DNA from: Geobacillus kaustophilus
Lineage (GTDB): Bacteria > Bacillota > Bacilli > Bacillales > Anoxybacillaceae
Assembly: GCF_000948285.1 (NCBI RefSeq)
Contig: NZ_JYBP01000003.1
Location: 3,162,001-3,226,000 of the forward strand
Direction of reading: 5' to 3'
Length of the DNA: 64,000 nt
The notes beneath the pieces are model-generated. The model did not search any database, was not told where the DNA came from, and worked only from the letters and a program-made list of their open reading frames with translations. Of this stretch, positions 1 to 64,000 are shown piece after piece. The translations under genes and the position numbers were made by a program. The first letter of the stretch is position 1. The number at the start of each line of letters is the position of its first letter.

Positions 1-311
1 AGAAAATCGTCCGGGCGAATATCGATGATACGGTTCATGAGCGTCAAATCCAAGCTGATGCCGCCCGCAACCGGAATGACATGCCCTTCCAAGCTCGTGC
101 CGGCGCCAAACGGCGTAACGGGAATGCGGTGTTCGTTGGCAAACGCCATCACCCGGCTCACTTCCTCTGCTGTCTTCGGAAAGACGACGACATCAGGCGC
201 ATGCGGCGCATGGTAGGCGATGCCTTTGCTGTGGTGTTCGAGCACCGTTTCATTGATGCTCACCCGCTCGCGGTCGCCGATCAATTCCAGCAGTGATTCG
301 TATACGTTCAT
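1..311 (-). CDS. FAD-linked oxidase, GlcD/D-lactate dehydrogenase type (5' part only)
   Basis: The N-terminal ~103 residues are visible; the gene runs off the left edge. It reads into a PCMH-type FAD-binding domain with the motif GAGTSLEGHVIP followed by GGISLDL, typical of glycolate oxidase subunit GlcD and FAD-dependent D-lactate dehydrogenases, which oxidise 2-hydroxyacids. The ATG at 309-311 is preceded by GGTGAGGAGGAG. It lies about 110 nt downstream of the E1-beta gene on the same strand, so cotranscription with the 2-oxoacid dehydrogenase genes is possible. Which hydroxyacid is the substrate cannot be told from this fragment. Confidence 0.8.
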   Translation of the reverse strand, partial: MNVYESLLELIGDRERVSINETVLEHHSKGIAYHAPHAPDVVVFPKTAEEVSRVMAFANEHRIPVTPFGAGTSLEGHVIPVAGGISLDLTLMNRIIDIRPDDF

Positions 312-420
312 CGTTCTCCTCCTCACCCGATCGGATCAAGCGGTGCCATCCATCGATGCGCCACCTTTTCTCTTGACGCACTCTGATGGTGGATCGATCG
401 ACCCGGATGGCATGGTTCGT

Positions 421-1398
421 TTAGTATCGCAGCAGCGTTTCGATCCCTTCCACGATGCGTTCGGCGTTCGGCAGCCAATCATCCTCGACCGACGGCACCG
501 GGTACGGCGTGTCGTAGCCGGCGATGCGCACGATGGGGGCCGAGAGGGCGAATAGCGCCCGCTCGCTGATCAAGGCCGCCACTTCCGCGCCAAACCCGCC
601 TGTTTTCACCGCTTCATGGACGATCATCACCCGCCCCGTTTTTTCGACCGAGGCGAGGATGGCATCGATATCGAGCGGCTGAAGGCAGCGCAGATCGATC
701 ACTTCCGCGTCAATCCCTTTCGTCCGCATCTCATCGGCCAGTTTGGCGACAAGCGGTACGGTCGGCCCCCACGTGAGGATCGTCACATCTTCTCCTTCTT
801 TGACGACCCGCGCTTGGCCGAGCGGAATCGTGTACGGTTCTTCCGGCACCTCCATCCGAAACGCCCGGTACAGCTTCATCGGCTCCAAAAACAAAACCGG
901 GTCTTCATCGCGAATGGCGGAAATCAATAGCCCTTTCGCATCGTAAGGATTGGACGGCATGACCACTTTTAAGCCTGGGGAATGGGCAAACAGCGCCTCG
1001 AGCGCATCCGAATGCAATTCGGGCGTCCGCACCCCGCCGCCGTACGGGCTGCGCACAACGATGGGGCACGAAAACCTCCCGGCGGAGCGGAAGCGGATGC
1101 GCGCCGCCTGGGCCGCCAGCTGGTCCATCGCCTGGTACACAAACCCGAGAAACTGAATTTCGGCAATCGGCCGCATGCCATTGATCGCCAAACCGATTGA
1201 CGTGCCGATAATGCCCGATTCCGCAAGCGGCGTATCAAACACACGCCCCTCGCCAAATTGCTCAAGCAGCCCGTCCGTCGCCCGGAAAACGCCGCCGTTT
1301 TCGCCGACATCCTCGCCAAGCACGATGATGCGCGAATCGCGCTCCATCTCCTGGCGCATCGCTTCATTGATCGCTTCAATCATCGTCAGCTCGGCCAT
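421..1398 (-). CDS. 2-oxoacid dehydrogenase E1 component, beta subunit
   Basis: 325 residues, the normal length for PdhB/BkdB/AcoB-type E1-beta. The pyrimidine-binding half carries the typical start MAELTMIEAINEAM and the motifs VLGEDVGENGG and EIQFLGFVYQAMDQL; the transketolase C-terminal half starts near residue 195. With E1-alpha it performs thiamine-dependent decarboxylation of a 2-oxoacid and reductive acylation of E2. Its ATG abuts the stop codon of E1-alpha with no gap, so translation is probably coupled. The substrate (pyruvate, branched-chain oxoacid or acetoin) is not decided by sequence reading alone. Confidence 0.9.
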   Translation of the reverse strand: MAELTMIEAINEAMRQEMERDSRIIVLGEDVGENGGVFRATDGLLEQFGEGRVFDTPLAESGIIGTSIGLAINGMRPIAEIQFLGFVYQAMDQLAAQAARIRFRSAGRFSCPIVVRSPYGGGVRTPELHSDALEALFAHSPGLKVVMPSNPYDAKGLLISAIRDEDPVLFLEPMKLYRAFRMEVPEEPYTIPLGQARVVKEGEDVTILTWGPTVPLVAKLADEMRTKGIDAEVIDLRCLQPLDIDAILASVEKTGRVMIVHEAVKTGGFGAEVAALISERALFALSAPIVRIAGYDTPYPVPSVEDDWLPNAERIVEGIETLLRY

Positions 1399-2478
1399 TT
1401 ATCTCACCCCGCTCCGTTGTTTGCGCCGCATCACTTCTTCTTTTTGCTCGGCAAGCAATGTTGGCGCTTCGCTGTACACGTAATCGAATACATCGACAAT
1501 CGAACCGGATTTGCTGGCGATGGCCGCCTCGTACGCCGCCGTCACTTCGTCATTCACTTGGGCGACAAGTGCTTCTTCTTGCGCTTCCGTCCATAATCCG
1601 CGCCGTTTAAGCAGCACGCGCAGACGGTAAAGCGGATCTTTCGTCCGCCATGCTTCCACCTCTTCCGGCCGGCGGTATTTCGTCGGGTCGTCCGCCGTCG
1701 TGTGCGGCCCAAGCCGATAGGTGAGCGCCTCGATCAACATAGGACCCTCGCCGCGGCGGGCGGCTTCGACCGCCTGTTTCATCGTTTCATAAACCGCCAG
1801 CACATCGTTGCCGTCAACGAGCACCCCTTTCATTCCGTAAGCGAGCGCTTTTTGCGCGATCGTCCGGCTTGCCGTCTGTTTCCGGTACGGGACGCTAATG
1901 GCGTACTGGTTGTTTTGGCAGAAAAAGATGACCGGCACGTTGTACACCGCGGCAAAATTCATCGCTTCATGAAAATCGCCCTCTGACGTCGCGCCATCGC
2001 CAAAATACGCAACCGATACTTGCGATTCGCCTTTCAATTTCGACGCCCACGCGCAGCCGACCGCATGCAACGTCTGCGCCGCGATAATGATTTGCGTTGG
2101 GAAAATGTTCAATCCTTCCGGCATCCGCTTTCCCGACAGGCGGCCCTGCACATAATGGAAAAACTGCTCAAGCGGCATGCCGTGCATCAAGCAGACCGCC
2201 ACTTCGCGGTAGCTCGGGAAAATCCAGTCGTCTTTTCGAAGCGCAAGGGCGCTGCCGATTTGCGCCGCCTCTTGACCGCTAAACGGGGCATACGTCCCGA
2301 TCCGCCCTTGCCGCTGCATGCGCAAAAGCCGCTCATCAATGACGCGCGCCCGCCGCATTTCCCGGTAGGCACGAAGCAGCCACTCATCGGAAAACGCCGC
2401 TAACTTCTCCTCATCGCCATTTCCGTTTTCATCGAGAATTCGCACGATCTCGACCGGCAATTTGTCCGGGTCAAACAT
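1399..2478 (-). CDS. 2-oxoacid dehydrogenase E1 component, alpha subunit
   Basis: 359 residues, PdhA-like. The thiamine diphosphate motif is clear: GDGATSEGDFHEAMNFAAV and then the NN of CQNNQYAIS, near residues 160-195. The phosphorylation-loop region RLGPHTTADDPTKYR is also present. A strong ribosome-binding site (GAGGAGGGAAGCCC) precedes the ATG at 2478. It follows the E2 gene after about 100 nt and is joined directly to E1-beta. The first ~40 residues resemble pyruvate dehydrogenase E1-alpha of Bacillaceae more than branched-chain enzymes, but that is an impression from memory. Confidence 0.9.
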   Translation of the reverse strand: MFDPDKLPVEIVRILDENGNGDEEKLAAFSDEWLLRAYREMRRARVIDERLLRMQRQGRIGTYAPFSGQEAAQIGSALALRKDDWIFPSYREVAVCLMHGMPLEQFFHYVQGRLSGKRMPEGLNIFPTQIIIAAQTLHAVGCAWASKLKGESQVSVAYFGDGATSEGDFHEAMNFAAVYNVPVIFFCQNNQYAISVPYRKQTASRTIAQKALAYGMKGVLVDGNDVLAVYETMKQAVEAARRGEGPMLIEALTYRLGPHTTADDPTKYRRPEEVEAWRTKDPLYRLRVLLKRRGLWTEAQEEALVAQVNDEVTAAYEAAIASKSGSIVDVFDYVYSEAPTLLAEQKEEVMRRKQRSGVR

Positions 2479-2578
2479 GGGCTTCCCTCCTCATCATTTT
2501 TTCATCACGGCCCAGCTGCTTCTCTTTGGCGCTCGCTCTCTTCCAGCACGAAGACATGTCCTCCTAACCGAGCGCCGC

Positions 2579-3886
2579 CTACCGCACGTCCAAGAGCAAC
2601 ACTTCCGGATTTTCCAAATAGTGCGCCACCGTCCGCATAAACCGCCCGGCCGGCTCGCCGTCAATGACGCGGTGGTCAAAGGTGAGCGACATCCCCATCA
2701 TATCGCGGATGACGATTTCATCGCCGACGACAACCGGGCGCCGTTTGATCGCATGAGCCCCGAAAATCGCCACTTCCGGATAGTTGATGATCGGCGTCGC
2801 AAACCAGCCCCCGCCCGCCCCGGTGCTCGTGATCGTAAACGTGCTTCCTTGCAGCTCCTCAAGGCGAAGCGCCTGGCGGTGCGCTTTTTCTGACAGTTCC
2901 GCGATTTCGATGGCGAGCTCGCGGATCGATTTTTGATCGGCGTCACGGATGACGGGGACGACGAGACCGGCTTTCGTCGCCGTCGCGATGCCGATGTGAT
3001 ACCGTTTCTTCAACACGATTTCGTTCGTTTCCTCATCCAGCACCGCATTAAACATCGGATATTGCTTCAGCGCCCTTGTCACCGCTTTAATAATAAACGG
3101 CAAATACGTCAGTTTGATACGTTCTTCCGCCAATTGATTGGCAAGGTGCTTGCGGATTTCCACCAACTTCGTGACGTCCACCTCGTCCATGCCGGTCACA
3201 TGCGGCGCCGTGTACATCGATTTCACCATTTTTTCGGCGATTTTTTTGCGCAAGCCTCGAAGCGGGATTCGCTCTTCTTCTTCAAACACCGCATCCAAAC
3301 TCGCGATGGATGTCCATGAGGCTATACTCTCCTGCCGTCCTCCGGCCGCACTCGCGCTGCCGGTCGGCAGAACGCCGGCTTCGTTCGCTTCCCTTCTTGC
3401 CGCCTCCGCCACCGAAGCGGCCGCCTCGCGCTCCCTGACATACCGCTCCAAATCGGCGAGCGTCACCCGACCGCCTTCGCCCGTTCCTTCCACTTCTTCG
3501 ATCGGAACACCCATCTCCCGCGCCCGCTTGCGCACAGACGGCGCGGCAATCGCCCGTTTGCGCGCAGGACGAGGCGTTTCTCCATGCAGAACAGGCACGG
3601 GCTCCCGAACCGAATCTTCGATGGGCGCGGCTTCCCCCGCGACCGACGCCTCGGTTTCCACGACAATCAACGGCTCTCCAACCTTCACCGTCGCCCCTTC
3701 CGGTCCGGCAAGCGCCACGACTTTGCCAGCGACCGGCGTCGTCATTTCGACCATCGCCTTATCGGTTTGAATTTCGGCAATCGGCTGATCCGCCTTGACC
3801 ACATCCCCTTCCCGGACAAGCCAGCGAATGATTTCCGCTTCATGCAGCCCTTCACCGATGTCGGGCAATTTAAATTCATAGATCAT
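2579..3886 (-). CDS. 2-oxoacid dehydrogenase E2 component (dihydrolipoamide acyltransferase)
   Basis: 435 residues from the ATG at 3884-3886, which has AAGGGGA upstream; a longer reading frame from 3913 lacks a ribosome-binding site. Domain order is one lipoyl domain (residues ~1-80, lipoyl lysine in EIQTDKAMVEM at about 43), a peripheral-subunit-binding domain (~110-150, AAPSVRKRAREMGV...GGRVTLADLERY) and the catalytic acyltransferase domain (~205-435) ending with the active-site motif DHRVIDGEPAGRFM. E2 is the first gene, so the order E2-E1alpha-E1beta differs from the usual E1alpha-E1beta-E2-E3. No E3 gene is visible. Confidence 0.9.
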   Translation of the reverse strand: MIYEFKLPDIGEGLHEAEIIRWLVREGDVVKADQPIAEIQTDKAMVEMTTPVAGKVVALAGPEGATVKVGEPLIVVETEASVAGEAAPIEDSVREPVPVLHGETPRPARKRAIAAPSVRKRAREMGVPIEEVEGTGEGGRVTLADLERYVREREAAASVAEAARREANEAGVLPTGSASAAGGRQESIASWTSIASLDAVFEEEERIPLRGLRKKIAEKMVKSMYTAPHVTGMDEVDVTKLVEIRKHLANQLAEERIKLTYLPFIIKAVTRALKQYPMFNAVLDEETNEIVLKKRYHIGIATATKAGLVVPVIRDADQKSIRELAIEIAELSEKAHRQALRLEELQGSTFTITSTGAGGGWFATPIINYPEVAIFGAHAIKRRPVVVGDEIVIRDMMGMSLTFDHRVIDGEPAGRFMRTVAHYLENPEVLLLDVR

Positions 3887-3979
3887 GTGATATCCCCTTC
3901 CCCTTGTTCTCATGTTGTGATTGGAAACAAAAACAATGGTGCAGCATCGATGGTGTGGCGATCATGAGGCAGTACAACG

Positions 3980-3993
3980 GTTAAGCGCTTACA
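3980..3993 (-). promoter_or_regulatory. cre-like catabolite repression site upstream of the E2 operon
   Basis: On the minus strand the sequence is TGTAAGCGCTTAAC, matching 12 of 14 positions of the Bacillus CcpA consensus TGWAANCGNTNWCA. It sits about 95 bp upstream of the E2 start codon, a plausible position for glucose repression of the operon. It is also a near-perfect palindrome, so another regulator could use it. Confidence 0.4.
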
Positions 3994-4256
3994 AAAAACG
4001 TGGTGAACATTCGCTTTTTCTGCCAAAATATCAAATGAATATTTCAAATTTTCTAACCTACAAGATTTATGATAGTATATAGATTGTCAGGCTGTCAATA
4101 TAAGGAGAGCGGACATTTTTCGCCTGCTTCGACAATCATCGACAGGCGTTTCCATTATCGCAAAATAATAACTGTCGGTTCGATTCGCCCCAAGCATCGA
4201 AAGCTGGTAAAAACGATGCAGGTTTCATCGGTGGGAGGCCACTTTTTAACGACATC

Positions 4257-4396
4257 CTAGAGGGCTGGTGAAAAACGACCGATTTCGCCGAACCCGTTGC
4301 TTTCGGCTGAAAGAGAAGCGTTGATTTTACAGGATTTCTCAATTTGAGAAGAGATTCCGTTTTCCGCGACTTTTCACTAAATCACCAGCCTTCTAG
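4257..4396 (+). repeat. 140-bp terminal-inverted-repeat element, copy A1
   Basis: Ends are 15-bp inverted repeats with one mismatch: CTAGAGGGCTGGTGA at 4257-4271 and the complement of CTAGAAGGCTGGTGA at 4382-4396. Inside is a small palindrome TTTCTCAATTTGAGAA (4327-4345 region). The copy is head-to-tail with copy A2, sharing the CTAG at 4393-4396. Related copies lie at 6637-6775, 39450-39589, 50328-51718 (interrupted) and 28985-29056 (shortened). No reading frame of note. Confidence 0.75.
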
Positions 4397-4529
4397 AAGG
4401 CCAATGAAAAATGGCTGTCACGCGCAAATCAGCGGCATTTTTTAAAAAAAGTTGGTTCTACAAGGTTTCTCTAATTGAAAAACGGATAAGTTCAACGGTA
4501 TTTTGCAATACATCACCCGTCTTATATAG
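4393..4529 (+). repeat. 140-bp repeat family, copy A2, ending at the ribosome-binding site of the VOC gene
   Basis: A diverged second copy in tandem with A1. Its left end is CTAGAAGGCCAATGA, the interior carries ACAAGGTTTCTCTAATTGAA (matching the interiors of the copies at 6637 and 39450 on the opposite strand), and its right end TCACCCGTCTTATATAG runs directly into the AGGAGGAG that serves the gene starting at 4541. Confidence 0.6.
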
Positions 4530-4540
4530 GAGGAGTCGAC

Positions 4541-4936
4541 ATGCGTCTTGCCACGATTCACCATATCGCCATTATTTGCTCGGACTATGAGCGGTCGAAA
4601 CGATTTTACACTGAAATTCTCGGTTTTCGCCCCATCCGTGAGCAATACCGCGCCGAGCGCCGCTCGTACAAACTCGATTTAGAAGCGGACGGCGGCATTC
4701 AGATTGAGTTATTCTCCTTCGAACACCCGCCAAAGCGCCCAAGTTGCCCAGAAGCGTGCGGACTGCGCCATCTTGCTTTGGCGGTGGACAACCTCGATGA
4801 AGCCATTGCCTACTTGCGCCAACATGGCATCGATGCCGAACCCGTCCGCGTTGATGAAGCGACCGGAAAACGGTTCACCTTCTTCCATGATCCGGACGGG
4901 CTGCCGATCGAGCTGTATGAAAATCGAGCTGTATGA
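4541..4936 (+). CDS. VOC-fold metalloprotein (glyoxalase/bleomycin-resistance family)
   Basis: 131 residues covering one complete VOC domain of two beta-alpha-beta-beta-beta modules. Likely metal ligands are visible: the His in IHHIAI, Glu in QIELFSF, His in LRHLALAV and Glu in GLPIELYEN. The length and single-domain form resemble E. coli YaeR and Bacillus YwbC-like proteins, whose substrates are not settled. The ATG has ATAGGAGGAG just upstream, and two tandem repeat copies fill its leader. It is followed after about 100 nt by an oxidoreductase gene on the same strand. Confidence 0.85.
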   Translation: MRLATIHHIAIICSDYERSKRFYTEILGFRPIREQYRAERRSYKLDLEADGGIQIELFSFEHPPKRPSCPEACGLRHLALAVDNLDEAIAYLRQHGIDAEPVRVDEATGKRFTFFHDPDGLPIELYENRAV

Positions 4937-5040
4937 AAACTAGAGAGAAAAGCGCACTTGCTCAATGACGATGACAAAACGAAGCCCCTCCGTTAATTTA
5001 TGGTACAATGAGGGTCGATACGATCAAGGAGGGAAACAAT

Positions 5041-6027
5041 ATGGTGCGATTCGCGACAATCGGCACAAACTGGATCACCGAAGCGTTTATTGGCGCCGCG
5101 CAGCTCGTCGATTCCATTGAACTCGCCGCCGTCTACTCGCGGACGGAGGAAACAGCGAAGCGTTTTGCCGAGAAAGTCGGAGCGCCGCGCACGTTCACTG
5201 ATTTACACGAACTGGCGGGCAGCCCTGACATTGATGCGGTCTACATCGCGAGCCCGAACGCACTTCATGCCGAGCAGGCGATCTTGCTCATGAACCACGG
5301 CAAACACGTCTTATGCGAAAAACCGCTCGCCTCGAACGCCAAAGAAGTAAAGGCGATGATCGAAGCGGCCGAGCGAAACGGCGTCGTGTTGATGGAAGCG
5401 ATGAAAGCGACACTGCTCCCCACATCCCGGTCCATCCGCGAGCACTTGCCGAAACTCGGCCGCATCCGCCGTTATGTGGCGAGCTACTGCCAATATTCAT
5501 CGCGCTATGACGCCTATAAGCAAGGAACGGTGCTCAACGCCTTCAATCCGGCTTTTTCGAACGGAGCATTGATGGATATCGGCGTCTACTGCCTGTACCC
5601 GATGGTGGTGCTGTTTGGCAAGCCGAAGAGCCTCAAAGCACAAAGCCTCAAGCTTGAATCGGGGGTAGACGGCGAAGGAACAATCGTCTTCGACTACGGG
5701 GGGATGGATGGGATCGTCTTTTATTCGAAAATCGCCAATTCCTACTTGCCGGCGGAAATCCAAGGAGAAGAAGGAAGTATGATCATTGACGCCATCCATA
5801 CGCCGACCAAAGCGGAAATCCGCTACCGCGACGGGCGCGTCGAGGACATCACCGTCCCGCAAGACAAACCGCCGATGTATTACGAGGCGGAAGAGTTTAT
5901 CCGTCTCATCGAAAGCGGGGAACGGGAGTCGTCCATCAACTCACACCGCCATTCGCTTTGGACGATCGAAATCATGGACGAAGCGCGAAGACAAACCGGC
6001 ATCCTCTTTCCCGCCGACGAGCGATAA
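5041..6027 (+). CDS. Gfo/Idh/MocA-family oxidoreductase
   Basis: About 328 residues, the usual family size. The N-terminal Rossmann domain begins MVRFATIGTNWITEAFI, and the conserved CEKPLASNAKEV (catalytic lysine near residue 90) closes the nucleotide-binding domain; the C-terminal alpha/beta domain contains GALMDIGVYCLYP. Members use NAD(P) to oxidise or reduce sugars, inositols or trans-dihydrodiols; the overall look is close to the dihydrodiol dehydrogenase-like subgroup. The start at 5041 is chosen for its AAGGAGG at 5027-5034; an upstream in-frame ATG at 5008 has none. A hairpin terminator follows. Confidence 0.85.
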   Translation: MVRFATIGTNWITEAFIGAAQLVDSIELAAVYSRTEETAKRFAEKVGAPRTFTDLHELAGSPDIDAVYIASPNALHAEQAILLMNHGKHVLCEKPLASNAKEVKAMIEAAERNGVVLMEAMKATLLPTSRSIREHLPKLGRIRRYVASYCQYSSRYDAYKQGTVLNAFNPAFSNGALMDIGVYCLYPMVVLFGKPKSLKAQSLKLESGVDGEGTIVFDYGGMDGIVFYSKIANSYLPAEIQGEEGSMIIDAIHTPTKAEIRYRDGRVEDITVPQDKPPMYYEAEEFIRLIESGERESSINSHRHSLWTIEIMDEARRQTGILFPADER

Positions 6028-6034
6028 ACGAAAC

Positions 6035-6077
6035 GTTCCAACCGAGTCTGTACGCGGACCGGTTGGAACTCTTTTTT
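6035..6077 (+). terminator. Rho-independent terminator of the Gfo/Idh/MocA gene
   Basis: Stem GTTCCAACCG / CGGTTGGAAC (6035-6044 with 6060-6069) followed by CTTTTTT. Confidence 0.85.
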
Positions 6078-6186
6078 CAGGCGTTTTTTCTGCCTCATCG
6101 GATTCCGTTGATAAGCAAAACCAGTAGCGTGTATTTGCACCCAACCAAGGAGCTGAGGACCGAGCTCCTGACTGGAAACCACGGTG

Positions 6187-6624
6187 TCACCTTTTGCTAA
6201 AATACGGGCCAAGCCATCCGCTTTCGTGCGTGATGACAAACGTCCAGTTGAACTCGCTGTCCACCACGTATAGATCGATCTTGGCGTTTTCCGCTGCCAG
6301 ATCAGCGGCTTTCAAGACGGAAGCGTCCTCCACTTTGAACGCATCGTCACCATATTGAAAGAAAAGATAGCAGCACGTTTTCTCTTCTTGATCAAACGCC
6401 GTCTCCGCTTCTTCTTCCGTTAAACAGTCTCTCATTTTATAGCTGAACACATGCCATAAGTAGCCGTTGACTCCATTCCGATTATGAAGGTGGATGTGTT
6501 GTTTTTCTTCCGCAGTCAAATGGCCGGCAAACACCTTTTCCCACTGTTGTCGTAATTGCTCCCCGAAACCGGATTGTTTGCTGATTTTTATGTTTCGGCG
6601 AGCTAACTGATGAAATAACTCCAT
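6187..6624 (-). CDS. DUF4275-family protein
   Basis: 145 residues, a soluble protein with no membrane segment. The central YLWHVFSYKMRDCLTEEEAETAFDQ and the following CCYLFFQYGDD match my memory of DUF4275 proteins of Bacillaceae, whose role is unknown. A GGGAGAG ribosome-binding site precedes the ATG at 6624. Its leader is made almost entirely of a 140-bp repeat copy (6637-6775), so its promoter lies in or beyond the repeat. Confidence 0.65.
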   Translation of the reverse strand: MELFHQLARRNIKISKQSGFGEQLRQQWEKVFAGHLTAEEKQHIHLHNRNGVNGYLWHVFSYKMRDCLTEEEAETAFDQEEKTCCYLFFQYGDDAFKVEDASVLKAADLAAENAKIDLYVVDSEFNWTFVITHESGWLGPYFSKR

Positions 6625-6636
6625 TCGGTTTCTCTC

Positions 6637-6775
6637 CCAGAAGGTTGGTGATTTAAGGGGAAATGCTGCTCTCCAACAGTGTTTCTCAAATTGAAAAACC
6701 TTGCAACACCATAACTTCCTTCCTTACGATTTCGCACAAACCGAGCGAATCCGTTGTTTTTCACCAGCCTTCCAG
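6637..6775 (-). repeat. 140-bp repeat family, copy B, ending at the ribosome-binding site of the DUF4275 gene
   Basis: 139 bp with imperfect 15-bp inverted ends CCAGAAGGTTGGTGA (6637-6651) and TCACCAGCCTTCCAG (6761-6775). The interior TTTCTCAAATTGAAAAACC plus CTTGCAAC matches copies C and E. In the sense of the downstream minus-strand gene it starts with GGCTGGTGAAAAACAAC, nearly identical to copy A1 read on the plus strand. Confidence 0.7.
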
Positions 6776-6929
6776 GGACCTGATGCGGCGCCGCCTTCAT
6801 TGGTGTGCTCATTTCGTCTGTCAGAATGTGCGATGGATCGACAAGATGGCTTCTCACCATCTTTTTCGCGCCGAGCGGTTTTCGTCCGTTCAGCCACTTC
6901 CCTGTTTCCGTCCGCACTTCGATGAGCAA
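6776..6929 (-). other. Unassigned open stretch, possible gene fragment
   Basis: On the minus strand about 50 codons read LIEVRTETGKWLNGRKPLG and on to STPMKAAPHQ with codon use like coding sequence, then run into repeat copy B. There is an in-frame stop upstream and no convincing start. It may be the remnant of a gene cut by the repeat, or chance. I do not recognise it. Confidence 0.2.
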
Positions 6930-6978
6930 CTGCCGCGCACCCTATGCGCGACCGTTTCTGCGCCTTGCCGCCCCGTTC

Positions 6979-7398
6979 CTATTCGCCCGTCTCAGCAAAC
7001 CGGCGGAGGCGCGCGCCAATTTCATCGCGCACGCGGCGGAACACCGCGAGTTTCTCCTCTTCTGTCCCTTCCGCTTTCGCTGGATCGTCAAAGCCCCAAT
7101 GGACGCGCTTCACGTGCGGCGGAGTGACCGGACAATGGTCGGCCGCATGGCCGCACAGCGTCACGACCAAATCAGCACGGTTCAGCAAGTCCGGGTCGAT
7201 GACATCAGACGTTTGCTTCGAAATATCGATGCCGACTTCTTTCATCACCTTGACCGCATTCGGATTGAGCCCGTGCGCTTCAATCCCGGCGCTGTACACA
7301 TCCCATTCATCGCCTAACAGTTGTTTGGCCCAGCCTTCCGCCATTTGGCTGCGGCATGAGTTGCCTGTGCATAAGAAATAAATGATTTTTTTCTTCAT
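6979..7398 (-). CDS. arsC: Arsenate reductase, thioredoxin-coupled
   Basis: 139 residues of the low-molecular-weight tyrosine-phosphatase fold used by Bacillus and S. aureus pI258 ArsC. All three redox cysteines are present: Cys10 and Cys15 in the P-loop CTGNSCRS, and Cys82 and Cys89 in LCGHAADHC. It reduces arsenate to arsenite in the cytoplasm using thioredoxin, supplying the substrate of the neighbouring Acr3 pump. It is the last gene of arsR-acr3-arsC, 15 nt after acr3. Confidence 0.95.
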
Positions 7399-7413
7399 CG
7401 TTGATTCCCACCT

Positions 7414-8484
7414 TTATTTTGATTCTGGAGCAGCAGAGGAAAAATACTTTCGCTGAAACGCTAAAGCGACGTTGACAAGCGCGAGCATCACCGGCACTTC
7501 AATAAGCGGACCGATGACCGCCGCAAACGCCGCGCCCGAATGAATGCCAAACACCCCAACGGCGACGGCAATGGCCAGCTCAAAGTTGTTGCTTCCCGCC
7601 GTAAACGCGAGCGTCGTCGATACCGGGTAGCCGGCTCCCAATTTTTTCGCCAAAAAGAAGGAGACGAAAAACATCAAAACAAAATACAGCAACAACGGAA
7701 TCGCAATCCGGACGACGTCAAGCGGCAAGCTGACGATCATGTCTCCTTTGAGCGAAAACATCACGACAATCGTAAACAAGAGCGCAACGAGCGTCAGCGG
7801 GCTGATTTTCGGCACAAACACCGTTTCATACCATTGCCGCCCCTTCGCTTTCACAAGCACAAACCTTGTTGCCATGCCGGCCAAAAACGGAACCCCTAAG
7901 TACAGGAACACCGATTTTGCCACTTCCGTCATCGTGATGTTCACGACCGCCCCTTCAAGCCCGATCCACTCGGGAATCACCGTGACAAACACATACGCGT
8001 ACAGCGAGAAAAACACGACTTGAAAGAGCGAATTGAAAGCGACAAGCCCTGCCGCATATTCCGCATCGCCGCGCGCCAAATCGTTCCAGACGATGACCAT
8101 GGCGATGCAGCGGGCGAGGCCGATTAAAATCAAGCCGATCATATACTCCGGCTTATCCGGCAAAAAGACAATCGCCAAGATGAACATCAGCAGCGGACCG
8201 ATCACCCAGTTTTGCACGAGGGACAAAACGAGCACCTTCACATCTTTGAACACACGTCCCATTTCTTCGTAACGCACTTTCGCCAGCGGCGGATACATCA
8301 TCAAAATCAACCCGATCGCAATCGGAATCGAGGTTGTTCCGACTTGCAGGCGGTTCAGCCCATCCACCAGCCCCGGAGCCCAAATCCCGATTCCAATCCC
8401 AGCCGCCATCGCCAAAAAAATCCATACCGTCAAATACCGATCTAAAAACGACAACCGCTTCGGTTCGCAACAATCCATCATCAT
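7414..8484 (-). CDS. acr3: Arsenite efflux permease, ACR3 family
   Basis: 356 residues with about ten hydrophobic segments. The family hallmark cysteine in the fourth membrane helix is present ([20 protein letters not shown], about Cys126), as is the late [17 protein letters not shown] motif. It exports arsenite. Bacillus operons often call it arsB, though it belongs to ACR3 rather than the ArsB family. Three consecutive ATG codons occur at the start; the third (8476-8478) is better spaced from GGGGTG, so the true N-terminus may be two residues shorter. Confidence 0.93.
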
Positions 8485-8502
8485 TCACCCCGTTTGAAAA
8501 AA

Positions 8503-8850
8503 TCAGCACCCGCAGCGGAACGCCGGATTCGCTTCCTCGATTTTGCGAATGTTTTCGTCTTGATCGGGAACGTACGACAATATCGTTTGCAACAGCGAGT
8601 AGTATTCGCTTTGCGGACGGAGCGAATAATACACCCATTGCCCTCTCCGCTCCTCTTGGAGCAACCCGGCGTCTTTCAATTTGCGAAGATGCTGGCTGAT
8701 CGCCGGTTGGCTTGACGAAAACACTTCCATCAGCTCACACACACAGCACTCCCGCTTTTGTAAAATGGCTAAAATCGTCAGCCGCGTCGGATCGCCGAGC
8801 AGCTTCAACACCCGGGCTGTCGCTTCCATCTCCATTGCGAGTTGCGGCAT
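8503..8850 (-). CDS. arsR: ArsR-family arsenic-responsive repressor
   Basis: 115 residues with the winged-helix ArsR fold. The metalloid-sensing ECCVCEL motif sits at the start of the recognition region, and the recognition helix reads SQPAISQHLRKLKDAGL. An additional CGC at the extreme C-terminus (FRCGC) may contribute a thiol ligand. It is the first gene of the operon and is expected to repress its own transcription until arsenite binds. Operator-like AT-rich palindromes lie just upstream. Confidence 0.92.
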   Translation of the reverse strand: MPQLAMEMEATARVLKLLGDPTRLTILAILQKRECCVCELMEVFSSSQPAISQHLRKLKDAGLLQEERRGQWVYYSLRPQSEYYSLLQTILSYVPDQDENIRKIEEANPAFRCGC

Positions 8851-8871
8851 ATAACCCCTCCATTCATCATC

Positions 8872-8890
8872 ATATAATTATTTGCTTATA
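8872..8890. promoter_or_regulatory. Putative ArsR operator, proximal
   Basis: ATATAATTATTTGCTTATA, an imperfect palindrome 22 bp upstream of the arsR start codon. It is nearly the same sequence as the site at 8954-8975. Confidence 0.5.
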
Positions 8891-8953
8891 AAAAAACGAA
8901 CATACATCATGGAAACAGTCGCGCCGACCAACGAAATTGTTTCTGTCAATCAG

Positions 8954-8975
8954 TATATAATTAAATGCTTATATA
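8954..8975. promoter_or_regulatory. Putative ArsR operator, distal
   Basis: Perfect 7-bp arms TATATAA and TTATATA separated by 8 bp (TTAAATGC), about 105 bp upstream of arsR. Size and AT-rich arms suit an ArsR/SmtB dimer. Confidence 0.5.
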
Positions 8976-9079
8976 AGTCAATAACGATATACCTACAAAA
9001 GCAAGAAAAGCGAGCGTGCGGCATTTTTCCGCCGCACGCCCGCAAATGTTCCCTGCTCTCTGCCCGCCGCCAACACACT

Positions 9080-9463
9080 CTAGTCCATTCGTTTTTTCGC
9101 CGCCGACAACAGATCGATCGCCTTCGTCCCCACCCCGACAAACGTCTCCAAAATCGCCTGCGCCCCGGCGATCGAAAAAATAAAAATAAACGGCATTGCA
9201 ATTGTCGGGATGAATAAATACCCAAGCGCGAGAAACATCGCACTCCATACACCCGCGCACCAATAACAATTCAACAAATAACCAAATTTCGATTTCGGCA
9301 CTTTCTTGATTTCCGTACTCCCGTCCTCGTGTTGAATTTCCTCTTTTTTCATAAACGGATTGCGAATAAATTCAGTGATCTTATCAAAGACGATCAAATG
9401 GGTGAACCGGTAGCTGGCTAAAATGATCATGATGTACGTCATCCAGTCGAGTTTGTGAAGCAT
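9080..9463 (-). CDS. DUF1360 membrane protein
   Basis: 127 residues with a membrane segment at ~8-25 and a hydrophobic stretch at ~70-105 containing the family signature NCYWCAGVWSA. DUF1360 includes Bacillus subtilis YjcA, a protein reported as sporulation-linked. A charged loop (MKKEEIQHEDGSTEIKKVPKSK) separates the membrane parts. It stands alone between arsR and the end of the ribose operon. Confidence 0.75.
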   Translation of the reverse strand: MLHKLDWMTYIMIILASYRFTHLIVFDKITEFIRNPFMKKEEIQHEDGSTEIKKVPKSKFGYLLNCYWCAGVWSAMFLALGYLFIPTIAMPFIFIFSIAGAQAILETFVGVGTKAIDLLSAAKKRMD

Positions 9464-9621
9464 GGCGGACCCCTTTTTCCTATTTTTTCATTACATACGA
9501 ATGAAAAACATTTACTTTACGACTTCCTCTTATCGGACAAGCGTTCATCACGTTATGCTATTAGTAGTTATTTTTATCTGTTGGGGGAAATTTTATGTTG
9601 CCGTATGAAAGGATTTGGGAA

Positions 9622-9672
9622 ATTATAAAAAAACCCATGGTGCTAGTTGAGCACCAGAGCTCAACTAGCACC
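9622..9672 (-). terminator. Terminator of the rbs operon
   Basis: Perfect 14-bp stem GGTGCTAGTTGAGC / GCTCAACTAGCACC (9639-9652 with 9659-9672), then a run of T on the minus strand (9627-9633). Confidence 0.92.
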
Positions 9673-9690
9673 ACCGGATAAAATTCCATA

Positions 9691-10632
9691 TTATTGCCCT
9701 TGAACCAATTCAAGCGGAACCGGGATAAATTTGTCCACTTTCTCCCCTTTATGAACACGAATGGCTGCTTCTACAGCCTTTTCGCCAATTAATGCCGGCT
9801 TTTGCGCTACTGTGGCCGCCATTTTGCCTTCTTTCACCGCTTTGACCGCATCATCTGTCGCATCGAACCCGACCACAAGGACGTTGTTCATTCCATGGGC
9901 TTGCAAGGCTTCCAACGCCCCTAAGGCCATTTCGTCGTTATGGGCAAAGACCGCTTGAATGTCTTTATGGCTTTGCAAAATGTTTTCCATGACCGCCAGT
10001 CCTTTCGCCCGGTCAAAATCAGCCGCTTGTTTGGCGACGACTTTCATATTGGCTGCTTTGTCAAGCACTTGGTGGAATCCTTCTCCGCGTTCACGGGCTG
10101 CTGACGAACCAGGAATCCCTTCCAATTCCACAATGTTTCCGCCGTTTTTCAAATGATCGACGATAAATTGCGCCGCCATTTTTCCTCCAGCCACATTGTC
10201 GGAGGCGATATGGGCGACCACTTTCCCGCCGTCCGCACTGCGGTCGACCGTAATGACCGGAATGTCGGCGCTGTTGGCTGATTCAATCGCAGAAGTGACG
10301 GCGCTTGAGTCCGTCGGGTTGACCAAAAGCACATCGACGTGTTGTTGGATCAAGTCTTCAATATCGTTAATTTGTTTCGCCGAGTCATTTTGGGCATCGA
10401 CGACAATCAATTTTGCCCCTTCGTCCTTGGCGGCTTTTTCAGCCCCTTCTTTTAAAGTGACGAAGAACGGGTTGTTCAAGGTGGAAATGGATAAACCGAT
10501 TTTGACTTCTCCATCCTGTTTCGTTTTCCCTTTGTCGCTCGATGCGTTGTTCTGGTCGAGCGAACATCCACCCAACACGCCGCCTGTAAGCAACAATGTG
10601 ACTAACAAACCAACTGCTTTTCGCATTTTCAT
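9691..10632 (-). CDS. rbsB: Ribose ABC transporter, substrate-binding lipoprotein
   Basis: 313 residues. A lipoprotein signal peptide ends at about Cys23 (TGGVLGGCS), so the mature protein is anchored outside the membrane. The periplasmic-binding-protein type I fold follows: IGLSISTLNNPFFVTLKEGA at the start and VVGFDATDDAVKAVKEGKM near the C-terminus are typical of RbsB. It delivers ribose to RbsC. It is the last gene of the rbs operon, 28 nt after rbsC, and is followed by the terminator. Confidence 0.95.
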   Translation of the reverse strand: MKMRKAVGLLVTLLLTGGVLGGCSLDQNNASSDKGKTKQDGEVKIGLSISTLNNPFFVTLKEGAEKAAKDEGAKLIVVDAQNDSAKQINDIEDLIQQHVDVLLVNPTDSSAVTSAIESANSADIPVITVDRSADGGKVVAHIASDNVAGGKMAAQFIVDHLKNGGNIVELEGIPGSSAARERGEGFHQVLDKAANMKVVAKQAADFDRAKGLAVMENILQSHKDIQAVFAHNDEMALGALEALQAHGMNNVLVVGFDATDDAVKAVKEGKMAATVAQKPALIGEKAVEAAIRVHKGEKVDKFIPVPLELVQGQ

Positions 10633-10660
10633 ACTCCCCCTTATTTTTTGATAACATCTA

Positions 10661-11605
10661 TCATACTTCTTTGCGGCGGTCTAACAGCACCGCAAGAAGA
10701 ATGACCGCTCCTTTGATGACTTGCTGGTAAAACGACGACACATTGAGCAAGTTCAATCCATTGTTCAATACACCGATAATCAAGGCGCCGACTAACGTGC
10801 CGAAAATCCAGCCTCTTCCTCCTGACAAACTGGTGCCGCCTAAAACAACGGCCGCAATGGCATCCAACTCGTACGCCGTTCCCGCTGTCGGCTGCGCGGA
10901 ATTCAAACGGGAAGTTAAAATGAGCCCCGCCAAAGCAGATAACGCCCCTGTTAGGGCATACACATATATTTTGAGTCGATCAACGCGAAGTCCCGATAGA
11001 CGGCTCGCTTCTTCGTTCCCGCCAATCGCGTACGTATGGCGGCCAAATGTAGTCTTTTTCAATACTACATACAAAGCGATATAGACCGTGAGCATCAATA
11101 TAATAGGTACGGGAATGCCGAAGAAATAACCGCGCCCCATCATCTGAAACAGGATGTCATCAGACGCAAACCCTGTAATCGGGCGACCGTCCGTGTAAAC
11201 GAGAGTCAAGCCGCGAAACGCCGTCATGGTCGCCAGCGTGGCAATAAAAGGAGCCACTTTTCCTTTGGTGACCAAGACTCCGTTCAAGACGCCCATGGCC
11301 GCGCCTGCTAATAAGCCGACGAATATCGCAACAAATCCATTGACCCCTTGCGCCATCATTCCTGCTGTGATCGCGCTTGATAACGCCAACACCGAACCGA
11401 CCGATAAATCAATGCCTCCCGTTAAAATGACAAACGTCATGCCAAAGGCGATGAGCGCGTTAATCGATACTTGCCGCAGGAGATTGAGCCAGTTGTCCAT
11501 CGTCAAAAAGTCATCGCTCAATATGGAAAGCACGATGCATAGCAGAAACAGCCCGATCAAAGGCCCTAGTTTTTTCACATCCCATTTTCGCTTTGCTCCC
11601 ATCAT
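10661..11605 (-). CDS. rbsC: Ribose ABC transporter, permease
   Basis: 314 residues, mostly hydrophobic, in the BPD_transp_2 (branched-chain/ribose) permease family. The EAA-like loop appears as the region around TFGRHTYAIGGNEEASRLSGL, and the segment VILTGGIDLSVGSVLALSS is a family signature. It forms the membrane channel with RbsA. Its start overlaps the end of rbsA by 4 nt. Two start codons in a row (MM) leave the exact first residue open. Confidence 0.95.
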   Translation of the reverse strand: MMGAKRKWDVKKLGPLIGLFLLCIVLSILSDDFLTMDNWLNLLRQVSINALIAFGMTFVILTGGIDLSVGSVLALSSAITAGMMAQGVNGFVAIFVGLLAGAAMGVLNGVLVTKGKVAPFIATLATMTAFRGLTLVYTDGRPITGFASDDILFQMMGRGYFFGIPVPIILMLTVYIALYVVLKKTTFGRHTYAIGGNEEASRLSGLRVDRLKIYVYALTGALSALAGLILTSRLNSAQPTAGTAYELDAIAAVVLGGTSLSGGRGWIFGTLVGALIIGVLNNGLNLLNVSSFYQQVIKGAVILLAVLLDRRKEV

Positions 11606-13095
11606 CGATTCCCCCCTGTCGCCGCCCGCATGATGGTTTCTTGATCCAACCCGTCGTTTTCCAAGATCGCTTGCACTTTCCCTTCATGGATGACCATAAC
11701 GCGGTCGCTCATGCCCAATACTTCCGGCAGTTCAGAAGAGATCATAATGATCGCGGCGCCTTGGGCAGCCAATTCATTGATCACTTCATAAATCTCTTTC
11801 TTTGCCCCAACATCCACGCCGCGAGTCGGTTCATCCAAAATGAGGATGCGCGGGTTCATCGCCAGCCATTTGCCGAATACGACTTTTTGTTGATTCCCGC
11901 CGCTCAATGCTTTCACGGGTAAATCTGGGGAAGAGGCTTTAATATTCAACAGATGAATGTATGTCAACACCACGTCCCGTTCTTTCGATGACTGGATGAA
12001 TCCCGCTGTTGCTAATTGTTCCAACTTCGGCAAGGTCAAATTCTCATGGACGCTCATCTCGAGAATGAGCCCTTTTTGCTTTCGGTCTTCGGTAATCATG
12101 GCGATGCCATGTTCGACGGCCTGGCGCGGAGAACGGATGCGCACAGGACGCCCGTCGATATAGATGTCTCCTTCATCGAATGGTCTGGCTCCGAAAATCG
12201 CTTCCATGATCTCGGTTCGCCCCGATCCCATCAGTCCCGCCACACCAAGCACTTCACCGGCTCGCACGGAAAACGATACATTCTCAAACAACCCTTTTTT
12301 CGTGAGCCGCTCTACGCGCAGCCGTTCTTCTCCAATGGTGACGCGCCGTTTTGGAAAACGTTCCCCAATTTGCCTGCCGACCATCATTTGAACAATTTCA
12401 TCGAAGTTCGTTTCCTTTACTCGTTTCGTTCCGATGAACTGGCCATCGCGGAGAACCGAAATCCGGTCGCAAATGGTAAAAATCTCTTCCATCCGATGTG
12501 AAATGTAAACAACCGCGACGCCTTGCTGTTTCAAGGTGCGAATAACAGAAAATAAAGCCTGAATTTCCCGTTCCGTCAGCGCCGCTGTCGGTTCATCCAT
12601 AATAAGGCACTTCGCATTCGTCGAAATGGCCCTGGCAATTTCGATCATTTGCTGTTTTCCGACAGACAACCGACCGGCGAGTTCTCGTGGGTCAAGGTCC
12701 ATCCCTAATCTCCGCAAATAGGAAGCGGCCTGTTGCTCCATTTCTTTATAACGAATGACACCCGTTCTCCCGATTTTCGGCTCGCGGCCAAGAAAAATGT
12801 TTTCGGCCACCGTCAATGTTGGAATGACATTCAACTCTTGATGAATCACGACAATCCCGTCGCGTTCCGCCTCTTTCGGATGACGGTAATGCACTTCGCG
12901 CCCGTTGACAACAATCGTTCCCCCATCCCGCTCATAAATGCCGGTCAACACCTTGATGAGCGTCGATTTCCCCGCTCCGTTCTCTCCCATCAACGCATGC
13001 ACTTCTCCAGGAAGCACTTCAAAATCAACGCCATTCAGAACGATATTGGCGCCAAACGATTTTTGAATCGACCGCATGTCAATCAAGGGCCTCAT
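11602..13095 (-). CDS. rbsA: Ribose ABC transporter, ATP-binding protein (two ABC domains)
   Basis: 497 residues with two ABC cassettes. The first has Walker A GENGAGKST (~40), signature LSVGKQQMIEIA and Walker B CLIMDEPTAAL; the second has a degenerate Walker A (GLMGSGRTE), the signature LSGGNQQKVVFGKWL and ILILDEPTRGVDVG. The duplicated arrangement is normal for RbsA. It powers ribose import through RbsC. Confidence 0.95.
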   Translation of the reverse strand: MRPLIDMRSIQKSFGANIVLNGVDFEVLPGEVHALMGENGAGKSTLIKVLTGIYERDGGTIVVNGREVHYRHPKEAERDGIVVIHQELNVIPTLTVAENIFLGREPKIGRTGVIRYKEMEQQAASYLRRLGMDLDPRELAGRLSVGKQQMIEIARAISTNAKCLIMDEPTAALTEREIQALFSVIRTLKQQGVAVVYISHRMEEIFTICDRISVLRDGQFIGTKRVKETNFDEIVQMMVGRQIGERFPKRRVTIGEERLRVERLTKKGLFENVSFSVRAGEVLGVAGLMGSGRTEIMEAIFGARPFDEGDIYIDGRPVRIRSPRQAVEHGIAMITEDRKQKGLILEMSVHENLTLPKLEQLATAGFIQSSKERDVVLTYIHLLNIKASSPDLPVKALSGGNQQKVVFGKWLAMNPRILILDEPTRGVDVGAKKEIYEVINELAAQGAAIIMISSELPEVLGMSDRVMVIHEGKVQAILENDGLDQETIMRAATGGNR

Positions 13096-13116
13096 CGTTT
13101 CTGCCCTCCTTTTCCT

Positions 13117-13527
13117 TCAGAAATCTTTCGATGAAAAACTTACACCGGAACGCAGAATGATATTGGCATAGGGGGTTGCCTCTCCTGTGCGAATCACCGC
13201 TTTCGCCTGCTTCGTCATCGCTTTGAATTGTTCGTGGGGAACAAACTGCACAGGCACACCACCCATTCTTGCCCTGATGCTTTCGTATAAATCCGGATTC
13301 TGGTCTTTGATCTCCTCGGCTAGTACGATTGCTTCAATTTCCAATTCATCAACAACCGCATCCAACACGGATAAAAAGGGCGGAAACCCTTTGACGAGAG
13401 ACAAGTCGATGCGCGCCTGTTCGTTCGGAATCGGCAACCCGCAATCGGCAATCACGATCGTATCGGTGTGCCCGAGCGAGGCAAGCAGCGTGTTCAATTC
13501 TTTATTCAAAATCCCGCTTTTTTTCAT
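13117..13527 (-). CDS. rbsD: D-ribose pyranase
   Basis: 136 residues from the ATG at 13525-13527; a longer in-frame stretch upstream overlaps rbsK and is not used. The family motif HTDTIVIADCGLPIP carries the catalytic histidine near residue 20, and the C-terminus has the TGEATPYANIILRSGV motif. It interconverts the pyranose and furanose forms of ribose, supplying RbsK. The start overlaps the rbsK stop as TGATG, indicating translational coupling. Confidence 0.93.
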   Translation of the reverse strand: MKKSGILNKELNTLLASLGHTDTIVIADCGLPIPNEQARIDLSLVKGFPPFLSVLDAVVDELEIEAIVLAEEIKDQNPDLYESIRARMGGVPVQFVPHEQFKAMTKQAKAVIRTGEATPYANIILRSGVSFSSKDF

Positions 13528-14420
13528 CAGTGACTCTCCTTCTGTCTGGACAAAAATGATTCGACCTCTTGCCGTCTCGGCATCCCAGCTTGCGCCCCAA
13601 GTTTCGTCACCGACAAGGCCGCCGCCGCATTGGCAAACCGACACGCTTCATCAAGCGGCTTCCCTTCTGCCAACGCCACGGCAAGCGCACCGTTAAACGT
13701 ATCGCCCGCGCCCGTCGTATCCACGACGGGAACTTGGAAACTTGGAATGAGCCGTTCTTGTCCATCTTGCCAAATGCGCACCCCTTTTGCCCCTTCGGTG
13801 ACAATCAGCTTATCGGCAAACGCTTCTTCGTCCATCTTGTCGAACAAAATCGTCCGTTCATGTTCATTGGGCGTCAAGAAACTCGCCTGCTCAAGCACCG
13901 ACGGCGGCAGCGGCTGGGCCGGAGCGGGGTTGACGATGACGCGCACGCCATGGCGATGAGCGATCGAAACCGCCCGTTCCACAACGGGAAGCGGAATCTC
14001 GAGCTGCAATAAGCAAACATCGCTTTCGGCGATCACGGATTCACATGAATCGAGATCTTCCGGCGTAAGCGCATGATTCGCCCCAGGAACGACGATGATC
14101 CGATTGTCCCGCTCAGAAATCGTAATGGAAGCAATGCCTGTACTCCCATGTGTAACCGGTTTCACATAATCGACGGAAATGCCCTCATTTTGTAACGAAC
14201 GGATGAGCTCTTGACCAAACGCATCATCCCCCACTGCGCCAATCATCCGAATGTTGGCGCCGAGGCGGGCGGCTGCCACCGCCTGATTCGCCCCCTTGCC
14301 GCCGGGAGTGGTGAGAAACCGCTCACCCAAGATGGTCTCCCCTTGGTTTGGAAACCGTGCCGCCACAGTGACTAAGTCCATGTTGATGCTGCCGATCACC
14401 GTAATGGTTGGTTTGTTCAA
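13527..14420 (-). CDS. rbsK: Ribokinase
   Basis: 297 residues, PfkB family. The N-terminal IGSINMDLVTVAARFPNQGE and GGKGANQAVAAARLGA (sugar site) and the C-terminal signature VDTTGAGDTFNGALAVALAEG with the catalytic Asp are intact. It phosphorylates ribose at O5 with ATP in the cytoplasm. Its first four bases overlap the end of rbsR (ATGA), and it overlaps rbsD at its other end. Confidence 0.95.
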   Translation of the reverse strand: MNKPTITVIGSINMDLVTVAARFPNQGETILGERFLTTPGGKGANQAVAAARLGANIRMIGAVGDDAFGQELIRSLQNEGISVDYVKPVTHGSTGIASITISERDNRIIVVPGANHALTPEDLDSCESVIAESDVCLLQLEIPLPVVERAVSIAHRHGVRVIVNPAPAQPLPPSVLEQASFLTPNEHERTILFDKMDEEAFADKLIVTEGAKGVRIWQDGQERLIPSFQVPVVDTTGAGDTFNGALAVALAEGKPLDEACRFANAAAALSVTKLGAQAGMPRRQEVESFLSRQKESH

Positions 14421-15406
14421 GTCAATCCCCTCCTTGACGTCGACTGCCGCACCACAAGTTGAACCGGAAGTTGATAATGGAGCTTCTCAAGCGGCTTCCC
14501 CTCAATTTGTTTAATTAAAATTCTTGCCGCCATGGCCCCCATTTCGTAAATAGGCTGAGACACGGTCGATAGTTCGGGTGTTGTCATTTCCGTCAGCGGG
14601 ATGCCGTCGTAGCCAATAATGGCAATATCATCCGGAACCCGCAGCCCGCATTGCTGAACCGCTTTCAAAGCACCGACCGCCATCGCGTCGTTGCCGGCAA
14701 AGATCCCGTCCATATCATGTTCAGCCAACGCGGCCATCACCGCTTCTTTCGCCTGCTTCAACTGGTAATTCCCTTGAATGACGAGCTGACGATCTCCCAA
14801 CCCTAACGCCCTCATTTCATCTTGATAGCCGCGGAAACGCTCCATGGCGTTCACCACGTGGTTGGGCCCTTGAATATGGGCAATCCGCCGGCAGCCCACT
14901 TCATACAAATGCCGCGTCGCTAAACGAGCTCCCTCGTAATTATCCGCGACCACCGACGGATAACGCTCATGCAACGGACGGTCGAGCACGACAATCGGAA
15001 CATCCCATTCCTCGACTTCTTCCGGCGCGAACTGATTCGTGGTCAAAATGACGCCGTCCACATATTTTTGCTTTAACACTTCGATGTATTCTCGTTCTTT
15101 TTCTACTTTCTCATCGGAATTGCATAGAATGACCGTATAGTCATAAATATTCATCACATCTTCCACCGCGCGAACGAGTTCGGGAAAGAACGGATTGGTA
15201 ATATCAGGGACAATGAGTCCGACTGTTTTCGATGTCTTTTTAAACAGAGCTCTCGCCACTTCATTCGGTTTATAATTGAGCTCTTTCATCGCCTGTCTAA
15301 CCCGTCTTTCCGTTTCCTCATTAACATATCCATTTTGATTTAACACACGCGAAACGGTGGCGACGGAGACACCTGCACGCTTTGCCACATCACGAATCGT
15401 TGCCAT
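14417..15406 (-). CDS. rbsR: LacI-family ribose operon repressor
   Basis: 329 residues. The helix-turn-helix starts MATIRDVAKRAGVSVATVSR, followed by the hinge LNYKPNEVARAL and a PBP-type ligand domain. As first gene of rbsRKDACB it is expected to repress its own operon and to be released by ribose. A 22-bp perfect palindrome covers the end of the promoter just upstream, consistent with autoregulation. Confidence 0.93.
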   Translation of the reverse strand: MATIRDVAKRAGVSVATVSRVLNQNGYVNEETERRVRQAMKELNYKPNEVARALFKKTSKTVGLIVPDITNPFFPELVRAVEDVMNIYDYTVILCNSDEKVEKEREYIEVLKQKYVDGVILTTNQFAPEEVEEWDVPIVVLDRPLHERYPSVVADNYEGARLATRHLYEVGCRRIAHIQGPNHVVNAMERFRGYQDEMRALGLGDRQLVIQGNYQLKQAKEAVMAALAEHDMDGIFAGNDAMAVGALKAVQQCGLRVPDDIAIIGYDGIPLTEMTTPELSTVSQPIYEMGAMAARILIKQIEGKPLEKLHYQLPVQLVVRQSTSRRGLT

Positions 15407-15428
15407 TTTCGATTCCTTCTTTTTTGTA

Positions 15429-15450
15429 TATGTGTAACCGGTTACACATA
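15429..15450. promoter_or_regulatory. RbsR operator (also a full CcpA cre match)
   Basis: A 22-bp perfect palindrome with core TGTGTAACCGGTTACACA (15431-15448). The central TGTAACCGGTTACA fits all 14 positions of the cre consensus TGWAANCGNTNWCA. It touches the -10 hexamer of the promoter and would block transcription start. Confidence 0.8.
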
Positions 15451-15478
15451 GTATATCCTATTTTTCGTGCGCCATCAA
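15450..15478 (-). promoter_or_regulatory. Promoter of the rbs operon
   Basis: Minus-strand -35 TTGATG (15473-15478), 17-bp spacer and -10 TATACT (15450-15455), about 45 bp upstream of rbsR. Confidence 0.75.
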
Positions 15479-15534
15479 GCAATTTTTTGAGCACATCCTC
15501 AGGAATGTGTACGCTCTTTTCCATGCAAGCCGTA

Positions 15535-15564
15535 TTGTGATTTTCCCTCGATTATGGTTATAAT
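15535..15564 (+). promoter_or_regulatory. Promoter of the putative antisense RNA
   Basis: TTGTGA (15535-15540), 18-bp spacer, TATAAT (15559-15564). It points into the 3' part of the small toxin gene on the other strand. Confidence 0.55.
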
Positions 15565-15570
15565 AAGAAT

Positions 15571-15712
15571 GGAAAGGCATACGATAAAAACAGGACATTG
15601 GCAACGGCCAATGCCCTGACCAACACGCACGGTGGCCGCAAGAAGTGCAGCGGCCCAGAAGCAGGCAGAAGTAACCCACCCTCACCTAGGCCGAGCAGGG
15701 TGGGTTACTTTT
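15571..15712 (+). ncRNA. Putative antisense antitoxin RNA of a type I toxin locus
   Basis: A transcript of about 140 nt is inferred from the promoter at 15535-15564 to the hairpin and T-rich tail at 15671-15712. It would overlap the end of the toxin reading frame and the toxin mRNA 3' region, the arrangement known for Bacillus txpA/ratA and bsrG/SR4. No long open frame lies in it. Inferred from sequence only. Confidence 0.5.
15671..15712. terminator. Bidirectional hairpin between toxin and antisense RNA
   Basis: Stem GTAACCCACCCT / AGGGTGGGTTAC (15671-15682 with 15697-15708). On the plus strand it is followed by TTTTCTTTT. The toxin stop codon lies inside the stem. Confidence 0.75.
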
Positions 15713-15791
15713 CTTTTGATACCACAATGACTGCTGCGATCAGCGACGCAAACGAAATCATTCGCGACAACGTCTCCGCAACAGTCATCAT
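15705..15791 (-). CDS. Holin-like type I toxin peptide
   Basis: A 28-residue peptide beginning MMTVAETLSRMISFASLI and ending in VVSKEK: one hydrophobic segment with a short charged tail. The M(I/S)-rich start and MISFASLIAAVIV core closely resemble the putative holin-like toxin family of Firmicutes, which includes TxpA/BsrG-type peptides that damage the membrane. AAAGGGGG is well placed before the double ATG. The stop codon is buried in a strong hairpin shared with a probable antisense RNA. Too short for routine gene finders. Confidence 0.72.
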   Translation of the reverse strand: MMTVAETLSRMISFASLIAAVIVVSKEK

Positions 15792-15896
15792 CCAGCAGCC
15801 CCCTTTCATCAAGGGAGTTGCCGCTGCCCCCTGGATGAAAACAACTTGGAAAATTTAAAACGCCCGGTCATTGCCCAACGTCCCTCTGCAAACCTC

Positions 15897-16013
15897 TTAC
15901 TTTTCCTTCCACCGTTCGCCCGCTTCATCCGCCCGTTTCGCCGCCACCATCATGCTCATGATGACAAGCATGACGAACGAGCCGACAAACAGCCAGGCGA
16001 TAAACGCGACCAT
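15897..16013 (-). CDS. Small single-span membrane protein
   Basis: 38 residues: MVAFIAWLFVGSFVMLVIMS forms one membrane helix, then a charged tail ending KRADEAGERWKEK. AAGGGAGAGAAGG stands ahead of the ATG at 16011-16013. It lies between the toxin locus and the VanZ gene on the same strand. I do not recognise a named family. Confidence 0.6.
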   Translation of the reverse strand: MVAFIAWLFVGSFVMLVIMSMMVAAKRADEAGERWKEK

Positions 16014-16098
16014 GGCCTTCTCTCCCTTTTCTCGTAAACTCATTTTCTATTCTTTCCTTCTGCCCCTCGGCCTATACGTCGGGAGAGCTTGTGTTTTA

Positions 16099-16551
16099 TT
16101 ATACACCGCGTTTCACCGCCTGATGCTTTGTCCTGAGCCAACGGCGGCAGCCCCATACTATCAAAAGCGCGATCAGCGCCCCGCACGAGTCAATGGCCAC
16201 ATCTTTCGGCGTCGCCGTCCGCCCCGGTTCAAACGATTGGTGCCACTCGTCGGTTGCCGCATAAGCGGTCGCAAACAGCCAGGCGCCCGCATACGCCAAC
16301 CGCTTGGGCGAGAGCGCCCGCCATACGAGCGCACCCAAAATGCCAAACTCGGTCAAATGCGCCGCTTTGCGGATCAAAGCGTTCAGCCATGACGTCCCCT
16401 CTTCATCCCCGCCGCCAAACGGCCAATACGAGAGAATCACCTGCAGCACGTGAGCCGTATTCGCCCCGGTGAACCAGGAAGACTCGCTGAAGCTATAAAT
16501 GACGAGGCACCAGAGAATGACGGGGAGCCAGCGGGAGAGAAAATCTCTCAT
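16099..16551 (-). CDS. VanZ-family membrane protein
   Basis: 150 residues with four hydrophobic segments. The VanZ-like signature is visible: RKAAHLTEFGILGALVWRAL and then AYAATDEWHQSFEPGRTATPKDVAIDS. The founding member contributes to teicoplanin resistance, but most homologues are of unknown role in the envelope. The start at 16551 is chosen for its AGGTGA six bases upstream; a 13-residue longer frame exists. Confidence 0.85.
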   Translation of the reverse strand: MRDFLSRWLPVILWCLVIYSFSESSWFTGANTAHVLQVILSYWPFGGGDEEGTSWLNALIRKAAHLTEFGILGALVWRALSPKRLAYAGAWLFATAYAATDEWHQSFEPGRTATPKDVAIDSCGALIALLIVWGCRRWLRTKHQAVKRGV

Positions 16552-17094
16552 TGTTTTCACCTGCCAACAACCTTTTTGCCAACAAAACAAGGCACCTAAA
16601 CAACAAACGAAAGCGGGCGCCTTGTTCGTTCAACCCTTTACCATCATAACAGGGAGGGTGATACTTTTCCATTTTCTTTTTTGAAAGTTGCTTATCCAGA
16701 ATGTTTGAACATCGTTCGCTCAAACGCTGAAATTTTCCGTCCCCCCCTTTTTTCTTTCCCCATTTCCCTTTTAAGAGAGATTCTCTCCCTGTTTATGCTT
16801 TCATGAACAAGGGTATAGTAATAAAGAGCTATTTTCGATGACGTGAAATCGTTGGTACACAAGGGATGGGAGAGAAGGAAAAAACTTTTTACCCCAGTAA
16901 AACCTGATAAAATCAAGGGGGAGTCGGCGAATGTTTGTGTCGACACAAACATTCACCCCAAACCTTCAATCCCTTGTCACACTAAGGATTATACGGATTA
17001 ACATGCTTTTTTAGTGGGAGAAAAAGCCGCATAAAATCAACATCGCAAAAAGCTCAATAAAAGAAAAATCTGTACATTTTTTCTGACCAGCATT
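16552..17094. other. Gene-free stretch between VanZ and the ISL3 insertion
   Basis: About 540 bp without a convincing gene. It contains a perfect 26-bp palindrome (16929-16954) and, next to the IS, a promoter-like sequence (17071-17099) that probably once served the toxin-antitoxin genes beyond the IS. Confidence 0.6.
16929..16954. promoter_or_regulatory. Perfect 26-bp palindrome
   Basis: Arms GAATGTTTGTGTC and GACACAAACATTC meet with no loop. Without a run of T it is not a terminator; a dimeric regulator site is more likely, partner unknown. Confidence 0.5.
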
Positions 17095-17099
17095 ATAAT
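17071..17099 (+). promoter_or_regulatory. Promoter remnant split by the ISL3 insertion
   Basis: TGTACA (17071-17076), 17-bp spacer, TATAAT (17094-17099). The target duplication ATAATTTT (17095-17102) lies within the -10 region, so the IS now separates it from the genes at 18624-19514. Confidence 0.45.
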
Positions 17100-17102
17100 T
17101 TT

Positions 17103-18586
17103 GGGTCTTCACCATTTTCTGTGATTTCTACTCAATCCTAGAGACATGTTAGCTGGATGAAATAGGTTCATCAGTCAGGATCCTTCTTCCGCATACAGAC
17201 CACGAAGTTGGTAGAATGGAAACAGTCAAGTGCTTTCCTTGACGGGTTCCATTCTACCAACTATCATACCGATAGCGGAAGAAGGGAGCGCTTAAGCAGC
17301 CTGACTGCCTGTAGTGTTCCCTGTACACTCCAGAAATACACGCAAACGAAACCGTTCTAGATTTCGATAGCCATATGCCCGGCGTTTGATGTTTTTGATC
17401 TTGTGATTCGTCCCCTCAATTCGGGCATTCGTATATGGGCACAAAAAGTAGGAAAGAATAGGCTCCTTCCACCTTTCAAGCGTGTTGGCTGCTTTCTGAA
17501 AAGAAGCAAAAGGGCTCTGTTTGGCTAACTGAATCCATTCTTCCAAGCGTTCCTTTGCTTCATGATATCCATCGGTTCGGTAAAAATCCCGAAACAACTC
17601 TTTCAGATAATAAGCAATGGAAAGTGCCGGATACTCCTCCAAGATATCGTCTAATCGAAGCCGTTGGTCCTTACGAAGCTTTTCACAGCCTTTCAAGAGA
17701 AGATATCGAGCCTTTTTCAATGGAGAAAATTCCTTTCTTGCTTGATCCAAGGCTTGTGTCACTTTTTGAACCACATGGTACTTATCGATGACAATCGAAG
17801 CAGATGGAAACAGGGCGCGAACCGCCTTATGATAAGATTCCCACATGTCAAGAATCACCGTTTGGACCATTTCTTTCGACAGGATATTTTGGCTCAACAA
17901 GTTGATGGCGGAGTCACATTGGCGATCGGCATGCATTCCCATGACCGATCCGGCTCTGGCATCCATCAATACAGTTTCATACTGATGTCCCTTTTTTACA
18001 GCGATTTCATCTAAACTAAGCACCATTCCTTCTTGAGAAGATGCTTCTATCGCTGTTTGACGCTCTTTTGCTTTTTTCGATGCGATGGAGTAATAAATGC
18101 GTTCCAATGTTGTATATGGGATGCGGTGCTTTCGGCTAACCTCTTGAATGGTGGAGCCTTCGCAAAGTTCATACAAGTACTCACAAAATCGATTGGTGTA
18201 GTGTTGATTGGGTGGAATCGATTCCAAAGAGGCGGAAAACACTTGAGAACAATTCCAGCACCGATAGCGCTTTACCTTTATGAACAAGTACACCGGTTGA
18301 TGGAAAATCGCCAAATCCCGTACTTTTCTTGTCCGTCTGTCGTGGACAGAGGAAGTGGCAAACCCACAATGAGGGCAACGTTCCTGTGTCTCTGTTTTCT
18401 CTACATGAATCGCATAACCATAGGAAAGAAGTTCTTGTTTAATCACTTTAAATTCTGGCAATCCTAGTGGTATAGAAAGCACTTACGAGACCTCCTTAAT
18501 GTTTATTTCACCGCTAACATTATTGCCAGGATCTCGTCAGTGCTTTCTCTTTTTTGTCACTAAATCACAAAATTTGGTGATGAACC
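17103..18586 (-). mobile_element. Complete ISL3-family insertion sequence
   Basis: 1484 bp. Ends are related inverted repeats, GGGTCTTCACCATTTTCTGT on the left and, complemented, GGTTCATCACCAAATTTTGT on the right. It is flanked by an 8-bp target duplication ATAATTTT at 17095-17102 and 18587-18594, so it inserted by simple transposition and has not rearranged since. Confidence 0.93.
17292..18482 (-). CDS. ISL3-family transposase
   Basis: 396 residues, full length. The N-terminal zinc-binding part reads CPHCGFATSSVHDRR and CWNCSQVFSA; the DDE core includes LSLDEIAVKKGHQYETVLMD, DMWESYHKAV and the closing glutamate in NARIEGTNHKIKNIKRRAYG. It is different from the second ISL3 type at 22642 and 63347. 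No frameshift, so it may be active. Confidence 0.95.
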   Translation of the reverse strand: MLSIPLGLPEFKVIKQELLSYGYAIHVEKTETQERCPHCGFATSSVHDRRTRKVRDLAIFHQPVYLFIKVKRYRCWNCSQVFSASLESIPPNQHYTNRFCEYLYELCEGSTIQEVSRKHRIPYTTLERIYYSIASKKAKERQTAIEASSQEGMVLSLDEIAVKKGHQYETVLMDARAGSVMGMHADRQCDSAINLLSQNILSKEMVQTVILDMWESYHKAVRALFPSASIVIDKYHVVQKVTQALDQARKEFSPLKKARYLLLKGCEKLRKDQRLRLDDILEEYPALSIAYYLKELFRDFYRTDGYHEAKERLEEWIQLAKQSPFASFQKAANTLERWKEPILSYFLCPYTNARIEGTNHKIKNIKRRAYGYRNLERFRLRVFLECTGNTTGSQAA

Positions 18587-18623
18587 ATAATTTTTAGAAA
18601 GGGGAATCAATGAGGTGATCGAT

Positions 18624-18785
18624 ATGCCCTCCGCTTTGGAAACGAAAATGAGGGTGACACTGTCTCACACTGAACAGGCCAATAAACCAGATAAGGATCT
18701 TCCATTTGCCGAATTACGGAAAAAAATAGCCAAACCTTCTCCCTTTGGCAAAAAATTAGTGGACATCTACAAACAAGGACGATAG
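18624..18785 (+). CDS. Putative antitoxin (53 residues) of a PIN-domain toxin-antitoxin pair
   Basis: 53 residues, strongly basic C-terminal half (FAELRKKIAKPSPFGKKL). GAGGTGATCGAT precedes the ATG. Its stop is 6 nt before the PIN gene. The size, position and order are those of an antitoxin, but it lacks an obvious DNA-binding domain and I do not recognise the family. The ISL3 element ends 37 bp upstream, so it may lack its natural promoter. Confidence 0.5.
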   Translation: MPSALETKMRVTLSHTEQANKPDKDLPFAELRKKIAKPSPFGKKLVDIYKQGR

Positions 18786-18791
18786 CCGATT

Positions 18792-19514
18792 ATGTCTTTT
18801 GTGATGACATATGAAGATGCCATAGATGAACATTTTGGACAAGCGTCTATATACATCGATGCTTGTTTTATTTTGGCCTATATGGACTCCAATGATCCAA
18901 GGGGAGATAAGGTATGTGAAATCCTTCAAAAGTGGCATAACGAAGGTATAACGAAATTAGGGATCAGTACACATGTATTTGGGGAAGTAGTACATAACTT
19001 ATTCATTCAAGAAATTCTAGTACCATTAGAAATCTACCATAAAAATCAATCCCATTTACGTTCAAAGTCTCGCCATAATCATCACCTTGGGGAATCAGAA
19101 GAAAGCGTATCCTTCCTATATAACGTTTGGAAAAAACAGATTCCAAGTTTCTACAAGAAGAACGTTTTTATTAATGTTTCAGAATTAATCAAATTAGTGA
19201 AGATGAATTATCCCTCAAAAAGAAACAAGTTGCAAATCTTCTACAACAATTCCATTGACCGATATAATGAATTTTTATCTGCCCTAAGGCACCATTTCCA
19301 CATTGAATTCCTAACAACAGATGCCCACATTCAAGATTTAGCCTTGGCTCAAATGCGGTTGTTCCAGCTCGAAGCCTATGATGCCTTGCATTATGCCATT
19401 GCAACATACCACCATTATGACTACTTCGCTACGCTTGATGGCGATTTTGTCCATACTCTTTACCACCAAGACCCCGACCCAGCGTCGATTACAAAGATTA
19501 TAAAAATCGCCTAG
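18792..19514 (+). CDS. PIN-domain protein, putative toxin ribonuclease
   Basis: 240 residues. A PIN fold is indicated by acidic positions in order: YIDACFILAYMDS (Asp near 23), HVFGEVVHNLF (Glu), EAYDALHYAIA (Asp) and FATLDGDF (Asp). PIN toxins are Mg-dependent ribonucleases. It is longer than VapC (~130 residues), with an inserted charged region around 75-150. It is less GC-rich than its neighbours, suggesting acquisition. A housekeeping PIN nuclease is an alternative. Confidence 0.7.
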   Translation: MSFVMTYEDAIDEHFGQASIYIDACFILAYMDSNDPRGDKVCEILQKWHNEGITKLGISTHVFGEVVHNLFIQEILVPLEIYHKNQSHLRSKSRHNHHLGESEESVSFLYNVWKKQIPSFYKKNVFINVSELIKLVKMNYPSKRNKLQIFYNNSIDRYNEFLSALRHHFHIEFLTTDAHIQDLALAQMRLFQLEAYDALHYAIATYHHYDYFATLDGDFVHTLYHQDPDPASITKIIKIA

Positions 19515-19693
19515 CCTTGACGTCTTGATCGAGTTGGGGCTGAAAAAGCAAGGGAGGCAGGGAACTCCATGCCCCCTTCATTTCCTCTCCGCTCACGTGA
19601 GCTGCACCAAGTTCAACCATGTGAATTGGCGACAAAGAAAGAGTATGTAATACATCGATCCGCCTTTAAGATGTGCAAAAAAGCGGAAGCGCC

Positions 19694-20878
19694 TTACTCC
19701 GCCCCCGCCAACAGTTTCAACGTCGCCGCGACAAACAGCTGCACCCCAATCTCAAGTGCATCCTCGTCAATCGTAAAGCGTGGGTGGTGATGCGGATAAA
19801 CGATGCCTTTTTCTTTGTTTCCAGCGCCGACGTAGAAAAAGCTGCCCGGCGCTTTTTGCAAGAAGGCCGAGAAATCCTCGCCGCCCATGTTCGGCTTCAG
19901 GCGGGCGATGGCTTCATCGCCAAACAGCTCGCGCGCTGTTTCTTCGATGACGCGGGTCACTTCATCGTAGTTGACGACCGGGCGGTAGCCGTAGTCAAAT
20001 TGAAACTCGTACGAAGCGCCGTGCGCTTCGGTAATGCCTTTGACAATGCGCTCCATCCATTGCGGGATCGTCTGCCGCAGCTCCGCATCAAACGTCCGCA
20101 CCGTCCCTTGAATTTCGACCTCCCCAGGCAGGACGTTATGCGCCGTACCGGCGACAAATTGCGTCACGGACAGAACGACTGGCTCGAGCGGGTCAACGTA
20201 GCGTGAGACGATATGTTGCAAGTTCGTCACGACTTGGGCGCCGATGGCGATCGCATCGATCGTTTGGTGCGGCATCGCCCCGTGGCCGCCTTTGCCGATG
20301 ATGCGGATGAAAAACCGGTCGGGTGCGGCCATCATCGGCCCATACACAATGCCGATTTTTCCGCGCTCAAGCGGCGACCAAAGGTGAGTGCCGATGACAA
20401 CGTCCACCCCGTCCATGACGCCGGCCTGCACCATTTCTTCCGCCCCGCCGGGGAACAGTTCTTCCGCATGTTGGAACAAAAAGCGAATCTCGCCGTTGAT
20501 TTGGTCGCGCAGCTGCGAAAAAATTTTCGCCGTCCCCAACAGCATCGCCGTATGGCCGTCATGCCCGCACGCATGCATGACGCCGGGGTTGTTCGAGGCA
20601 AACTCAAACGTGTTTTCCTCTTGAATCGGCAGCGCATCCATATCGGCGCGGATGGCGACGACCCGGCCCGGCTGTTTGCCAATGAGCCGCGCCATGACGC
20701 TCGTTTTCGTCGGCCGGGAAAGCTGGAAATTCCCGAACGACTGCAGCGTGTCATAAACGAACTGCGCCGTTTTTTCCTCCTCAAAAGACAGCTCTGGATT
20801 GGCGTGCAAATGGCGGCGCCAGGCGATGACATCCGCTTTCACTTCATCGACCAGCCGTTTGATCTCTTCGTTTATCAT
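19694..20878 (-). CDS. amaA: N-acyl-L-amino acid amidohydrolase (aminoacylase), M20 family
   Basis: 394 residues. M20 metal-binding motifs are present: RADMDALPIQEE, MHACGHDGHTAML, HAEELFPGGAEEM and, near the end, PNMGGEDFSAFLQ. The sequence is very close to what I recall of the G. stearothermophilus aminoacylase AmaA, a zinc/cobalt enzyme that removes acyl groups from N-acyl-L-amino acids. GAGGGGG lies upstream of the ATG. It stands alone, separated from ugd by a terminator. Confidence 0.9.
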   Translation of the reverse strand: MINEEIKRLVDEVKADVIAWRRHLHANPELSFEEEKTAQFVYDTLQSFGNFQLSRPTKTSVMARLIGKQPGRVVAIRADMDALPIQEENTFEFASNNPGVMHACGHDGHTAMLLGTAKIFSQLRDQINGEIRFLFQHAEELFPGGAEEMVQAGVMDGVDVVIGTHLWSPLERGKIGIVYGPMMAAPDRFFIRIIGKGGHGAMPHQTIDAIAIGAQVVTNLQHIVSRYVDPLEPVVLSVTQFVAGTAHNVLPGEVEIQGTVRTFDAELRQTIPQWMERIVKGITEAHGASYEFQFDYGYRPVVNYDEVTRVIEETARELFGDEAIARLKPNMGGEDFSAFLQKAPGSFFYVGAGNKEKGIVYPHHHPRFTIDEDALEIGVQLFVAATLKLLAGAE

Positions 20879-20960
20879 GACGTTTCCCCCTCTCTTCTAC
20901 TTTCCTAATATTATAAACGGAAATTTTGGAATTTTCATTCCCTCACATTCATAAAGAAAG

Positions 20961-20992
20961 GCAGCCCACTGCACGTTTAGTGAGTGAGCTGC
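20961..20992 (-). terminator. Terminator of ugd
   Basis: On the minus strand GCAGCTCACT pairs with AGTGGGCTGC, followed by CTTTCTTT. Confidence 0.7.
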
Positions 20993-21003
20993 TGTCCCAA
21001 ACG

Positions 21004-22344
21004 TCATTCGTGATGCTCCACCGTTTCCTTCATCGCGCTTTGCCATCCACCCACCGCTGGCCGCCCGATTGATTCGTAGATCAGGCCGGCTGCTTCGGCT
21101 GCCCTCAAGTCGTAACAGTTGCGCCCGTCCACCACGATTGGCGTCTTCATGAGCCCCTTGTAGCGGTGAAGGTCAAACTGGAGCACGGCCGGCCATTCGG
21201 TGAAAATGAAACAAACATCCGCTCCGCGAATCGCTTCCTCAATCGTTTTGCAACCAACAACCGCATCGCCAAAGCAACGGGCGACATGTCCGAGGGCAGC
21301 TGGGTCCCAGACGCGCACGGCGGCTCCTTCGGCGATCAGGCGTTCGATGTTCGCCAATGCCGGCGATTCGCGCACATCGTCCGTGCCGGGCTTGAATGCG
21401 GCGCCAAGGACGGCAACAGTCCGGTTGCGAAAATCTCTGATATACGGACGCGCTTTGTCAAGGAGCTTCCACTTTTGTTTCTCATTGACGTCCATCGCCG
21501 CCCACACGGTTTTGAGCGAATAGCCATGGGAAGCAGCCAACGCGTAAAGCGCCTTCGCATCTTTCGGCAAGCACGAGCCCCCATAGCCGACGCCCGCGCG
21601 CAAAAAGCGGCGGCCAATGCGCGGATCCATGCCGATCGCTTCCGCCACCGCCTGAACATCAGCGCCGACCAGTTCACAGACGTTGGCGATCTCGTTGATG
21701 TAGGAAATTTTCAGCGCCAAAAACACATTGGCGGCGTATTTGATCATCTCTGCGCTTCTTCGGTCCGTCACGACGTACGGGAGGGCAAACGGGGCGTACA
21801 GGTCCTTCATCACCCGCTCGGCGCGCTCCGATTCCACCCCCAACACGATGCGCGGCGCCTGCAGCGTATCGCGCACGGCTGTTCCTTGTGAGAGAAACTC
21901 CGGATTGGAAACGATGTCGATGCGCACCCCAGGGCGTCCGTTTTCAGCTACAAAGCGCGCGGCCTCATCCCCTGTGCCGACGGGCACCGTTGATTTGATC
22001 GCCACGAGACAGTCGCGCTCCACCGCCAGCACGATGCGGCCGAGCGCCTTCCAAACAGCGTCAAGATGCACGGAACCGTCCGGAAGCGGCGGGGTGCCGA
22101 CAGCGATCATAATCACTTCCGCCTGCTGATACGCTTCCACATCGTTGGTCGTAAAGCGAAGGCGGGCGCTGTTTCGTTCGATGAGCGGTTCAAGTCCCGG
22201 CTCATAAATCGGAACGATCCCTTTATTTAACAAGCGAATTTTTTCCTCATCCACGTCCACGCATATGACATCATGGCCTTTATCAGCCAGACAGGCGGCG
22301 GTCACCAGCCCCACATACCCCGCCCCGGCGATCGTGATTTTCAC
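21004..22344 (-). CDS. ugd: UDP-glucose 6-dehydrogenase
   Basis: 446 residues. Rossmann start MKITIAGAGYVGLVTAACLA, central IKSTVPVGTGD, catalytic cysteine motif GVGYGGSCLPKDAKAL (~258) and C-terminal GAAFKPGTDDVRESPA are all intact. It oxidises UDP-glucose to UDP-glucuronate with two NAD+. Bacillus homologues (TuaD/Ugd) feed teichuronic acid or exopolysaccharide. UDP-glucose could come from GalU encoded at 39815. Confidence 0.95.
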   Translation of the reverse strand: MKITIAGAGYVGLVTAACLADKGHDVICVDVDEEKIRLLNKGIVPIYEPGLEPLIERNSARLRFTTNDVEAYQQAEVIMIAVGTPPLPDGSVHLDAVWKALGRIVLAVERDCLVAIKSTVPVGTGDEAARFVAENGRPGVRIDIVSNPEFLSQGTAVRDTLQAPRIVLGVESERAERVMKDLYAPFALPYVVTDRRSAEMIKYAANVFLALKISYINEIANVCELVGADVQAVAEAIGMDPRIGRRFLRAGVGYGGSCLPKDAKALYALAASHGYSLKTVWAAMDVNEKQKWKLLDKARPYIRDFRNRTVAVLGAAFKPGTDDVRESPALANIERLIAEGAAVRVWDPAALGHVARCFGDAVVGCKTIEEAIRGADVCFIFTEWPAVLQFDLHRYKGLMKTPIVVDGRNCYDLRAAEAAGLIYESIGRPAVGGWQSAMKETVEHHE

Positions 22345-22445
22345 GGTTCATCACACCTTTTCGATCCTTTGCGGCTATCGTCGCTTGTCCTCATTATAGC
22401 GAATCACCCCACAAATTTCACCGTTTCTGTCCGTCCAAAAGCGAA

Positions 22446-22471
22446 AACCGGGAGACCCTCGCCTCCCGGTT
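22446..22471 (-). terminator. Terminator of the former brnQ gene
   Basis: Stem AACCGGGAG / CTCCCGGTT with a T-rich stretch on the minus-strand side. Confidence 0.65.
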
Positions 22472-22474
22472 GAT

Positions 22475-22633
22475 TTACGCCGCGTGCTTCCGTTTGTTGG
22501 CCGATGTCCGATCCAAAGCCTTGCCGAGCGCCGCGCCGCCATCGATGAAAAACGGCTTCGCCCCGATTTCATAAGCGACGCTCGCCGCTCTTGGAATGCC
22601 AAAAAACGGCCCGATCGCCAAATAGACGGCAAG
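22475..22633 (-). pseudogene. brnQ remnant (branched-chain amino acid carrier)
   Basis: 52 codons read LAVYLAIGPFFGIPRAASVA then YEIGAKPFF, matching the segment around residue 90-115 of BrnQ/LIVCS carriers, and continue in frame to a lysine-rich C-terminus ending KRKHAA. The middle of the gene is missing and the 5' side stops exactly at the target duplication of an ISL3 element. The mature carrier would be ~440 residues. Confidence 0.6.
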
Positions 22634-22641
22634 TTTTCACC

Positions 22642-23976
22642 GGTTCATCACCAAAAGATGTACTTGCACCTGCCATTAAAGTATGTTAGTCGTTTCTAAC
22701 CGAACCCGTAATGCAAAACGCTGGATATTTCTGTATCCATATCCTCGACGTTTGATCAGCTTGATCTTGTTGTTCGTTCCTTCCATTTTCCCATTCGAGT
22801 AAGGGGATAAAATGCAAGAAACGATTTCTTCTGTTCGCTTGACGAGCGCTTTTGCAATCGCGCGCACAACCGAACAAGGACAAAACGAATACCGATGAAT
22901 CCAAGACTCCAAACGTCGTTTCGCCTGTTGCTCGTCTTTGCTTTTGGACACATAACGAAAATGTTGGAGCGATTGGTAGACCGACTTTAAGTCATCGCTT
23001 TCATTACACCATTCTCGTACGATTTGACGTTCTTCCTCCGTCAATTTCTCTGGGCATGTGCTCAATAAACGGCAAACGTAACGAACATTTCCGTGTTTCC
23101 TGCTTCCTTTGTCTACATATTTGCGGCAACGATCTAAAGCATCCGTAAACAGCTGAATGACATGGAAATAATCGACCACGTGTGTCGCCTCTGGGCAACC
23201 CCCTTGAATGGCTTTTTTCATCGCTGGGGCTAAATCGCTTACGACATACTGAACAGAACGAGACACATGCGCCAACGCACGTCTGATGGCTTCCTCGTTC
23301 TTTCCAGCTTCGATGGCATACACTTCTCCCGTCTCGGCATCCATGATCGCCACTCCGTAGTCATGCCCTTTTCGAAAGGCAAATTCATCGACACAAACCG
23401 CCTTTGGTTGGATATCATTCGATAGGAAGGAAGGGGCATGGGTATAAAACCAACGTTCCACGGTCGTGTAAGGGAGTTTGAGCATCCGAGCTACTGCCTG
23501 AATGGATGTCCCGATGCAAGATTGCGCCACCCATTGCTGAAAAGCGTCTGTTGCCACACTTCGAGGGGAGATTCCTGGATAAGACGTGCTGAACGTCATG
23601 CCACACGTACTACAACGTCTGCGCTCGACAGGAAGTTCAATCCAAAAAATCCCGATTCGTTGAGCATAGCCATGCATCCATTGCTTCTTTTTTCCTGTCA
23701 TTTTGATCGTGCGTTTCAAGCAGACGGGACATAATGGGCATTGTTCAGGTAGAGAAAGTTCGAAAATCCAACGATCTCCTTCTTTTCGCACCTTTTGAAT
23801 CAAAACATCTGGTAAATCGATAAGTTCTTTGATAAACTGAGAGTACATGCGAATTTTCCTCCAATGGTTTGGTTTGGTCACCTTTACCATACAGGAAAAT
23901 TCGCATTTTTTGTACCCTCTATTTTCGCTATGCACACCGATCTTAAATCATCAAGTACAACTTGTGGTGAAGAGCC
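22642..23976 (-). mobile_element. ISL3-family insertion sequence, second type
   Basis: 1335 bp between GGTTCATCACCAAAAGATGT (left) and the complement of GGCTCTTCACCACAAGTTGT (right), flanked by the 8-bp target duplication TTTTCACC (22634-22641 and 23977-23984). A nearly identical copy begins at 63347 in the opposite orientation, and the MITE at 39102-39258 has the same ends. Confidence 0.93.
22676..23848 (-). CDS. ISL3-family transposase
   Basis: 390 residues from the ATG at 23846-23848, which has GGAGGAAAATTCGC upstream; the open frame extends 29 codons further but without a start signal. Zinc-finger part CPLCPVCLKRTIKMTG and CSTCGMTFSTSYPG; DDE core includes VCVDEFAFRKGHDYGVAIMD, VVSDLAPAMKKAI and the glutamate in NGKMEGTNNKIKLIKRRGYG. 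Intact. Confidence 0.94.
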   Translation of the reverse strand: MYSQFIKELIDLPDVLIQKVRKEGDRWIFELSLPEQCPLCPVCLKRTIKMTGKKKQWMHGYAQRIGIFWIELPVERRRCSTCGMTFSTSYPGISPRSVATDAFQQWVAQSCIGTSIQAVARMLKLPYTTVERWFYTHAPSFLSNDIQPKAVCVDEFAFRKGHDYGVAIMDAETGEVYAIEAGKNEEAIRRALAHVSRSVQYVVSDLAPAMKKAIQGGCPEATHVVDYFHVIQLFTDALDRCRKYVDKGSRKHGNVRYVCRLLSTCPEKLTEEERQIVREWCNESDDLKSVYQSLQHFRYVSKSKDEQQAKRRLESWIHRYSFCPCSVVRAIAKALVKRTEEIVSCILSPYSNGKMEGTNNKIKLIKRRGYGYRNIQRFALRVRLETTNIL

Positions 23977-23984
23977 TTTTCACC

Positions 23985-23996
23985 ATCCTTCTAGAC
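23985..23996 (-). repeat. End fragment of the 140-bp repeat family
   Basis: Together with the target duplication it reads TTTTCACCATCCTTCTAG, the right end of the 140-bp repeat (TTTTCACCAGCCTTCTAG). The ISL3 element entered exactly here; the rest of the repeat is absent and brnQ remnant follows on the other side. Confidence 0.45.
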
Positions 23997-24236
23997 GATA
24001 GAAAAAAACGAAAAATGATTATTTCACACATTTATAAATATTATATTTTTTCAACTTTTTTTCAACAATTACCTGTTCACCACGGTCATAGAAAAAGAGG
24101 ATGTCTCAAAATGCAGCGACACACCCTCTTTCATTGACTTATATATACCGCATCGAACGAATGTGTTTCACCGAGGCATGCGGACGGCCTTTTGAGTCGG
24201 CTCCTTTCCATAACGCGTCCGCCGCGAAACAGAACC

Positions 24237-25577
24237 TCATTCAAAATACCGAAGCACGGCATGAACCATTGCCGTCGTCACCGCTTCCCGATAGCCATCG
24301 CCCGCAACGGTTCCGGCATCGGACGGGTTGCTTAAATAGCCGAGTTCGAGCAGCACGGATGGCCGCTCGTTCTCCCGCAGCACGTAATAGTCGCCAAACG
24401 CAACGCCGCGGAACGGAAGCAGGACGAATTGCGAAAACGGCTGTTCGAACGATTGGGCCAACCTATAATCCGCTAACCGGTCGTAATAGTAGATCGTAAT
24501 GCCGCTCGCCTGCCGGTCAGCGGCGCTGTCGTAATGCAGGCTGATAAACGCATCCGCCTGATACAAGCGGGCGGCGGCGACGCGCGCCGACAGCGGCACA
24601 TAATCATCGCCATCCCTCGTCAACACGACGCGGGCGCCGTACGACTGCAGTTTGTTTTTCAAGAGCTTGACGGTTTCCAACGTCAACTCCTTTTCCTTGA
24701 TGCCATCGACGCTTTGCGCCCCGCTGTCTTTGCCGCCATGCCCGGCGTCAAGAACGATCGTTTTTCCAGCCAACGGTTGAACGGGGCCTGGCGTCCAGCG
24801 GCTCACGTAGCTTTGCGGGCCGCCAAGGCGAATAATAGAAGGCGGAACGGAGGCGTCCACCGCCCCTTCTTGATTTTTGGCGGCCTTTTCACTTTCCACG
24901 CCGATGTAATCAGCCGCCACCCAGCCGGCCAGGCCCGAACGGGCGATGATCTTATGCCAGTCTTGTTTTGTTTCGACAATCTTGACGCGATCGCCGCGCA
25001 ACAGACGCCCGATCCGTTCTGCGTCCAATGATGGCGCCGCCCGCACGTTGAGCGAATCGGTGTCCACCACTCCTTCCGACTGCGAAACAGAGCGGTTCTC
25101 AGCTGGCGCCAAATACGAGGCAGCGACCCAACCGACGGCATCTTCCGCCACTACTTTTTTCCACCCTCCTTCTTCACCAATCACCCACACCGTCTCCCCT
25201 TGCGTCAAATGGCCGAGAATGCGGGCTTTCGCACCCGGCTCCTGCCGCAGGCGGAGCCGATTTTCTTGCACCACCTCGGCGCGTTGCACAAAGACGGCGT
25301 ACGGCTCGGCCATCCACCCGGTCCGATTGTTCTCCCATTCAATTTTCACCCAGCCGTCTTTCACATCCACCACCCGGTATACTTCGCCGCGGCGGATGTT
25401 CGCCATCGGCCGATACGGCACCCCCGGTCCTTGGCGGACGTTGACGCGATCCGCCATCACGACCGCCAAGCGCTTCGTTTCTTCCGTGCCATTTTCCCCT
25501 TTCGCTCCCGACGGCCAAAGGAGTGCAAACAAGCAAAGCAGACAAAACGATGCGGCGAGCCATCCCCCCCGCCTCAT
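24237..25577 (-). CDS. N-acetylmuramoyl-L-alanine amidase with three SH3b domains
   Basis: 446 residues. A signal peptide covers ~1-27. Three bacterial SH3 repeats follow (~36-95, 98-155, 165-225), each with VNVRQGPG, LRLRQEPG or LNVRAAPS and a closing GW(V/M)A; then an Amidase_3 domain (~268-445) with zinc ligands in LDAGHGGKD, EKELTLETV and ISLHYD and the catalytic Glu in LLELGYLSNPSD. It cleaves the bond between muramic acid and the peptide stem of peptidoglycan. The layout resembles B. subtilis YrvJ/CwlB-type autolysins. Confidence 0.92.
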   Translation of the reverse strand: MRRGGWLAASFCLLCLFALLWPSGAKGENGTEETKRLAVVMADRVNVRQGPGVPYRPMANIRRGEVYRVVDVKDGWVKIEWENNRTGWMAEPYAVFVQRAEVVQENRLRLRQEPGAKARILGHLTQGETVWVIGEEGGWKKVVAEDAVGWVAASYLAPAENRSVSQSEGVVDTDSLNVRAAPSLDAERIGRLLRGDRVKIVETKQDWHKIIARSGLAGWVAADYIGVESEKAAKNQEGAVDASVPPSIIRLGGPQSYVSRWTPGPVQPLAGKTIVLDAGHGGKDSGAQSVDGIKEKELTLETVKLLKNKLQSYGARVVLTRDGDDYVPLSARVAAARLYQADAFISLHYDSAADRQASGITIYYYDRLADYRLAQSFEQPFSQFVLLPFRGVAFGDYYVLRENERPSVLLELGYLSNPSDAGTVAGDGYREAVTTAMVHAVLRYFE

Positions 25578-25945
25578 GCGCGCTCCCTCCCCGTTCTCTC
25601 ATTACTACTATATGGTTCGCGCGCAATCGGCCATTTCCTGTCTGCCAGCCGCGAAAACCGCTCGACAGAACGGGCGCCGCCGACATCCACAAACCGACAA
25701 TGAACGCCCCATTTCCGCACAATGCCCCCTCGTGCGACAGCGGACAAAACGATGCGCCAATGCCGGCGATGGGGCAACGCACCAATACGGCATGCATATT
25801 TCCAACCGTTTCCCGATCGGCTCGCTCATTCCGATACATGATGACCGGAGGCAAGATGACCGCGATCGTGATGCTTCAATTATTTTGATTTTTGGAAAAA
25901 CAGGTTAAACTATAAGTATACAAAAACGAACCCAAAAGGAGAACG
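25578..25945. other. Gene-free stretch upstream of the amidase and pRiA4b-like genes
   Basis: 370 bp between divergent genes. Open frames exist on the minus strand but they lack start signals, overlap the amidase frame and resemble nothing I know. Promoters for both flanking genes must be here. Confidence 0.5.
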
Positions 25946-26668
25946 ATGTTGATGGAAGAAAAAAAACTCATAGATTTGATTGATGAACTGATGACGAAGC
26001 TCGGTTCAACGGAGCCTGCCCGCCCACGCGGTCGTTGGGTGGAAGCGACAAAAAGCAAAAGTTCACCGTCGAAGAAACCGCGCCGCTCCAAAACCGCCTA
26101 CCAGCTGAAAATTTCATTAAACGGCATCCGTCCGCCCATCTGGCGCCGCGTCCTTGTGCCCGGGCACGCCACGTTTGACCAGCTTCATTTGGCCATCCAA
26201 GAAGCGATGGGATGGGAGCAAGCGCATTTATATGAATTCGAATTCGGCGATATCGTCATCGGCATTCCCGATGACTGGGACTTTTACGAATTTGGGAAAA
26301 TGTTCGAAGACGCGCGCCGCACCACGCTCGAACAATGGCTCAAGAAAGAAAAACAAAAATTTCAGTACACGTACGATTTTGGCGACTACTGGCGCCACAC
26401 CATCACCGTCGAAAAGATCGAGACGCTCCCGAAACCGCTAGAACGCGCCACTTGCCTGAAAGGAAAACGGGCGTGCCCTCCCGAGGATTGCGGCGGCGTC
26501 TATGGCTATCTGGAACTGCTCGAGTCAGCCGCAAACAAAGATTCCCTTGCCGACCCAGAACTGCGCGAACGGCTCGACTGGATGTACGAAATGAAAGGCG
26601 ACGATTTTGACCCGGATGCCTTTGACGTCGAGGAAGCCAACAAGCGGCTGGCCTATATCCAATTTTGA
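25946..26668 (+). CDS. Plasmid pRiA4b ORF-3-like protein
   Basis: 240 residues. After a ~45-residue charged, lysine/serine-rich N-terminus comes the PRiA4_ORF3-type domain: YQLKISLNGIRPPIWRRVLV, FDQLHLAIQEAMGWEQAHLYEF and the later FQYTYDFGDYWRHTI are family signatures. The function of the family is unknown; it recurs in mobile and host genomes. AAAGGAGAACG sits before the ATG. It points toward a shared terminator with the SEC-C gene downstream. Confidence 0.85.
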   Translation: MLMEEKKLIDLIDELMTKLGSTEPARPRGRWVEATKSKSSPSKKPRRSKTAYQLKISLNGIRPPIWRRVLVPGHATFDQLHLAIQEAMGWEQAHLYEFEFGDIVIGIPDDWDFYEFGKMFEDARRTTLEQWLKKEKQKFQYTYDFGDYWRHTITVEKIETLPKPLERATCLKGKRACPPEDCGGVYGYLELLESAANKDSLADPELRERLDWMYEMKGDDFDPDAFDVEEANKRLAYIQF

Positions 26669-26719
26669 CACTCCACGCGGCTGAAACCGTGGGATGAGAG
26701 ACGACCGCAACACTCTAAA

Positions 26720-26753
26720 GCGGCCCCTGTCCCGCCAAGCGGGCAGGGGCCGC
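26720..26753. terminator. Bidirectional terminator hairpin
   Basis: Stem GCGGCCCCTG / CAGGGGCCGC with an inner CCGC/GCGG pair, between two converging genes. Confidence 0.8.
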
Positions 26754-26774
26754 TTCCGCATTCATCGGGGACGC

Positions 26775-28973
26775 CTACGGCCGGCGGATCAAACGAGCCG
26801 CCGATGCACGCACTCGCTCTTGAAGCGCGGACAGTTCTTTCTCCACCTTGTCCGGCCGCTCTTTCAGCGCTTGAAGCCACGGCTCCAAGTACGGAGAGAA
26901 AGCCGGCGGGTACGCGCGGGCAAGATCGCTCACCTTGCCGTTGCGATCCACCACGGCGATTATATACATGCCGGGCAAAAGATGCGGCTCTGCTCGCTCC
27001 GGAACATCCCATGTCACCGTTCGGTTATGGACAAGCCAATCAAGCACCGCTTTCCCCCGCTCTACGTACTTGACGCGGAAAAAGGAGAAATCAACGGAAA
27101 GAGGAACGGGCAAGCCAAACGAATGCGCAAATTGCCAAACCGCCAGTTTCTCATTAGCCTCGCCTCTCTCCGTTCCCCATTCATCCAGCAAAGCAAAACA
27201 ATGTTCCAATTCGCTTCTGACATCTTCCAAAACGGCGCAAACGGCTTTTCGATGCTTCGTTCCATAACGGCGATCCAGCCATCCGGCCAGCTCAGGAAGC
27301 ATATCAAGCGCTTGGCTCACTGCTTCCCATGGAAGCGAATTCCATCTTGTAGGGATTTGCTCGACGATGCATTGTTTCCAATCTTCTTCTCCTACGTCCC
27401 CCCACGATGAAAACGACCGGCCCTCCATATATTCGCACAGCAGCAGAACAACGAGCAAACATGTCTCTTTGATTTCTTCTGCTTTTTCATTCATGGCGAT
27501 TTCGTTATAAAACGTCAACAAGTCATCAGTGAAAAACATTCCTTCCCATTCCGTCCGGATCCACAATGTGTCGGTTTCTTCCGGACCAAGCCATTTCATT
27601 TTCCATAAGTCCGAAGAGCGGTGCGACGTATCAAACGGAGATAGAGGCAATCCATAACGGGAGCGAATGTGATTCACTCCTATGGACACCGGCAAATTCG
27701 CTCGTTCTTGCATGTTAAACAAATTGAATTCATACACTTTCAGCCACTCATCAACTTCTTGAACATGCCCTTCACGCGCCATTTCATGGGGGGTTTTCCC
27801 ATTCCATTGCTCATGCGGGACATGAAGGGCTTTTTCCAATTGAACGGCCAGCCCGGCCAGCGTCCCAGCCCAAGGAGGAGAGCCGGGCTCTGGATCAATA
27901 TGAAACGAAACGTTTTCTACCCCTTTGCGGCGCAAAATGCCTTCTGTCTGCCGTTTTCGTTCTTTTAGGGAATACCCGAACGCCCGCAGCAACGACACAA
28001 GCTGTTCGGCCGTTTGTTCCTTCTCAGTAGACAACACAAGCCGCGACCGATGAGCCGATAATGAACCGCCTAGTTCAAACACACGAATCGGTTCAGGGGA
28101 AAACAACCCGATATAATGGTACACATTGGTGCACCATGAACCTTCCACCTTTTCCCCATCGTCGTTGTCAATCTGAGCCCGTCCGATCGAAGCGAGCTTC
28201 CTCACTGCCTCAGCGGCTTCCTTACATTCATATTCATAAGTCCACCGCGTTCGTTCCTCTTGTACATCGTCTGGCATCGGGGGATAAGCTACATCGACGA
28301 TATCGAGAAAATGCTCAACGGCTACCTTGTCATATGGCCAGCCGGTTTGCGTCAACAAGGAGCGAATGTTCTCTTCCGCCCGTTCCACGCCCTTCGGATC
28401 AACAATCGATGATACACCACAAACATAATACCCGCCGTCAAATGGCTCCAAAAAGGCAAACATGCCGCCCCACGGACGAACAATCTCCAACGTCTCGCAA
28501 TACGGCATAAGGAGTCTCTCACCCGTCAGCCGGTCGATCGCCACTCCTCCTTCATCATGCAAATCGACAAATTGCACAAGGCGCGGCACAAGCCGAACCC
28601 AGCGGTCCAACATTTCCTTGAGTTCTGGAGACAGGCGACGCCCTTTTTCCTCTTGAAACCATTCAATGCCGCGCAATCCATTCGGATAACGATGGAGAAA
28701 AAAGCGCCAAAGCGTCTCAAACACCTTCAACTCTTCACGATGATCCTTTTGTTCGATCATTTGGCGAAACATACGGGTTACCGCTTCACGTTCATCATAA
28801 GACAGCGATTCATCCAAAAAACGCTGCACCATTTGCGACAGCTCATATTTTTGGTCAAAAAAGCGGCGCTGCCGCATCCGCTTGATTTCATGCTGCTGTT
28901 GTTTGTTCATGCAGCACTTCTTATACTTTTTCCCGCTTCCGCACGGGCACGGATCATTTCGACCGATCGACAT
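26775..28973 (-). CDS. Large SEC-C motif protein
   Basis: 732 residues. The extreme N-terminus is a SEC-C zinc motif, GRNDPCPCGSGKKYKKCC (residues ~4-21), as at the end of SecA and in YecA-like proteins. The remainder is soluble, rich in Trp, Glu and Arg, with no recognisable catalytic motif; a short ankyrin-like stretch (TPHEMAREGHVQEVDEW) occurs near 400. It has a paralogue-like neighbour with the same N-terminal motif. A shortened repeat copy forms its leader. Function unknown. Confidence 0.7.
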   Translation of the reverse strand: MSIGRNDPCPCGSGKKYKKCCMNKQQQHEIKRMRQRRFFDQKYELSQMVQRFLDESLSYDEREAVTRMFRQMIEQKDHREELKVFETLWRFFLHRYPNGLRGIEWFQEEKGRRLSPELKEMLDRWVRLVPRLVQFVDLHDEGGVAIDRLTGERLLMPYCETLEIVRPWGGMFAFLEPFDGGYYVCGVSSIVDPKGVERAEENIRSLLTQTGWPYDKVAVEHFLDIVDVAYPPMPDDVQEERTRWTYEYECKEAAEAVRKLASIGRAQIDNDDGEKVEGSWCTNVYHYIGLFSPEPIRVFELGGSLSAHRSRLVLSTEKEQTAEQLVSLLRAFGYSLKERKRQTEGILRRKGVENVSFHIDPEPGSPPWAGTLAGLAVQLEKALHVPHEQWNGKTPHEMAREGHVQEVDEWLKVYEFNLFNMQERANLPVSIGVNHIRSRYGLPLSPFDTSHRSSDLWKMKWLGPEETDTLWIRTEWEGMFFTDDLLTFYNEIAMNEKAEEIKETCLLVVLLLCEYMEGRSFSSWGDVGEEDWKQCIVEQIPTRWNSLPWEAVSQALDMLPELAGWLDRRYGTKHRKAVCAVLEDVRSELEHCFALLDEWGTERGEANEKLAVWQFAHSFGLPVPLSVDFSFFRVKYVERGKAVLDWLVHNRTVTWDVPERAEPHLLPGMYIIAVVDRNGKVSDLARAYPPAFSPYLEPWLQALKERPDKVEKELSALQERVRASAARLIRRP

Positions 28974-28984
28974 GCATTGTCCTC

Positions 28985-29056
28985 CCTTCTAATCTTTCCT
29001 TTTCAAAACGTCGATCAATGCCGCACATCAAATGGTTGTTTTTCACCAGCCTTTTA
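28985..29056 (-). repeat. 140-bp repeat family, shortened copy D
   Basis: In the sense of the minus-strand genes it begins CTAAAAGGCTGGTGAAAAAC (overlapping the stop codon of the upstream SEC-C gene) and continues with CAACCATTTGATGTGCGGC, then reaches the GGGAGG ribosome-binding site of the next SEC-C gene. About 70 bp of the interior is missing relative to copies A-C. Confidence 0.5.
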
Positions 29057-30343
29057 GATGAAGCCCCGATCGGTGAACATCTCCCACGCTAAATCGCGGA
29101 GCTCCTCGCGCAATTCTTTTTCATTCACTCCCTCAAGCAGCCCTTCTTTCCGCCACGAACGGATGGCTCGATCAATATGACGGTTGACTCGCTTCTCGTC
29201 CCATCCTTCACGCATCAACATAAGATCCATGTCATCGATCCATTCATCGATGCGCGCATCGAGCTCATCCCCGTCCTCTTCGAACCAGTCTTCCTCCCAG
29301 TCATCGAGCCATTCCTCGTCGTCTTCATCATCGACAGCCATCAGGAAAAACTCCAACGCCGCCGACCGCACATCTTGGGACATCACGTCATACCGATCGG
29401 CAATGTCTTCCACATCCGATCCTTCTGCCTTCATCAAATGACCGGCCACATGGCGGAGCGCCGCAGCGTAGACGGGAACAGAATAAGGAAGGCGGGACGT
29501 TTTTCCGCAATAGAGCGCCCATATGGCGAAAGCTTGATTGAGCAGCGCCGCTGGCGCCTCCGGCTCGTTTTCATCCAGCTCGCGAATGACGTCGGCTTGT
29601 TTCGGATCATCCCATTTGAACTGTTTGGCAAACTGCCAAAGCCACTCCAGCAACATGGCGGAAAACACATCAACAAACTGATAACCCATCCATGAAGCCG
29701 CCGACTGACCGCTCCACTCCGCTTCTTTTTGAATCGCCCGAAGCAATCGCTCTTTCCCTGATGCTGGGAACGGAAACACCGTCGTGAAATACGTGAACAC
29801 TTCCTGGTACGGGACAAGGAAGCCGAACACCGCATCCCCTTTTTCGATCACGTTCGGCCATTGATAGGAAGCCAATAAATGGACGTTCCTTTCCTCTCCC
29901 GTCAACAAATCCCGGACAACGGGGCGATTTTCATCATCATAGCCGATGAACTCGCCAAGCGACGGAACGGCTCCTTCCCACCTCTCGATGTGAGCTTGAA
30001 CGGACGAGCGCCACCGCTCCCAATGACGGCTTTTCCGGTAAGCGGAAAAGATCGTTTGTCCTGTTTCATCAAGCGGCCAACAAAACAACATCCAGTTCAC
30101 CGCCATGATCTGCACGCCAAGCTCGAGTTCCTCCGGCATCTCTTCAAGCGGGAACTGGCCCAAAAGTTCTTCCGCCTCCCTCTCATACCGCTGCAAGACA
30201 AACTGACGCATATCATTCATGCATTCGATCAACTCACGGTCAATCAACGACGCAATCGACACCGCCTCTTTTTTTCCACAACAATGCTTGTACTTTTTTC
30301 CGCTTCCGCACGGACATGGTTCGTTTCGCGGCACTGCCGCCAT
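29054..30343 (-). CDS. SEC-C motif protein
   Basis: 429 residues. N-terminal zinc motif PRNEPCPCGSGKKYKHCC, then a helical, acidic protein with a strongly acidic run near residue 340 (DDEDDEEWLDDWEEDWFEED) and an arginine-rich C-terminal part. It shares with its neighbour the plan of a SEC-C head plus a long body, and the two may have a common origin. It lies upstream of that neighbour on the same strand, about 80 nt apart. Function unknown. Confidence 0.7.
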   Translation of the reverse strand: MAAVPRNEPCPCGSGKKYKHCCGKKEAVSIASLIDRELIECMNDMRQFVLQRYEREAEELLGQFPLEEMPEELELGVQIMAVNWMLFCWPLDETGQTIFSAYRKSRHWERWRSSVQAHIERWEGAVPSLGEFIGYDDENRPVVRDLLTGEERNVHLLASYQWPNVIEKGDAVFGFLVPYQEVFTYFTTVFPFPASGKERLLRAIQKEAEWSGQSAASWMGYQFVDVFSAMLLEWLWQFAKQFKWDDPKQADVIRELDENEPEAPAALLNQAFAIWALYCGKTSRLPYSVPVYAAALRHVAGHLMKAEGSDVEDIADRYDVMSQDVRSAALEFFLMAVDDEDDEEWLDDWEEDWFEEDGDELDARIDEWIDDMDLMLMREGWDEKRVNRHIDRAIRSWRKEGLLEGVNEKELREELRDLAWEMFTDRGFI

Positions 30344-30556
30344 ATTCGATGCACCTGCTTTCTCTTAAACTTAGGCTTTGCCTATTTCCATTATACCATC
30401 ATTGGCAGAAGATATATCATCGTCAGCTTTTCTACCTACACATTCCCAGCAACAAATGCAGAAGACAGGCCGCTTCCACCGGGAATCGCATAGCGTTCCC
30501 CATTTCGACATGCTATAATTAAATGATAGGGAAATGAACGGAAAGGACGAACCGAC

Positions 30557-32203
30557 ATGCTGCAAACGACCATTTCCAAACCGCTTTTGCAACAGGCGGC
30601 TGGCGAATTGCTGAAAGAATTGCCGTTTTCTATTTTCCATCATCTCATTCAAAAAGGGCGCGACTTGTCAAGAAACGGGTTGGTCTATAACGTCATGGTC
30701 ATCAACAGCCACGAAGTGGAAGGGGTCGTTTCTGACATCACCCCCCATGAGGTCATGCTCGACTTAGCCAACATCACCCGCCGCCATCGCTGTCCATGCG
30801 GGACAGAAGGACTATGCCCGCACATTTTGGCGCTGTTTTTTTACATATACGGCAATGTGTTGGACAGCGGCGAGCTGTTCCGCCTGTGGAAAAAAGGCCA
30901 AATCGAAGCGTTGCGCAAAGAGGCGCCCGCTGCTAATGAGCAGGAGCCGCTCGCTCAAAAAAGGGTGGGGAAACCGACTGCCCTTTCCATCACTCCAAAT
31001 GAAACCGTCGAAGATTGGTGGAACCAATTTGAGAAACAGTATCAAGACTTTTTCTCCCGCCATCAAAACGGCCAAAACTGGCCGTACCGTTTGGCCTTCC
31101 AGCTTCTCCCGAAGCTGGGCAAAAACGAAGGGAAGCAAGCCGGCGCCCGCCCGCTGCGGGAGCTTCATGCCGCTCTCTTTTTATTGGAGAAGCTTCGGCA
31201 GTACGGGGAGGATCAAGGTTGGAATGACGGCGGATTCGCCTCTTACGGGCAGTTTTCCTGGCAGCAGGACGTCAACCATGTCGCCGACCGCACCTTTGAC
31301 GCCCTAGAACAATTGTCTGGCAAATCGCTGCCGCGGTCGCTCAACGCATTGATCGAACAGACAATTCCGTACGTGCGTGATCTATTGTTTTTGGACGGGG
31401 CGCTGTCATCGTTCGGCTATGACTTTTACACAACCGCGTGGGAGTTGTTGTTCACCAAGCCCGCATGGCGGCAGGAAGAACGGGCCGAACTCCTTCGGCT
31501 CGCCCATGAACAAGGCAGCACCCGCGCCGCCATGGCGGCGGCCCACCTTTCCTTCCTGCTTGGCGAAGACGACGAAGCGATGGCGCTTTACCGTGCGTTC
31601 CCCGAACAAGCAGGCCTGTTTTTGATTGAATGGATCGGACGGTTCATCCAAAACGGCCTCGTGAAGCGGTTTGAAGCCGTTTGGGAAAAGGGGAAGGAGG
31701 ATTGGCCCCTTTACCTTTCCCACTTGCCTCACCTCATCCGGGGCAGTTTTTTGGACGAAGCGGTTCATTTGTTTGAAATGTATGCCCGCCAACGAAATCG
31801 CCCGAATGCATGGGAGGAGTTTTTGCAGCGAAGCCTCCCTTACAGCGTGAACCATTACACCAATTTTTTGTATCAGCAAGGACGCTACCGGGAAGTCGTC
31901 GACCTGTTTTTATGGGTAAACATCACCGCCGATGAATTGCATCCGCAGCTGCTCAAAACATTGCAAGCCCGTGGAGCGGAACTGGTGATGCCGCTATATC
32001 ATCGGGCCGTGATGAAGCGACTCGAAGAAAAAAACCGGGCGAGCTACCAAAGGGCGGTCCGCCACTTGAAAACGCTGCGGACTCATTACCGTTCGATGAA
32101 GCGGCTCGATCAATGGGAAGCGTATCTTGAGCAGCTGCTCGCCAAAACGGCGCGCCTGCGCGCGTTTCATGAAGAATTGAAGAAAGGAAAATTGCTTCCA
32201 TGA
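30557..32203 (+). CDS. ywqB: SWIM zinc-finger protein, partner of an SNF2 helicase
   Basis: 548 residues. The SWIM motif CxCx5CxH is at ~79-89 (RCPCGTEGLCPHILALFFY); the rest is alpha-helical and TPR-like. In B. subtilis the pair YwqB/YwqA has the same make-up. The stop overlaps the start of the helicase gene by 4 nt (ATGA), so the two proteins are likely made in step and may act together on DNA or nucleoprotein. The symbol is by resemblance only. AAAGGACG precedes the ATG. Confidence 0.85.
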   Translation: MLQTTISKPLLQQAAGELLKELPFSIFHHLIQKGRDLSRNGLVYNVMVINSHEVEGVVSDITPHEVMLDLANITRRHRCPCGTEGLCPHILALFFYIYGNVLDSGELFRLWKKGQIEALRKEAPAANEQEPLAQKRVGKPTALSITPNETVEDWWNQFEKQYQDFFSRHQNGQNWPYRLAFQLLPKLGKNEGKQAGARPLRELHAALFLLEKLRQYGEDQGWNDGGFASYGQFSWQQDVNHVADRTFDALEQLSGKSLPRSLNALIEQTIPYVRDLLFLDGALSSFGYDFYTTAWELLFTKPAWRQEERAELLRLAHEQGSTRAAMAAAHLSFLLGEDDEAMALYRAFPEQAGLFLIEWIGRFIQNGLVKRFEAVWEKGKEDWPLYLSHLPHLIRGSFLDEAVHLFEMYARQRNRPNAWEEFLQRSLPYSVNHYTNFLYQQGRYREVVDLFLWVNITADELHPQLLKTLQARGAELVMPLYHRAVMKRLEEKNRASYQRAVRHLKTLRTHYRSMKRLDQWEAYLEQLLAKTARLRAFHEELKKGKLLP

Positions 32204-34962
32204 AGGCATTGGAGACGATTCAGATTTCCTGCAGATGGAATGAAGAGATTCGATGTTTCGAGCTCTCGGGTTCCACCCATCCCTCATCATGGGTTTCGCC
32301 TTTATTTGCCTGGCACGAAGAAACATTTTACGGCACCATGATGGATGTCGAGCACGACATCGTGCGGCTGTCGCCGTGGCAGGCGCTCACCCTGTTCGCG
32401 TTGCGTCCGCACTCGCGCTTTTCCGTCATTGAATGGGCAGACGAATTCACCGCCCAATTGGAAGAGTGGGCGAGACACATTTGGAATGGGTTGAAGGAAC
32501 GCCGCTTCCTTCCAGACGCTTCCCTTTGGAAAAGCACAGGCGGCGCATGGAGCGAAGCGGGTCGCACCCGTTGGCGCAGCACGGACGATGATCCCGATCC
32601 GTTCGTCGCCACATGGCGGTCGCTTGCGGTCGCCGACTGGCTCTCACGCGACCCGGAGCTTCGCAGCATTTGGGAAGAAATCGTCCGCACGTATCCGTTG
32701 ATCACATCCCGTGGCGACCAATGGACCGGAACGGAAGACGACTGGCTGGAACAAATCGGCTGGCTCGGCGACCGGCCTCCGTTTGTCGTCGGGCTGCGCC
32801 TCATTGAACCGTCCGAGGGCGGCGACGTATGGACGCTTGAGCCCGTGCTGATCGCCATCGATGACAGCTCCATCGCGCCCGCACGCGACATTCCGCGTGC
32901 TTGGCGGCCGTATGAATCATCGGTCCAACGCGCCATCCGCCGCATCCGCGCGATCGTGCCGTGGCTTGGCGATGAAAACGAGTCTTTGCTTCATGAACTG
33001 TCCGACGAACAAGCATGGCGCTTTTTATCCGAAGAAAGCTTAAAGCTCACAGAAGCAGGCGTCCGCCTGTTGCTCCCTGACTGGTGGCACGACATCCGCC
33101 AGGCGCAGCTGTCGATCAAAGCGAAGCTGGCGCCTTCCGTCACCGCGGAATCATTATTCGGCCTTGAGCGCCTCGCCGAGTTTGACTGGCGGGTGGCGAC
33201 TAACGGCATCGAGCTGACCGAAGAGGAGTTTGCCGCTTTGGCGGAACAAAAGCGGCGCCTCATCCGCCTGCGCGGCCAATGGCTCATTCTCGATCCCGCT
33301 CTTGTCCGCCGCGCGCAGGCGCTCATGGAAAAGGCAAAAAAAGAAGGGGTGCCGATCCATGAACTCGTCGCCCAGACGCTGCTCACCGAAGCGGACGGAC
33401 ACGATGAGGCGGGAGAAGATGAGATCGCCATTCGCATTGATGTGCACCATCAGTTTCGGGTGTTCGTCCAACAGCTGCAAAACATCGACGAACTTCCCGC
33501 CGTCGCCGTGCCGCCGTCGTTTCGCGGCACGCTCCGCCCATATCAGCAGCGCGGCGTCGACTGGCTCGTCTTCTTGCGCCGCTTTGGCTTTGGCGCTTGC
33601 TTGGCCGATGACATGGGGCTTGGCAAAACGGTGCAACTCCTTGCCTATTTGACCTATGTAAAAGAAACGGAACGTCCGAACACACCGGCGCTTCTCATCT
33701 GCCCGACAAGTGTGATCGGAAACTGGCAAAAGGAATGCGCCCGCTTTACCCCAGACTTGCGCATCTATGTCCACCACGGACCGAACCGGGCGAAAAACGA
33801 AGCGTTCGCGCAAACGGCAGGCGAGGCCGATCTCGTCATTACGTCTTACAGCCTTGCTCATTTGGATCATGACGATTTAAAACAGATGCACTGGCATACG
33901 ATTTGCCTTGATGAAGCGCAAAACATCAAAAACGCGCAAACGAAACAAGCGCGCGCCATCCGCCGCCTGCATGGGAACCATAAAATCGCCTTGTCCGGCA
34001 CGCCGGTTGAGAACCGCCTAAGCGAACTTTGGAGCATCTTCCACTTTCTCAACCCAGGCTATCTCGGCAGCCAAGCGGAATTTGAGCGCCGCTTTGCCGG
34101 ACCGATCGAAAGAGAAGGGAATGCCCGCAAAAAAGCGGCGCTGCAGGCGCTCATCCGCCCGTTTTTGCTGCGGCGGACGAAAACGGATGAAGCCGTCGCC
34201 CTCAACTTGCCGGACAAAATCGAACAAAAAGAATATTGCCCGCTCACAGCCGAACAGGCGGCTTTGTACGAGCAGCTTGTCAACGACACGCTTGAACGGG
34301 CTAAAGAAGCCAGTCCGTTTGCGCGGCGCGGATTGATTTTGCAGATGTTAAACGGCATCAAACAAATTTGCGACCATCCCGCCCTCTATTTAAAAGAGCG
34401 CCATCCACGCCAGCTCGTCGAACGGTCGCACAAGCTCGAAAAGCTCATCGAACTCATCGAACAAATCCGCGCCAACGACGAGTCGTGCCTCATCTTCACC
34501 CAATACGTGCGGATGGGCGAGATGATCCAAGAGCTGCTTACCGACTTGTTTAACGAACCGGTGTTGTTTTTGCATGGCGGCGTCCCAAAACAAACGCGCG
34601 ACCGGATGGTGGATGAGTTCCAAGCGCGAAAAGCACCGATCTTCCTTTTGTCGCTCAAAGCGGGCGGCACCGGCCTCAACTTGACAGCCGCCAACCACGT
34701 CATCCATTTCGACCGCTGGTGGAACCCGGCTGTGGAAAACCAAGCGACCGACCGCGCCTACCGCATCGGACAGACGAAATTCGTCCACGTCCATAAACTG
34801 ATTGCGACAGGGACGATCGAGGAAAAAATCGACGAGATGCTCGAACAAAAGCAAGCGCTCGCTGACATCATCACCGAAGGCGAGGCGTGGATTACGGAAT
34901 TGTCTGATGAAGAACTGCGCGACTTGCTCGCCTTATCCGCGGCGGCGAAAGGAGGCGCTTGA
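32200..34962 (+). CDS. ywqA: SNF2-family DEAD-like helicase/ATPase
   Basis: 920 residues. The N-terminal ~420 residues are of the SNF2-associated bacterial type; the ATPase starts with LRPYQQRGVDWLVFLRRFGF. Motif I DDMGLGKTVQ (~470), motif II DEAQ in ICLDEAQNIKN (~570), motif III LSGTPVENRL, motif V GGTGLNLTAA and motif VI QATDRAYRIGQ are all present, so it should hydrolyse ATP. Bacterial members of this type (RapA-like, YwqA) act on DNA or RNA polymerase, but the exact role is unsettled. Confidence 0.93.
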   Translation: MKALETIQISCRWNEEIRCFELSGSTHPSSWVSPLFAWHEETFYGTMMDVEHDIVRLSPWQALTLFALRPHSRFSVIEWADEFTAQLEEWARHIWNGLKERRFLPDASLWKSTGGAWSEAGRTRWRSTDDDPDPFVATWRSLAVADWLSRDPELRSIWEEIVRTYPLITSRGDQWTGTEDDWLEQIGWLGDRPPFVVGLRLIEPSEGGDVWTLEPVLIAIDDSSIAPARDIPRAWRPYESSVQRAIRRIRAIVPWLGDENESLLHELSDEQAWRFLSEESLKLTEAGVRLLLPDWWHDIRQAQLSIKAKLAPSVTAESLFGLERLAEFDWRVATNGIELTEEEFAALAEQKRRLIRLRGQWLILDPALVRRAQALMEKAKKEGVPIHELVAQTLLTEADGHDEAGEDEIAIRIDVHHQFRVFVQQLQNIDELPAVAVPPSFRGTLRPYQQRGVDWLVFLRRFGFGACLADDMGLGKTVQLLAYLTYVKETERPNTPALLICPTSVIGNWQKECARFTPDLRIYVHHGPNRAKNEAFAQTAGEADLVITSYSLAHLDHDDLKQMHWHTICLDEAQNIKNAQTKQARAIRRLHGNHKIALSGTPVENRLSELWSIFHFLNPGYLGSQAEFERRFAGPIEREGNARKKAALQALIRPFLLRRTKTDEAVALNLPDKIEQKEYCPLTAEQAALYEQLVNDTLERAKEASPFARRGLILQMLNGIKQICDHPALYLKERHPRQLVERSHKLEKLIELIEQIRANDESCLIFTQYVRMGEMIQELLTDLFNEPVLFLHGGVPKQTRDRMVDEFQARKAPIFLLSLKAGGTGLNLTAANHVIHFDRWWNPAVENQATDRAYRIGQTKFVHVHKLIATGTIEEKIDEMLEQKQALADIITEGEAWITELSDEELRDLLALSAAAKGGA

Positions 34963-34964
34963 TC

Positions 34965-35081
34965 ATGCCGGAAGAAAAACCAAAACGGAAGAAAAAACCG
35001 GTGGAAAATCCGTGGGAGAAATTGCTGAAGCGAATGGAAGAAAAGCTGAACGAGCGGGAAAAGCGGCAAAAGCAACCGTAA
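34965..35081 (+). CDS. 38-residue charged protein at the end of the SWIM-SNF2 operon
   Basis: 38 residues, about half Lys/Arg/Glu (for example EKLLKRMEEKLNEREKRQ), predicted to be one amphipathic helix. AAAGGAGG lies upstream of the ATG and the gene starts 2 nt after the helicase stop, so it should be translated from the same mRNA. No family recognised. It could be a helicase accessory peptide. Confidence 0.6.
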   Translation: MPEEKPKRKKKPVENPWEKLLKRMEEKLNEREKRQKQP

Positions 35082-35131
35082 AGGGACATCACGCGGGCGA
35101 TGAACGCCGCCCCGATCCCGTTGGACACCAA

Positions 35132-35159
35132 AACAGCGTGGGATTGTTCCCACGCTGTT
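35132..35159 (+). terminator. Terminator of the SWIM-SNF2 operon
   Basis: Perfect 12-bp stem AACAGCGTGGGA / TCCCACGCTGTT with a 4-nt loop; weak T tail. Confidence 0.75.
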
Positions 35160-35188
35160 CGCTTGCAAGCCGTTCTCTTTGCGCCTCG

Positions 35189-35752
35189 TCAATGGAACAA
35201 TTCAGCCATGTCGACCTCAAGCCCCGGAAAATACGCAGAGCGTACCGTACCGGATTTGACTTGGACATCAGCTTGCTCATATAGCCGCTCCTCATTGAGC
35301 GTATACACCATCACGGCCTGTTTCATCGGATTGACGATCCAGTACTCATGGACGCCGCGCGCCATGTACAAATGGAACTTTGTGACGAGATCGTGCGCCT
35401 GGTTTGATGGGCTTAAAATCTCGACGATCAGCGGCGGAACCCCAATATACTTCGTTCCATCCAACTCTTTTTCGCCGCAAATGACCGTCAAATCGGGAAC
35501 GACCACGTTTCGTTCCCCTGTTTGCTCATCAACCAACTCCACATCGAGCGGCGCCGCCAACACATGGCATGGCTTTCCTCGAAAAAACAAACTGAACTGA
35601 AAATGAAGCCGGCTCAAGATCAACTGATGACGAACGCTGGGTGACGGGGTCATATACACGGCCCCATCAATATATTCTAAACGCTCATCGCTTTGTTCAC
35701 GCAGGACCCAATAGCGCTCATACGACACACCAAAAGCAAGCGGCAAGGACAA
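35189..35752 (-). CDS. Uma2-family (DUF820) putative endonuclease
   Basis: 187 residues, the normal size. A PD-(D/E)xK core is suggested by VVPDLTVIC followed by PPLIVEILSPSN; the typical YIDGAVYMTPSPSVRHQ start and YMARGVHEYWIVNP helix also fit. The start is a TTG at 35750-35752 with GGGGAGGGG upstream. Uma2 proteins are abundant in cyanobacteria and thermophiles and of uncertain function. It is not obviously part of an operon. Confidence 0.88.
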   Translation of the reverse strand: MSLPLAFGVSYERYWVLREQSDERLEYIDGAVYMTPSPSVRHQLILSRLHFQFSLFFRGKPCHVLAAPLDVELVDEQTGERNVVVPDLTVICGEKELDGTKYIGVPPLIVEILSPSNQAHDLVTKFHLYMARGVHEYWIVNPMKQAVMVYTLNEERLYEQADVQVKSGTVRSAYFPGLEVDMAELFH

Positions 35753-36007
35753 TGAAGGCCCCTCCCCATTCCCTTTTTTCTCAGTATACCGGATGGCTTC
35801 GGAAGGGGCAATGGGAGAGGAAAATGGTCTTCCCTAGGAGAGCAACGCAACTCCGATTACCGCTCTGCCCTACCCTACGAACAGGTCATGTTCATGTCAA
35901 ACCGAAGTCCTTCGCACAAGGCGAGAAACATTGCCGGCCAAATGTGAAAAAGGATCGGCCGCCAACCTTCCTCATCAAGAGAAGGTCTGTCGCACCGATC
36001 CTGTTCG

Positions 36008-36979
36008 CTAAACGGAAGCATACATCCGATCGAGCTCTTGCGCTTCGTATTTCGCAAACGGGTCGATGAGCGAAATTTTTTGCGCTTCCGCATCGCCAAC
36101 GCCAGCGTACAGCTCGGCGGTGCCGTCGCCTTTGCGGACGAGCCCCCCGCTGAAGACAACGTTCGCCAAATCCGGCCGTTTCGCCGGTCCGTCTAAAAAG
36201 TGGGAGCGAAGCGCAAGCAATTCCAGCTCAGAACGCTCCATCGTCTCTGGATTCAAAACGAACACCATCGGGTAGTAATGGCGGTTGCCTTGCTCGTCAA
36301 AGCAAGCGATATGGCCGAGCGCCCCAACAAGCCCGTTTGCAAGCAAATGCGCCTCGTTCACGCCGCCCCATTCTTCATCCGTAAATTGGGCATCAAGAAT
36401 CGGCGCTGCCTCGATCACTTCTGGCGTCAACTCATCGAGCGAAAAAATGCGGGTGAAACCGATTTTCCCACGGCCGCCTTTTTCCCCTTGTGGTCGGGTA
36501 AACACGCCGATCGAGCCATCTTTCAACTCGACAAGGCGGATGTCTTTCATCCCGTCCGGCCCTTCGGCGAACTTTTCCAAGCGGCGAATGTTCGGTCCGC
36601 GGTAAAAGACCGTCCGCCAGCTATGCTCGCCAACAAACACCGGATGTGGGAACGTCTCCACGCCGCCAAACACCAATTGGCCGTGAATCCGCGACACGAA
36701 CGGGTCTTGCAAGGCGAACACCGGCGCTCCTTCACGAGGGACCCAAACGCCGTCGCGCTCGACGAAAAAGTACACTTCCGACTGCTCGCTGTCGCGCGCC
36801 TCGACGCGCCCAGCGATCACCCATTCTCCTTCATCCACAAATGGTGCGGAAATATTATAAACGTCTCGGTCCCCGACACCCGCAAAGCAGAGTTTTTCCG
36901 GCTCAAACGGCTGTGGGGCCGAACGAAATTCATCCACTAACACTTGACATGTCTTTAATGTTGGCAATGAGAATAACAT
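36008..36979 (-). CDS. DUF1861-family protein (beta-propeller, glycoside-related), stand-alone copy
   Basis: 323 residues. Strongly similar to the protein at 42072-43019 over its full length (shared YNISAPF, EWVIAGRVEARDSEQSEVYF, LVFGGVETFPHPV, HIACFDEQGNRHYYPM-like segments). DUF1861 proteins are related to the GH130/GH43-type five-bladed propellers but their reaction is unknown to me. GGAGGGATG precedes the ATG. Unlike its paralogue it is not next to transporter genes. Confidence 0.75.
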   Translation of the reverse strand: MLFSLPTLKTCQVLVDEFRSAPQPFEPEKLCFAGVGDRDVYNISAPFVDEGEWVIAGRVEARDSEQSEVYFFVERDGVWVPREGAPVFALQDPFVSRIHGQLVFGGVETFPHPVFVGEHSWRTVFYRGPNIRRLEKFAEGPDGMKDIRLVELKDGSIGVFTRPQGEKGGRGKIGFTRIFSLDELTPEVIEAAPILDAQFTDEEWGGVNEAHLLANGLVGALGHIACFDEQGNRHYYPMVFVLNPETMERSELELLALRSHFLDGPAKRPDLANVVFSGGLVRKGDGTAELYAGVGDAEAQKISLIDPFAKYEAQELDRMYASV

Positions 36980-37220
36980 GATTCATCCCTCCGGATGGCG
37001 CCAAAAACGCCCGCATTGGCATTTTTGGCTGTTTTTCCTGATCGCGGTTCGAACAGGAAACCCCACTCCCTTTCACACCGGCTTCGTCATTCGGACATCA
37101 ACGATGATGCCACCTCCTGTCGGCCGGATGAGAAAGTCAATGAAACTCATTCATTCGTGTGTTCTTATTATAATATGATATGAGAAAGAAGGAAACACGT
37201 TATTCATTGCCAAAAAAAGA

Positions 37221-37244
37221 AGGGCCAAATGAAATCAAGGCCCT
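37221..37244. terminator. Bidirectional terminator after the macrodomain gene
   Basis: Stem AGGGCC / GGCCCT flanked by T-rich runs on both strands. Confidence 0.65.
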
Positions 37245-37254
37245 TTTTCTCCCT

Positions 37255-37743
37255 TTATTGGCGCTGTTGGACAAAACGGATGAATGCTTGATCAATATCC
37301 ACCACCACAAACTCCACATCCTCGACCGGACCCAACACCTCGACAAACAACTGCGCCACGTTTTCTTTGTCAAGCCTTCCGACGCCTGTCCCTAGCGCTG
37401 GCAACGCCACCTTCTTGATTCCGTTCTCCCGACAGTGCGCGACGAGCCGCTCGAGACACGCCCGAACGATGTCATACGACGTCGCCCCTGCAGGCTGCTT
37501 CATCGTCACTAAGTGAAGGACCCCGCGAAACGGCAGCGAGCCTGCTCCTGTCACGTACAAATCGCCGGGCTTAGGGTCTTGCGCTTGACAGACGCGGATC
37601 GCTTCCTCCTCGATCACACGTCCCCCCGCCCGACGGATCGCCGCTGCCACGCCGCCGCCCATCGGCCCGATGCCGTTGGCGGCATTGCAAATGTACTCGA
37701 CTCCTTCCACTTTGGTCAGATCGCCGACCATGGCGCGAATCAT
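37255..37743 (-). CDS. Macrodomain protein (ADP-ribose binding/hydrolysis)
   Basis: 162 residues, a single macrodomain. ADP-ribose-binding motifs: YICNAANGIGPMGGGVAAAI and ALPALGTGVGRLDKENVA. Bacterial macrodomains remove or bind ADP-ribose and related groups; some act as antitoxins to ADP-ribosyl transferases. It overlaps the end of a broken DUF488 gene by 4 nt and so was the last gene of a minus-strand operon starting with an ATPase gene. The frame is intact. Confidence 0.88.
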   Translation of the reverse strand: MIRAMVGDLTKVEGVEYICNAANGIGPMGGGVAAAIRRAGGRVIEEEAIRVCQAQDPKPGDLYVTGAGSLPFRGVLHLVTMKQPAGATSYDIVRACLERLVAHCRENGIKKVALPALGTGVGRLDKENVAQLFVEVLGPVEDVEFVVVDIDQAFIRFVQQRQ

Positions 37744-38083
37744 CCGAACCCCTCCTTAGCGATGTTGCGCAAAAACTCCCTAAGAACAACGGCATGGTTA
37801 TGCTGCTCGTCTTTGGCGGCATAAAGCAACATCACCGTTCCGGAAAGCGAAAGCAGCTCCGTAACGAGCGCTTGCTTCGTCGTATCAGTCCTCCTGTTCA
37901 TACGTTCTCGCAAACTCGGCAAACCGCTCCGGCCGATGGCCAAACCATTGCTGGAGGGCAGTCTCTTTCACCAGCGGTCACGGCACGCTTCGACCTTTGA
38001 CACCGCGGCCAAAGGCGGTCGACGAGAATGCGGATGCCGTCATCCCGTTCCGCTGGAATATCAATTTGCTTTGTTTGGAACAC
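37740..38083 (-). pseudogene. DUF488 protein, frameshifted
   Basis: Three consecutive frames give pieces of one DUF488 protein: DDGIRILVDRLWPR at the start, LQQWFGHRPERFAEFARTY in a second frame and TVMLLYAAKDEQHNHAVVL in a third. An in-frame TGA also interrupts the middle. At least two indels have occurred. DUF488 proteins are ~120 residues, of unknown function, with conserved RLWPR and AAKD motifs, both kept here. Confidence 0.8.
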
Positions 38084-38105
38084 AGGTCCGTTTCCCTACT
38101 TTCCT

Positions 38106-38538
38106 TTACACCTCTACCTCGTCCGAGTTCACTTTCACCACTAACGAACCGCCCGTTCTCCTCAACATTTTTTCCAGCTTGATCCTATAGGTCGATTTTA
38201 CAGCAGGCGTCCTCACACGCGTCGTGATAATTCGTCCTTCAAACCGGTATCCAGACAACTTCTTGCCTAATTGTTCAACTGTCCGCATGATTTGCCGCAC
38301 CGCTTCCACGAGATCAGACCCTTTTAATTCGACAAAAAACGCTCGGCTTTCTTCTAATACTAAAAATCAGGAAATCACAACGCTTTCCCTCCATGAGCAA
38401 ACAATCATCCACACGGTACAAAGCGACGTGCTTTTGCTGCTTGTTGACGAAACGGACTCCCCTCCCATTTTCTTCAACGACAGCCAACCTTCGATGATCA
38501 CAGTATTGCAAACAATGTTTCCACTCTGCAACGGCCAT
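38106..38538 (-). pseudogene. Putative nuclease-like protein (D...ExK), frameshifted
   Basis: Start MAVAEWKHCLQYCDHRRLAV, then KRCDFLIF; after a one-base shift the protein continues EESRAFFVELKGSDLVEAVR and ends VVKVNSDEVEV. Asp in KRCDFLI and the ELK about 17 residues later have the order and spacing of a PD-(D/E)xK nuclease core. The intact protein would be ~143 residues. It starts 2 nt after the end of the ATPase pseudogene, so the two were an operon. Family not named with certainty; nuclease activity is an inference from the motif. Confidence 0.55.
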
Positions 38539-38540
38539 GT

Positions 38541-39433
38541 TTATTTTCCCTCTTCCTCCGCCTCCATAAGCTCATCGAGCACACGGTTGATAGAAGATGA
38601 TGCTTCATCGATCGCCTTAACAAATTAATCCGCTCGATGAACTGTTCTGTTAAAACATCGAGTTGCTGCGAGTTAATATCTTGCAACTGATCAGATAACG
38701 CGGCAACTAAACTTCTCCCCGCAGGAATAAAAATGGATGTTTTCGAATCGCCAAACACGTCATCAATCGATGTCTTCACGGTTTCCAAAACACTCTGTTG
38801 GCGCGCTTTCCAAGAGGAGACATTCCAAAAGTCATCCAACCGTTGTTCTTGGTATTGCATCTCCTTTTTCATCTGAACAATATGTTTAAAGGTTTCTAAA
38901 ATATCCCTTTTCAACGAATCGCTAAAGTGGATTTGTACATAACCGTCTTTTAAATCAAGACGAACAAACTTTCCAGCACCATACTCATAACGAATATGAA
39001 ACGGTTTCATATGTTTTGTCGTGCCAAAGTATCCAACAAACTTTCTCCGAAGACGTTTATTGAATTCAAAAAATGGGTTATTTTCTTCCATTTGACGGAA
39101 TGGCTCTTCACCACAAAGTGTACTTGACAAATAAAGACGATCATGATAGAGAAAATCAAAACAGCGTTTTTCCTTTTAATACCATACGTCTCTTTGAGCA
39201 ACAAACATTGCTATCATGTTTGTCTTTAAAAGTCAAGTACATCTTTTGGTGATGAACCGACGGAATGAAATTAAATAATCTACCCATTCATCGAGAATTG
39301 ATTGGAAGAAGAAGATAAGTTTACTAATCGTACTTTTTCCGCTCGCTTGGGGGCCGACCAAAATCGTAACATCGGTAATCTCCTCCTCAAACAGCTCGAC
39401 AGGTCCAAAATGCTCGATCCGGATGCGAGGCAT
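38541..39433 (-). pseudogene. AAA ATPase, broken by a MITE and an internal deletion
   Basis: The ATG at 39431-39433 follows GGGAGGAGGG. The N-terminus MPRIRIEHFGPVELFEEE runs into Walker A GPQASGKST (~29-37). At residue ~56 a 157-bp MITE (39102-39258) is inserted; removing it and one target copy restores the frame (SFRQMEENNPFFEF). The body contains SIFIPAGRSLVAAL, then a frameshift after FIERIN joins to AIDEASSSINRVLDELMEAEEGK. Walker B is missing, so an internal deletion is likely. An SMC/OLD-like ATPase partner of the ExK protein. Confidence 0.75.
39102..39258. mobile_element. 157-bp MITE derived from the second ISL3 type
   Basis: Ends GGCTCTTCACCACAAAGTGT and, complemented, GGTTCATCACCAAAAGATGT are the ends of the ISL3 element at 22642-23976; the inverted repeats extend about 50 bp inward. 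No transposase. An 8-bp target duplication GACGGAAT flanks it (39094-39101 and 39259-39266). It interrupts the ATPase gene. Confidence 0.92.
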
Positions 39434-39449
39434 ACCTACCCTCCTCCCT

Positions 39450-39589
39450 CTAGAGAGCCATTGATGAAATGAAAATTTTGACTTGATAACAGCTTTTTTC
39501 AATTTGAGAAACTTTGCAAAATCCATTTTTTCTCTGGTTGAGAACTACCAATTTACAGCGAACGACTGTTTTTTCACCACTCTTGTAGG
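39450..39589 (-). repeat. 140-bp repeat family, copy C, ending at the ribosome-binding site of the ATPase gene
   Basis: 140 bp. Ends CTAGAGAGCCATTGATGA (39450-39467) and TCACCACTCTTGTAG (39575-39589). The interior TTTTTCAATTTGAGAAAC plus TTTGCAAA matches copies B and E. Its 3' end in the gene's sense joins directly to the GGGAGGAGGG of the ATPase gene. Confidence 0.6.
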
Positions 39590-39677
39590 CTTAGGCCATA
39601 TGGCCACAGTCAACATTTCAACAAGCATGCCTTCCTCCACATACAACTGCCCAAAACAACCTGCAAATCATTCTTCA

Positions 39678-39799
39678 CTATATTAGGTTGTAATAAAGAA
39701 ATTTCCGATCTCCATGTCCCGTCTTTATCACCTGACAAGCTGACACGGTGACAAGAAGAGCGAACAATGCCATGTAAAACAAAATTGCAACTTATATAG
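39678..39799. repeat. 122-bp inverted-repeat element, family 2, copy 1
   Basis: Left end CTATATTAGGTTGTAATAAA and right end TTGCAACTTATATAG are imperfect inverted repeats. The ends and the GATGTAAAACAAAATT-like right part match the 122-bp element at 60018-60139; the centres differ. It lies just after galU. Confidence 0.65.
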
Positions 39800-39814
39800 C
39801 TACTCCCGATTGAA

Positions 39815-40702
39815 TTAACTGTTGGCTGATCCCTTCGCCTCGGCCATCACCCGCTCCAAAAACGAAAGCAAATCATCCCGCAGCTCCTCGTTTTGCAAGG
39901 CAAACTCAATCGTCGTTTCGATAAAGCCGAGCTTTTCGCCGACATCGTACCGCTTTCCTTCAAATTCATAGGCAAATACGCGCTGAATTTCATTCAGCCG
40001 CCCGATCGCGTCCGTCAGCTGAATCTCCCCGCCTGCTCCTGCTTCCTGTTTCTCCAAAAACAAGAAAATTTCCGGCGTCAACACGTAGCGGCCGACGATC
40101 GCCAAGTTCGACGGCGCTGTGCCCGGGGCTGGTTTTTCCACGAAGCGGCGCACTTGGTAGCGTCTGCCTTGCTGCTCGAGCGGGTCGATGATTCCGTAGC
40201 GATGCGTTTCTTCCTCCGGCACGCGCTTGACGCCGATCACCGAGCTGAACGTTTGTTCATATTGCTCAATGAGCTGTTTTAAACAAGGCTTTTCCGCCTG
40301 GACGATATCGTCGCCCAACAGCACCGCAAACGGCTCGTCTCCAATGAAATTGCGCGCGCACCAAACGGCGTGCCCCAGCCCTTTCGGCTCTTTTTGGCGA
40401 ATGTAGTGGATGTCAACTTTCGACGGCTCTTTCACTTTCTCAAGCAGATCGAGCTTCCCTTTTTGCTTAAGCATCTGTTCAAGCTCAAACGCGTAGTCAA
40501 AATGGTCCTCGATCGCCCGTTTCCCTTTCCCGGTGACGATGATGATGTCCTCAATGCCTGAGGCGATGGCTTCTTCGACGATATATTGAATCGTCGGCTT
40601 ATCAACGATCGGAAGCATCTCCTTCGGCATAGCCTTCGTCGCCGGCAAAAACCGCGTCCCAAGCCCAGCTGCCGGAATGATCGCTTTGCGCACTTTTTTC
40701 AT
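39815..40702 (-). CDS. galU: UTP-glucose-1-phosphate uridylyltransferase
   Basis: 295 residues. Nucleotide-binding start [20 protein letters not shown], then [17 protein letters not shown] and VLLGDDIV, and the C-terminal [20 protein letters not shown] are typical of GalU/GtaB. It makes UDP-glucose from UTP and glucose 1-phosphate, the precursor for teichoic acid glucosylation, glycolipids and, through Ugd (21004-22344), UDP-glucuronate. Single gene with AT-rich flanks. Confidence 0.95.
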
Positions 40703-40961
40703 CTCCGATGGTTCCTCCTCTATCCAATGATCATCTGTTCTCTCAAGTCATGGCCAGTGTTGTTGATTTCCCAGCTGCGAACAAGCCTTCAAAATGAACA
40801 AGTGCCGACTTGCCCTATGTATCGGCGTTGTTTTTATTATACCAAATCCTGTTGAACGGAAAAGAAACGGAATGACGCCATGAACGTTAAAACGCCCCTT
40901 TATCGCACATAACCGCCACGAAAGCATCCTTTACCCCGTATGTTGGCGGCAAACCAAAAAA

Positions 40962-40989
40962 AGAAACGCCCGGCCACCCAGGCGTTTCT
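40962..40989 (-). terminator. Terminator of the oligosaccharide operon
   Basis: Stem AGAAACGCC / GGCGTTTCT followed by seven T on the minus strand. Confidence 0.9.
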
Positions 40990-41010
40990 GTTCTGATGCC
41001 GCAGCGCGCG

Positions 41011-42069
41011 TCACCCTTTCACAAGCGAAGCCAAAATCTCGCTAAGCTTCAGCTCGACGCACGCCATCGACGTATCAGCGGCGCCGTAATACATCTTCAC
41101 GATATCACCGTCAACGAGCGCACCGCACGAGAACACGACGCGGCCGAAAAACCCGTTCACCTCATAATCCGCTTCCGGCTCGACAAGCGGCCGGTCCGAG
41201 CGGGCGAGAACCTTCGCTGGATCGTCCAAATCCAACAGCACCGCCCCCATGCAGTAGCGGTGGTCATCCGACGCGCCGTGGTACAACTCGAGCCACCCGT
41301 GCTCTGTTTTGATCGGCACCGCCCCGCCGCCGATGCGGGCGCTGTCCCACTTTCCTTCACGCAGACCGAACAAAAAGCGGTGATTCCCCCAATGAAGCAG
41401 ATTCTCCGACTCGGCGATCCACACTTCGGGGCGGCCGTTGCTTCGCGGCACGGGGCGATGGAGGGCGTAATATTTGCCGTTGATCTTCTCCGGAAAAATG
41501 AGCACATCTTTGTTTTCCGGCGCGAAAATCATGCCGTGGTGCGTCACCGTCCGAAAATCCGTTGTCGACACCATCGCCTCGCCGACTCCTTTTGACGAAA
41601 CGGCGCTGAAGTAAATGTAATACGTGCCGTCAATGCACGTAATGCGCGGGTCTTCAATGCCAAACATCTCGAGCTCATTCGACGGGTAGACGAACGGGCG
41701 GTCGTCGATCACAAACCGCCGCCCGTCTTTACTGCGGGCGAGGCGCAAATACGAGAGCGACGTCAAATAGGCAAACCGATCGGCCCCCGCCTCTTTAATG
41801 ACGCGCGGATCGGAAAAATCATAGCGCGGATCGTCTTTGCGAAATTCGTAAATATCGACCTTCCCCGTCTCTGGATTCCACACCGGCGCTTTCACAATGT
41901 TCGGATCATCCGAAACGGGCCGCTCGGCCACCCGAAGCAAAAGCAGCACTTCTCCTTGAAACATCGCCACCCCGGCGTTAAACGCCCCGATCACTTCAAA
42001 CCCGTCGTGGTACGGCGACACGTCTTTCGGCGTAATGAGCGGGTTTTCTTCGTAGCGGTAAAGGTGCAT
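41011..42069 (-). CDS. GH130-family glycoside phosphorylase (mannoside type)
   Basis: 352 residues. The GH130 core is clear: YRYEENPLITPKDV near the start, the catalytic Asp motif MFGIEDPRIT (~135), GVGEAMVSTTDF and the closing YYGAADTSMACVELKL. GH130 enzymes cleave beta-mannosides with phosphate to give mannose 1-phosphate; the exact linkage cannot be read here. The ATG at 42067-42069 is 2 nt after the DUF1861 stop; a GTG at 42076-42078 is an alternative start. It would act in the cytoplasm on imported sugars. Confidence 0.88.
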   Translation of the reverse strand: MHLYRYEENPLITPKDVSPYHDGFEVIGAFNAGVAMFQGEVLLLLRVAERPVSDDPNIVKAPVWNPETGKVDIYEFRKDDPRYDFSDPRVIKEAGADRFAYLTSLSYLRLARSKDGRRFVIDDRPFVYPSNELEMFGIEDPRITCIDGTYYIYFSAVSSKGVGEAMVSTTDFRTVTHHGMIFAPENKDVLIFPEKINGKYYALHRPVPRSNGRPEVWIAESENLLHWGNHRFLFGLREGKWDSARIGGGAVPIKTEHGWLELYHGASDDHRYCMGAVLLDLDDPAKVLARSDRPLVEPEADYEVNGFFGRVVFSCGALVDGDIVKMYYGAADTSMACVELKLSEILASLVKG

Positions 42070-42071
42070 CG

Positions 42072-43019
42072 TCACCACTGCCTTTCATATTTCGTAAATG
42101 GATCAACAATTGTTAGTTTTTGCGCTTCTGCATCACTCGTTCCAGCGTAAAACTCGGCCGTTCCGTCCCCTTTGCGAATCAACCCGCCGCTAAACACGAC
42201 ATCCGCCAAATCCGGGCGCTTCGCCGGGCCGTCGAGGAAATGGGCTCTTGTGGCGATCAGCTCCATTTCCGACGCTTCCCCCGTATCGGGATTGAACGCG
42301 AACGCCATCGGATAATAATGACGGTTCCGCTCCTGATCGAAACAAGCGATATGGCCAAGGACGCCGACAAGCCCGTTATCAAGCAAATGCGCCTCATTGG
42401 CGCCGCCCCATTCTTCATCGGCAAATTGGCCGTCAATCAATGGAGCCCTCTCAATCGCCTCCACCGTCAACTCGTCAAGCGTGCCAATGCGGATGAAGCC
42501 GATTTTTCCGCGTCCGCCTTTTTCCCCTTGTGGACGGGTGAACACCCCGACCGACCCATCCCGCAGCTCAACAAGACGAATGTCTTTCATCCCGTCGGGA
42601 CCGGTGAAGAAATGCGCCAATTCCTTGATCGTTTTTCCGCGGTAAAACACCGTCCGCCAATACAACTTCCCGTGAAGCACGGGATGCGGAAACGTCTCCA
42701 CGCCGCCAAACACGAGATGCCCGTGCACCCGCGAAACAAACGGATCCTGCAAAGCAAACATCGGCGCCCCTTCCCGCGGCACCCACGTTCCTTCACGCTC
42801 GACGAAAAAGTATACTTCTGATTGCTCGCTGTCTCTTGCCTCCACCCGTCCGGCAATGACCCATTCGCCATCGTCTTCGAACGGGGCGGAAATGTTGTAC
42901 ACATCGCGTCCTCCAACGCCGGCAAACACGAGCTTCTCCGCCCGAAGCGGCTGCGGCCCGCCCTGGAATTCCTCAAGCAGTGTCTTGCATGTTTTCATCG
43001 TCGGCGTCCTTGTCTGCAT
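42072..43019 (-). CDS. DUF1861-family protein in the oligosaccharide operon
   Basis: 315 residues from the ATG at 43017-43019, chosen for GGGAGAG upstream; an ATG at 43047-43049 has no such signal. It is a paralogue of the protein at 36008-36979. Its position between ABC permease genes and a GH130 phosphorylase suggests a role in processing the same oligosaccharide. The reaction is unknown. Sequence blocks such as GGVETFPHPVLHGKLYW and NEAHLLDNGLVGVLGHIA look like propeller repeats. Confidence 0.78.
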   Translation of the reverse strand: MQTRTPTMKTCKTLLEEFQGGPQPLRAEKLVFAGVGGRDVYNISAPFEDDGEWVIAGRVEARDSEQSEVYFFVEREGTWVPREGAPMFALQDPFVSRVHGHLVFGGVETFPHPVLHGKLYWRTVFYRGKTIKELAHFFTGPDGMKDIRLVELRDGSVGVFTRPQGEKGGRGKIGFIRIGTLDELTVEAIERAPLIDGQFADEEWGGANEAHLLDNGLVGVLGHIACFDQERNRHYYPMAFAFNPDTGEASEMELIATRAHFLDGPAKRPDLADVVFSGGLIRKGDGTAEFYAGTSDAEAQKLTIVDPFTKYERQW

Positions 43020-43060
43020 CACGTCTCTCCCTGCTCCCTTTTCCAACATAATGGTTCTAT

Positions 43061-43891
43061 TTATTTTAATATGAACTGCATGCCTTCCTTAAAATTCTTG
43101 CTAAACAAAAGGAACAAAACCAAAATCGGCAGCGTGAGAAGCACTGAGGCGGCGTACATCGGGCCTGGGTACCCTCCGTACGGGCCGAACATTTGCGCCA
43201 ACAAAACGTTTAACGTCAACATCTTTTCGTTATTCACCACAAGCATATCCCAAAGCAGTTCCACCCATCGCTCCATAAAAAGGAACAAGAAAATGATCGT
43301 CGTAATCGACCGCGACATCGGCCAGACAATACGGCGAATGATGGTGAAATGGCCCGCTCCATCCATCTTGGCCGCTTCGATCAATTCATCGGGAATGCTG
43401 CGGAAAAAGTTCGTGTACATAAAGATGGCCCACAAGTTGACTGCCTTCGGCACGATCATCGCCCAATACGTGTTGTACCAGCCGAAATACCGGACGATCA
43501 AAAACAGCGGAATAAGCAAAATGATCGATGGATAAAACATTTGGAACAAAATCGCGTTGTTGACCCACTGTCTCCCTTTAAACTTCACTTTCGACAACGC
43601 ATATCCAACCATCACCGCCGTCACAAGCATGAGCAGCGTTGACGCCGTCGTAACGAGCAAACTGTTGAAAAACGCCCGAAGCCACGGCCGCGGCACGACA
43701 TCTTCGCCGCCTTGAAACAGCCATTCATACGAGCGAAGCGTCAATGATGACGGGATAAGCTTTCGGTCGACCTCATTCCATGGGGCAAGAGAGCCTAACA
43801 CCATATACAAATACGGAAACACCATAACGAGCAAAACGGCAAACGCCAACACATAAAGCAATCCGACCTTCCATGTTTTACTCCCAGCCAT
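43061..43891 (-). CDS. Sugar ABC transporter permease (MalG type)
   Basis: 276 residues from the ATG at 43889-43891, which overlaps the end of the other permease gene by 14 nt; the open frame extends 33 codons upstream without a start signal. Six hydrophobic segments; the EAA loop reads ELIEAAKMDGAGHFTIIRRIVWPM. It belongs to the CUT1 family and pairs with the preceding permease. The ATPase of the transporter is not in the operon; CUT1 systems in Bacillaceae often share one (MsmX). Confidence 0.9.
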   Translation of the reverse strand: MAGSKTWKVGLLYVLAFAVLLVMVFPYLYMVLGSLAPWNEVDRKLIPSSLTLRSYEWLFQGGEDVVPRPWLRAFFNSLLVTTASTLLMLVTAVMVGYALSKVKFKGRQWVNNAILFQMFYPSIILLIPLFLIVRYFGWYNTYWAMIVPKAVNLWAIFMYTNFFRSIPDELIEAAKMDGAGHFTIIRRIVWPMSRSITTIIFLFLFMERWVELLWDMLVVNNEKMLTLNVLLAQMFGPYGGYPGPMYAASVLLTLPILVLFLLFSKNFKEGMQFILK

Positions 43892-44756
43892 GTTTGCCAC
43901 CCCATTTTTCCAACACCTTGCGAAAAACGAAAATCGACGCAAAGGTGACGATCGAATTGATGATCGCGACCGCTGTTCCGTAACCCGCATTTAGTTTTTC
44001 AAACGCCTGGTTGTAAATCTCCAGCTGCCACGTATGGGTCGCATACTCCGGCCCGCCGCCTGTCAGCACATACGGTTCGGTGAAAATGCCAAACATCAAG
44101 CCGACCGCCAAAATCGTCACGGTATAAAACGAAGGATACAGCATCGGAATCGTCACGTGCCAAACCCGCTTCCAGCCGACCGCCCCATCGATTTCGGCCG
44201 CTTCATACACTTCTTTCGGGATGTTTTCCAACCCGGACAAAAACAGCAGCGCATAATATCCGACAAACTTCCACGCCATCATGAGCGCAATGACGAGCGG
44301 GGCTAATATCGGCGACCCGAGCCAGTCAATATCCCAGCCAAACGCGTCTCGCAAAAATTGATTCAATGGGCTGTTGTAGGAAATGACGCCTTTCACGACG
44401 ATCGATGACGCCACCCCTGACGCCAAGTACGGCAAAAAATATCCGACGGCAAACAATCCTTTCCACCGAGGAAGATGGTGAAGGATCAGCGCCAAAAACA
44501 GCGAGCCTGCAATCACGATCGGCACGAACATCAACATAAACTTATACGTCACCCAAAACGCCGCCCGCACGCTCGGGCTGAAGAAAGCGTCAATGAAGTT
44601 TTGCATTCCAACTGTCTCGTATTCTGGAGAAATCAAGTTCCAGTTCGTAAAAGCGAGATATAACGCCCAAAACAGGGGAATCAAAAAGAAAACAGAGGAA
44701 TAGACAAGGTATGGGCTGGCAAGCAGCCAACCCACTTTTGTTGCCTGTTTATTCAT
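43878..44756 (-). CDS. Sugar ABC transporter permease (MalF type)
   Basis: 292 residues with six hydrophobic segments. The EAA loop reads EVYEAAEIDGAVGWKRVWHVTIPML. It is the membrane partner of the MalG-type permease and receives substrate from the lipoprotein encoded just upstream (its ATG lies 2 nt after that stop). Confidence 0.9.
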   Translation of the reverse strand: MNKQATKVGWLLASPYLVYSSVFFLIPLFWALYLAFTNWNLISPEYETVGMQNFIDAFFSPSVRAAFWVTYKFMLMFVPIVIAGSLFLALILHHLPRWKGLFAVGYFLPYLASGVASSIVVKGVISYNSPLNQFLRDAFGWDIDWLGSPILAPLVIALMMAWKFVGYYALLFLSGLENIPKEVYEAAEIDGAVGWKRVWHVTIPMLYPSFYTVTILAVGLMFGIFTEPYVLTGGGPEYATHTWQLEIYNQAFEKLNAGYGTAVAIINSIVTFASIFVFRKVLEKWGGKHGWE

Positions 44757-44757
44757 G

Positions 44758-46083
44758 TTATTTTAACACCCCGTTAATCGCCTTTTCCATGTCCTCCCAC
44801 GCTTTGTCTGGGGTTTTCTCTCCTTTTACAACCGGATTCAACGCCTCTTTGCCGATCAGCTCTTGAATCTCAACCATTTTCGCGTTGTCCATCGGCGGTA
44901 TGGCGTTCGGAATGTTTTCCGCATACAGTTTCAGCTGCGGATTTTGTTCAAAATAGGAGACAAACGCCTCGTTCGTCGACAAGTCGTCCCGCGCCGGCGG
45001 CAAATTCGTTTCCTTCAGCCATTCCAAATCGTTTTGCGGGTCAGAATACACCCATTTGACAAAATCAAACGCGGCTTGTTGCTGCTCTTTCGTGGCCGAA
45101 GCGTAAATGACCAGCCCTTTTGTATCGGCGAACGTTTTCGCCTGCGACGGGTCCATGCCATCAGGCACAGGCGGCATCGACAAAACGTATTTCTCGTTAA
45201 ACTTCATTTCCGGAAACTTCTCGGCCCAATACGGGAACGCCCACGGCCCTAAATCGGACATCACGGATGTACCGCTTTCAAACGGGTCTTTCGTCTCTTT
45301 CATCAACACGAGCTTGTTTTTGCTTAAATCAGCGAAAAACTGGAGCGTCTTCACCCCTGCGTCACGATCCGCACTCAACTTGTTCCCATCGATGAAATGC
45401 ATCCCATTCGACGCCGCATTGTAAATCATAAAGAAGTCAAACCATCTCGCCCACCACGTCGGCTTGGCCAAGTCGGCTCTCGCCCATAGAAACTTGTTCG
45501 GATATTTTTCTTTCAGCTTTTTGCCGACTTCAATGACTTCGCTGTACGTCTTCGGCGGAGCGTTATATCCCAATTCTTTCAGAATATCGATTCGCCACCC
45601 AAACAGCATAGCGTTTGAGTAAATCGGCAGCACATATTGATGGCCATCGGCAAATTTCCATGTTGAAATCGTGCTCTTCATTTGCCGCTTGGCGATTACA
45701 TCATCAAACCCTTCAATTTGGTCGAGCGGCACAATCGCCCGGCTGTCCGCCAGCTGCGCGGCAAACCCGCGGGAGATGTTTTCCGAAATGACCGGCGCGT
45801 TTCCCGCCGCAATCGCCGACTGAATTCCCGCCTCCGAAGAAGGGCTTTCCGGCATCGGCGATACTTTGATTTTCACGTTTTGATGCTCTTCCATATAGCG
45901 GTCCGCCATCTTCTTCCAGAATGCTTGCTGCGTCGGGTTCGGCGCCGCCCAAAAATCAATTTGTACGGTCGATCCTCCCTTCTTCTGCCCTTGTTCCTTC
46001 TCCGTCTGTCCTTGACAACCTGTTCCAATCACCGCGGCAGCCATCAACAACGCAGCCAGCTTGAACCACTTGCGCTGGTTCAT
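44758..46083 (-). CDS. Extracellular sugar-binding lipoprotein (CUT1 type)
   Basis: 441 residues. Lipoprotein signal: MNQRKWFKLAALLMAAAVIG then TGC (Cys ~23). The mature part is a family 1 solute-binding protein (IDFWAAPNPTQQAFWKKMAD, then WWARWFDFFMIYNAASNGM near the middle). It is the first gene of the operon SBP-permease-permease-DUF1861-GH130. Regulation is expected from the divergent LacI protein: promoter, operator and a cre-like site lie upstream. Confidence 0.92.
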   Translation of the reverse strand: MNQRKWFKLAALLMAAAVIGTGCQGQTEKEQGQKKGGSTVQIDFWAAPNPTQQAFWKKMADRYMEEHQNVKIKVSPMPESPSSEAGIQSAIAAGNAPVISENISRGFAAQLADSRAIVPLDQIEGFDDVIAKRQMKSTISTWKFADGHQYVLPIYSNAMLFGWRIDILKELGYNAPPKTYSEVIEVGKKLKEKYPNKFLWARADLAKPTWWARWFDFFMIYNAASNGMHFIDGNKLSADRDAGVKTLQFFADLSKNKLVLMKETKDPFESGTSVMSDLGPWAFPYWAEKFPEMKFNEKYVLSMPPVPDGMDPSQAKTFADTKGLVIYASATKEQQQAAFDFVKWVYSDPQNDLEWLKETNLPPARDDLSTNEAFVSYFEQNPQLKLYAENIPNAIPPMDNAKMVEIQELIGKEALNPVVKGEKTPDKAWEDMEKAINGVLK

Positions 46084-46116
46084 CGTCCATTCCCCCCTTG
46101 TATGGATGAGCAGTCG

Positions 46117-46130
46117 ATAAAACGCTTACA
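46117..46130 (-). promoter_or_regulatory. cre-like site in the leader of the sugar operon
   Basis: Minus strand TGTAAGCGTTTTAT, 12 of 14 to the cre consensus, about 35-50 bp upstream of the binding-protein start codon. Confidence 0.4.
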
Positions 46131-46212
46131 TAAACAAACGCCTCAGAAAACCCTTCCCTTCTCATGACAAATCACTGAGACGGACAACTTTGTCAACTAA
46201 AATTAAATGTTT

Positions 46213-46226
46213 TTATCACGTTACAA
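46213..46226. promoter_or_regulatory. LacI-type operator of the sugar operon
   Basis: TTATCACGTTACAA, 12 of 14 identical to the perfect palindrome at 46329-46342; just downstream of the -10 of the minus-strand promoter. Confidence 0.6.
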
Positions 46227-46230
46227 TGAC

Positions 46231-46259
46231 ATTATTTCATGATTTTAATAAATAGTCAA
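46231..46259 (-). promoter_or_regulatory. Promoter of the sugar operon
   Basis: Minus strand TTGACT (46254-46259), 17-bp spacer, AATAAT (46231-46236). Confidence 0.6.
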
Positions 46260-46314
46260 CTTCTTTTTGCAGAAAAGACAAGAAAAATAATGAACGTTGA
46301 CACAAGGCATTAAC

Positions 46315-46343
46315 TTGACAATTAATATTTGTAACGTTACAAT
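46315..46343 (+). promoter_or_regulatory. Promoter of the divergent lacI-type gene
   Basis: TTGACA (46315-46320), 17-bp spacer, TACAAT (46338-46343). The operator TTGTAACGTTACAA overlaps the -10. Confidence 0.75.
46329..46342. promoter_or_regulatory. LacI-type operator, autoregulatory
   Basis: Perfect 14-bp palindrome TTGTAACGTTACAA inside the promoter of the regulator gene. Confidence 0.75.
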
Positions 46344-46382
46344 ACCGTTCCGTATATAATATATTTTTTTCCGGAGGTTTGC

Positions 46383-46415
46383 ATGTCTTTCATTTTCACA
46401 AGGAGGTATACTTGA
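46383..46415 (+). CDS. Possible 10-residue leader peptide ahead of the LacI regulator
   Basis: CCGGAGG precedes ATG; the peptide reads MSFIFTRRYT and stops inside a direct repeat. It lies in the 210-nt leader between the regulator promoter and its gene. Could be chance. Confidence 0.3.
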   Translation: MSFIFTRRYT

Positions 46416-46488
46416 ACTAAAGAAAGCAAGAAACCAAACGCCGCGAAAGCGGAAACAACCTTCAAGATTTCGATGTATACTTGAACTA
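46406..46488. repeat. Direct repeat in the regulator leader
   Basis: GTATACTTGAACTA occurs at 46406-46419 and 46475-46488, with similar AGAAA-rich sequence after each copy. Confidence 0.6.
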
Positions 46489-46554
46489 TGAGAAACGAGA
46501 AATCGCAATTGTCGCCCTTGTCGGCAAAAAATAGCGAACAAGTGGAGGTAGTGC

Positions 46555-47568
46555 ATGAAAAAACGCGTCACCATGCAAGACATCGCCGATCGATTGAACA
46601 TTTCCAAAAACTCGGTCTCTCAAGCGCTGCGCGGCAAAGAAGGGGTCAGTGAGGAAACGAGGGAACTTGTGAAGCGCGTGGCCAAAGAAATGGGGTATGA
46701 ATATCCCGCCTCCCGCGCGAAATCGCGCGGCAAACCGCCGAAACAAATCGCGCTCATCGCCTCCGACCGCACGTTTTCATTGAAATTTTTCGGCGAAATT
46801 TATTTAAGCATTGAACAGGAAGCACTGTCACGCGGCATGAAGCTGCACATCCAATCGGTGAACAAAGAGCAAAAAGAACAGCTTCTTTTGCCTTCGTTCA
46901 TCGAGGAAAAACAAGTCGACGGGGTGATCGTCCTTTCCCATATCAGCACCGAGTACATTCAACAAATCATCGCCACGGGCATCCCGACCGTCCTTGTCGA
47001 CCATCACCACCCGAACATTCCAGCCGATGCGGTGCTGACGAACAATCGGTTCGGAGCGTATGCCGCCGTCCAGCATCTTCTCGAGCTGAACCATACCGAC
47101 ATCGCGTTTGTCGGCGACATCAACTACTCGCCGAGCTATCAAGAACGGTATGAAGGGTACTTATTGGCGTTGAAAGACTATGGGGTGAAACCGAACGAGG
47201 AGTGGATGTTCCGCCACGCGCAAGAGGACGAGACCGCCATCGCGAGCTACATCCGCGGACTGAAACATCAGCCGACCGCCTGGTTTTGCGTCAACGACGG
47301 ACTTGGCTTTTTCGTCACCACCGCCCTGCAACAATACGGACTAAAAGTGCCCGATGACGTTTCCGTCTGCAGTTTTGACAACGGCCAGCTGTCGCAAATC
47401 GCGACGCCGAAAATCACGACTGTTGACATCGACCTGAAGCGCTACGGCAAACGAGCAGTGGAGCTTTTGCTCTGGCGTTGGGACAACCCGAATGAACCAT
47501 TTCAAGAAGTGTTATTGTCCACAAAACTAATCAAGCGGGAATCAACAGCAGCGAAACAGAAGCGCTAG
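46555..47568 (+). CDS. LacI-family transcriptional regulator of the oligosaccharide operon
   Basis: 337 residues. Helix-turn-helix start MKKRVTMQDIADRLNISKNS then VSQALRGKEGVSEETRELV; hinge region and PBP-type ligand domain follow (VDHHHPNIPADAVLTNNRFG, VPDDVSVCSFDNGQLSQI). It is divergent from the SBP operon and shares a ~470-bp region with two matching operators, so it most likely represses both the operon and itself until the sugar binds. AGTGGAGGTAG precedes the ATG. Confidence 0.9.
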   Translation: MKKRVTMQDIADRLNISKNSVSQALRGKEGVSEETRELVKRVAKEMGYEYPASRAKSRGKPPKQIALIASDRTFSLKFFGEIYLSIEQEALSRGMKLHIQSVNKEQKEQLLLPSFIEEKQVDGVIVLSHISTEYIQQIIATGIPTVLVDHHHPNIPADAVLTNNRFGAYAAVQHLLELNHTDIAFVGDINYSPSYQERYEGYLLALKDYGVKPNEEWMFRHAQEDETAIASYIRGLKHQPTAWFCVNDGLGFFVTTALQQYGLKVPDDVSVCSFDNGQLSQIATPKITTVDIDLKRYGKRAVELLLWRWDNPNEPFQEVLLSTKLIKRESTAAKQKR

Positions 47569-47593
47569 GGCGGGGCCGGCCTTTTGCCCCGCC
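47569..47593 (+). terminator. Terminator after the LacI regulator
   Basis: Stem GGCGGGG / CCCCGCC right after the stop codon. Confidence 0.7.
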
Positions 47594-47627
47594 TGTTTGC
47601 CCAAGACGTTCGGTGATTTATTTCCAT

Positions 47628-48480
47628 TCACTTGGAGTTGCCTTGTTTCATTTCCTCAATCTCTGTCACAGGCAATCCGGTCAGTTCGTGAATCGTTTGC
47701 GCATCAACCCCTTTCATCAACATCCGTTTCGCAATTTGCCGTTTTTCTTGTTTGGCTCCTTCTTCCCGCCCTTCGATTTTTCCCTTTTGCTCGTAAGAAA
47801 TGATGAATTCCAACACCTGTTCTTTTTCCTTCGCCTTCATTTGCTCCACCTCGTTTCGCAATTGTTGTTCTTCCTCATCGGACAATTTGACATACGTTTC
47901 AAAAAAGCCGATCAGCAGACGCTGCCTTGCCTTGTCTAGCTCGAGACGCACCAACATGCGCAAAAATTGCTTTTTCAGTTCCACTCGTTCATCTTCAGTA
48001 TAGCCCATTTTGCCAAGCAGCGCAGCCGCCACCGGATTGTCGGTGCGGAGAAACTGGCGCCAGTTTTGCTTGCGTAGCTCCACAGAGAAAAAGTGAAAGT
48101 CAAGCACATCACCAAACGGAAAAGAGAGCGTGAACGAGGAGGGTTCGTTGCGGATGGCATCATAGCTGAAAACAGCAATCGGAATGATCGGCGTGCGGTA
48201 TTTCTCAAACAAGCGGCTGAAGTAAAGAAACATTCGCTCCGGAGGACTGATTTTCCACGTGAACAATGATCACCCCATCTTCCCCTTTGAACTTCGTTTT
48301 CACCAGCAAGTCTACCCGATACTTCTCCCCAGCCGTTACGTCCGTAAACAACTCTTCGGACAAAAACGACAAACGGCTGAAATCGATATGCTCGTGCATA
48401 TCCGGGAAAAAGAGAAGCACAAATTCCTCAAAAAACGTCTGCAGCAGCTCCTTGAACAACCGGTCGTGATCGATCGCCAT
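47628..48480 (-). pseudogene. Rpn-family recombination-promoting nuclease, frameshifted
   Basis: N-terminal half MAIDHDRLFKELLQTFFEEF to the core VDLLVKTKFKGEDGVIIVHVEN (Asp...Glu of a PD-(D/E)xK core), then a one-base shift near 48245 and the second half SPPERMFLYFSRLFEKYRTP to the coiled C-terminus with KIEGREEGAKQEKRQIAKRM. Joined, it would be ~283 residues, normal for Rpn/YhgA-like proteins. The break lies between the nuclease core and the rest, so the gene is probably dead. Confidence 0.8.
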
Positions 48481-48659
48481 ACATTCACCTCACATGAATA
48501 GGTTTCGTATTTTCTTTTTCGACACCATCAGGCAAAATCCTGTCCATGGCACAAAAAATGGTCGTCTCGTTTCGAGAAGAGACAACCAAGACACCAGCTA
48601 CAAATGTGCAGTCTTCTCCGTTTCACCACTTGCACGCGCGACACCGAAGCAGAGCGACT

Positions 48660-49595
48660 TTACCACATCCCCGCCTTTCTTCCGCCCCCCACCGCCTTCG
48701 CCCGGCGGAAGCGGGCGCTCATGTCATCCATCCCCCCGCTGCCAAACATCACACCAACGACGATGAACAGAAATCCAGCCAGCTGCATCCATGAAATCGG
48801 CTCGCCAAGCAGCCAATGCGCCCCAAGAAGCGAAAAGAGCGGATTCAAATTAATGAACACCGCTGACTCGGCGGGGCCGAGGTGCTGCACAGCATGGTTG
48901 TAAAACATATGGCCAAGCGCCGTCGCCACGACCGCCGAAGCAAGGAAAATGAGCCAAAGTGGCGGCGTGCCCTCTTTCAAACTCGATAGGCCGCTCGGCT
49001 CGAGGACGAGGCTTAAGACAAACAGCCAAAGCGACCCGAAGACGAGCATCCACCCGGTCATCACCCGCGCCTCGACCGTCGCCTTTTTGATCATAATGAA
49101 GCTGATCCCTTGCGCCAAGACGGCTAAAAAGACATACACATCCCCGATGGACAAATGGCCGAGGCCGCCGTCGCCGTTTGCGACGACAAACACGACGCCA
49201 AAAAACCCGAGCGCGATGCCAAGCAAACGAAACAACGTCGGCCGCTGGCCCAAAAACACAATCGCCAACAGCGCCGTCACAAGCGGCACAAGCCCTAACA
49301 CAAGACCCGCATTCACCGCCGTTGTCTTCGTCAACCCAACGGCAAGGAAAAAGTGGTGGGCGACGACGCTAAACAAAGCGGCCAAGCCGATCTGTTTCGC
49401 CTCCTTCCAACCGACTTTTTGAAGCTTGCCGATCCCCCATAAAAACAAAAGCACGACCAACCCGGCCGTTAGAATGCGCAGCGCCGTCAACGCGACGGGC
49501 GAAAAATGCTCTACAAGAATTTTTAACGCCGTCACGTTCAATCCCCAAGCAACCATGATGGCGACCAGCAGCGCATAAATGGATGATTTCCGCAT
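48660..49595 (-). CDS. EamA/DMT-family transporter
   Basis: 311 residues with ten predicted membrane helices in two EamA repeats (first ~5-135, second ~150-290). Typical motifs: MVAWGLNVTALKILVEHFSP, then HHFFLAVGLTKTTAVNAGLV and the second-repeat GHMFYNHAVQHLGPAESAVF. Members export amino acids or other metabolites; the substrate is unknown. Confidence 0.9.
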   Translation of the reverse strand: MRKSSIYALLVAIMVAWGLNVTALKILVEHFSPVALTALRILTAGLVVLLFLWGIGKLQKVGWKEAKQIGLAALFSVVAHHFFLAVGLTKTTAVNAGLVLGLVPLVTALLAIVFLGQRPTLFRLLGIALGFFGVVFVVANGDGGLGHLSIGDVYVFLAVLAQGISFIMIKKATVEARVMTGWMLVFGSLWLFVLSLVLEPSGLSSLKEGTPPLWLIFLASAVVATALGHMFYNHAVQHLGPAESAVFINLNPLFSLLGAHWLLGEPISWMQLAGFLFIVVGVMFGSGGMDDMSARFRRAKAVGGGRKAGMW

Positions 49596-49836
49596 CGTTC
49601 TCTACCTCTCCTGCATACTCTGTTTTCAGCGGAACGCCAAAGGAAAAACGGAGCCGATTTACGCTCCGCTTAACTAGAGAAAAAGCACCCTGCAAGCAAA
49701 GATACTCGTTCTGCTTTCCCTCTCCTGCCATCTATTGTACTACATCACCGCCCATTTTTTGACGAAAATGCACGTTCTCTTCCCCATATTCCCGACCGTC
49801 TTGGCATATCATCGTACCAAGAGAGGAGAGAGGCTG

Positions 49837-50331
49837 ATGTTCCCACGCTACCGACAAAAGAAGATCGCCGCAAGGACAGCTGTTCTCGTTTTGGTCCTCG
49901 CCGCCGTTTGCGCCATCGTGCTGTCATTCGTTCTTTCGAGCGAACGCCGCGATGCAAGGCAAGTCGTCGAAACGTTTTACCACTACGAACAAGCAGGGGA
50001 TTTTGGCAGCTCGTGGGAGCTGTTTCACCCGCTGATGAAAAAGAAATTCCCAAAAGACGTCTACATCCAACGCCGCGCTCATGTCTTTATGCAAGATTTC
50101 GGCGCGAAAACGTTCGAATACCGCATCGATGACATCGAGTCGTTGCCTTCATGGTCGATGTCTGATAGAAGCAAGCCGCTCAAAAACGTCTACCGCGTCC
50201 GCGTCATCCAGACGTTCCATAGCGCCTTTGGCGTGTTCGAGATTCATCAAGATGTATTTGTCGCTAAGGAGAAAGGGGAATGGAAAATCCTGTTCCCTTA
50301 CAACTCAAAGCGGTCTGCTTTCTCACACTAG
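49837..50331 (+). CDS. Membrane-anchored protein of unknown function
   Basis: 164 residues from the ATG at 49837 (AGAGGAGAGAGG upstream). A basic N-terminus, one membrane helix (~14-32, AVLVLVLAAVCAIVLSFVL), then an extracellular domain with FYHYEQAGDFGSSWELFHPL that looks like an NTF2-like/DUF4878 fold. Its stop codon TAG is part of the left end (CTAG) of a repeat copy, so the last residues may have been altered by the repeat. Confidence 0.65.
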   Translation: MFPRYRQKKIAARTAVLVLVLAAVCAIVLSFVLSSERRDARQVVETFYHYEQAGDFGSSWELFHPLMKKKFPKDVYIQRRAHVFMQDFGAKTFEYRIDDIESLPSWSMSDRSKPLKNVYRVRVIQTFHSAFGVFEIHQDVFVAKEKGEWKILFPYNSKRSAFSH

Positions 50332-50431
50332 GAAGCTGGTGACGGCTGCTTCCCTCCAATCAGCCGTGCCCGACTGGAGGGAAGAACAAAGTTTTCCAGG
50401 CTTCTCAAGTTGAGAAACAACCTTGCGAAAC

Positions 50432-51680
50432 CACGAGTGTTGATTATCCAAAATTATACATACGCCTTCCATAAATTTGGGCATACTCAAACAAAGCAGC
50501 GGCCATCCCGGATTTCCAATCGAGAGGAAGCTGCCCAGAGAAAAAACGGCGAACGAACGAAATGAAGGAAAGAGAGACGTTCGTCTGTTTTTTGGTTTGA
50601 TCATACAGCCATCGCAGCAACACATACGCGATGAACGCCGCAAACAGTTGGTTGTATACCGCATTTTCCGTCGTGCCAAACAAGGTCGGGACATTCAGAT
50701 ATTGCTTCACCCAACGGAAAAAGACCTCAACAGTCCAACGTTGTTGGTACATGTCGGCAATGGTTTCCGCAGACGCATGGAAGAGGTTCGTCACGACCCG
50801 AATGTCGCGGCCATTCGCATCTCGAAAGATCACCACCCGGTGACGCTTGGTGGAGCGGCATTGTTTCGTCCCCAACTGGCACGTGAAGTCGGCTTGAACC
50901 GATGAGGATGTGCTGGAAAGGCGTTTCAAGCTTTTTTTCTGATGAAGTTCGATGTTGTCCTTCATCCGAATGACAAAGAGCTGATGCTGCTCCACAAATC
51001 GATCGAGGCGTTCGATTTTGAAATACGCCCGGTCTTCCACCAGCACTTGTTGAGCGTTCGTCAACTGTTCTCCCACCGGGCCATCATGACGCAGTCCGAT
51101 GGTTTCCACCACGTCTGCCGGCAACGAGGATTCCGGCGAATACGCGACGTGCAGCTTCACTCCGGCGCGTTCGCCGTGATACGGCGCCCATGGCAGGCGG
51201 TTTTTCCCGACCGTGACGGTCGTCGAATCCACCACCCGAAGCGGTTTGGGAAACCGAAGCGAACGGCGGGTTTGGCGGTTGCACTTGGAAATGATCAACG
51301 CCAACAAGCGTTTCATGATGTCATAGGGAACTTCTTTCGCTTTCTTGGATACAGTTGAATAATGGAATCGCGGCAATCCATACAGAGGCCCCACATCGGC
51401 TCCGTGGCGAAAGCTTTTCCATTGATGCATGGCGGCCAGCAGGAAGAAGTGAATCAACTCGCGCAACGCAAAGGTTCGAGACGAATCACGATACCCAACC
51501 GCTTCGGCAATCAGTTGAATCTCTTCATCCGAAACAAGTTTTTGCATCAAATTCGGGAGTGTGGTATGCTTGTTCATAGAGAGCACCTCCTGGGTTTGTT
51601 TGTGTCGCTACTCACATTCTACAGGAAAGGTGCTCTTTTTTCTATACCCTTTGGATTTTATTGGATAATCAACACGCCTG
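50432..51680 (-). mobile_element. Complete IS4-family insertion sequence
   Basis: 1249 bp with 18-bp ends CACGAGTGTTGATTATCC and, complemented, CAGGCGTGTTGATTATCC (2 mismatches) and a 9-bp target duplication TTGCGAAAC (50423-50431, 51681-51689; a tenth base C also matches). Confidence 0.88.
50444..51577 (-). CDS. IS4-family transposase
   Basis: 377 residues from the ATG at 51575-51577, which has AGGAGGTG 8 nt upstream; a GTG 9 nt earlier is inside that site. DDE core: RVVDSTTVTVGKNRLPWAPY (first Asp), VLVEDRAYFKIERLD (second) and the YREK box YQQRWTVEVFFRWVKQYL. Uninterrupted, so potentially active. Confidence 0.93.
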   Translation of the reverse strand: MNKHTTLPNLMQKLVSDEEIQLIAEAVGYRDSSRTFALRELIHFFLLAAMHQWKSFRHGADVGPLYGLPRFHYSTVSKKAKEVPYDIMKRLLALIISKCNRQTRRSLRFPKPLRVVDSTTVTVGKNRLPWAPYHGERAGVKLHVAYSPESSLPADVVETIGLRHDGPVGEQLTNAQQVLVEDRAYFKIERLDRFVEQHQLFVIRMKDNIELHQKKSLKRLSSTSSSVQADFTCQLGTKQCRSTKRHRVVIFRDANGRDIRVVTNLFHASAETIADMYQQRWTVEVFFRWVKQYLNVPTLFGTTENAVYNQLFAAFIAYVLLRWLYDQTKKQTNVSLSFISFVRRFFSGQLPLDWKSGMAAALFEYAQIYGRRMYNFG

Positions 51681-51730
51681 TTGCGAAACCGCATTTTTCT
51701 TACATCACCATCTCTCTTTCCCACGGCTCG

Positions 51731-51931
51731 TTACGGTTCTTTCCATTCCTCGATGATCTCCATCGTCCGGTCGATGCCTATGTTTAATATTAACATATTA
51801 ATCAAATTTTACCTTTCCTCTTTCGTAAAAAAGATATCGCCGTCAATGATCTCAAGCGGAACAGGCGAAAGCTCGGCGTACAGCTCATAATCCACCTTTT
51901 GCCCTTCGGGTTTGAGCACAAATTTTCTCAT
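51731..51931 (-). pseudogene. Small gene with a nonsense codon at position 41
   Basis: GGAGGTGAGC precedes the ATG at 51929-51931. Forty codons read MRKFVLKPEGQKVDYELYAE then LSPVPLEIIDGDIFFTKEER, then TAA, and the same frame continues NLINMLILNIGIDRTMEIIE to EWKEP and a second stop. The N-terminal YELYAELS...EIIDGDI recalls the start of Uma2 proteins, but 66 codons are too few for a nuclease. Either a 40-residue protein or an inactivated 66-residue one. Confidence 0.45.
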
Positions 51932-52082
51932 CCCTCTGCTCACCTCCTTCATCTGTTGAGTCCAAAAGAGAAGCGAACGGTTCTTCATTCAGGCTGGCAA
52001 CCTTGTCGGGATTTCCTCATACACTAATGTATCATGCACAGAAGCCAATTTCTCTGTCCAGCGAAAAAAGGAGCGACATGGG

Positions 52083-52580
52083 ATGTACAAACATATCGTC
52101 AAACGCGGGGAAACGATCGCCTCCATCGCCCGTGACTACCGAACGTCAGTCGAGGCATTGCTTCGCGCCAATGGCTTCACCGCCGCATCCGTCATCTTCC
52201 CCGGGCAGGAGATCGTCATCCCCCACCTTCCGCCGAAAGGATCGATTCCCTACACGATCCATATTTCCATCAGCCGCCGGCAATTGACATTGAAATATAA
52301 AGGGCGAACGATCCGCACGTATCCGATCGGCGTCGGCAAAATGGTCACCGCCACACCCGTCGGCGATTTTGTCATCGTCAACCGCCAGCCGAACCCCGGT
52401 GGGCCGTTTGGCGCGATGTGGCTAAGCTTGTCCAAACTCCATTACGGCATTCACGGCACGAACGACCCGTCCTCGATCGGCAAATACGTATCAAAAGGAT
52501 GCATCCGCATGCACAACAAAGACGTGCTCGAACTCGCTTCGATCGTCCCGAATGGAACGGAAGTGTTCATTCGGCCGTGA
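52083..52580 (+). CDS. L,D-transpeptidase with LysM domain
   Basis: 165 residues. LysM at ~3-47 ([20 protein letters not shown]), then a YkuD domain with [20 protein letters not shown]: the catalytic His-Gly-x-N and Ser-x-Gly-Cys motifs are intact, Cys near 141. It cross-links or modifies peptidoglycan peptides. As in B. subtilis YkuD there is no cleavable signal peptide. AAAAGGAGCG precedes the ATG. It stands alone. Confidence 0.93.
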
Positions 52581-52742
52581 GGGCAAAACCAATGGTAATT
52601 CGCCATGACAGTCTGTTTTACCGGACATCCACTGACGAGAAACCGTTTTGTCTGCTGAGGAGTACTTTTTGAACAGTCTTGGATTTTAAGGGAGGCGGCC
52701 GTTCATCCGGAATGGACAACACTATTCCGTTCAAGGTGGAAG

Positions 52743-52771
52743 ATGACAACCAATCGAACAAGCGGTATAAT
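52743..52771 (+). promoter_or_regulatory. Promoter of the Rpn-like gene
   Basis: ATGACA (52743-52748), 17-bp spacer, TATAAT (52766-52771). Confidence 0.65.
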
Positions 52772-52799
52772 AGAGACAAAAATGAATGGAGTTGAGACA

Positions 52800-53738
52800 A
52801 TGGCAGGCGGGATCTCGCATCACGCCAAGGACATCTTGTTCAAGTCACTCAGCGCATTGTACCAAAACCAAGCCCTCGATGTATACGGACTTCACGGACT
52901 CCCGCGGATCAAAGCATTGCTTCCAACCGAATTTCCGTCCGTACGGGCGGATGAGAGACGCGCCGATACCGTATTTCTTCTCGAAGACGATTCCATTCTT
53001 CTCCTTGAGTATGAAAGCAACGAACGATTCATTGACAACCATTTGAAGTATTTGGATTATGCCTGCCGGATGCTTCACACATACTACCAACAGGAAAAAC
53101 GAATCCGGCCGATTCGGATCGTCGTCCTTTACACAAGCGATGTCACAAACGCCCGCGAACAGCTTGACGCCGGAGATGTGTTTCTTTCCTCCAAAGCGGT
53201 GCTGCTTGGTGAATTCAACGGGGATGCGATTTTCCATGCCATCGAAGAAAAAGTCCGCAACGGCGAACCGCTCACCCCGGAAGAAACGATGAAGCTCATC
53301 CTCGTGCCGCTCATGCACACCCGCTTCGACCGGCAAACGATGATCGAAAAAACGATCGAGCTGGCCAAAACGATCGACGATGAACCGAAACAGCTGCACA
53401 TCATCGCCGGCGTGCTGACCGCCACGGACAAATTCATCGACCGATCATACGCCGAAAAAGTAAAGGAGTGGATCAAAATGAACAAAGTGTTCCGTCTGTT
53501 AGTCGAAGAACTCGAACAAGAAAAAGAAGAAATGTTGAAGAAAGTGATGCAGGAAAAAGAACAAGCGGTGCAAAGAGCGATGCAGGAAAAAGAACAAGCG
53601 ATCAAGCAAACCGAAAAACGGAAGGCCATTGAAATCGCAAAAAATTTGCTTGACGTCCTGCCCATTCACGAGATCGCCAAACGAACCGGGCTGACCGTCG
53701 CCGAAGTCGCCGATTTAGCGAAGGAAATGGACAAATAG
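52800..53738 (+). CDS. Rpn/YhgA-like putative nuclease
   Basis: 312 residues. N-terminal PD-(D/E)xK-like core (RRADTVFLLEDDSILLLEYE: Asp then Glu), a middle helical part, then a coiled coil made of two copies of MQEKEQA(V/I) and a C-terminal LTVAEVADLAKEMDK helix typical of this family. Start at 52800 is after GGAG; the promoter at 52743-52771 excludes earlier ATGs. Rpn proteins promote recombination in vivo and often vary in length by repeats. Confidence 0.78.
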   Translation: MAGGISHHAKDILFKSLSALYQNQALDVYGLHGLPRIKALLPTEFPSVRADERRADTVFLLEDDSILLLEYESNERFIDNHLKYLDYACRMLHTYYQQEKRIRPIRIVVLYTSDVTNAREQLDAGDVFLSSKAVLLGEFNGDAIFHAIEEKVRNGEPLTPEETMKLILVPLMHTRFDRQTMIEKTIELAKTIDDEPKQLHIIAGVLTATDKFIDRSYAEKVKEWIKMNKVFRLLVEELEQEKEEMLKKVMQEKEQAVQRAMQEKEQAIKQTEKRKAIEIAKNLLDVLPIHEIAKRTGLTVAEVADLAKEMDK

Positions 53739-53745
53739 GCAGCGC

Positions 53746-53777
53746 AAAAGAGCCGCGCACTCCGCCGTGGCTCTTTT
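53746..53777 (+). terminator. Terminator of the Rpn-like gene
   Basis: Stem AAAAGAGCC / GGCTCTTTT shortly after the stop codon. Confidence 0.85.
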
Positions 53778-53904
53778 CTTCGACCTTTTTCCACCCCATA
53801 AGAATCCGTGCCATTCTTGGCGCCCAGAACAGACAAGGGTCAAACTGACGCTTTCGTTTTCTTTTGCCGTAAAAGCAGGCGCACTTCAACGTGCGTCAAT
53901 CCCT

Positions 53905-54285
53905 CTACTCTCCACTTGCTAATTGCTGGCGGGCTTCATCCGTTAACAACAGATAAGGACGACGCTTTCCATCCTCATGGCGCTCCATTTTCTCCGTCCA
54001 TGGATGAAGCAAAAACAGCCCTAACTTTAAGCGGGAGTCGGGGGCGACCATTTTTTGCCGCACGCCATCTTCATGCGCCATTAACTTCTCAATGACGTTG
54101 AGCATCGCTTTCTTGCTTAAGAATACGCCCTTTTCCTTTGACGTTAGGCGCACGATGATCCCTTCATCGGAAAACGACAAAACGCGGAACGTCTCTCTCC
54201 CTTTGAACGTCGGCACGATTTTTCCTTCGTACAGCTCATCCAACAAAGACTTCCACATTTTCTCCGCGAACAACTGTCGATCCAT
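53905..54285 (-). CDS. Uncharacterised soluble protein
   Basis: 126 residues with AGGAGGCG upstream of the ATG at 54285. No membrane segment or known motif; the middle (TFRVLSFSDEGIIVRLTSKE) looks like a small beta domain and the C-terminus is helical. I do not recognise a family. On the same strand it follows, after 25 nt, the ADP-ribosylglycohydrolase fragment, so it may once have been its operon partner. Confidence 0.65.
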   Translation of the reverse strand: MDRQLFAEKMWKSLLDELYEGKIVPTFKGRETFRVLSFSDEGIIVRLTSKEKGVFLSKKAMLNVIEKLMAHEDGVRQKMVAPDSRLKLGLFLLHPWTEKMERHEDGKRRPYLLLTDEARQQLASGE

Positions 54286-54310
54286 CCTTTTCGCCTCCTA
54301 TGTTTCTTTT

Positions 54311-54550
54311 TCATCCTTGGTTCGACCCGAGCACAAAACCTGAATCGAACGAACTTCGGACATCCGCCAATTGCACCGCCAGCTCTTCCAACTCCTCAGC
54401 ACAAACGATCATATCCACCCATCGCTTCGGCAGCTGGCTGCACCCAACTTCCAGCCCTCCGGCAATAGCCGCGATCGTATCGCTGTCTCCGCCCATATTC
54501 GCCGCTGAAATAACGACGTCACGTCTTCGAACGATTCGCAACGAAGTAGC
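54311..54550 (-). pseudogene. ADP-ribosylglycohydrolase, C-terminal fragment
   Basis: About 80 codons. The metal-binding signature NMGGDSDTIAAIAGGL of ADP-ribosylglycohydrolase/DraG proteins is clear, followed by LPKRWVDMIVCAEELEELAV. The N-terminal ~220 residues are gone; the sequence stops near a palindromic element at 54584. The intact enzyme would remove ADP-ribose from proteins or nucleic acids. Interesting alongside the macrodomain gene at 37255, though far away. Confidence 0.7.
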
Positions 54551-54583
54551 CTGTTTATTACAAAATAAAAATGCAGAGATCTG

Positions 54584-54725
54584 CAGAGAATTTGGCTTAG
54601 GCCAACTTGACATGGAGTGGGGGGCGTGATAGCCTTTTTAGGCATAGCCAGCCCTTGATATTGCTGGCTTCCTGGCTTTTTAATCACGCCCCCAGAGGCT
54701 CCATGTCAAGTTGTCATTCTCTGCA
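54584..54725. repeat. 142-bp nested palindromic element
   Basis: Outer arms GCAGAGAAT / ATTCTCTGC, inner arms AACTTGACATGGAG / CTCCATGTCAAGTT and GGGGGCGTGAT-like / ATCACGCCCCC, with a further hairpin AGCCAGC / GCTGGCT in the middle. It would fold into one long hairpin. It borders the glycohydrolase fragment and IS66 remnant. Confidence 0.6.
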
Positions 54726-54786
54726 CTTTTCCTTGCAAAACTCTGTATTTTTTCTTTGCAGAAAACAACTCTCTAGAACATGTTGC

Positions 54787-55309
54787 TCCGCTTCAAGTAG
54801 ACATTCGCCAAGTGTTCGACCTTCCCGTGGTTCGCATGGAAGTGACTCAACACGAACGGGAAGTAAAGGGGGGTGTCCGGAATGTCATCTCGTCCAGCAG
54901 GCGGAGTTCCCTTTTTATGTCACAAATCATGTCCAGTACGGTCCAGCCATCACTTCCCTTGTTTTATACTGGAATCATGCGCAGTTGATCCCGTGCGAGC
55001 GTGTCACGGAGATGATCAAAGCACTAGTTGATCATTCGATGAGCTGCAGGCACAGTCGTGAACATGACGAGTACGGTGGTAGCCTGTGGTAGAAGCAGCG
55101 ATCAAAGAGATCGACGCGGCGCTGCTCGCTTCCAAGACGTTGCACGTCGATGAAACGCGCCTGCGTGTGGACGGAAAGAACCAATGGGTGCACGTGGCTT
55201 CCACTGCCAAGGTCACCCGATACGGGCTGCATCGTTCCCGTGGAAAGCAAGCGACGGACGACATCGGGATCTTGCCACGGTACAAAGGAACGATGGTACA
55301 TGATGCGTA
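54787..55309 (+). pseudogene. IS66-family tnpC remnant
   Basis: Pieces of an IS66 TnpC in several frames: VFDLPVVRMEVTQHEREVK, QQAEFPFYVTNHVQYGPAIT and KTLHVDETRLRVDGKNQWVH to RYKGTMVHDAY. They match the IS66 protein at 61720-63167. Both ends are missing, the 3' side cut exactly where the IS21 element begins. Confidence 0.88.
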
Positions 55310-55367
55310 TGTCAAGGCCGATTATTTTTTCCCCAAAATCGCCGGTTTAAAATTCCCCAGAAGGACC

Positions 55368-57322
<1,955 letters not shown>

Positions 57323-57428
57323 GAACCATAGCTCCTCTCGTTAACACTATGGTTCTATTGTAAGTGGGGAATTTTATTCCGGCTATATTGGGGATTTTAT
57401 CATCGGCTTTAACATACATTGCTTTTAG

Positions 57429-57457
57429 TTGTCCCTTCCGGAAAAACAAACTATAAT
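57429..57457 (+). promoter_or_regulatory. Promoter of the LCP gene
   Basis: TTGTCC (57429-57434), 17-bp spacer, TATAAT (57452-57457). The IS21 element ends 15 bp upstream of the -35 box. Confidence 0.65.
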
Positions 57458-57494
57458 CATAGTGATGGATTTTACAGCCGAAGGAAGGTTGAAG

Positions 57495-58436
57495 ATGAGA
57501 GCAGAACGTCGAAAAAAGAAGAAAAAATGGCTCCGCTGGATGGTGGGAGTGTTCGTTGTACTATTCGCTGGAGCGGGAATATTCGCCTATTCTATTTATC
57601 ATAATGTGAAACAGACGGCGAACCAAATGCACGAAGACGTAAACTGGAAGTCAAAGAAACGTCAGGAAGACGTTTCATTTGAGCGGAAGACGCCGATTTC
57701 GATTTTGTTGATTGGTGTCGACGAACGCAAAGGGGATCGCGGGCGTGCGGACTCGCTGATCGTCATGACAGTCAATCCAAACAAACAGTCGATTGAGATG
57801 ATCAGCGTTCCGCGCGACACGAGAACGGAGATTATCGGAAAAGGGACGGAAGATAAAATCAACCACTCGTACGCCTTTGGCGGAGTGGAGATGACGATGG
57901 CGACGGTGGAACACTTTTTAGATATCCCGATTGACTATTACATTAAGGTCAACATGGAAAGCTTCCGCGACATCGTCGATGCCGTCGGCGGGGTGACGGT
58001 GAACAATCCATTCGCTTTTACGTATGAAGGAACGCACTTCCCGAAAGGCGAGATTACATTAAACGGGGACGAAGCGCTGAAATATTCGCGCATGCGGAAA
58101 GAAGATCCGCGCGGCGATTTCGGGCGCCAGGACCGGCAGAAGCAAATCATTCAGGCGATTATCGAGAAAGGCGCAAGCTTCTCGTCGCTAACGAACTACA
58201 GCGACGTGCTCGCCGCCATCGGGAAAAACGTGAAAACGAACTTGACGTTTGAGGAAATGAAAGATATTCAAACGAATTACAAAGACGCCCGCAAACAGAT
58301 CAAACAGCTCCACATCACCGGCCAAGGGACGAAAATCAACGGCATTTATTACTTGATCGTGCCGGAAAGCGAACGGCTGGCGATTTCGAACGAGTTGAAA
58401 GAGCACCTGGAGCTGAAAGCGACGGCGGTGAAGTAA
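57495..58436 (+). CDS. LytR-CpsA-Psr family cell-wall glycopolymer ligase
   Basis: 313 residues from the ATG at 57495 (AAGGAAGG upstream). Basic N-terminus (RAERRKKKKKWLR), one membrane helix (~14-32), then the extracellular LCP domain: ILLIGVDERKGDRGRADSL, SVPRDTRTEI, INHSYAFGG, YYIKVNMESFRDIVDAVGGV and YSRMRKEDPRGDFGRQDRQ (the conserved Arg residues bind the lipid pyrophosphate). It attaches teichoic acid or capsule to peptidoglycan, as do B. subtilis TagTUV. Confidence 0.93.
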   Translation: MRAERRKKKKKWLRWMVGVFVVLFAGAGIFAYSIYHNVKQTANQMHEDVNWKSKKRQEDVSFERKTPISILLIGVDERKGDRGRADSLIVMTVNPNKQSIEMISVPRDTRTEIIGKGTEDKINHSYAFGGVEMTMATVEHFLDIPIDYYIKVNMESFRDIVDAVGGVTVNNPFAFTYEGTHFPKGEITLNGDEALKYSRMRKEDPRGDFGRQDRQKQIIQAIIEKGASFSSLTNYSDVLAAIGKNVKTNLTFEEMKDIQTNYKDARKQIKQLHITGQGTKINGIYYLIVPESERLAISNELKEHLELKATAVK

Positions 58437-58440
58437 ATGA

Positions 58441-58466
58441 GACGCGCACCTTAAGAGGTGCGCGTC
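58441..58466 (+). terminator. Terminator-like hairpin after the LCP gene
   Basis: Perfect stem GACGCGCACC / GGTGCGCGTC; no T run follows. Confidence 0.65.
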
Positions 58467-60011
58467 AGACTGTTGACAAAATGGTTATAAGACAGTTGTC
58501 TTATAACCATTTTGTTCCATTTTTAAGGTTGTTTTTCTTGATGAACGAACCAAAATAGATGCATACTCGAATACATACAGAAAGGAGAGGCCCTTTCTCC
58601 ACAAGTAGTTCGCCAATTTCTTTAAATTCATGGCAGCACAAACAAGCATCGCCTGCATCTGGTTTCTTTCCAATCCTCGGTAATTCGTCCAGCGCAGACC
58701 ATGCTTCTCTTTTAAATCTGCAAAATTCCGTTCAATCGTCTGTTTCCTTAATTCATACAACTCGCGATGTTCTGGTACATATCGTAAATGTTCGGCTTCT
58801 TCGTAATACTCTTGCCAAACATGGCGTGTCACGACTTTCGTATGATTTTTGCTTGCTGTACACTTTTGAAGGGATGGACATCCCTGACAGATGGATGGAT
58901 CTGATTTATACTCCCGATAGCCTTCCCGATTCGTTGTTGAATAAGATAACACTTGGTGATTGGGACAAAGGTAACAGTCAAAATGTTCGTCATATGCAAA
59001 TTCAGATTTTCGGAAGAACCCATCTTTCGTCTTTGGACGAGTATATGGCCAAATCGGATGGATCTCTTGTTCTAATAGGTATTTCGCAATCGCTGGCGTT
59101 TTATATCCGGCATCGATGCACACATCTGTTGGGCATCCTTTGATTTCTTGCTTCACTCGCTCAAACAGTTCAAAAAACGCTTGGCTATCATGAACATTGG
59201 CGGCAGTGACATACGTGTGTAATATCCAACCATGTCGGTCACAAGCGGTGTGATAAGAGTAAGCAAATACCCGTTCACGTTCATTTTTCACAAACATCCC
59301 ACTGTCTGGATCTGTTTTACTGACTTTGATTTCTCGTTTTTTTTTTATCATTTTCTGGCGGTAGTGGGGATTTCCCATGAGCGATGCGATCTCGCTCAAT
59401 TTCTTTTTCTAATTCATCTTGATAAGCTTTCGCTTCCACTTCTGCCATTTCTGTTGTGAATTTTCTTTTGTTCGCACTCGCCTTCACATGAGTAGAATCG
59501 ACAAATACGACACTTGGATCCACAAGCCCGTGTTGAAAGGCTTCTTCCAAGATTCTTGAAAAAATCTTTTGAAAAACATCGGTTCCCGCAAAACGTCGCG
59601 TGTAGTTTTTACTTGGTGTCGAATGATGGGGCACAGGATCATGCAGACTCAATCCCAAAAACCAACGATAAGCCACGTTTGTTCGAATCTGTTCTACGGT
59701 TTCACGCATCGAACGAATCCCAAAGATGTAACGAATCAAATACATTTTGAACAGCACGACGGGATCAAGACTTGGTCGCCCGTGGTCAGGAGAATACAAA
59801 TCCTTGACCATATCGTAGATAAAGGAGAAGTCAATGGCTTTTTCTAGTTTACGGACAAGGTGGTCTTCAGGAACAAGATCATCAATTTTTACCGTTGTTT
59901 CGATATGTCTCCGATCTTCTTGGTAACGTTGAAGCATCTTATTCCACTCCTTCAAGATACCCTTATACCTATATATTAAAACAGCTTGTCGACTCTGTCG
60001 ACAAGCTGTTA
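58467..60011 (-). mobile_element. IS1182-family insertion sequence (boundaries approximate)
   Basis: Carries the two-part transposase. Subterminal hairpins mark both ends: AAAATGGTTATAAGACA with its complement (58478-58513) and AACAGCTTGTCGA with its complement (59983-60011). Exact terminal bases and target duplication could not be fixed by eye. Confidence 0.7.
58485..59955 (-). pseudogene. IS1182-family transposase, frameshift at an A10 run
   Basis: First part: 212 codons starting MKEWNKMLQRYQEDRRHIET, with LDPVVLFKMYLIRYIFGIRS and VVFVDSTHVKASANKRK. Second part: from about 59340, KVSKTDPDSGMFVKNERERV, ICQGCPSLQKCTASKNHTK and ERNFADLKEKHGLRWTNYRG. The join lies in a run of ten A (minus strand, 59337-59346); nine A would give one continuous frame. 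Either a dead gene or one restored by slippage. Confidence 0.88.
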
Positions 60012-60017
60012 TATGAA

Positions 60018-60139
60018 ATATATAAGTTGCAATAAAGAATTTCCGATTTTTCGTTTACGTTTTCATCTGAATACAAACCGATATGATATAACGTGGTGAG
60101 TGCTCCGCTCGATGTAAAACAAAATTTCAACTTATATAG
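60018..60139. repeat. 122-bp inverted-repeat element, family 2, copy 2
   Basis: Left ATATATAAGTTGCAATAAAG, right TTTCAACTTATATAG; same length, same ends and same orientation as the element at 39678-39799. Confidence 0.65.
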
Positions 60140-60258
60140 TTACAAATTAAAAATAAAAATATTCAGTTTATTTAAATTAAAAAATATATGCGCAATAAGG
60201 ACATGCAAAAAATGCCCTCATTTGACGCATAACAGATATATTCCAAAGGACATCATCA

Positions 60259-60414
60259 TTACTTATTTTGACCGTTTACACATAACTTCTGTGCCAATTC
60301 TTGAACCATCTCTTTAGCTGTCACTTCATTCGACTGTCCACGTTCGTATGCCTCAATTAAAATGCGTTTAAACTGCTCAATTTCTATTTGTACGACTTTT
60401 GTCTGCACTTCCAT
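60259..60414 (-). CDS. 51-residue helical protein
   Basis: 51 residues, no membrane segment, with charged helices (QIEIEQFKRILIEAYERGQS). GGAGGG is close to the ATG at 60412-60414; a GTG two codons later (60406-60408) has better spacing. It precedes an element copy and follows the aminotransferase pseudogene on the other side. No family recognised. Confidence 0.5.
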   Translation of the reverse strand: MEVQTKVVQIEIEQFKRILIEAYERGQSNEVTAKEMVQELAQKLCVNGQNK

Positions 60415-60426
60415 CCCTCCATGCAA

Positions 60427-60464
60427 TAAAAAAGTCAGCCTCTTGCTTATTTACGCAAGAGGCT
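60427..60464 (-). terminator. Terminator of the epsN-like gene
   Basis: Stem AGCCTCTTGC / GCAAGAGGCT overlapping the stop codon, then six T on the minus strand. Confidence 0.88.
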
Positions 60465-61595
60465 TGTGATGACGTCGATCACACGTTGTTGTTGTTCTAT
60501 TGTCATGCTCGAACCAGACGGCAAACAAAGACCACTTGCAAACAGCTCATCTGATACGCTCCAACCTTCTTCATGCGGATAATACCGCGCTCCTGCAAAC
60601 AACGGCTGTAAATGGAGCGGTTTCCATACAGGACGAGCTTCAATATTCTCCTCCGCCAGCGCATTGATCATCTCCATTGACGTTATACCAAGCACATCTT
60701 GGTCAATTGTCAACGTCATCAACCAGCGGTTCGACATCGTGCCTTCGAGTTCAGGCATAAAGTGAATGCCTTGAATGTCACCTAACGACTGTACGTAGCG
60801 ATCAAAAATCGCTCGTCTTGCTTGCACACGTTTGTCTAGCACCTCAAGCTGAGCCCGTCCAATGCCAGCAACAATATTGCTCATACGGTAGTTATAGCCC
60901 ATTTGGCTATGCTCATAATGAGGGGCTGGATCACGAGCTTGGGTCGCTAAAAAGCGGGCTTGTTGCAGCGCGTCGAGATCATTAGAAACGAGCATGCCCC
61001 CACCAGAGGTCGTAATAATTTTATTACCGTTAAACGAATAAATACCAAACTTCCCAAACGTCCCACTTTTCTTGCCTTTATATGTAGAACCAAGAGACTC
61101 CGCCGCATCTTCAACAACAGGCACACCGTAATGGTCGCAAATGGCTAAAATCTCGTCCATTTTCGCACTTTGACCATATAGGTTAACAACTATTACCGCT
61201 TTCGGTAGCTTTCCTTCTTTCTTTGCCTCTTCCATCGCTCTCTCTAATGCCATTGGAGACATATTCCACGTCTCTGGCTCGGAATCAACGAAAACAGGTT
61301 CAGCCCCTTGGTACAAAATCGGATTGGCACTCGCGATAAACGTCAGCGAGGAACAAAAAACTTTATCACCTTGTTGAACATCCAACAATCGCAACGCCAA
61401 ATGAATCGCAGCTGTTCCTCAACTAACCGCGGCCGCACCTTTTGAACCTACATATTCCGCCAACTCTTTCTCAAACGCATCGACATTCGGACCAAGCGGC
61501 GCAATCCAGTTTGTTTCAAATGCTTCATTGATATACTTTTGTTCGTTCCCGCTCATGTGGGGAGGAGAGAGGTAAATCCTAGATTTATTTCTCAT
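60447..61595 (-). pseudogene. EpsN-like sugar aminotransferase with in-frame TGA
   Basis: 382 codons starting MRNKSRIYLSPPHMSGNEQ, a DegT/DnrJ/EryC1/StrS aminotransferase close to what I recall of B. subtilis EpsN. Codon 59 is TGA (61419-61421) where relatives have the second Ser of AVSSGTAAIHLAL. Everything else is intact, including the PLP lysine region SFNGNKIITTSGGGML and GYNYRMSNIVAGIGRAQLEV. The intact enzyme aminates a UDP-4-keto-6-deoxy sugar for exopolysaccharide or glycan synthesis. Confidence 0.85.
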
Positions 61596-61646
61596 AATTT
61601 ACCATCCTTAAACATTTAAGATTTAAAATAAACTCGTCCTCAAAAC

Positions 61647-63258
61647 GTAACTATTCACCCCGATGCTAGTGTGTAAAGTAGCCCAGCACAAATAGGGCAT
61701 TTCTGTCATAGAAAATGCCCTACGTAGCGGAAAGAACACGATCTATCGTTTCGCCTGTCAACAGAAGACACAACGAGTCCCACACGTTTTTTTCGTGCTT
61801 GGTGAGTGTGGAAACGATGCTCCTTGCGATGCAAAACGACTGCGCGAACGTTTCCTGACGAAATGTACCCGAGATGTTCTCTTTGACTTTGACCATGCGA
61901 AGATCCCGTTCGGCTTGGTTGTTGTCAAAGGGAACGTGGGCTTCACGCAAAAAGCGCAGCGCTTCTTCCTTTCGTTTTTGAAGTCGCCGAACGAAGGAGA
62001 GCGCTTTTTTCGGCAACGGTGTCATCCCTTCCAACTGATGGTTGGCTTTCTCGAGTATGCGATCATACACGTGCTCCCAACGTTTCGCTTCTTCTTCAGG
62101 AAGAAAGCCACCATGTTGTTCGACCACTTGTTTGGCATTTAATAGAAACGTGGTCATCCGTTTTGCCCATGTATGCCCTTGTTCGATGAATCCTTTCAAG
62201 TCACGTACATGATGGGCATGACAAAGGGCATGTGTGGCTTCGGTGTATCTCGGGTATGTACCGAATGCATCATGCATCATCGTTCCTTTATATCGTGGAA
62301 GAATCCCGATTTCATCGGTTGCTTTCTTTCCACGAGAAGCGTGAGGAGCTAAGTACGTATATGCGGATGTACAGGCGACATGAACCCAGGCCTGTTTGCC
62401 ATCGATCCGCAAGCTCGTTTCATCGACATGCAAGATGTCCGATTGAAGCAATGCTTCCTCGATGATGTCCATGTTTGGTTCGAGTGCTTCGCGACCTCGT
62501 TTGACCATATTGACAAGTGTTCCTGTGCTGATCGGATGTTGATATAGCTCTTCCATCATGTCACGTAAACGTTGATATGGAATCATTTGTATGTTGTATA
62601 AATACACGACAAGCGCCGTGATCCGTGGACCATATTGCACATGATTGGTGACGTGTGATGGGAACTCGGCTTGTTGCACGCATCGGCAATGTGGACATGA
62701 TTTCACTTCGCGTTCATGTTGTGTCACTTCCATCGTCACGAGAGGCAGATCAAACACTTGACGGACATCGACTTTGAACGGTTTTACGTCACGCAAAGAA
62801 GACCCGCATCCTTGACACGTATGTACGCGATGGACGACACGATGATGTGGATGTTCCACTTGACGGAGCGTCGTTCCCTCATGTCCCTCCTGTCCGCCAG
62901 GCTTTTTGCCAGACGGCTCGCGGGAGGAACGCTTTTTCTCAAAACGGTCAGAAGATGGGGGCAATGGCTATTAGAGCTGTTTTTTTTCGTGCGTGCTTCC
63001 AGCTCTTGAACACGATACTTCAGTTGTTCATTTTCTTTGCGTAGCTGTTTGTTTTCTTGACGCAAATGTTCATTTTCTTGAATGAGTTGATGAATGAGCT
63101 GTTTTTGTTGTTGGACTTTGCTGATTAAGCTTTCAACCGTCAATACAGCTTGTTGTACCGTCAACATGCGATTCACCTCCTTGTCTATCAATATTCACAT
63201 CATAGACAGGAAAACCAAAAAATATTCAGCTCACTTTATGAGGTGGCTGAATAGTTAC
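61647..63258 (-). mobile_element. IS66-family insertion sequence, ISBst12 type (single ORF)
   Basis: 1612 bp with ends GTAACTATTCACCCC and, complemented, GTAACTATTCAGCCACC. Only tnpC is present, as in the ISBst12 subgroup. No matching target duplication seen (CTCAAAAC left, TTGAATAT right). A hairpin with GGGCATTT/AAATGCCC lies after the gene. Confidence 0.8.
61720..63167 (-). pseudogene. IS66-family transposase TnpC, one-base frameshift
   Basis: Start at 63165-63167 after GGAGGTG. The N-terminal coiled coil (QQQKQLIHQLIQENEHLRQE) and KKNSSNSH join, one frame over, to PPSSDRFEKKRSSREPSGKK, the zinc-ribbon CQGCGSS...CPHC and DDE core (ILHVDETSLRIDGKQAWVHV; DNNQAERDLRMVKVKENISG). One T is missing in the CAT-TG stretch near 62965. 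Otherwise full length (~480 residues). Confidence 0.88.
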
Positions 63259-63346
63259 TTGAATATTGTACATTCTGTTAAATCTTACAGATATATCATC
63301 AAAAAAGTATTCGGGTAATTGGTAATTTGGTAGAGAACTAATATTT

Positions 63347-64000
63347 GGCTCTTCACCACAAGTTGTACTTGATGATTTAAGATCGGTGTGCATAGCGAAA
63401 ATAGAGGGTACAAAAAATGCGAATTTTCCTGTATGGTAAAGGTGACCAAACCAAACCATTGGAGGAAAATTCGCATGTACGCTCAGTTTATCAAAGAACT
63501 TATCGATTTACCAGATGTTTTGATTCAAAAGGTGCGAAAAGAAGGAGATCGTTGGATTTTCGAACTTTCTCTACCTGAACAATGCCCATTATGTCCCGTC
63601 TGCTTGAAACGCACGATCAAAATGACAGGAAAAAAGAAGCAATGGATGCATGGCTATGCTCAACGAATCGGGATTTTTTGGATTGAACTTCCTGTCGAGC
63701 GCAGACGTTGTAGTACGTGTGGCATGACGTTCAGCACGTCTTATCCAGGAATCTCCCCTCGAAGTGTGGCAACAGACGCTTTTCAGCAATGGGTGGCGCA
63801 ATCTTGCATCGGGACATCCATTCAGGCAGTAGCTCGGATGCTCAAACTCCCTTACACGACCGTGGAACGTTGGTTTTATACCCATGCCCCTTCCTTCCTA
63901 TCGAATGATATCCAACCAAAGGCGGTTTGTGTCGATGAATTTGCCTTTCGAAAAGGGCATGACTACGGAGTGGCGATCATGGATGCCGAGACGGGAGAAG
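63347..64000 (+). mobile_element. ISL3-family insertion sequence, second type (5' part)
   Basis: Starts GGCTCTTCACCACAAGTTGT, as does the right end of the element at 22642-23976, and stays nearly identical to the window end. It is in the opposite orientation to that copy. The other end and target duplication lie outside the window. Confidence 0.93.
63475..64000 (+). CDS. ISL3-family transposase (5' part)
   Basis: Starts MYAQFIKELIDLPDVLIQ (Ala3 where the other copy has Ser) and continues through CPLCPVCLKRTIKMTG and CVDEFAFRKGHDYGVAIMD to the edge of the window. GGAGGAAAATTCGC precedes the ATG. Confidence 0.93.
   Translation, partial: MYAQFIKELIDLPDVLIQKVRKEGDRWIFELSLPEQCPLCPVCLKRTIKMTGKKKQWMHGYAQRIGIFWIELPVERRRCSTCGMTFSTSYPGISPRSVATDAFQQWVAQSCIGTSIQAVARMLKLPYTTVERWFYTHAPSFLSNDIQPKAVCVDEFAFRKGHDYGVAIMDAETGE

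Follow-up and report, generated by a model that had tools for sequence, protein, structure and literature searches.

Several copies of an inverted repeat in Geobacillus kaustophilus end at the ribosome-binding sites of the genes that they precede, which raises the question whether the repeat is a mobile element with a sharp choice of target or a leader RNA that controls translation. The copies that raise this question lie in a 64-kb stretch of DNA (hereafter, the window). The repeat family is real, and it is a family of mobile elements rather than of leader RNAs: the Geobacillus repeats of about 139 bp represent a non-autonomous transposable element (MITE) that has the same ends and the same target as a larger insertion sequence (IS) of sister Geobacillus species, a reading to which we assign a probability of about 0.95. 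The placement of the copies next to ribosome-binding sites in the window is mostly a local coincidence and reflects no RNA switch.

Copies in the window and among relatives

The first-pass annotation of the window had proposed a dispersed repeat family, and both motif counts and a sequence-only model bear this out. With at most 3 mismatches allowed, the window contains 9 matches to the end motif TCACCAGCCTTCTAG, where 0.75 are expected, and the interior motif gives 10 matches (5 places, both strands), with 0.46 expected. The sequence-only model R1, built from 18 copies, matches the window at 6638-6774, 4257-4392, 4393-4526, 39450-39588, 50328-50435 and, weakly, 28988-29057 (Table 1). Rfam has no match within these 64 kb. 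The geometry reported for the copies that precede VOC, DUF4275, the SEC-C gene and the ATPase fragment is also accurate, in that they end 12-16 bases ahead of the start codon (13 bases in the case of the 4393 copy and VOC) and the same element end faces the gene in all four. The copy at 39450 does adjoin the ATPase-like sequence, but only a fragment of this gene is present, a further repeat of 157 bp having cut it at 39103-39258. The IS that interrupts one copy is flanked by the 10-bp duplication TTGCGAAACC at 50423-50432 and 51681-51690.

Table 1. Repeat copies and adjoining features in the window
Feature	Position	Strand	Remarks
Full MITE copy	4257..4396	-	CTAG target duplication at 4257-4260 and 4393-4396; sequence-only model
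Older MITE copy	4393..4527	-	CTAG at 4393-4396 common with the 4257 copy; the other flanking tetramer is now ATAT
VOC/glyoxalase-family gene, preceded by the 4393 copy	4541..4936	+	PF00903
DUF4275 gene	6187..6624	-	Start codon and SD-like sequence present in the relatives' empty sites too
Full MITE copy	6637..6775	+	CCAG target duplication; empty site in the loci of seven relatives
Isolated MITE end remnant	23980..23994	+	Beside an apparent part of the 157-bp repeat family
SEC-C motif protein gene adjoining the truncated MITE	26775..28973	-	PF02810
Truncated MITE	28988..29057	+	Model positions 73-139; 17.9 bits, E 4.9e-4
ATPase-like gene, 5' fragment	39259..39433	-	GPQASGKS taken as P-loop by eye
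Diverged full MITE copy	39450..39588	+	Sequence-only model; among the matches listed, at this place also in G000 and G007
R-end portion of the IS-interrupted MITE	50328..50432	-	Sequence-only model
Insertion sequence inside the MITE	50433..51680 (about)	-	DDE_Tnp_1 transposase ORF 50444-51586
L-end remainder of the interrupted MITE	51681..51718	-	By eye

Across the whole host genome, the end motif (at most 2 mismatches) was found 56 times compared with 3 for the reversed control, and R1 has 70 matches at E<=0.1 in the 3.68 Mb. The family is present in 18 of the 61 genomes searched, namely, in all 14 of the genus and in 4 of the 47 outside it; each of the 13 other Geobacillus genomes has at least 26 matches, with no more than 53 candidates scored in any one genome, and the four genomes outside the genus have 1-5 each. 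With laxer settings (E<=1e-4), G008, G012, G003 and G013 yield 116, 54, 72 and 57 matches, respectively. A single MITE copy, compared as DNA with the plasmid and phage collections, finds no match there. For the analysis of gene context, 56 host copies or fragments were used, 15 of 71 matches having been dropped as opposite-strand echoes of palindromic copies or weak rows. These were joined by 217 copies from relatives: the weakest 51 of 158 matches were dropped, and from the matches obtained with laxer settings (170 + 129), the 110 located inside fetched loci and not counted before were added. The resulting 273 copies reduce to 225 that are independent by flank similarity, 216 of which have genes on both sides.

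Individual copies are polymorphic among the relatives. The 6637 site is empty, with the flanks joined at a single tetramer (CCAG in five relatives and CCTG in two), in the loci of G002, G003, G005, G006, G011, G012 and G013; blast placements agree with this and suggest that G008 and G009 are empty at this site as well. The 4257/4393 pair is found also in G009 and G010, and G002 has space for one copy only. At the 39450 site, the flanking matches in G009, G010, G011 and G013 are 42-85 bp apart, leaving no space for a copy, and G006 and G012 contain longer, different inserts.

Element structure, target duplication and the partner insertion sequence

The MITE body of about 131 bp (131 bp in the consensus, within the 50-500 bp range of MITEs and with no space for a transposase gene) consists of 11-bp terminal inverted repeats, AAGGCYGGTGA, and an asymmetric interior; in the canonical orientation, it starts with AAGGCYGGTGATTTAATG, contains TTTCTCAAATNGAGAAACCTTGCAA in the middle and ends with TGTTTTTCACCAGCCTT. 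In 171 aligned copies, alignment columns 5-15 pair in 107 to 170 copies per column and pairing collapses to 6 copies at column 16, so that the terminal inverted repeat is 11 bp long. The 4 bp that flank the element on each side (CTAG, CTAA, TTAG, ATAG and others) are a target-site duplication; thus, the outer CTAG, originally read as part of the inverted repeat, does not belong to it. The outer tetramers are equal as direct repeats in 92 of the 134 full-length copies and unequal in the other 42. When the CTAG/CTAG copies are set aside, 90 remain; of these, 48 are direct-equal (CTAA 18, TTAG 14, ATAG 6, CTAT 4, CCAG 3 and three singles; shuffle mean 12.2, maximum 22), and one, the self-palindromic TTAA, is reverse-complement-equal. 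A second set of copies has equal tetramers in 63 of 94 cases, with 20 direct-equal versus 4 reverse-complement-equal among 51 non-CTAG pairs. The strongest covarying columns in the 171 copies are this same duplication: the top pair, 1/137 (CC, TT, AA; z 13.0), and the third, 4/140 (GG, AA; z 9.0), are identities, not base pairs. Copies arranged in tandem, like those at 4257 and 4393, have a single CTAG in common, which is what insertion of a new copy into the CTAG that flanks an older copy would produce.

In sister species, there is an apparently intact IS of about 1.54 kb (1535-1555 bp) that has the same 11-bp ends and, in most copies, one long ORF. The search that led to these copies was started with the protein fragment of a 432-bp host element, an internally deleted derivative of the IS with the same ends that contains the start of the transposase gene. 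The protein of one IS copy (P0001, 489 aa) contains DUF772 and DDE domains; its best NCBIfam model is IS1182 (NF033551; 229.9 bits, short of the curated cut-off of 270), followed by IS5_4 (105.8 bits, short of the cut-off of 140), so that the transposase falls between the IS1182 and IS5 families. A plasmid record of Geobacillus genomosp. 3 includes a 99.6% identical protein annotated as IS5 family, and the named hosts of the IS relatives include G. proteiniphilus, G. jurassicus, G. icigianus and G. thermocatenulatus (partial matches in the last). The flanking tetramers are equal (CTAG, CTAA or ATAG) in 8 of 11 IS copies and unequal in L272, L276 and L279. The similarity between the two elements extends to subterminal sequences, with AAGGCTGGTGATTTAATG of the MITE L end matching AAGGCCGGTGAATTAATG of the IS right end, and AAGGCTGGTGAAAAA of the MITE R end matching AAGGCCGGTGAAAAA of the IS left end. 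One CTAG with the same flanks is occupied by the IS in G007 and by the MITE in G003; given that this flank may itself be repeated, no replacement of one by the other is claimed. Derivation of the MITE interior from the IS by a simple internal deletion was considered but is not supported, given that the short-word matches concentrate at the ends. The family is presumably of the type that the MITE review calls type II, with IS sequence shared mainly at the ends.

The transposase gene of the IS lacks a stop codon: the reading frame passes through the inverted repeat and stops in the TAG or TAA of the target tetramer. Nine IS copies are open to the right end in this manner (L272, L273, L274, L276, L278, L279, L280, L289 and L290). 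A stop codon supplied by the target has reportedly been described also for IS870 of Agrobacterium; the papers listed by a literature search do not mention IS870.

Taken together, the family combines terminal inverted repeats, a fixed 4-bp target duplication, multiple copies that are polymorphic among relatives and an apparently autonomous element with the same ends. Of the two readings offered in the first-pass annotation, it is thus the mobile element, with its narrow choice of target, that is supported by the YTAR-like duplication, the empty sites and the IS with identical ends, with the correction that the target is the tetramer and not the ribosome-binding site. A palindromic repeat of the REP/BIME kind or similar, moved by something other than a DDE transposase, would also have palindromic ends, could form tandem arrays, such as exist here, and could be confined to intergenic regions (0 MITE copies were called within genes); the 4-bp duplication, the empty sites and the matching ends of the IS speak against this explanation, and tandem copies with one common CTAG are what nested insertion predicts, making such an origin exceedingly improbable.

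The ends shared by the MITE and the IS suggest a mechanism in which the IS transposase, acting in trans, would recognise AAGGCYGGTGA together with adjacent bases and excise or copy the MITE and join it to CTAG-like tetramers cut with a 4-bp stagger. No intact IS was detected in the host by an N-terminal search, which found three places, all truncated or partial; yet, the 6637 copy is missing from the relatives compared. Given that only decayed IS copies were found in the host, its MITEs may now be immobile.

Placement relative to genes and possible regulatory effects

Placement next to ribosome-binding sites, suggested by the window, does not hold as a property of the family. With gene context assigned by our own hexamer gene finder, the independent copies have 176 start-facing ends, 20 of which are within 50 bp of a predicted start, compared with 69 of 198 stop-facing ends (31 L, 38 R) within 50 bp of a stop. 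The orientation rule fails as well: among the 216 independent copies, 70 have the L end at a start and the R end at a gene end, 56 the reverse, 50 lie between two gene ends and 40 between two gene starts, and the difference between the two tandem settings is not significant. Thus, the copies do not favour starts, and they lack the constant orientation and spacing relative to downstream genes that a leader RNA should display. There is a weak, not significant excess of L ends near starts, with 14 L versus 6 R ends within 50 bp among independent copies (p 0.115). The corresponding numbers are 20 versus 7 (p 0.019) for all 273 copies, which are not independent, and 7 versus 0 for the host only (p 0.016, uncorrected), a count that in part is the observation that prompted the analysis. 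The ATPase fragment at 39259-39433, which escaped the gene finder, would raise the 7 host L ends by one. R ends outnumber L ends within 200 bp of stops 91 to 59 in the relatives with duplicates kept (p 0.011) and 89 to 70 among independent copies (p 0.153).

A leader RNA that acts in cis, as a riboswitch-like element or an attenuator, on translation of the gene that follows is compatible with the four window copies that present the same end to a start codon 12-16 bases away and with the L-over-R numbers in the host and in the set not filtered for redundancy. However, the independent copies show neither a significant L excess nor a significantly biased tandem setting, and a larger share of stop-facing than of start-facing ends lies within 50 bp of the gene. 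Eight single sequences fold with z from 0.24 to -5.4, two of them below -4, which inverted-repeat ends allow. In three random 10-copy sets, the terminal stem is recovered on both strands, a necessary result of the inverted repeats, and interior stems appear on the reverse strand. In larger alignments there is no consensus structure: RNAalifold reports 0 pairs for 18 copies, for 49 copies and, on either strand, for 60 copies, and 0 and 3 pairs for 171 copies. The stems recovered in the small sets led to a test directed specifically at two of them, the terminal stem and the interior palindrome. In 49 copies, 85.9% of the cells are paired versus 86.3% in shuffles, and the covariation score is 0.137 versus 0.142, with 377 of 500 shuffles as high; slid controls are lower in pairing, as a consensus-derived structure predicts. 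Thus, the stems exist as sequence, without compensatory change. Furthermore, relatives carry the same gene without the copy: at the seven empty 6637 loci, the DUF4275 start and its SD-like sequence are in place. Together, these observations make a leader RNA very improbable.

Conservation of the VOC-side copy was considered as a sign of function and discarded given that the VOC coding sequence is conserved at least as well, with identities (copy versus coding sequence) of 123/133 versus 359/382 in G010, 113/131 versus 351/383 in G002, 101/123 versus 352/383 in G005, 101/123 versus 348/383 in G012 and 67/86 versus 352/383 in G011.

Another possibility is that one MITE subfamily carries an outward, sigma-A-like promoter at the L end, that insertions immediately upstream of SD sequences, which the 4-bp duplication spares, repeatedly rewired expression among Geobacillus species and that some start-proximal copies were kept for driving the downstream gene, so that the L-end excess at starts would be selected. 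Of the 171 copies, 34 have promoter-like pairs directed toward the L end (at least 9/12; shuffle mean 10.8, maximum 17), 18 of these 34 being TTGAGA with TATTTT, compared with 3 of 171 in the R direction; the 4393 copy has TTGAAA-18-TATTTT directed at VOC, and the 14 L versus 6 R ends near starts point the same way. The copies are related, so that the 34 do not represent 34 independent events. Moreover, at least 10/12 is reached in 1 of 171 copies only (shuffle mean 1.3), 9/12 is reached by 3 of the 17 start-proximal L ends listed, and the L-end bias is not significant among independent copies. This scenario therefore appears unlikely, and the promoter-like motif at the L end is the sole hint of a possible regulatory effect.

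The MITE reading itself offers an explanation of the placement in the window. Insertion just upstream of an SD sequence could be tolerated where the 4-bp duplication leaves the SD intact, and this sparing combined with chance would account for what is seen. An enrichment of target tetramers at SD sites was also considered and rejected: of 157 starts with an SD sequence, 12% have a YTAR ending 10-19 bp upstream, and the 10-bp bins at distances of 30 bp or more give 5-15% each, which leaves no clear excess.

Comparison with known systems

Identification of the family explains a large class of Geobacillus intergenic repeats and names the likely mobilising IS in sister species. It provides an example in which a striking placement beside ribosome-binding sites need not imply regulation. 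The precise empty sites might be used to distinguish strains, and the MITE/IS pair is compact enough to serve for tests of trans mobilisation in thermophiles. A literature search found no publication that names this family.

Within Bacillales, bcr1 is a mobile short repeat restricted to one group. The Geobacillus MITE, likened to it by description only, is likewise a mobile short repeat of one Bacillales group. The element bcr1 of the Bacillus cereus group has been named as a MITE (PMC3733652).

The partner IS resembles the IS1182 and IS5 families in its combination of DUF772 and DDE domains, with scores under both curated cut-offs. A 4-bp YTAR-type target is a feature of the IS5 family, and the partner IS shares it, as judged from the copies with equal tetramers. 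The 4-bp duplication distinguishes it from IS1272, which is placed in the IS1182 family and replaces palindromic targets without duplication (PMC5678879). The active IS of G. kaustophilus HTA426, as described in one report (PMC8024623), belong to the IS4, IS701, IS1634 and ISLre2 families and produce 4-9-bp duplications; they attest to movement in the genus, like the partner IS, and differ from it in family. In the main text of that report, the terms "MITE" and "IS1182" are absent.

Prokaryotic MITEs, as characterized in a review (PMC10969869), are 50-500 bp long, have terminal inverted repeats and obtain transposase in trans from an IS, and the Geobacillus family is like them in size, in its terminal inverted repeats and in having an IS as the likely transposase source. 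The same review describes the Correia elements of Neisseria as MITEs that are often gene-adjacent and for which outward promoters are reported (PMC10969869); those promoters were shown by experiment, whereas the Geobacillus MITE displays a promoter motif only. Unlike prokaryotic MITEs in general, the family described here is centred on Geobacillus; it is new but of a known type, that of the prokaryotic MITEs.

Stop codon and target site of the partner insertion sequence

In the partner IS, the approximately 1.54-kb insertion sequence of sister Geobacillus species that shares its 11-bp ends with the MITE, the reading frame of the transposase lacks its own stop codon; the target tetramer supplies the TAG or TAA that closes it, as read in nine loci (L290, L272, L273, L274, L276, L278, L279, L280 and L289). 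One and the same CTAG, with the same flanks, is occupied by the partner IS in one relative (L278 of G007) and by the MITE in another (L149 of G003).

Coordinates of the insertion sequences and repeats
Feature	Location	Details
Partner IS	L290 1009-2549	
IS with DDE_Tnp_1 transposase, within a MITE copy	window 50433-51680	10-bp duplication TTGCGAAACC
Second inverted-repeat element, 157 bp	window 39103-39258	arms ~48 nt, 9-bp duplication GACGGAATG
Third repeated sequence, ~121 bp	window 39678-39799	

Additional repeats in the window

The 157-bp element interrupts an ATPase-like gene, and the loci of four relatives contain this site without the element. Among the matches listed, at least 21 more places in the host genome carry it, with 89-100% identity, and at least five more (95-98% identity) carry the ~121-bp repeat. 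In locus L007, a copy of the latter was seen by eye within a member of the MITE family described here.

A possible separate transposase family and MITE numbers

A search of the host genome with the transposase piece, a protein fragment from the host 432-bp element that has the ends of the MITE, identifies 11 other matches with 36-38% identity (e.g., C3:448376, C3:931914 and C3:1701452), 10 of which lie in open frames of more than 500 codons; the remaining one, in the window at ~59764-59898, lies in a frame of 245 codons. These matches suggest a distinct family of transposases present in multiple copies.

At E<=1e-4, the MITE yields 116 matches in the relative G008 versus 50 in the host, which suggests a MITE expansion specific to the species of G008.
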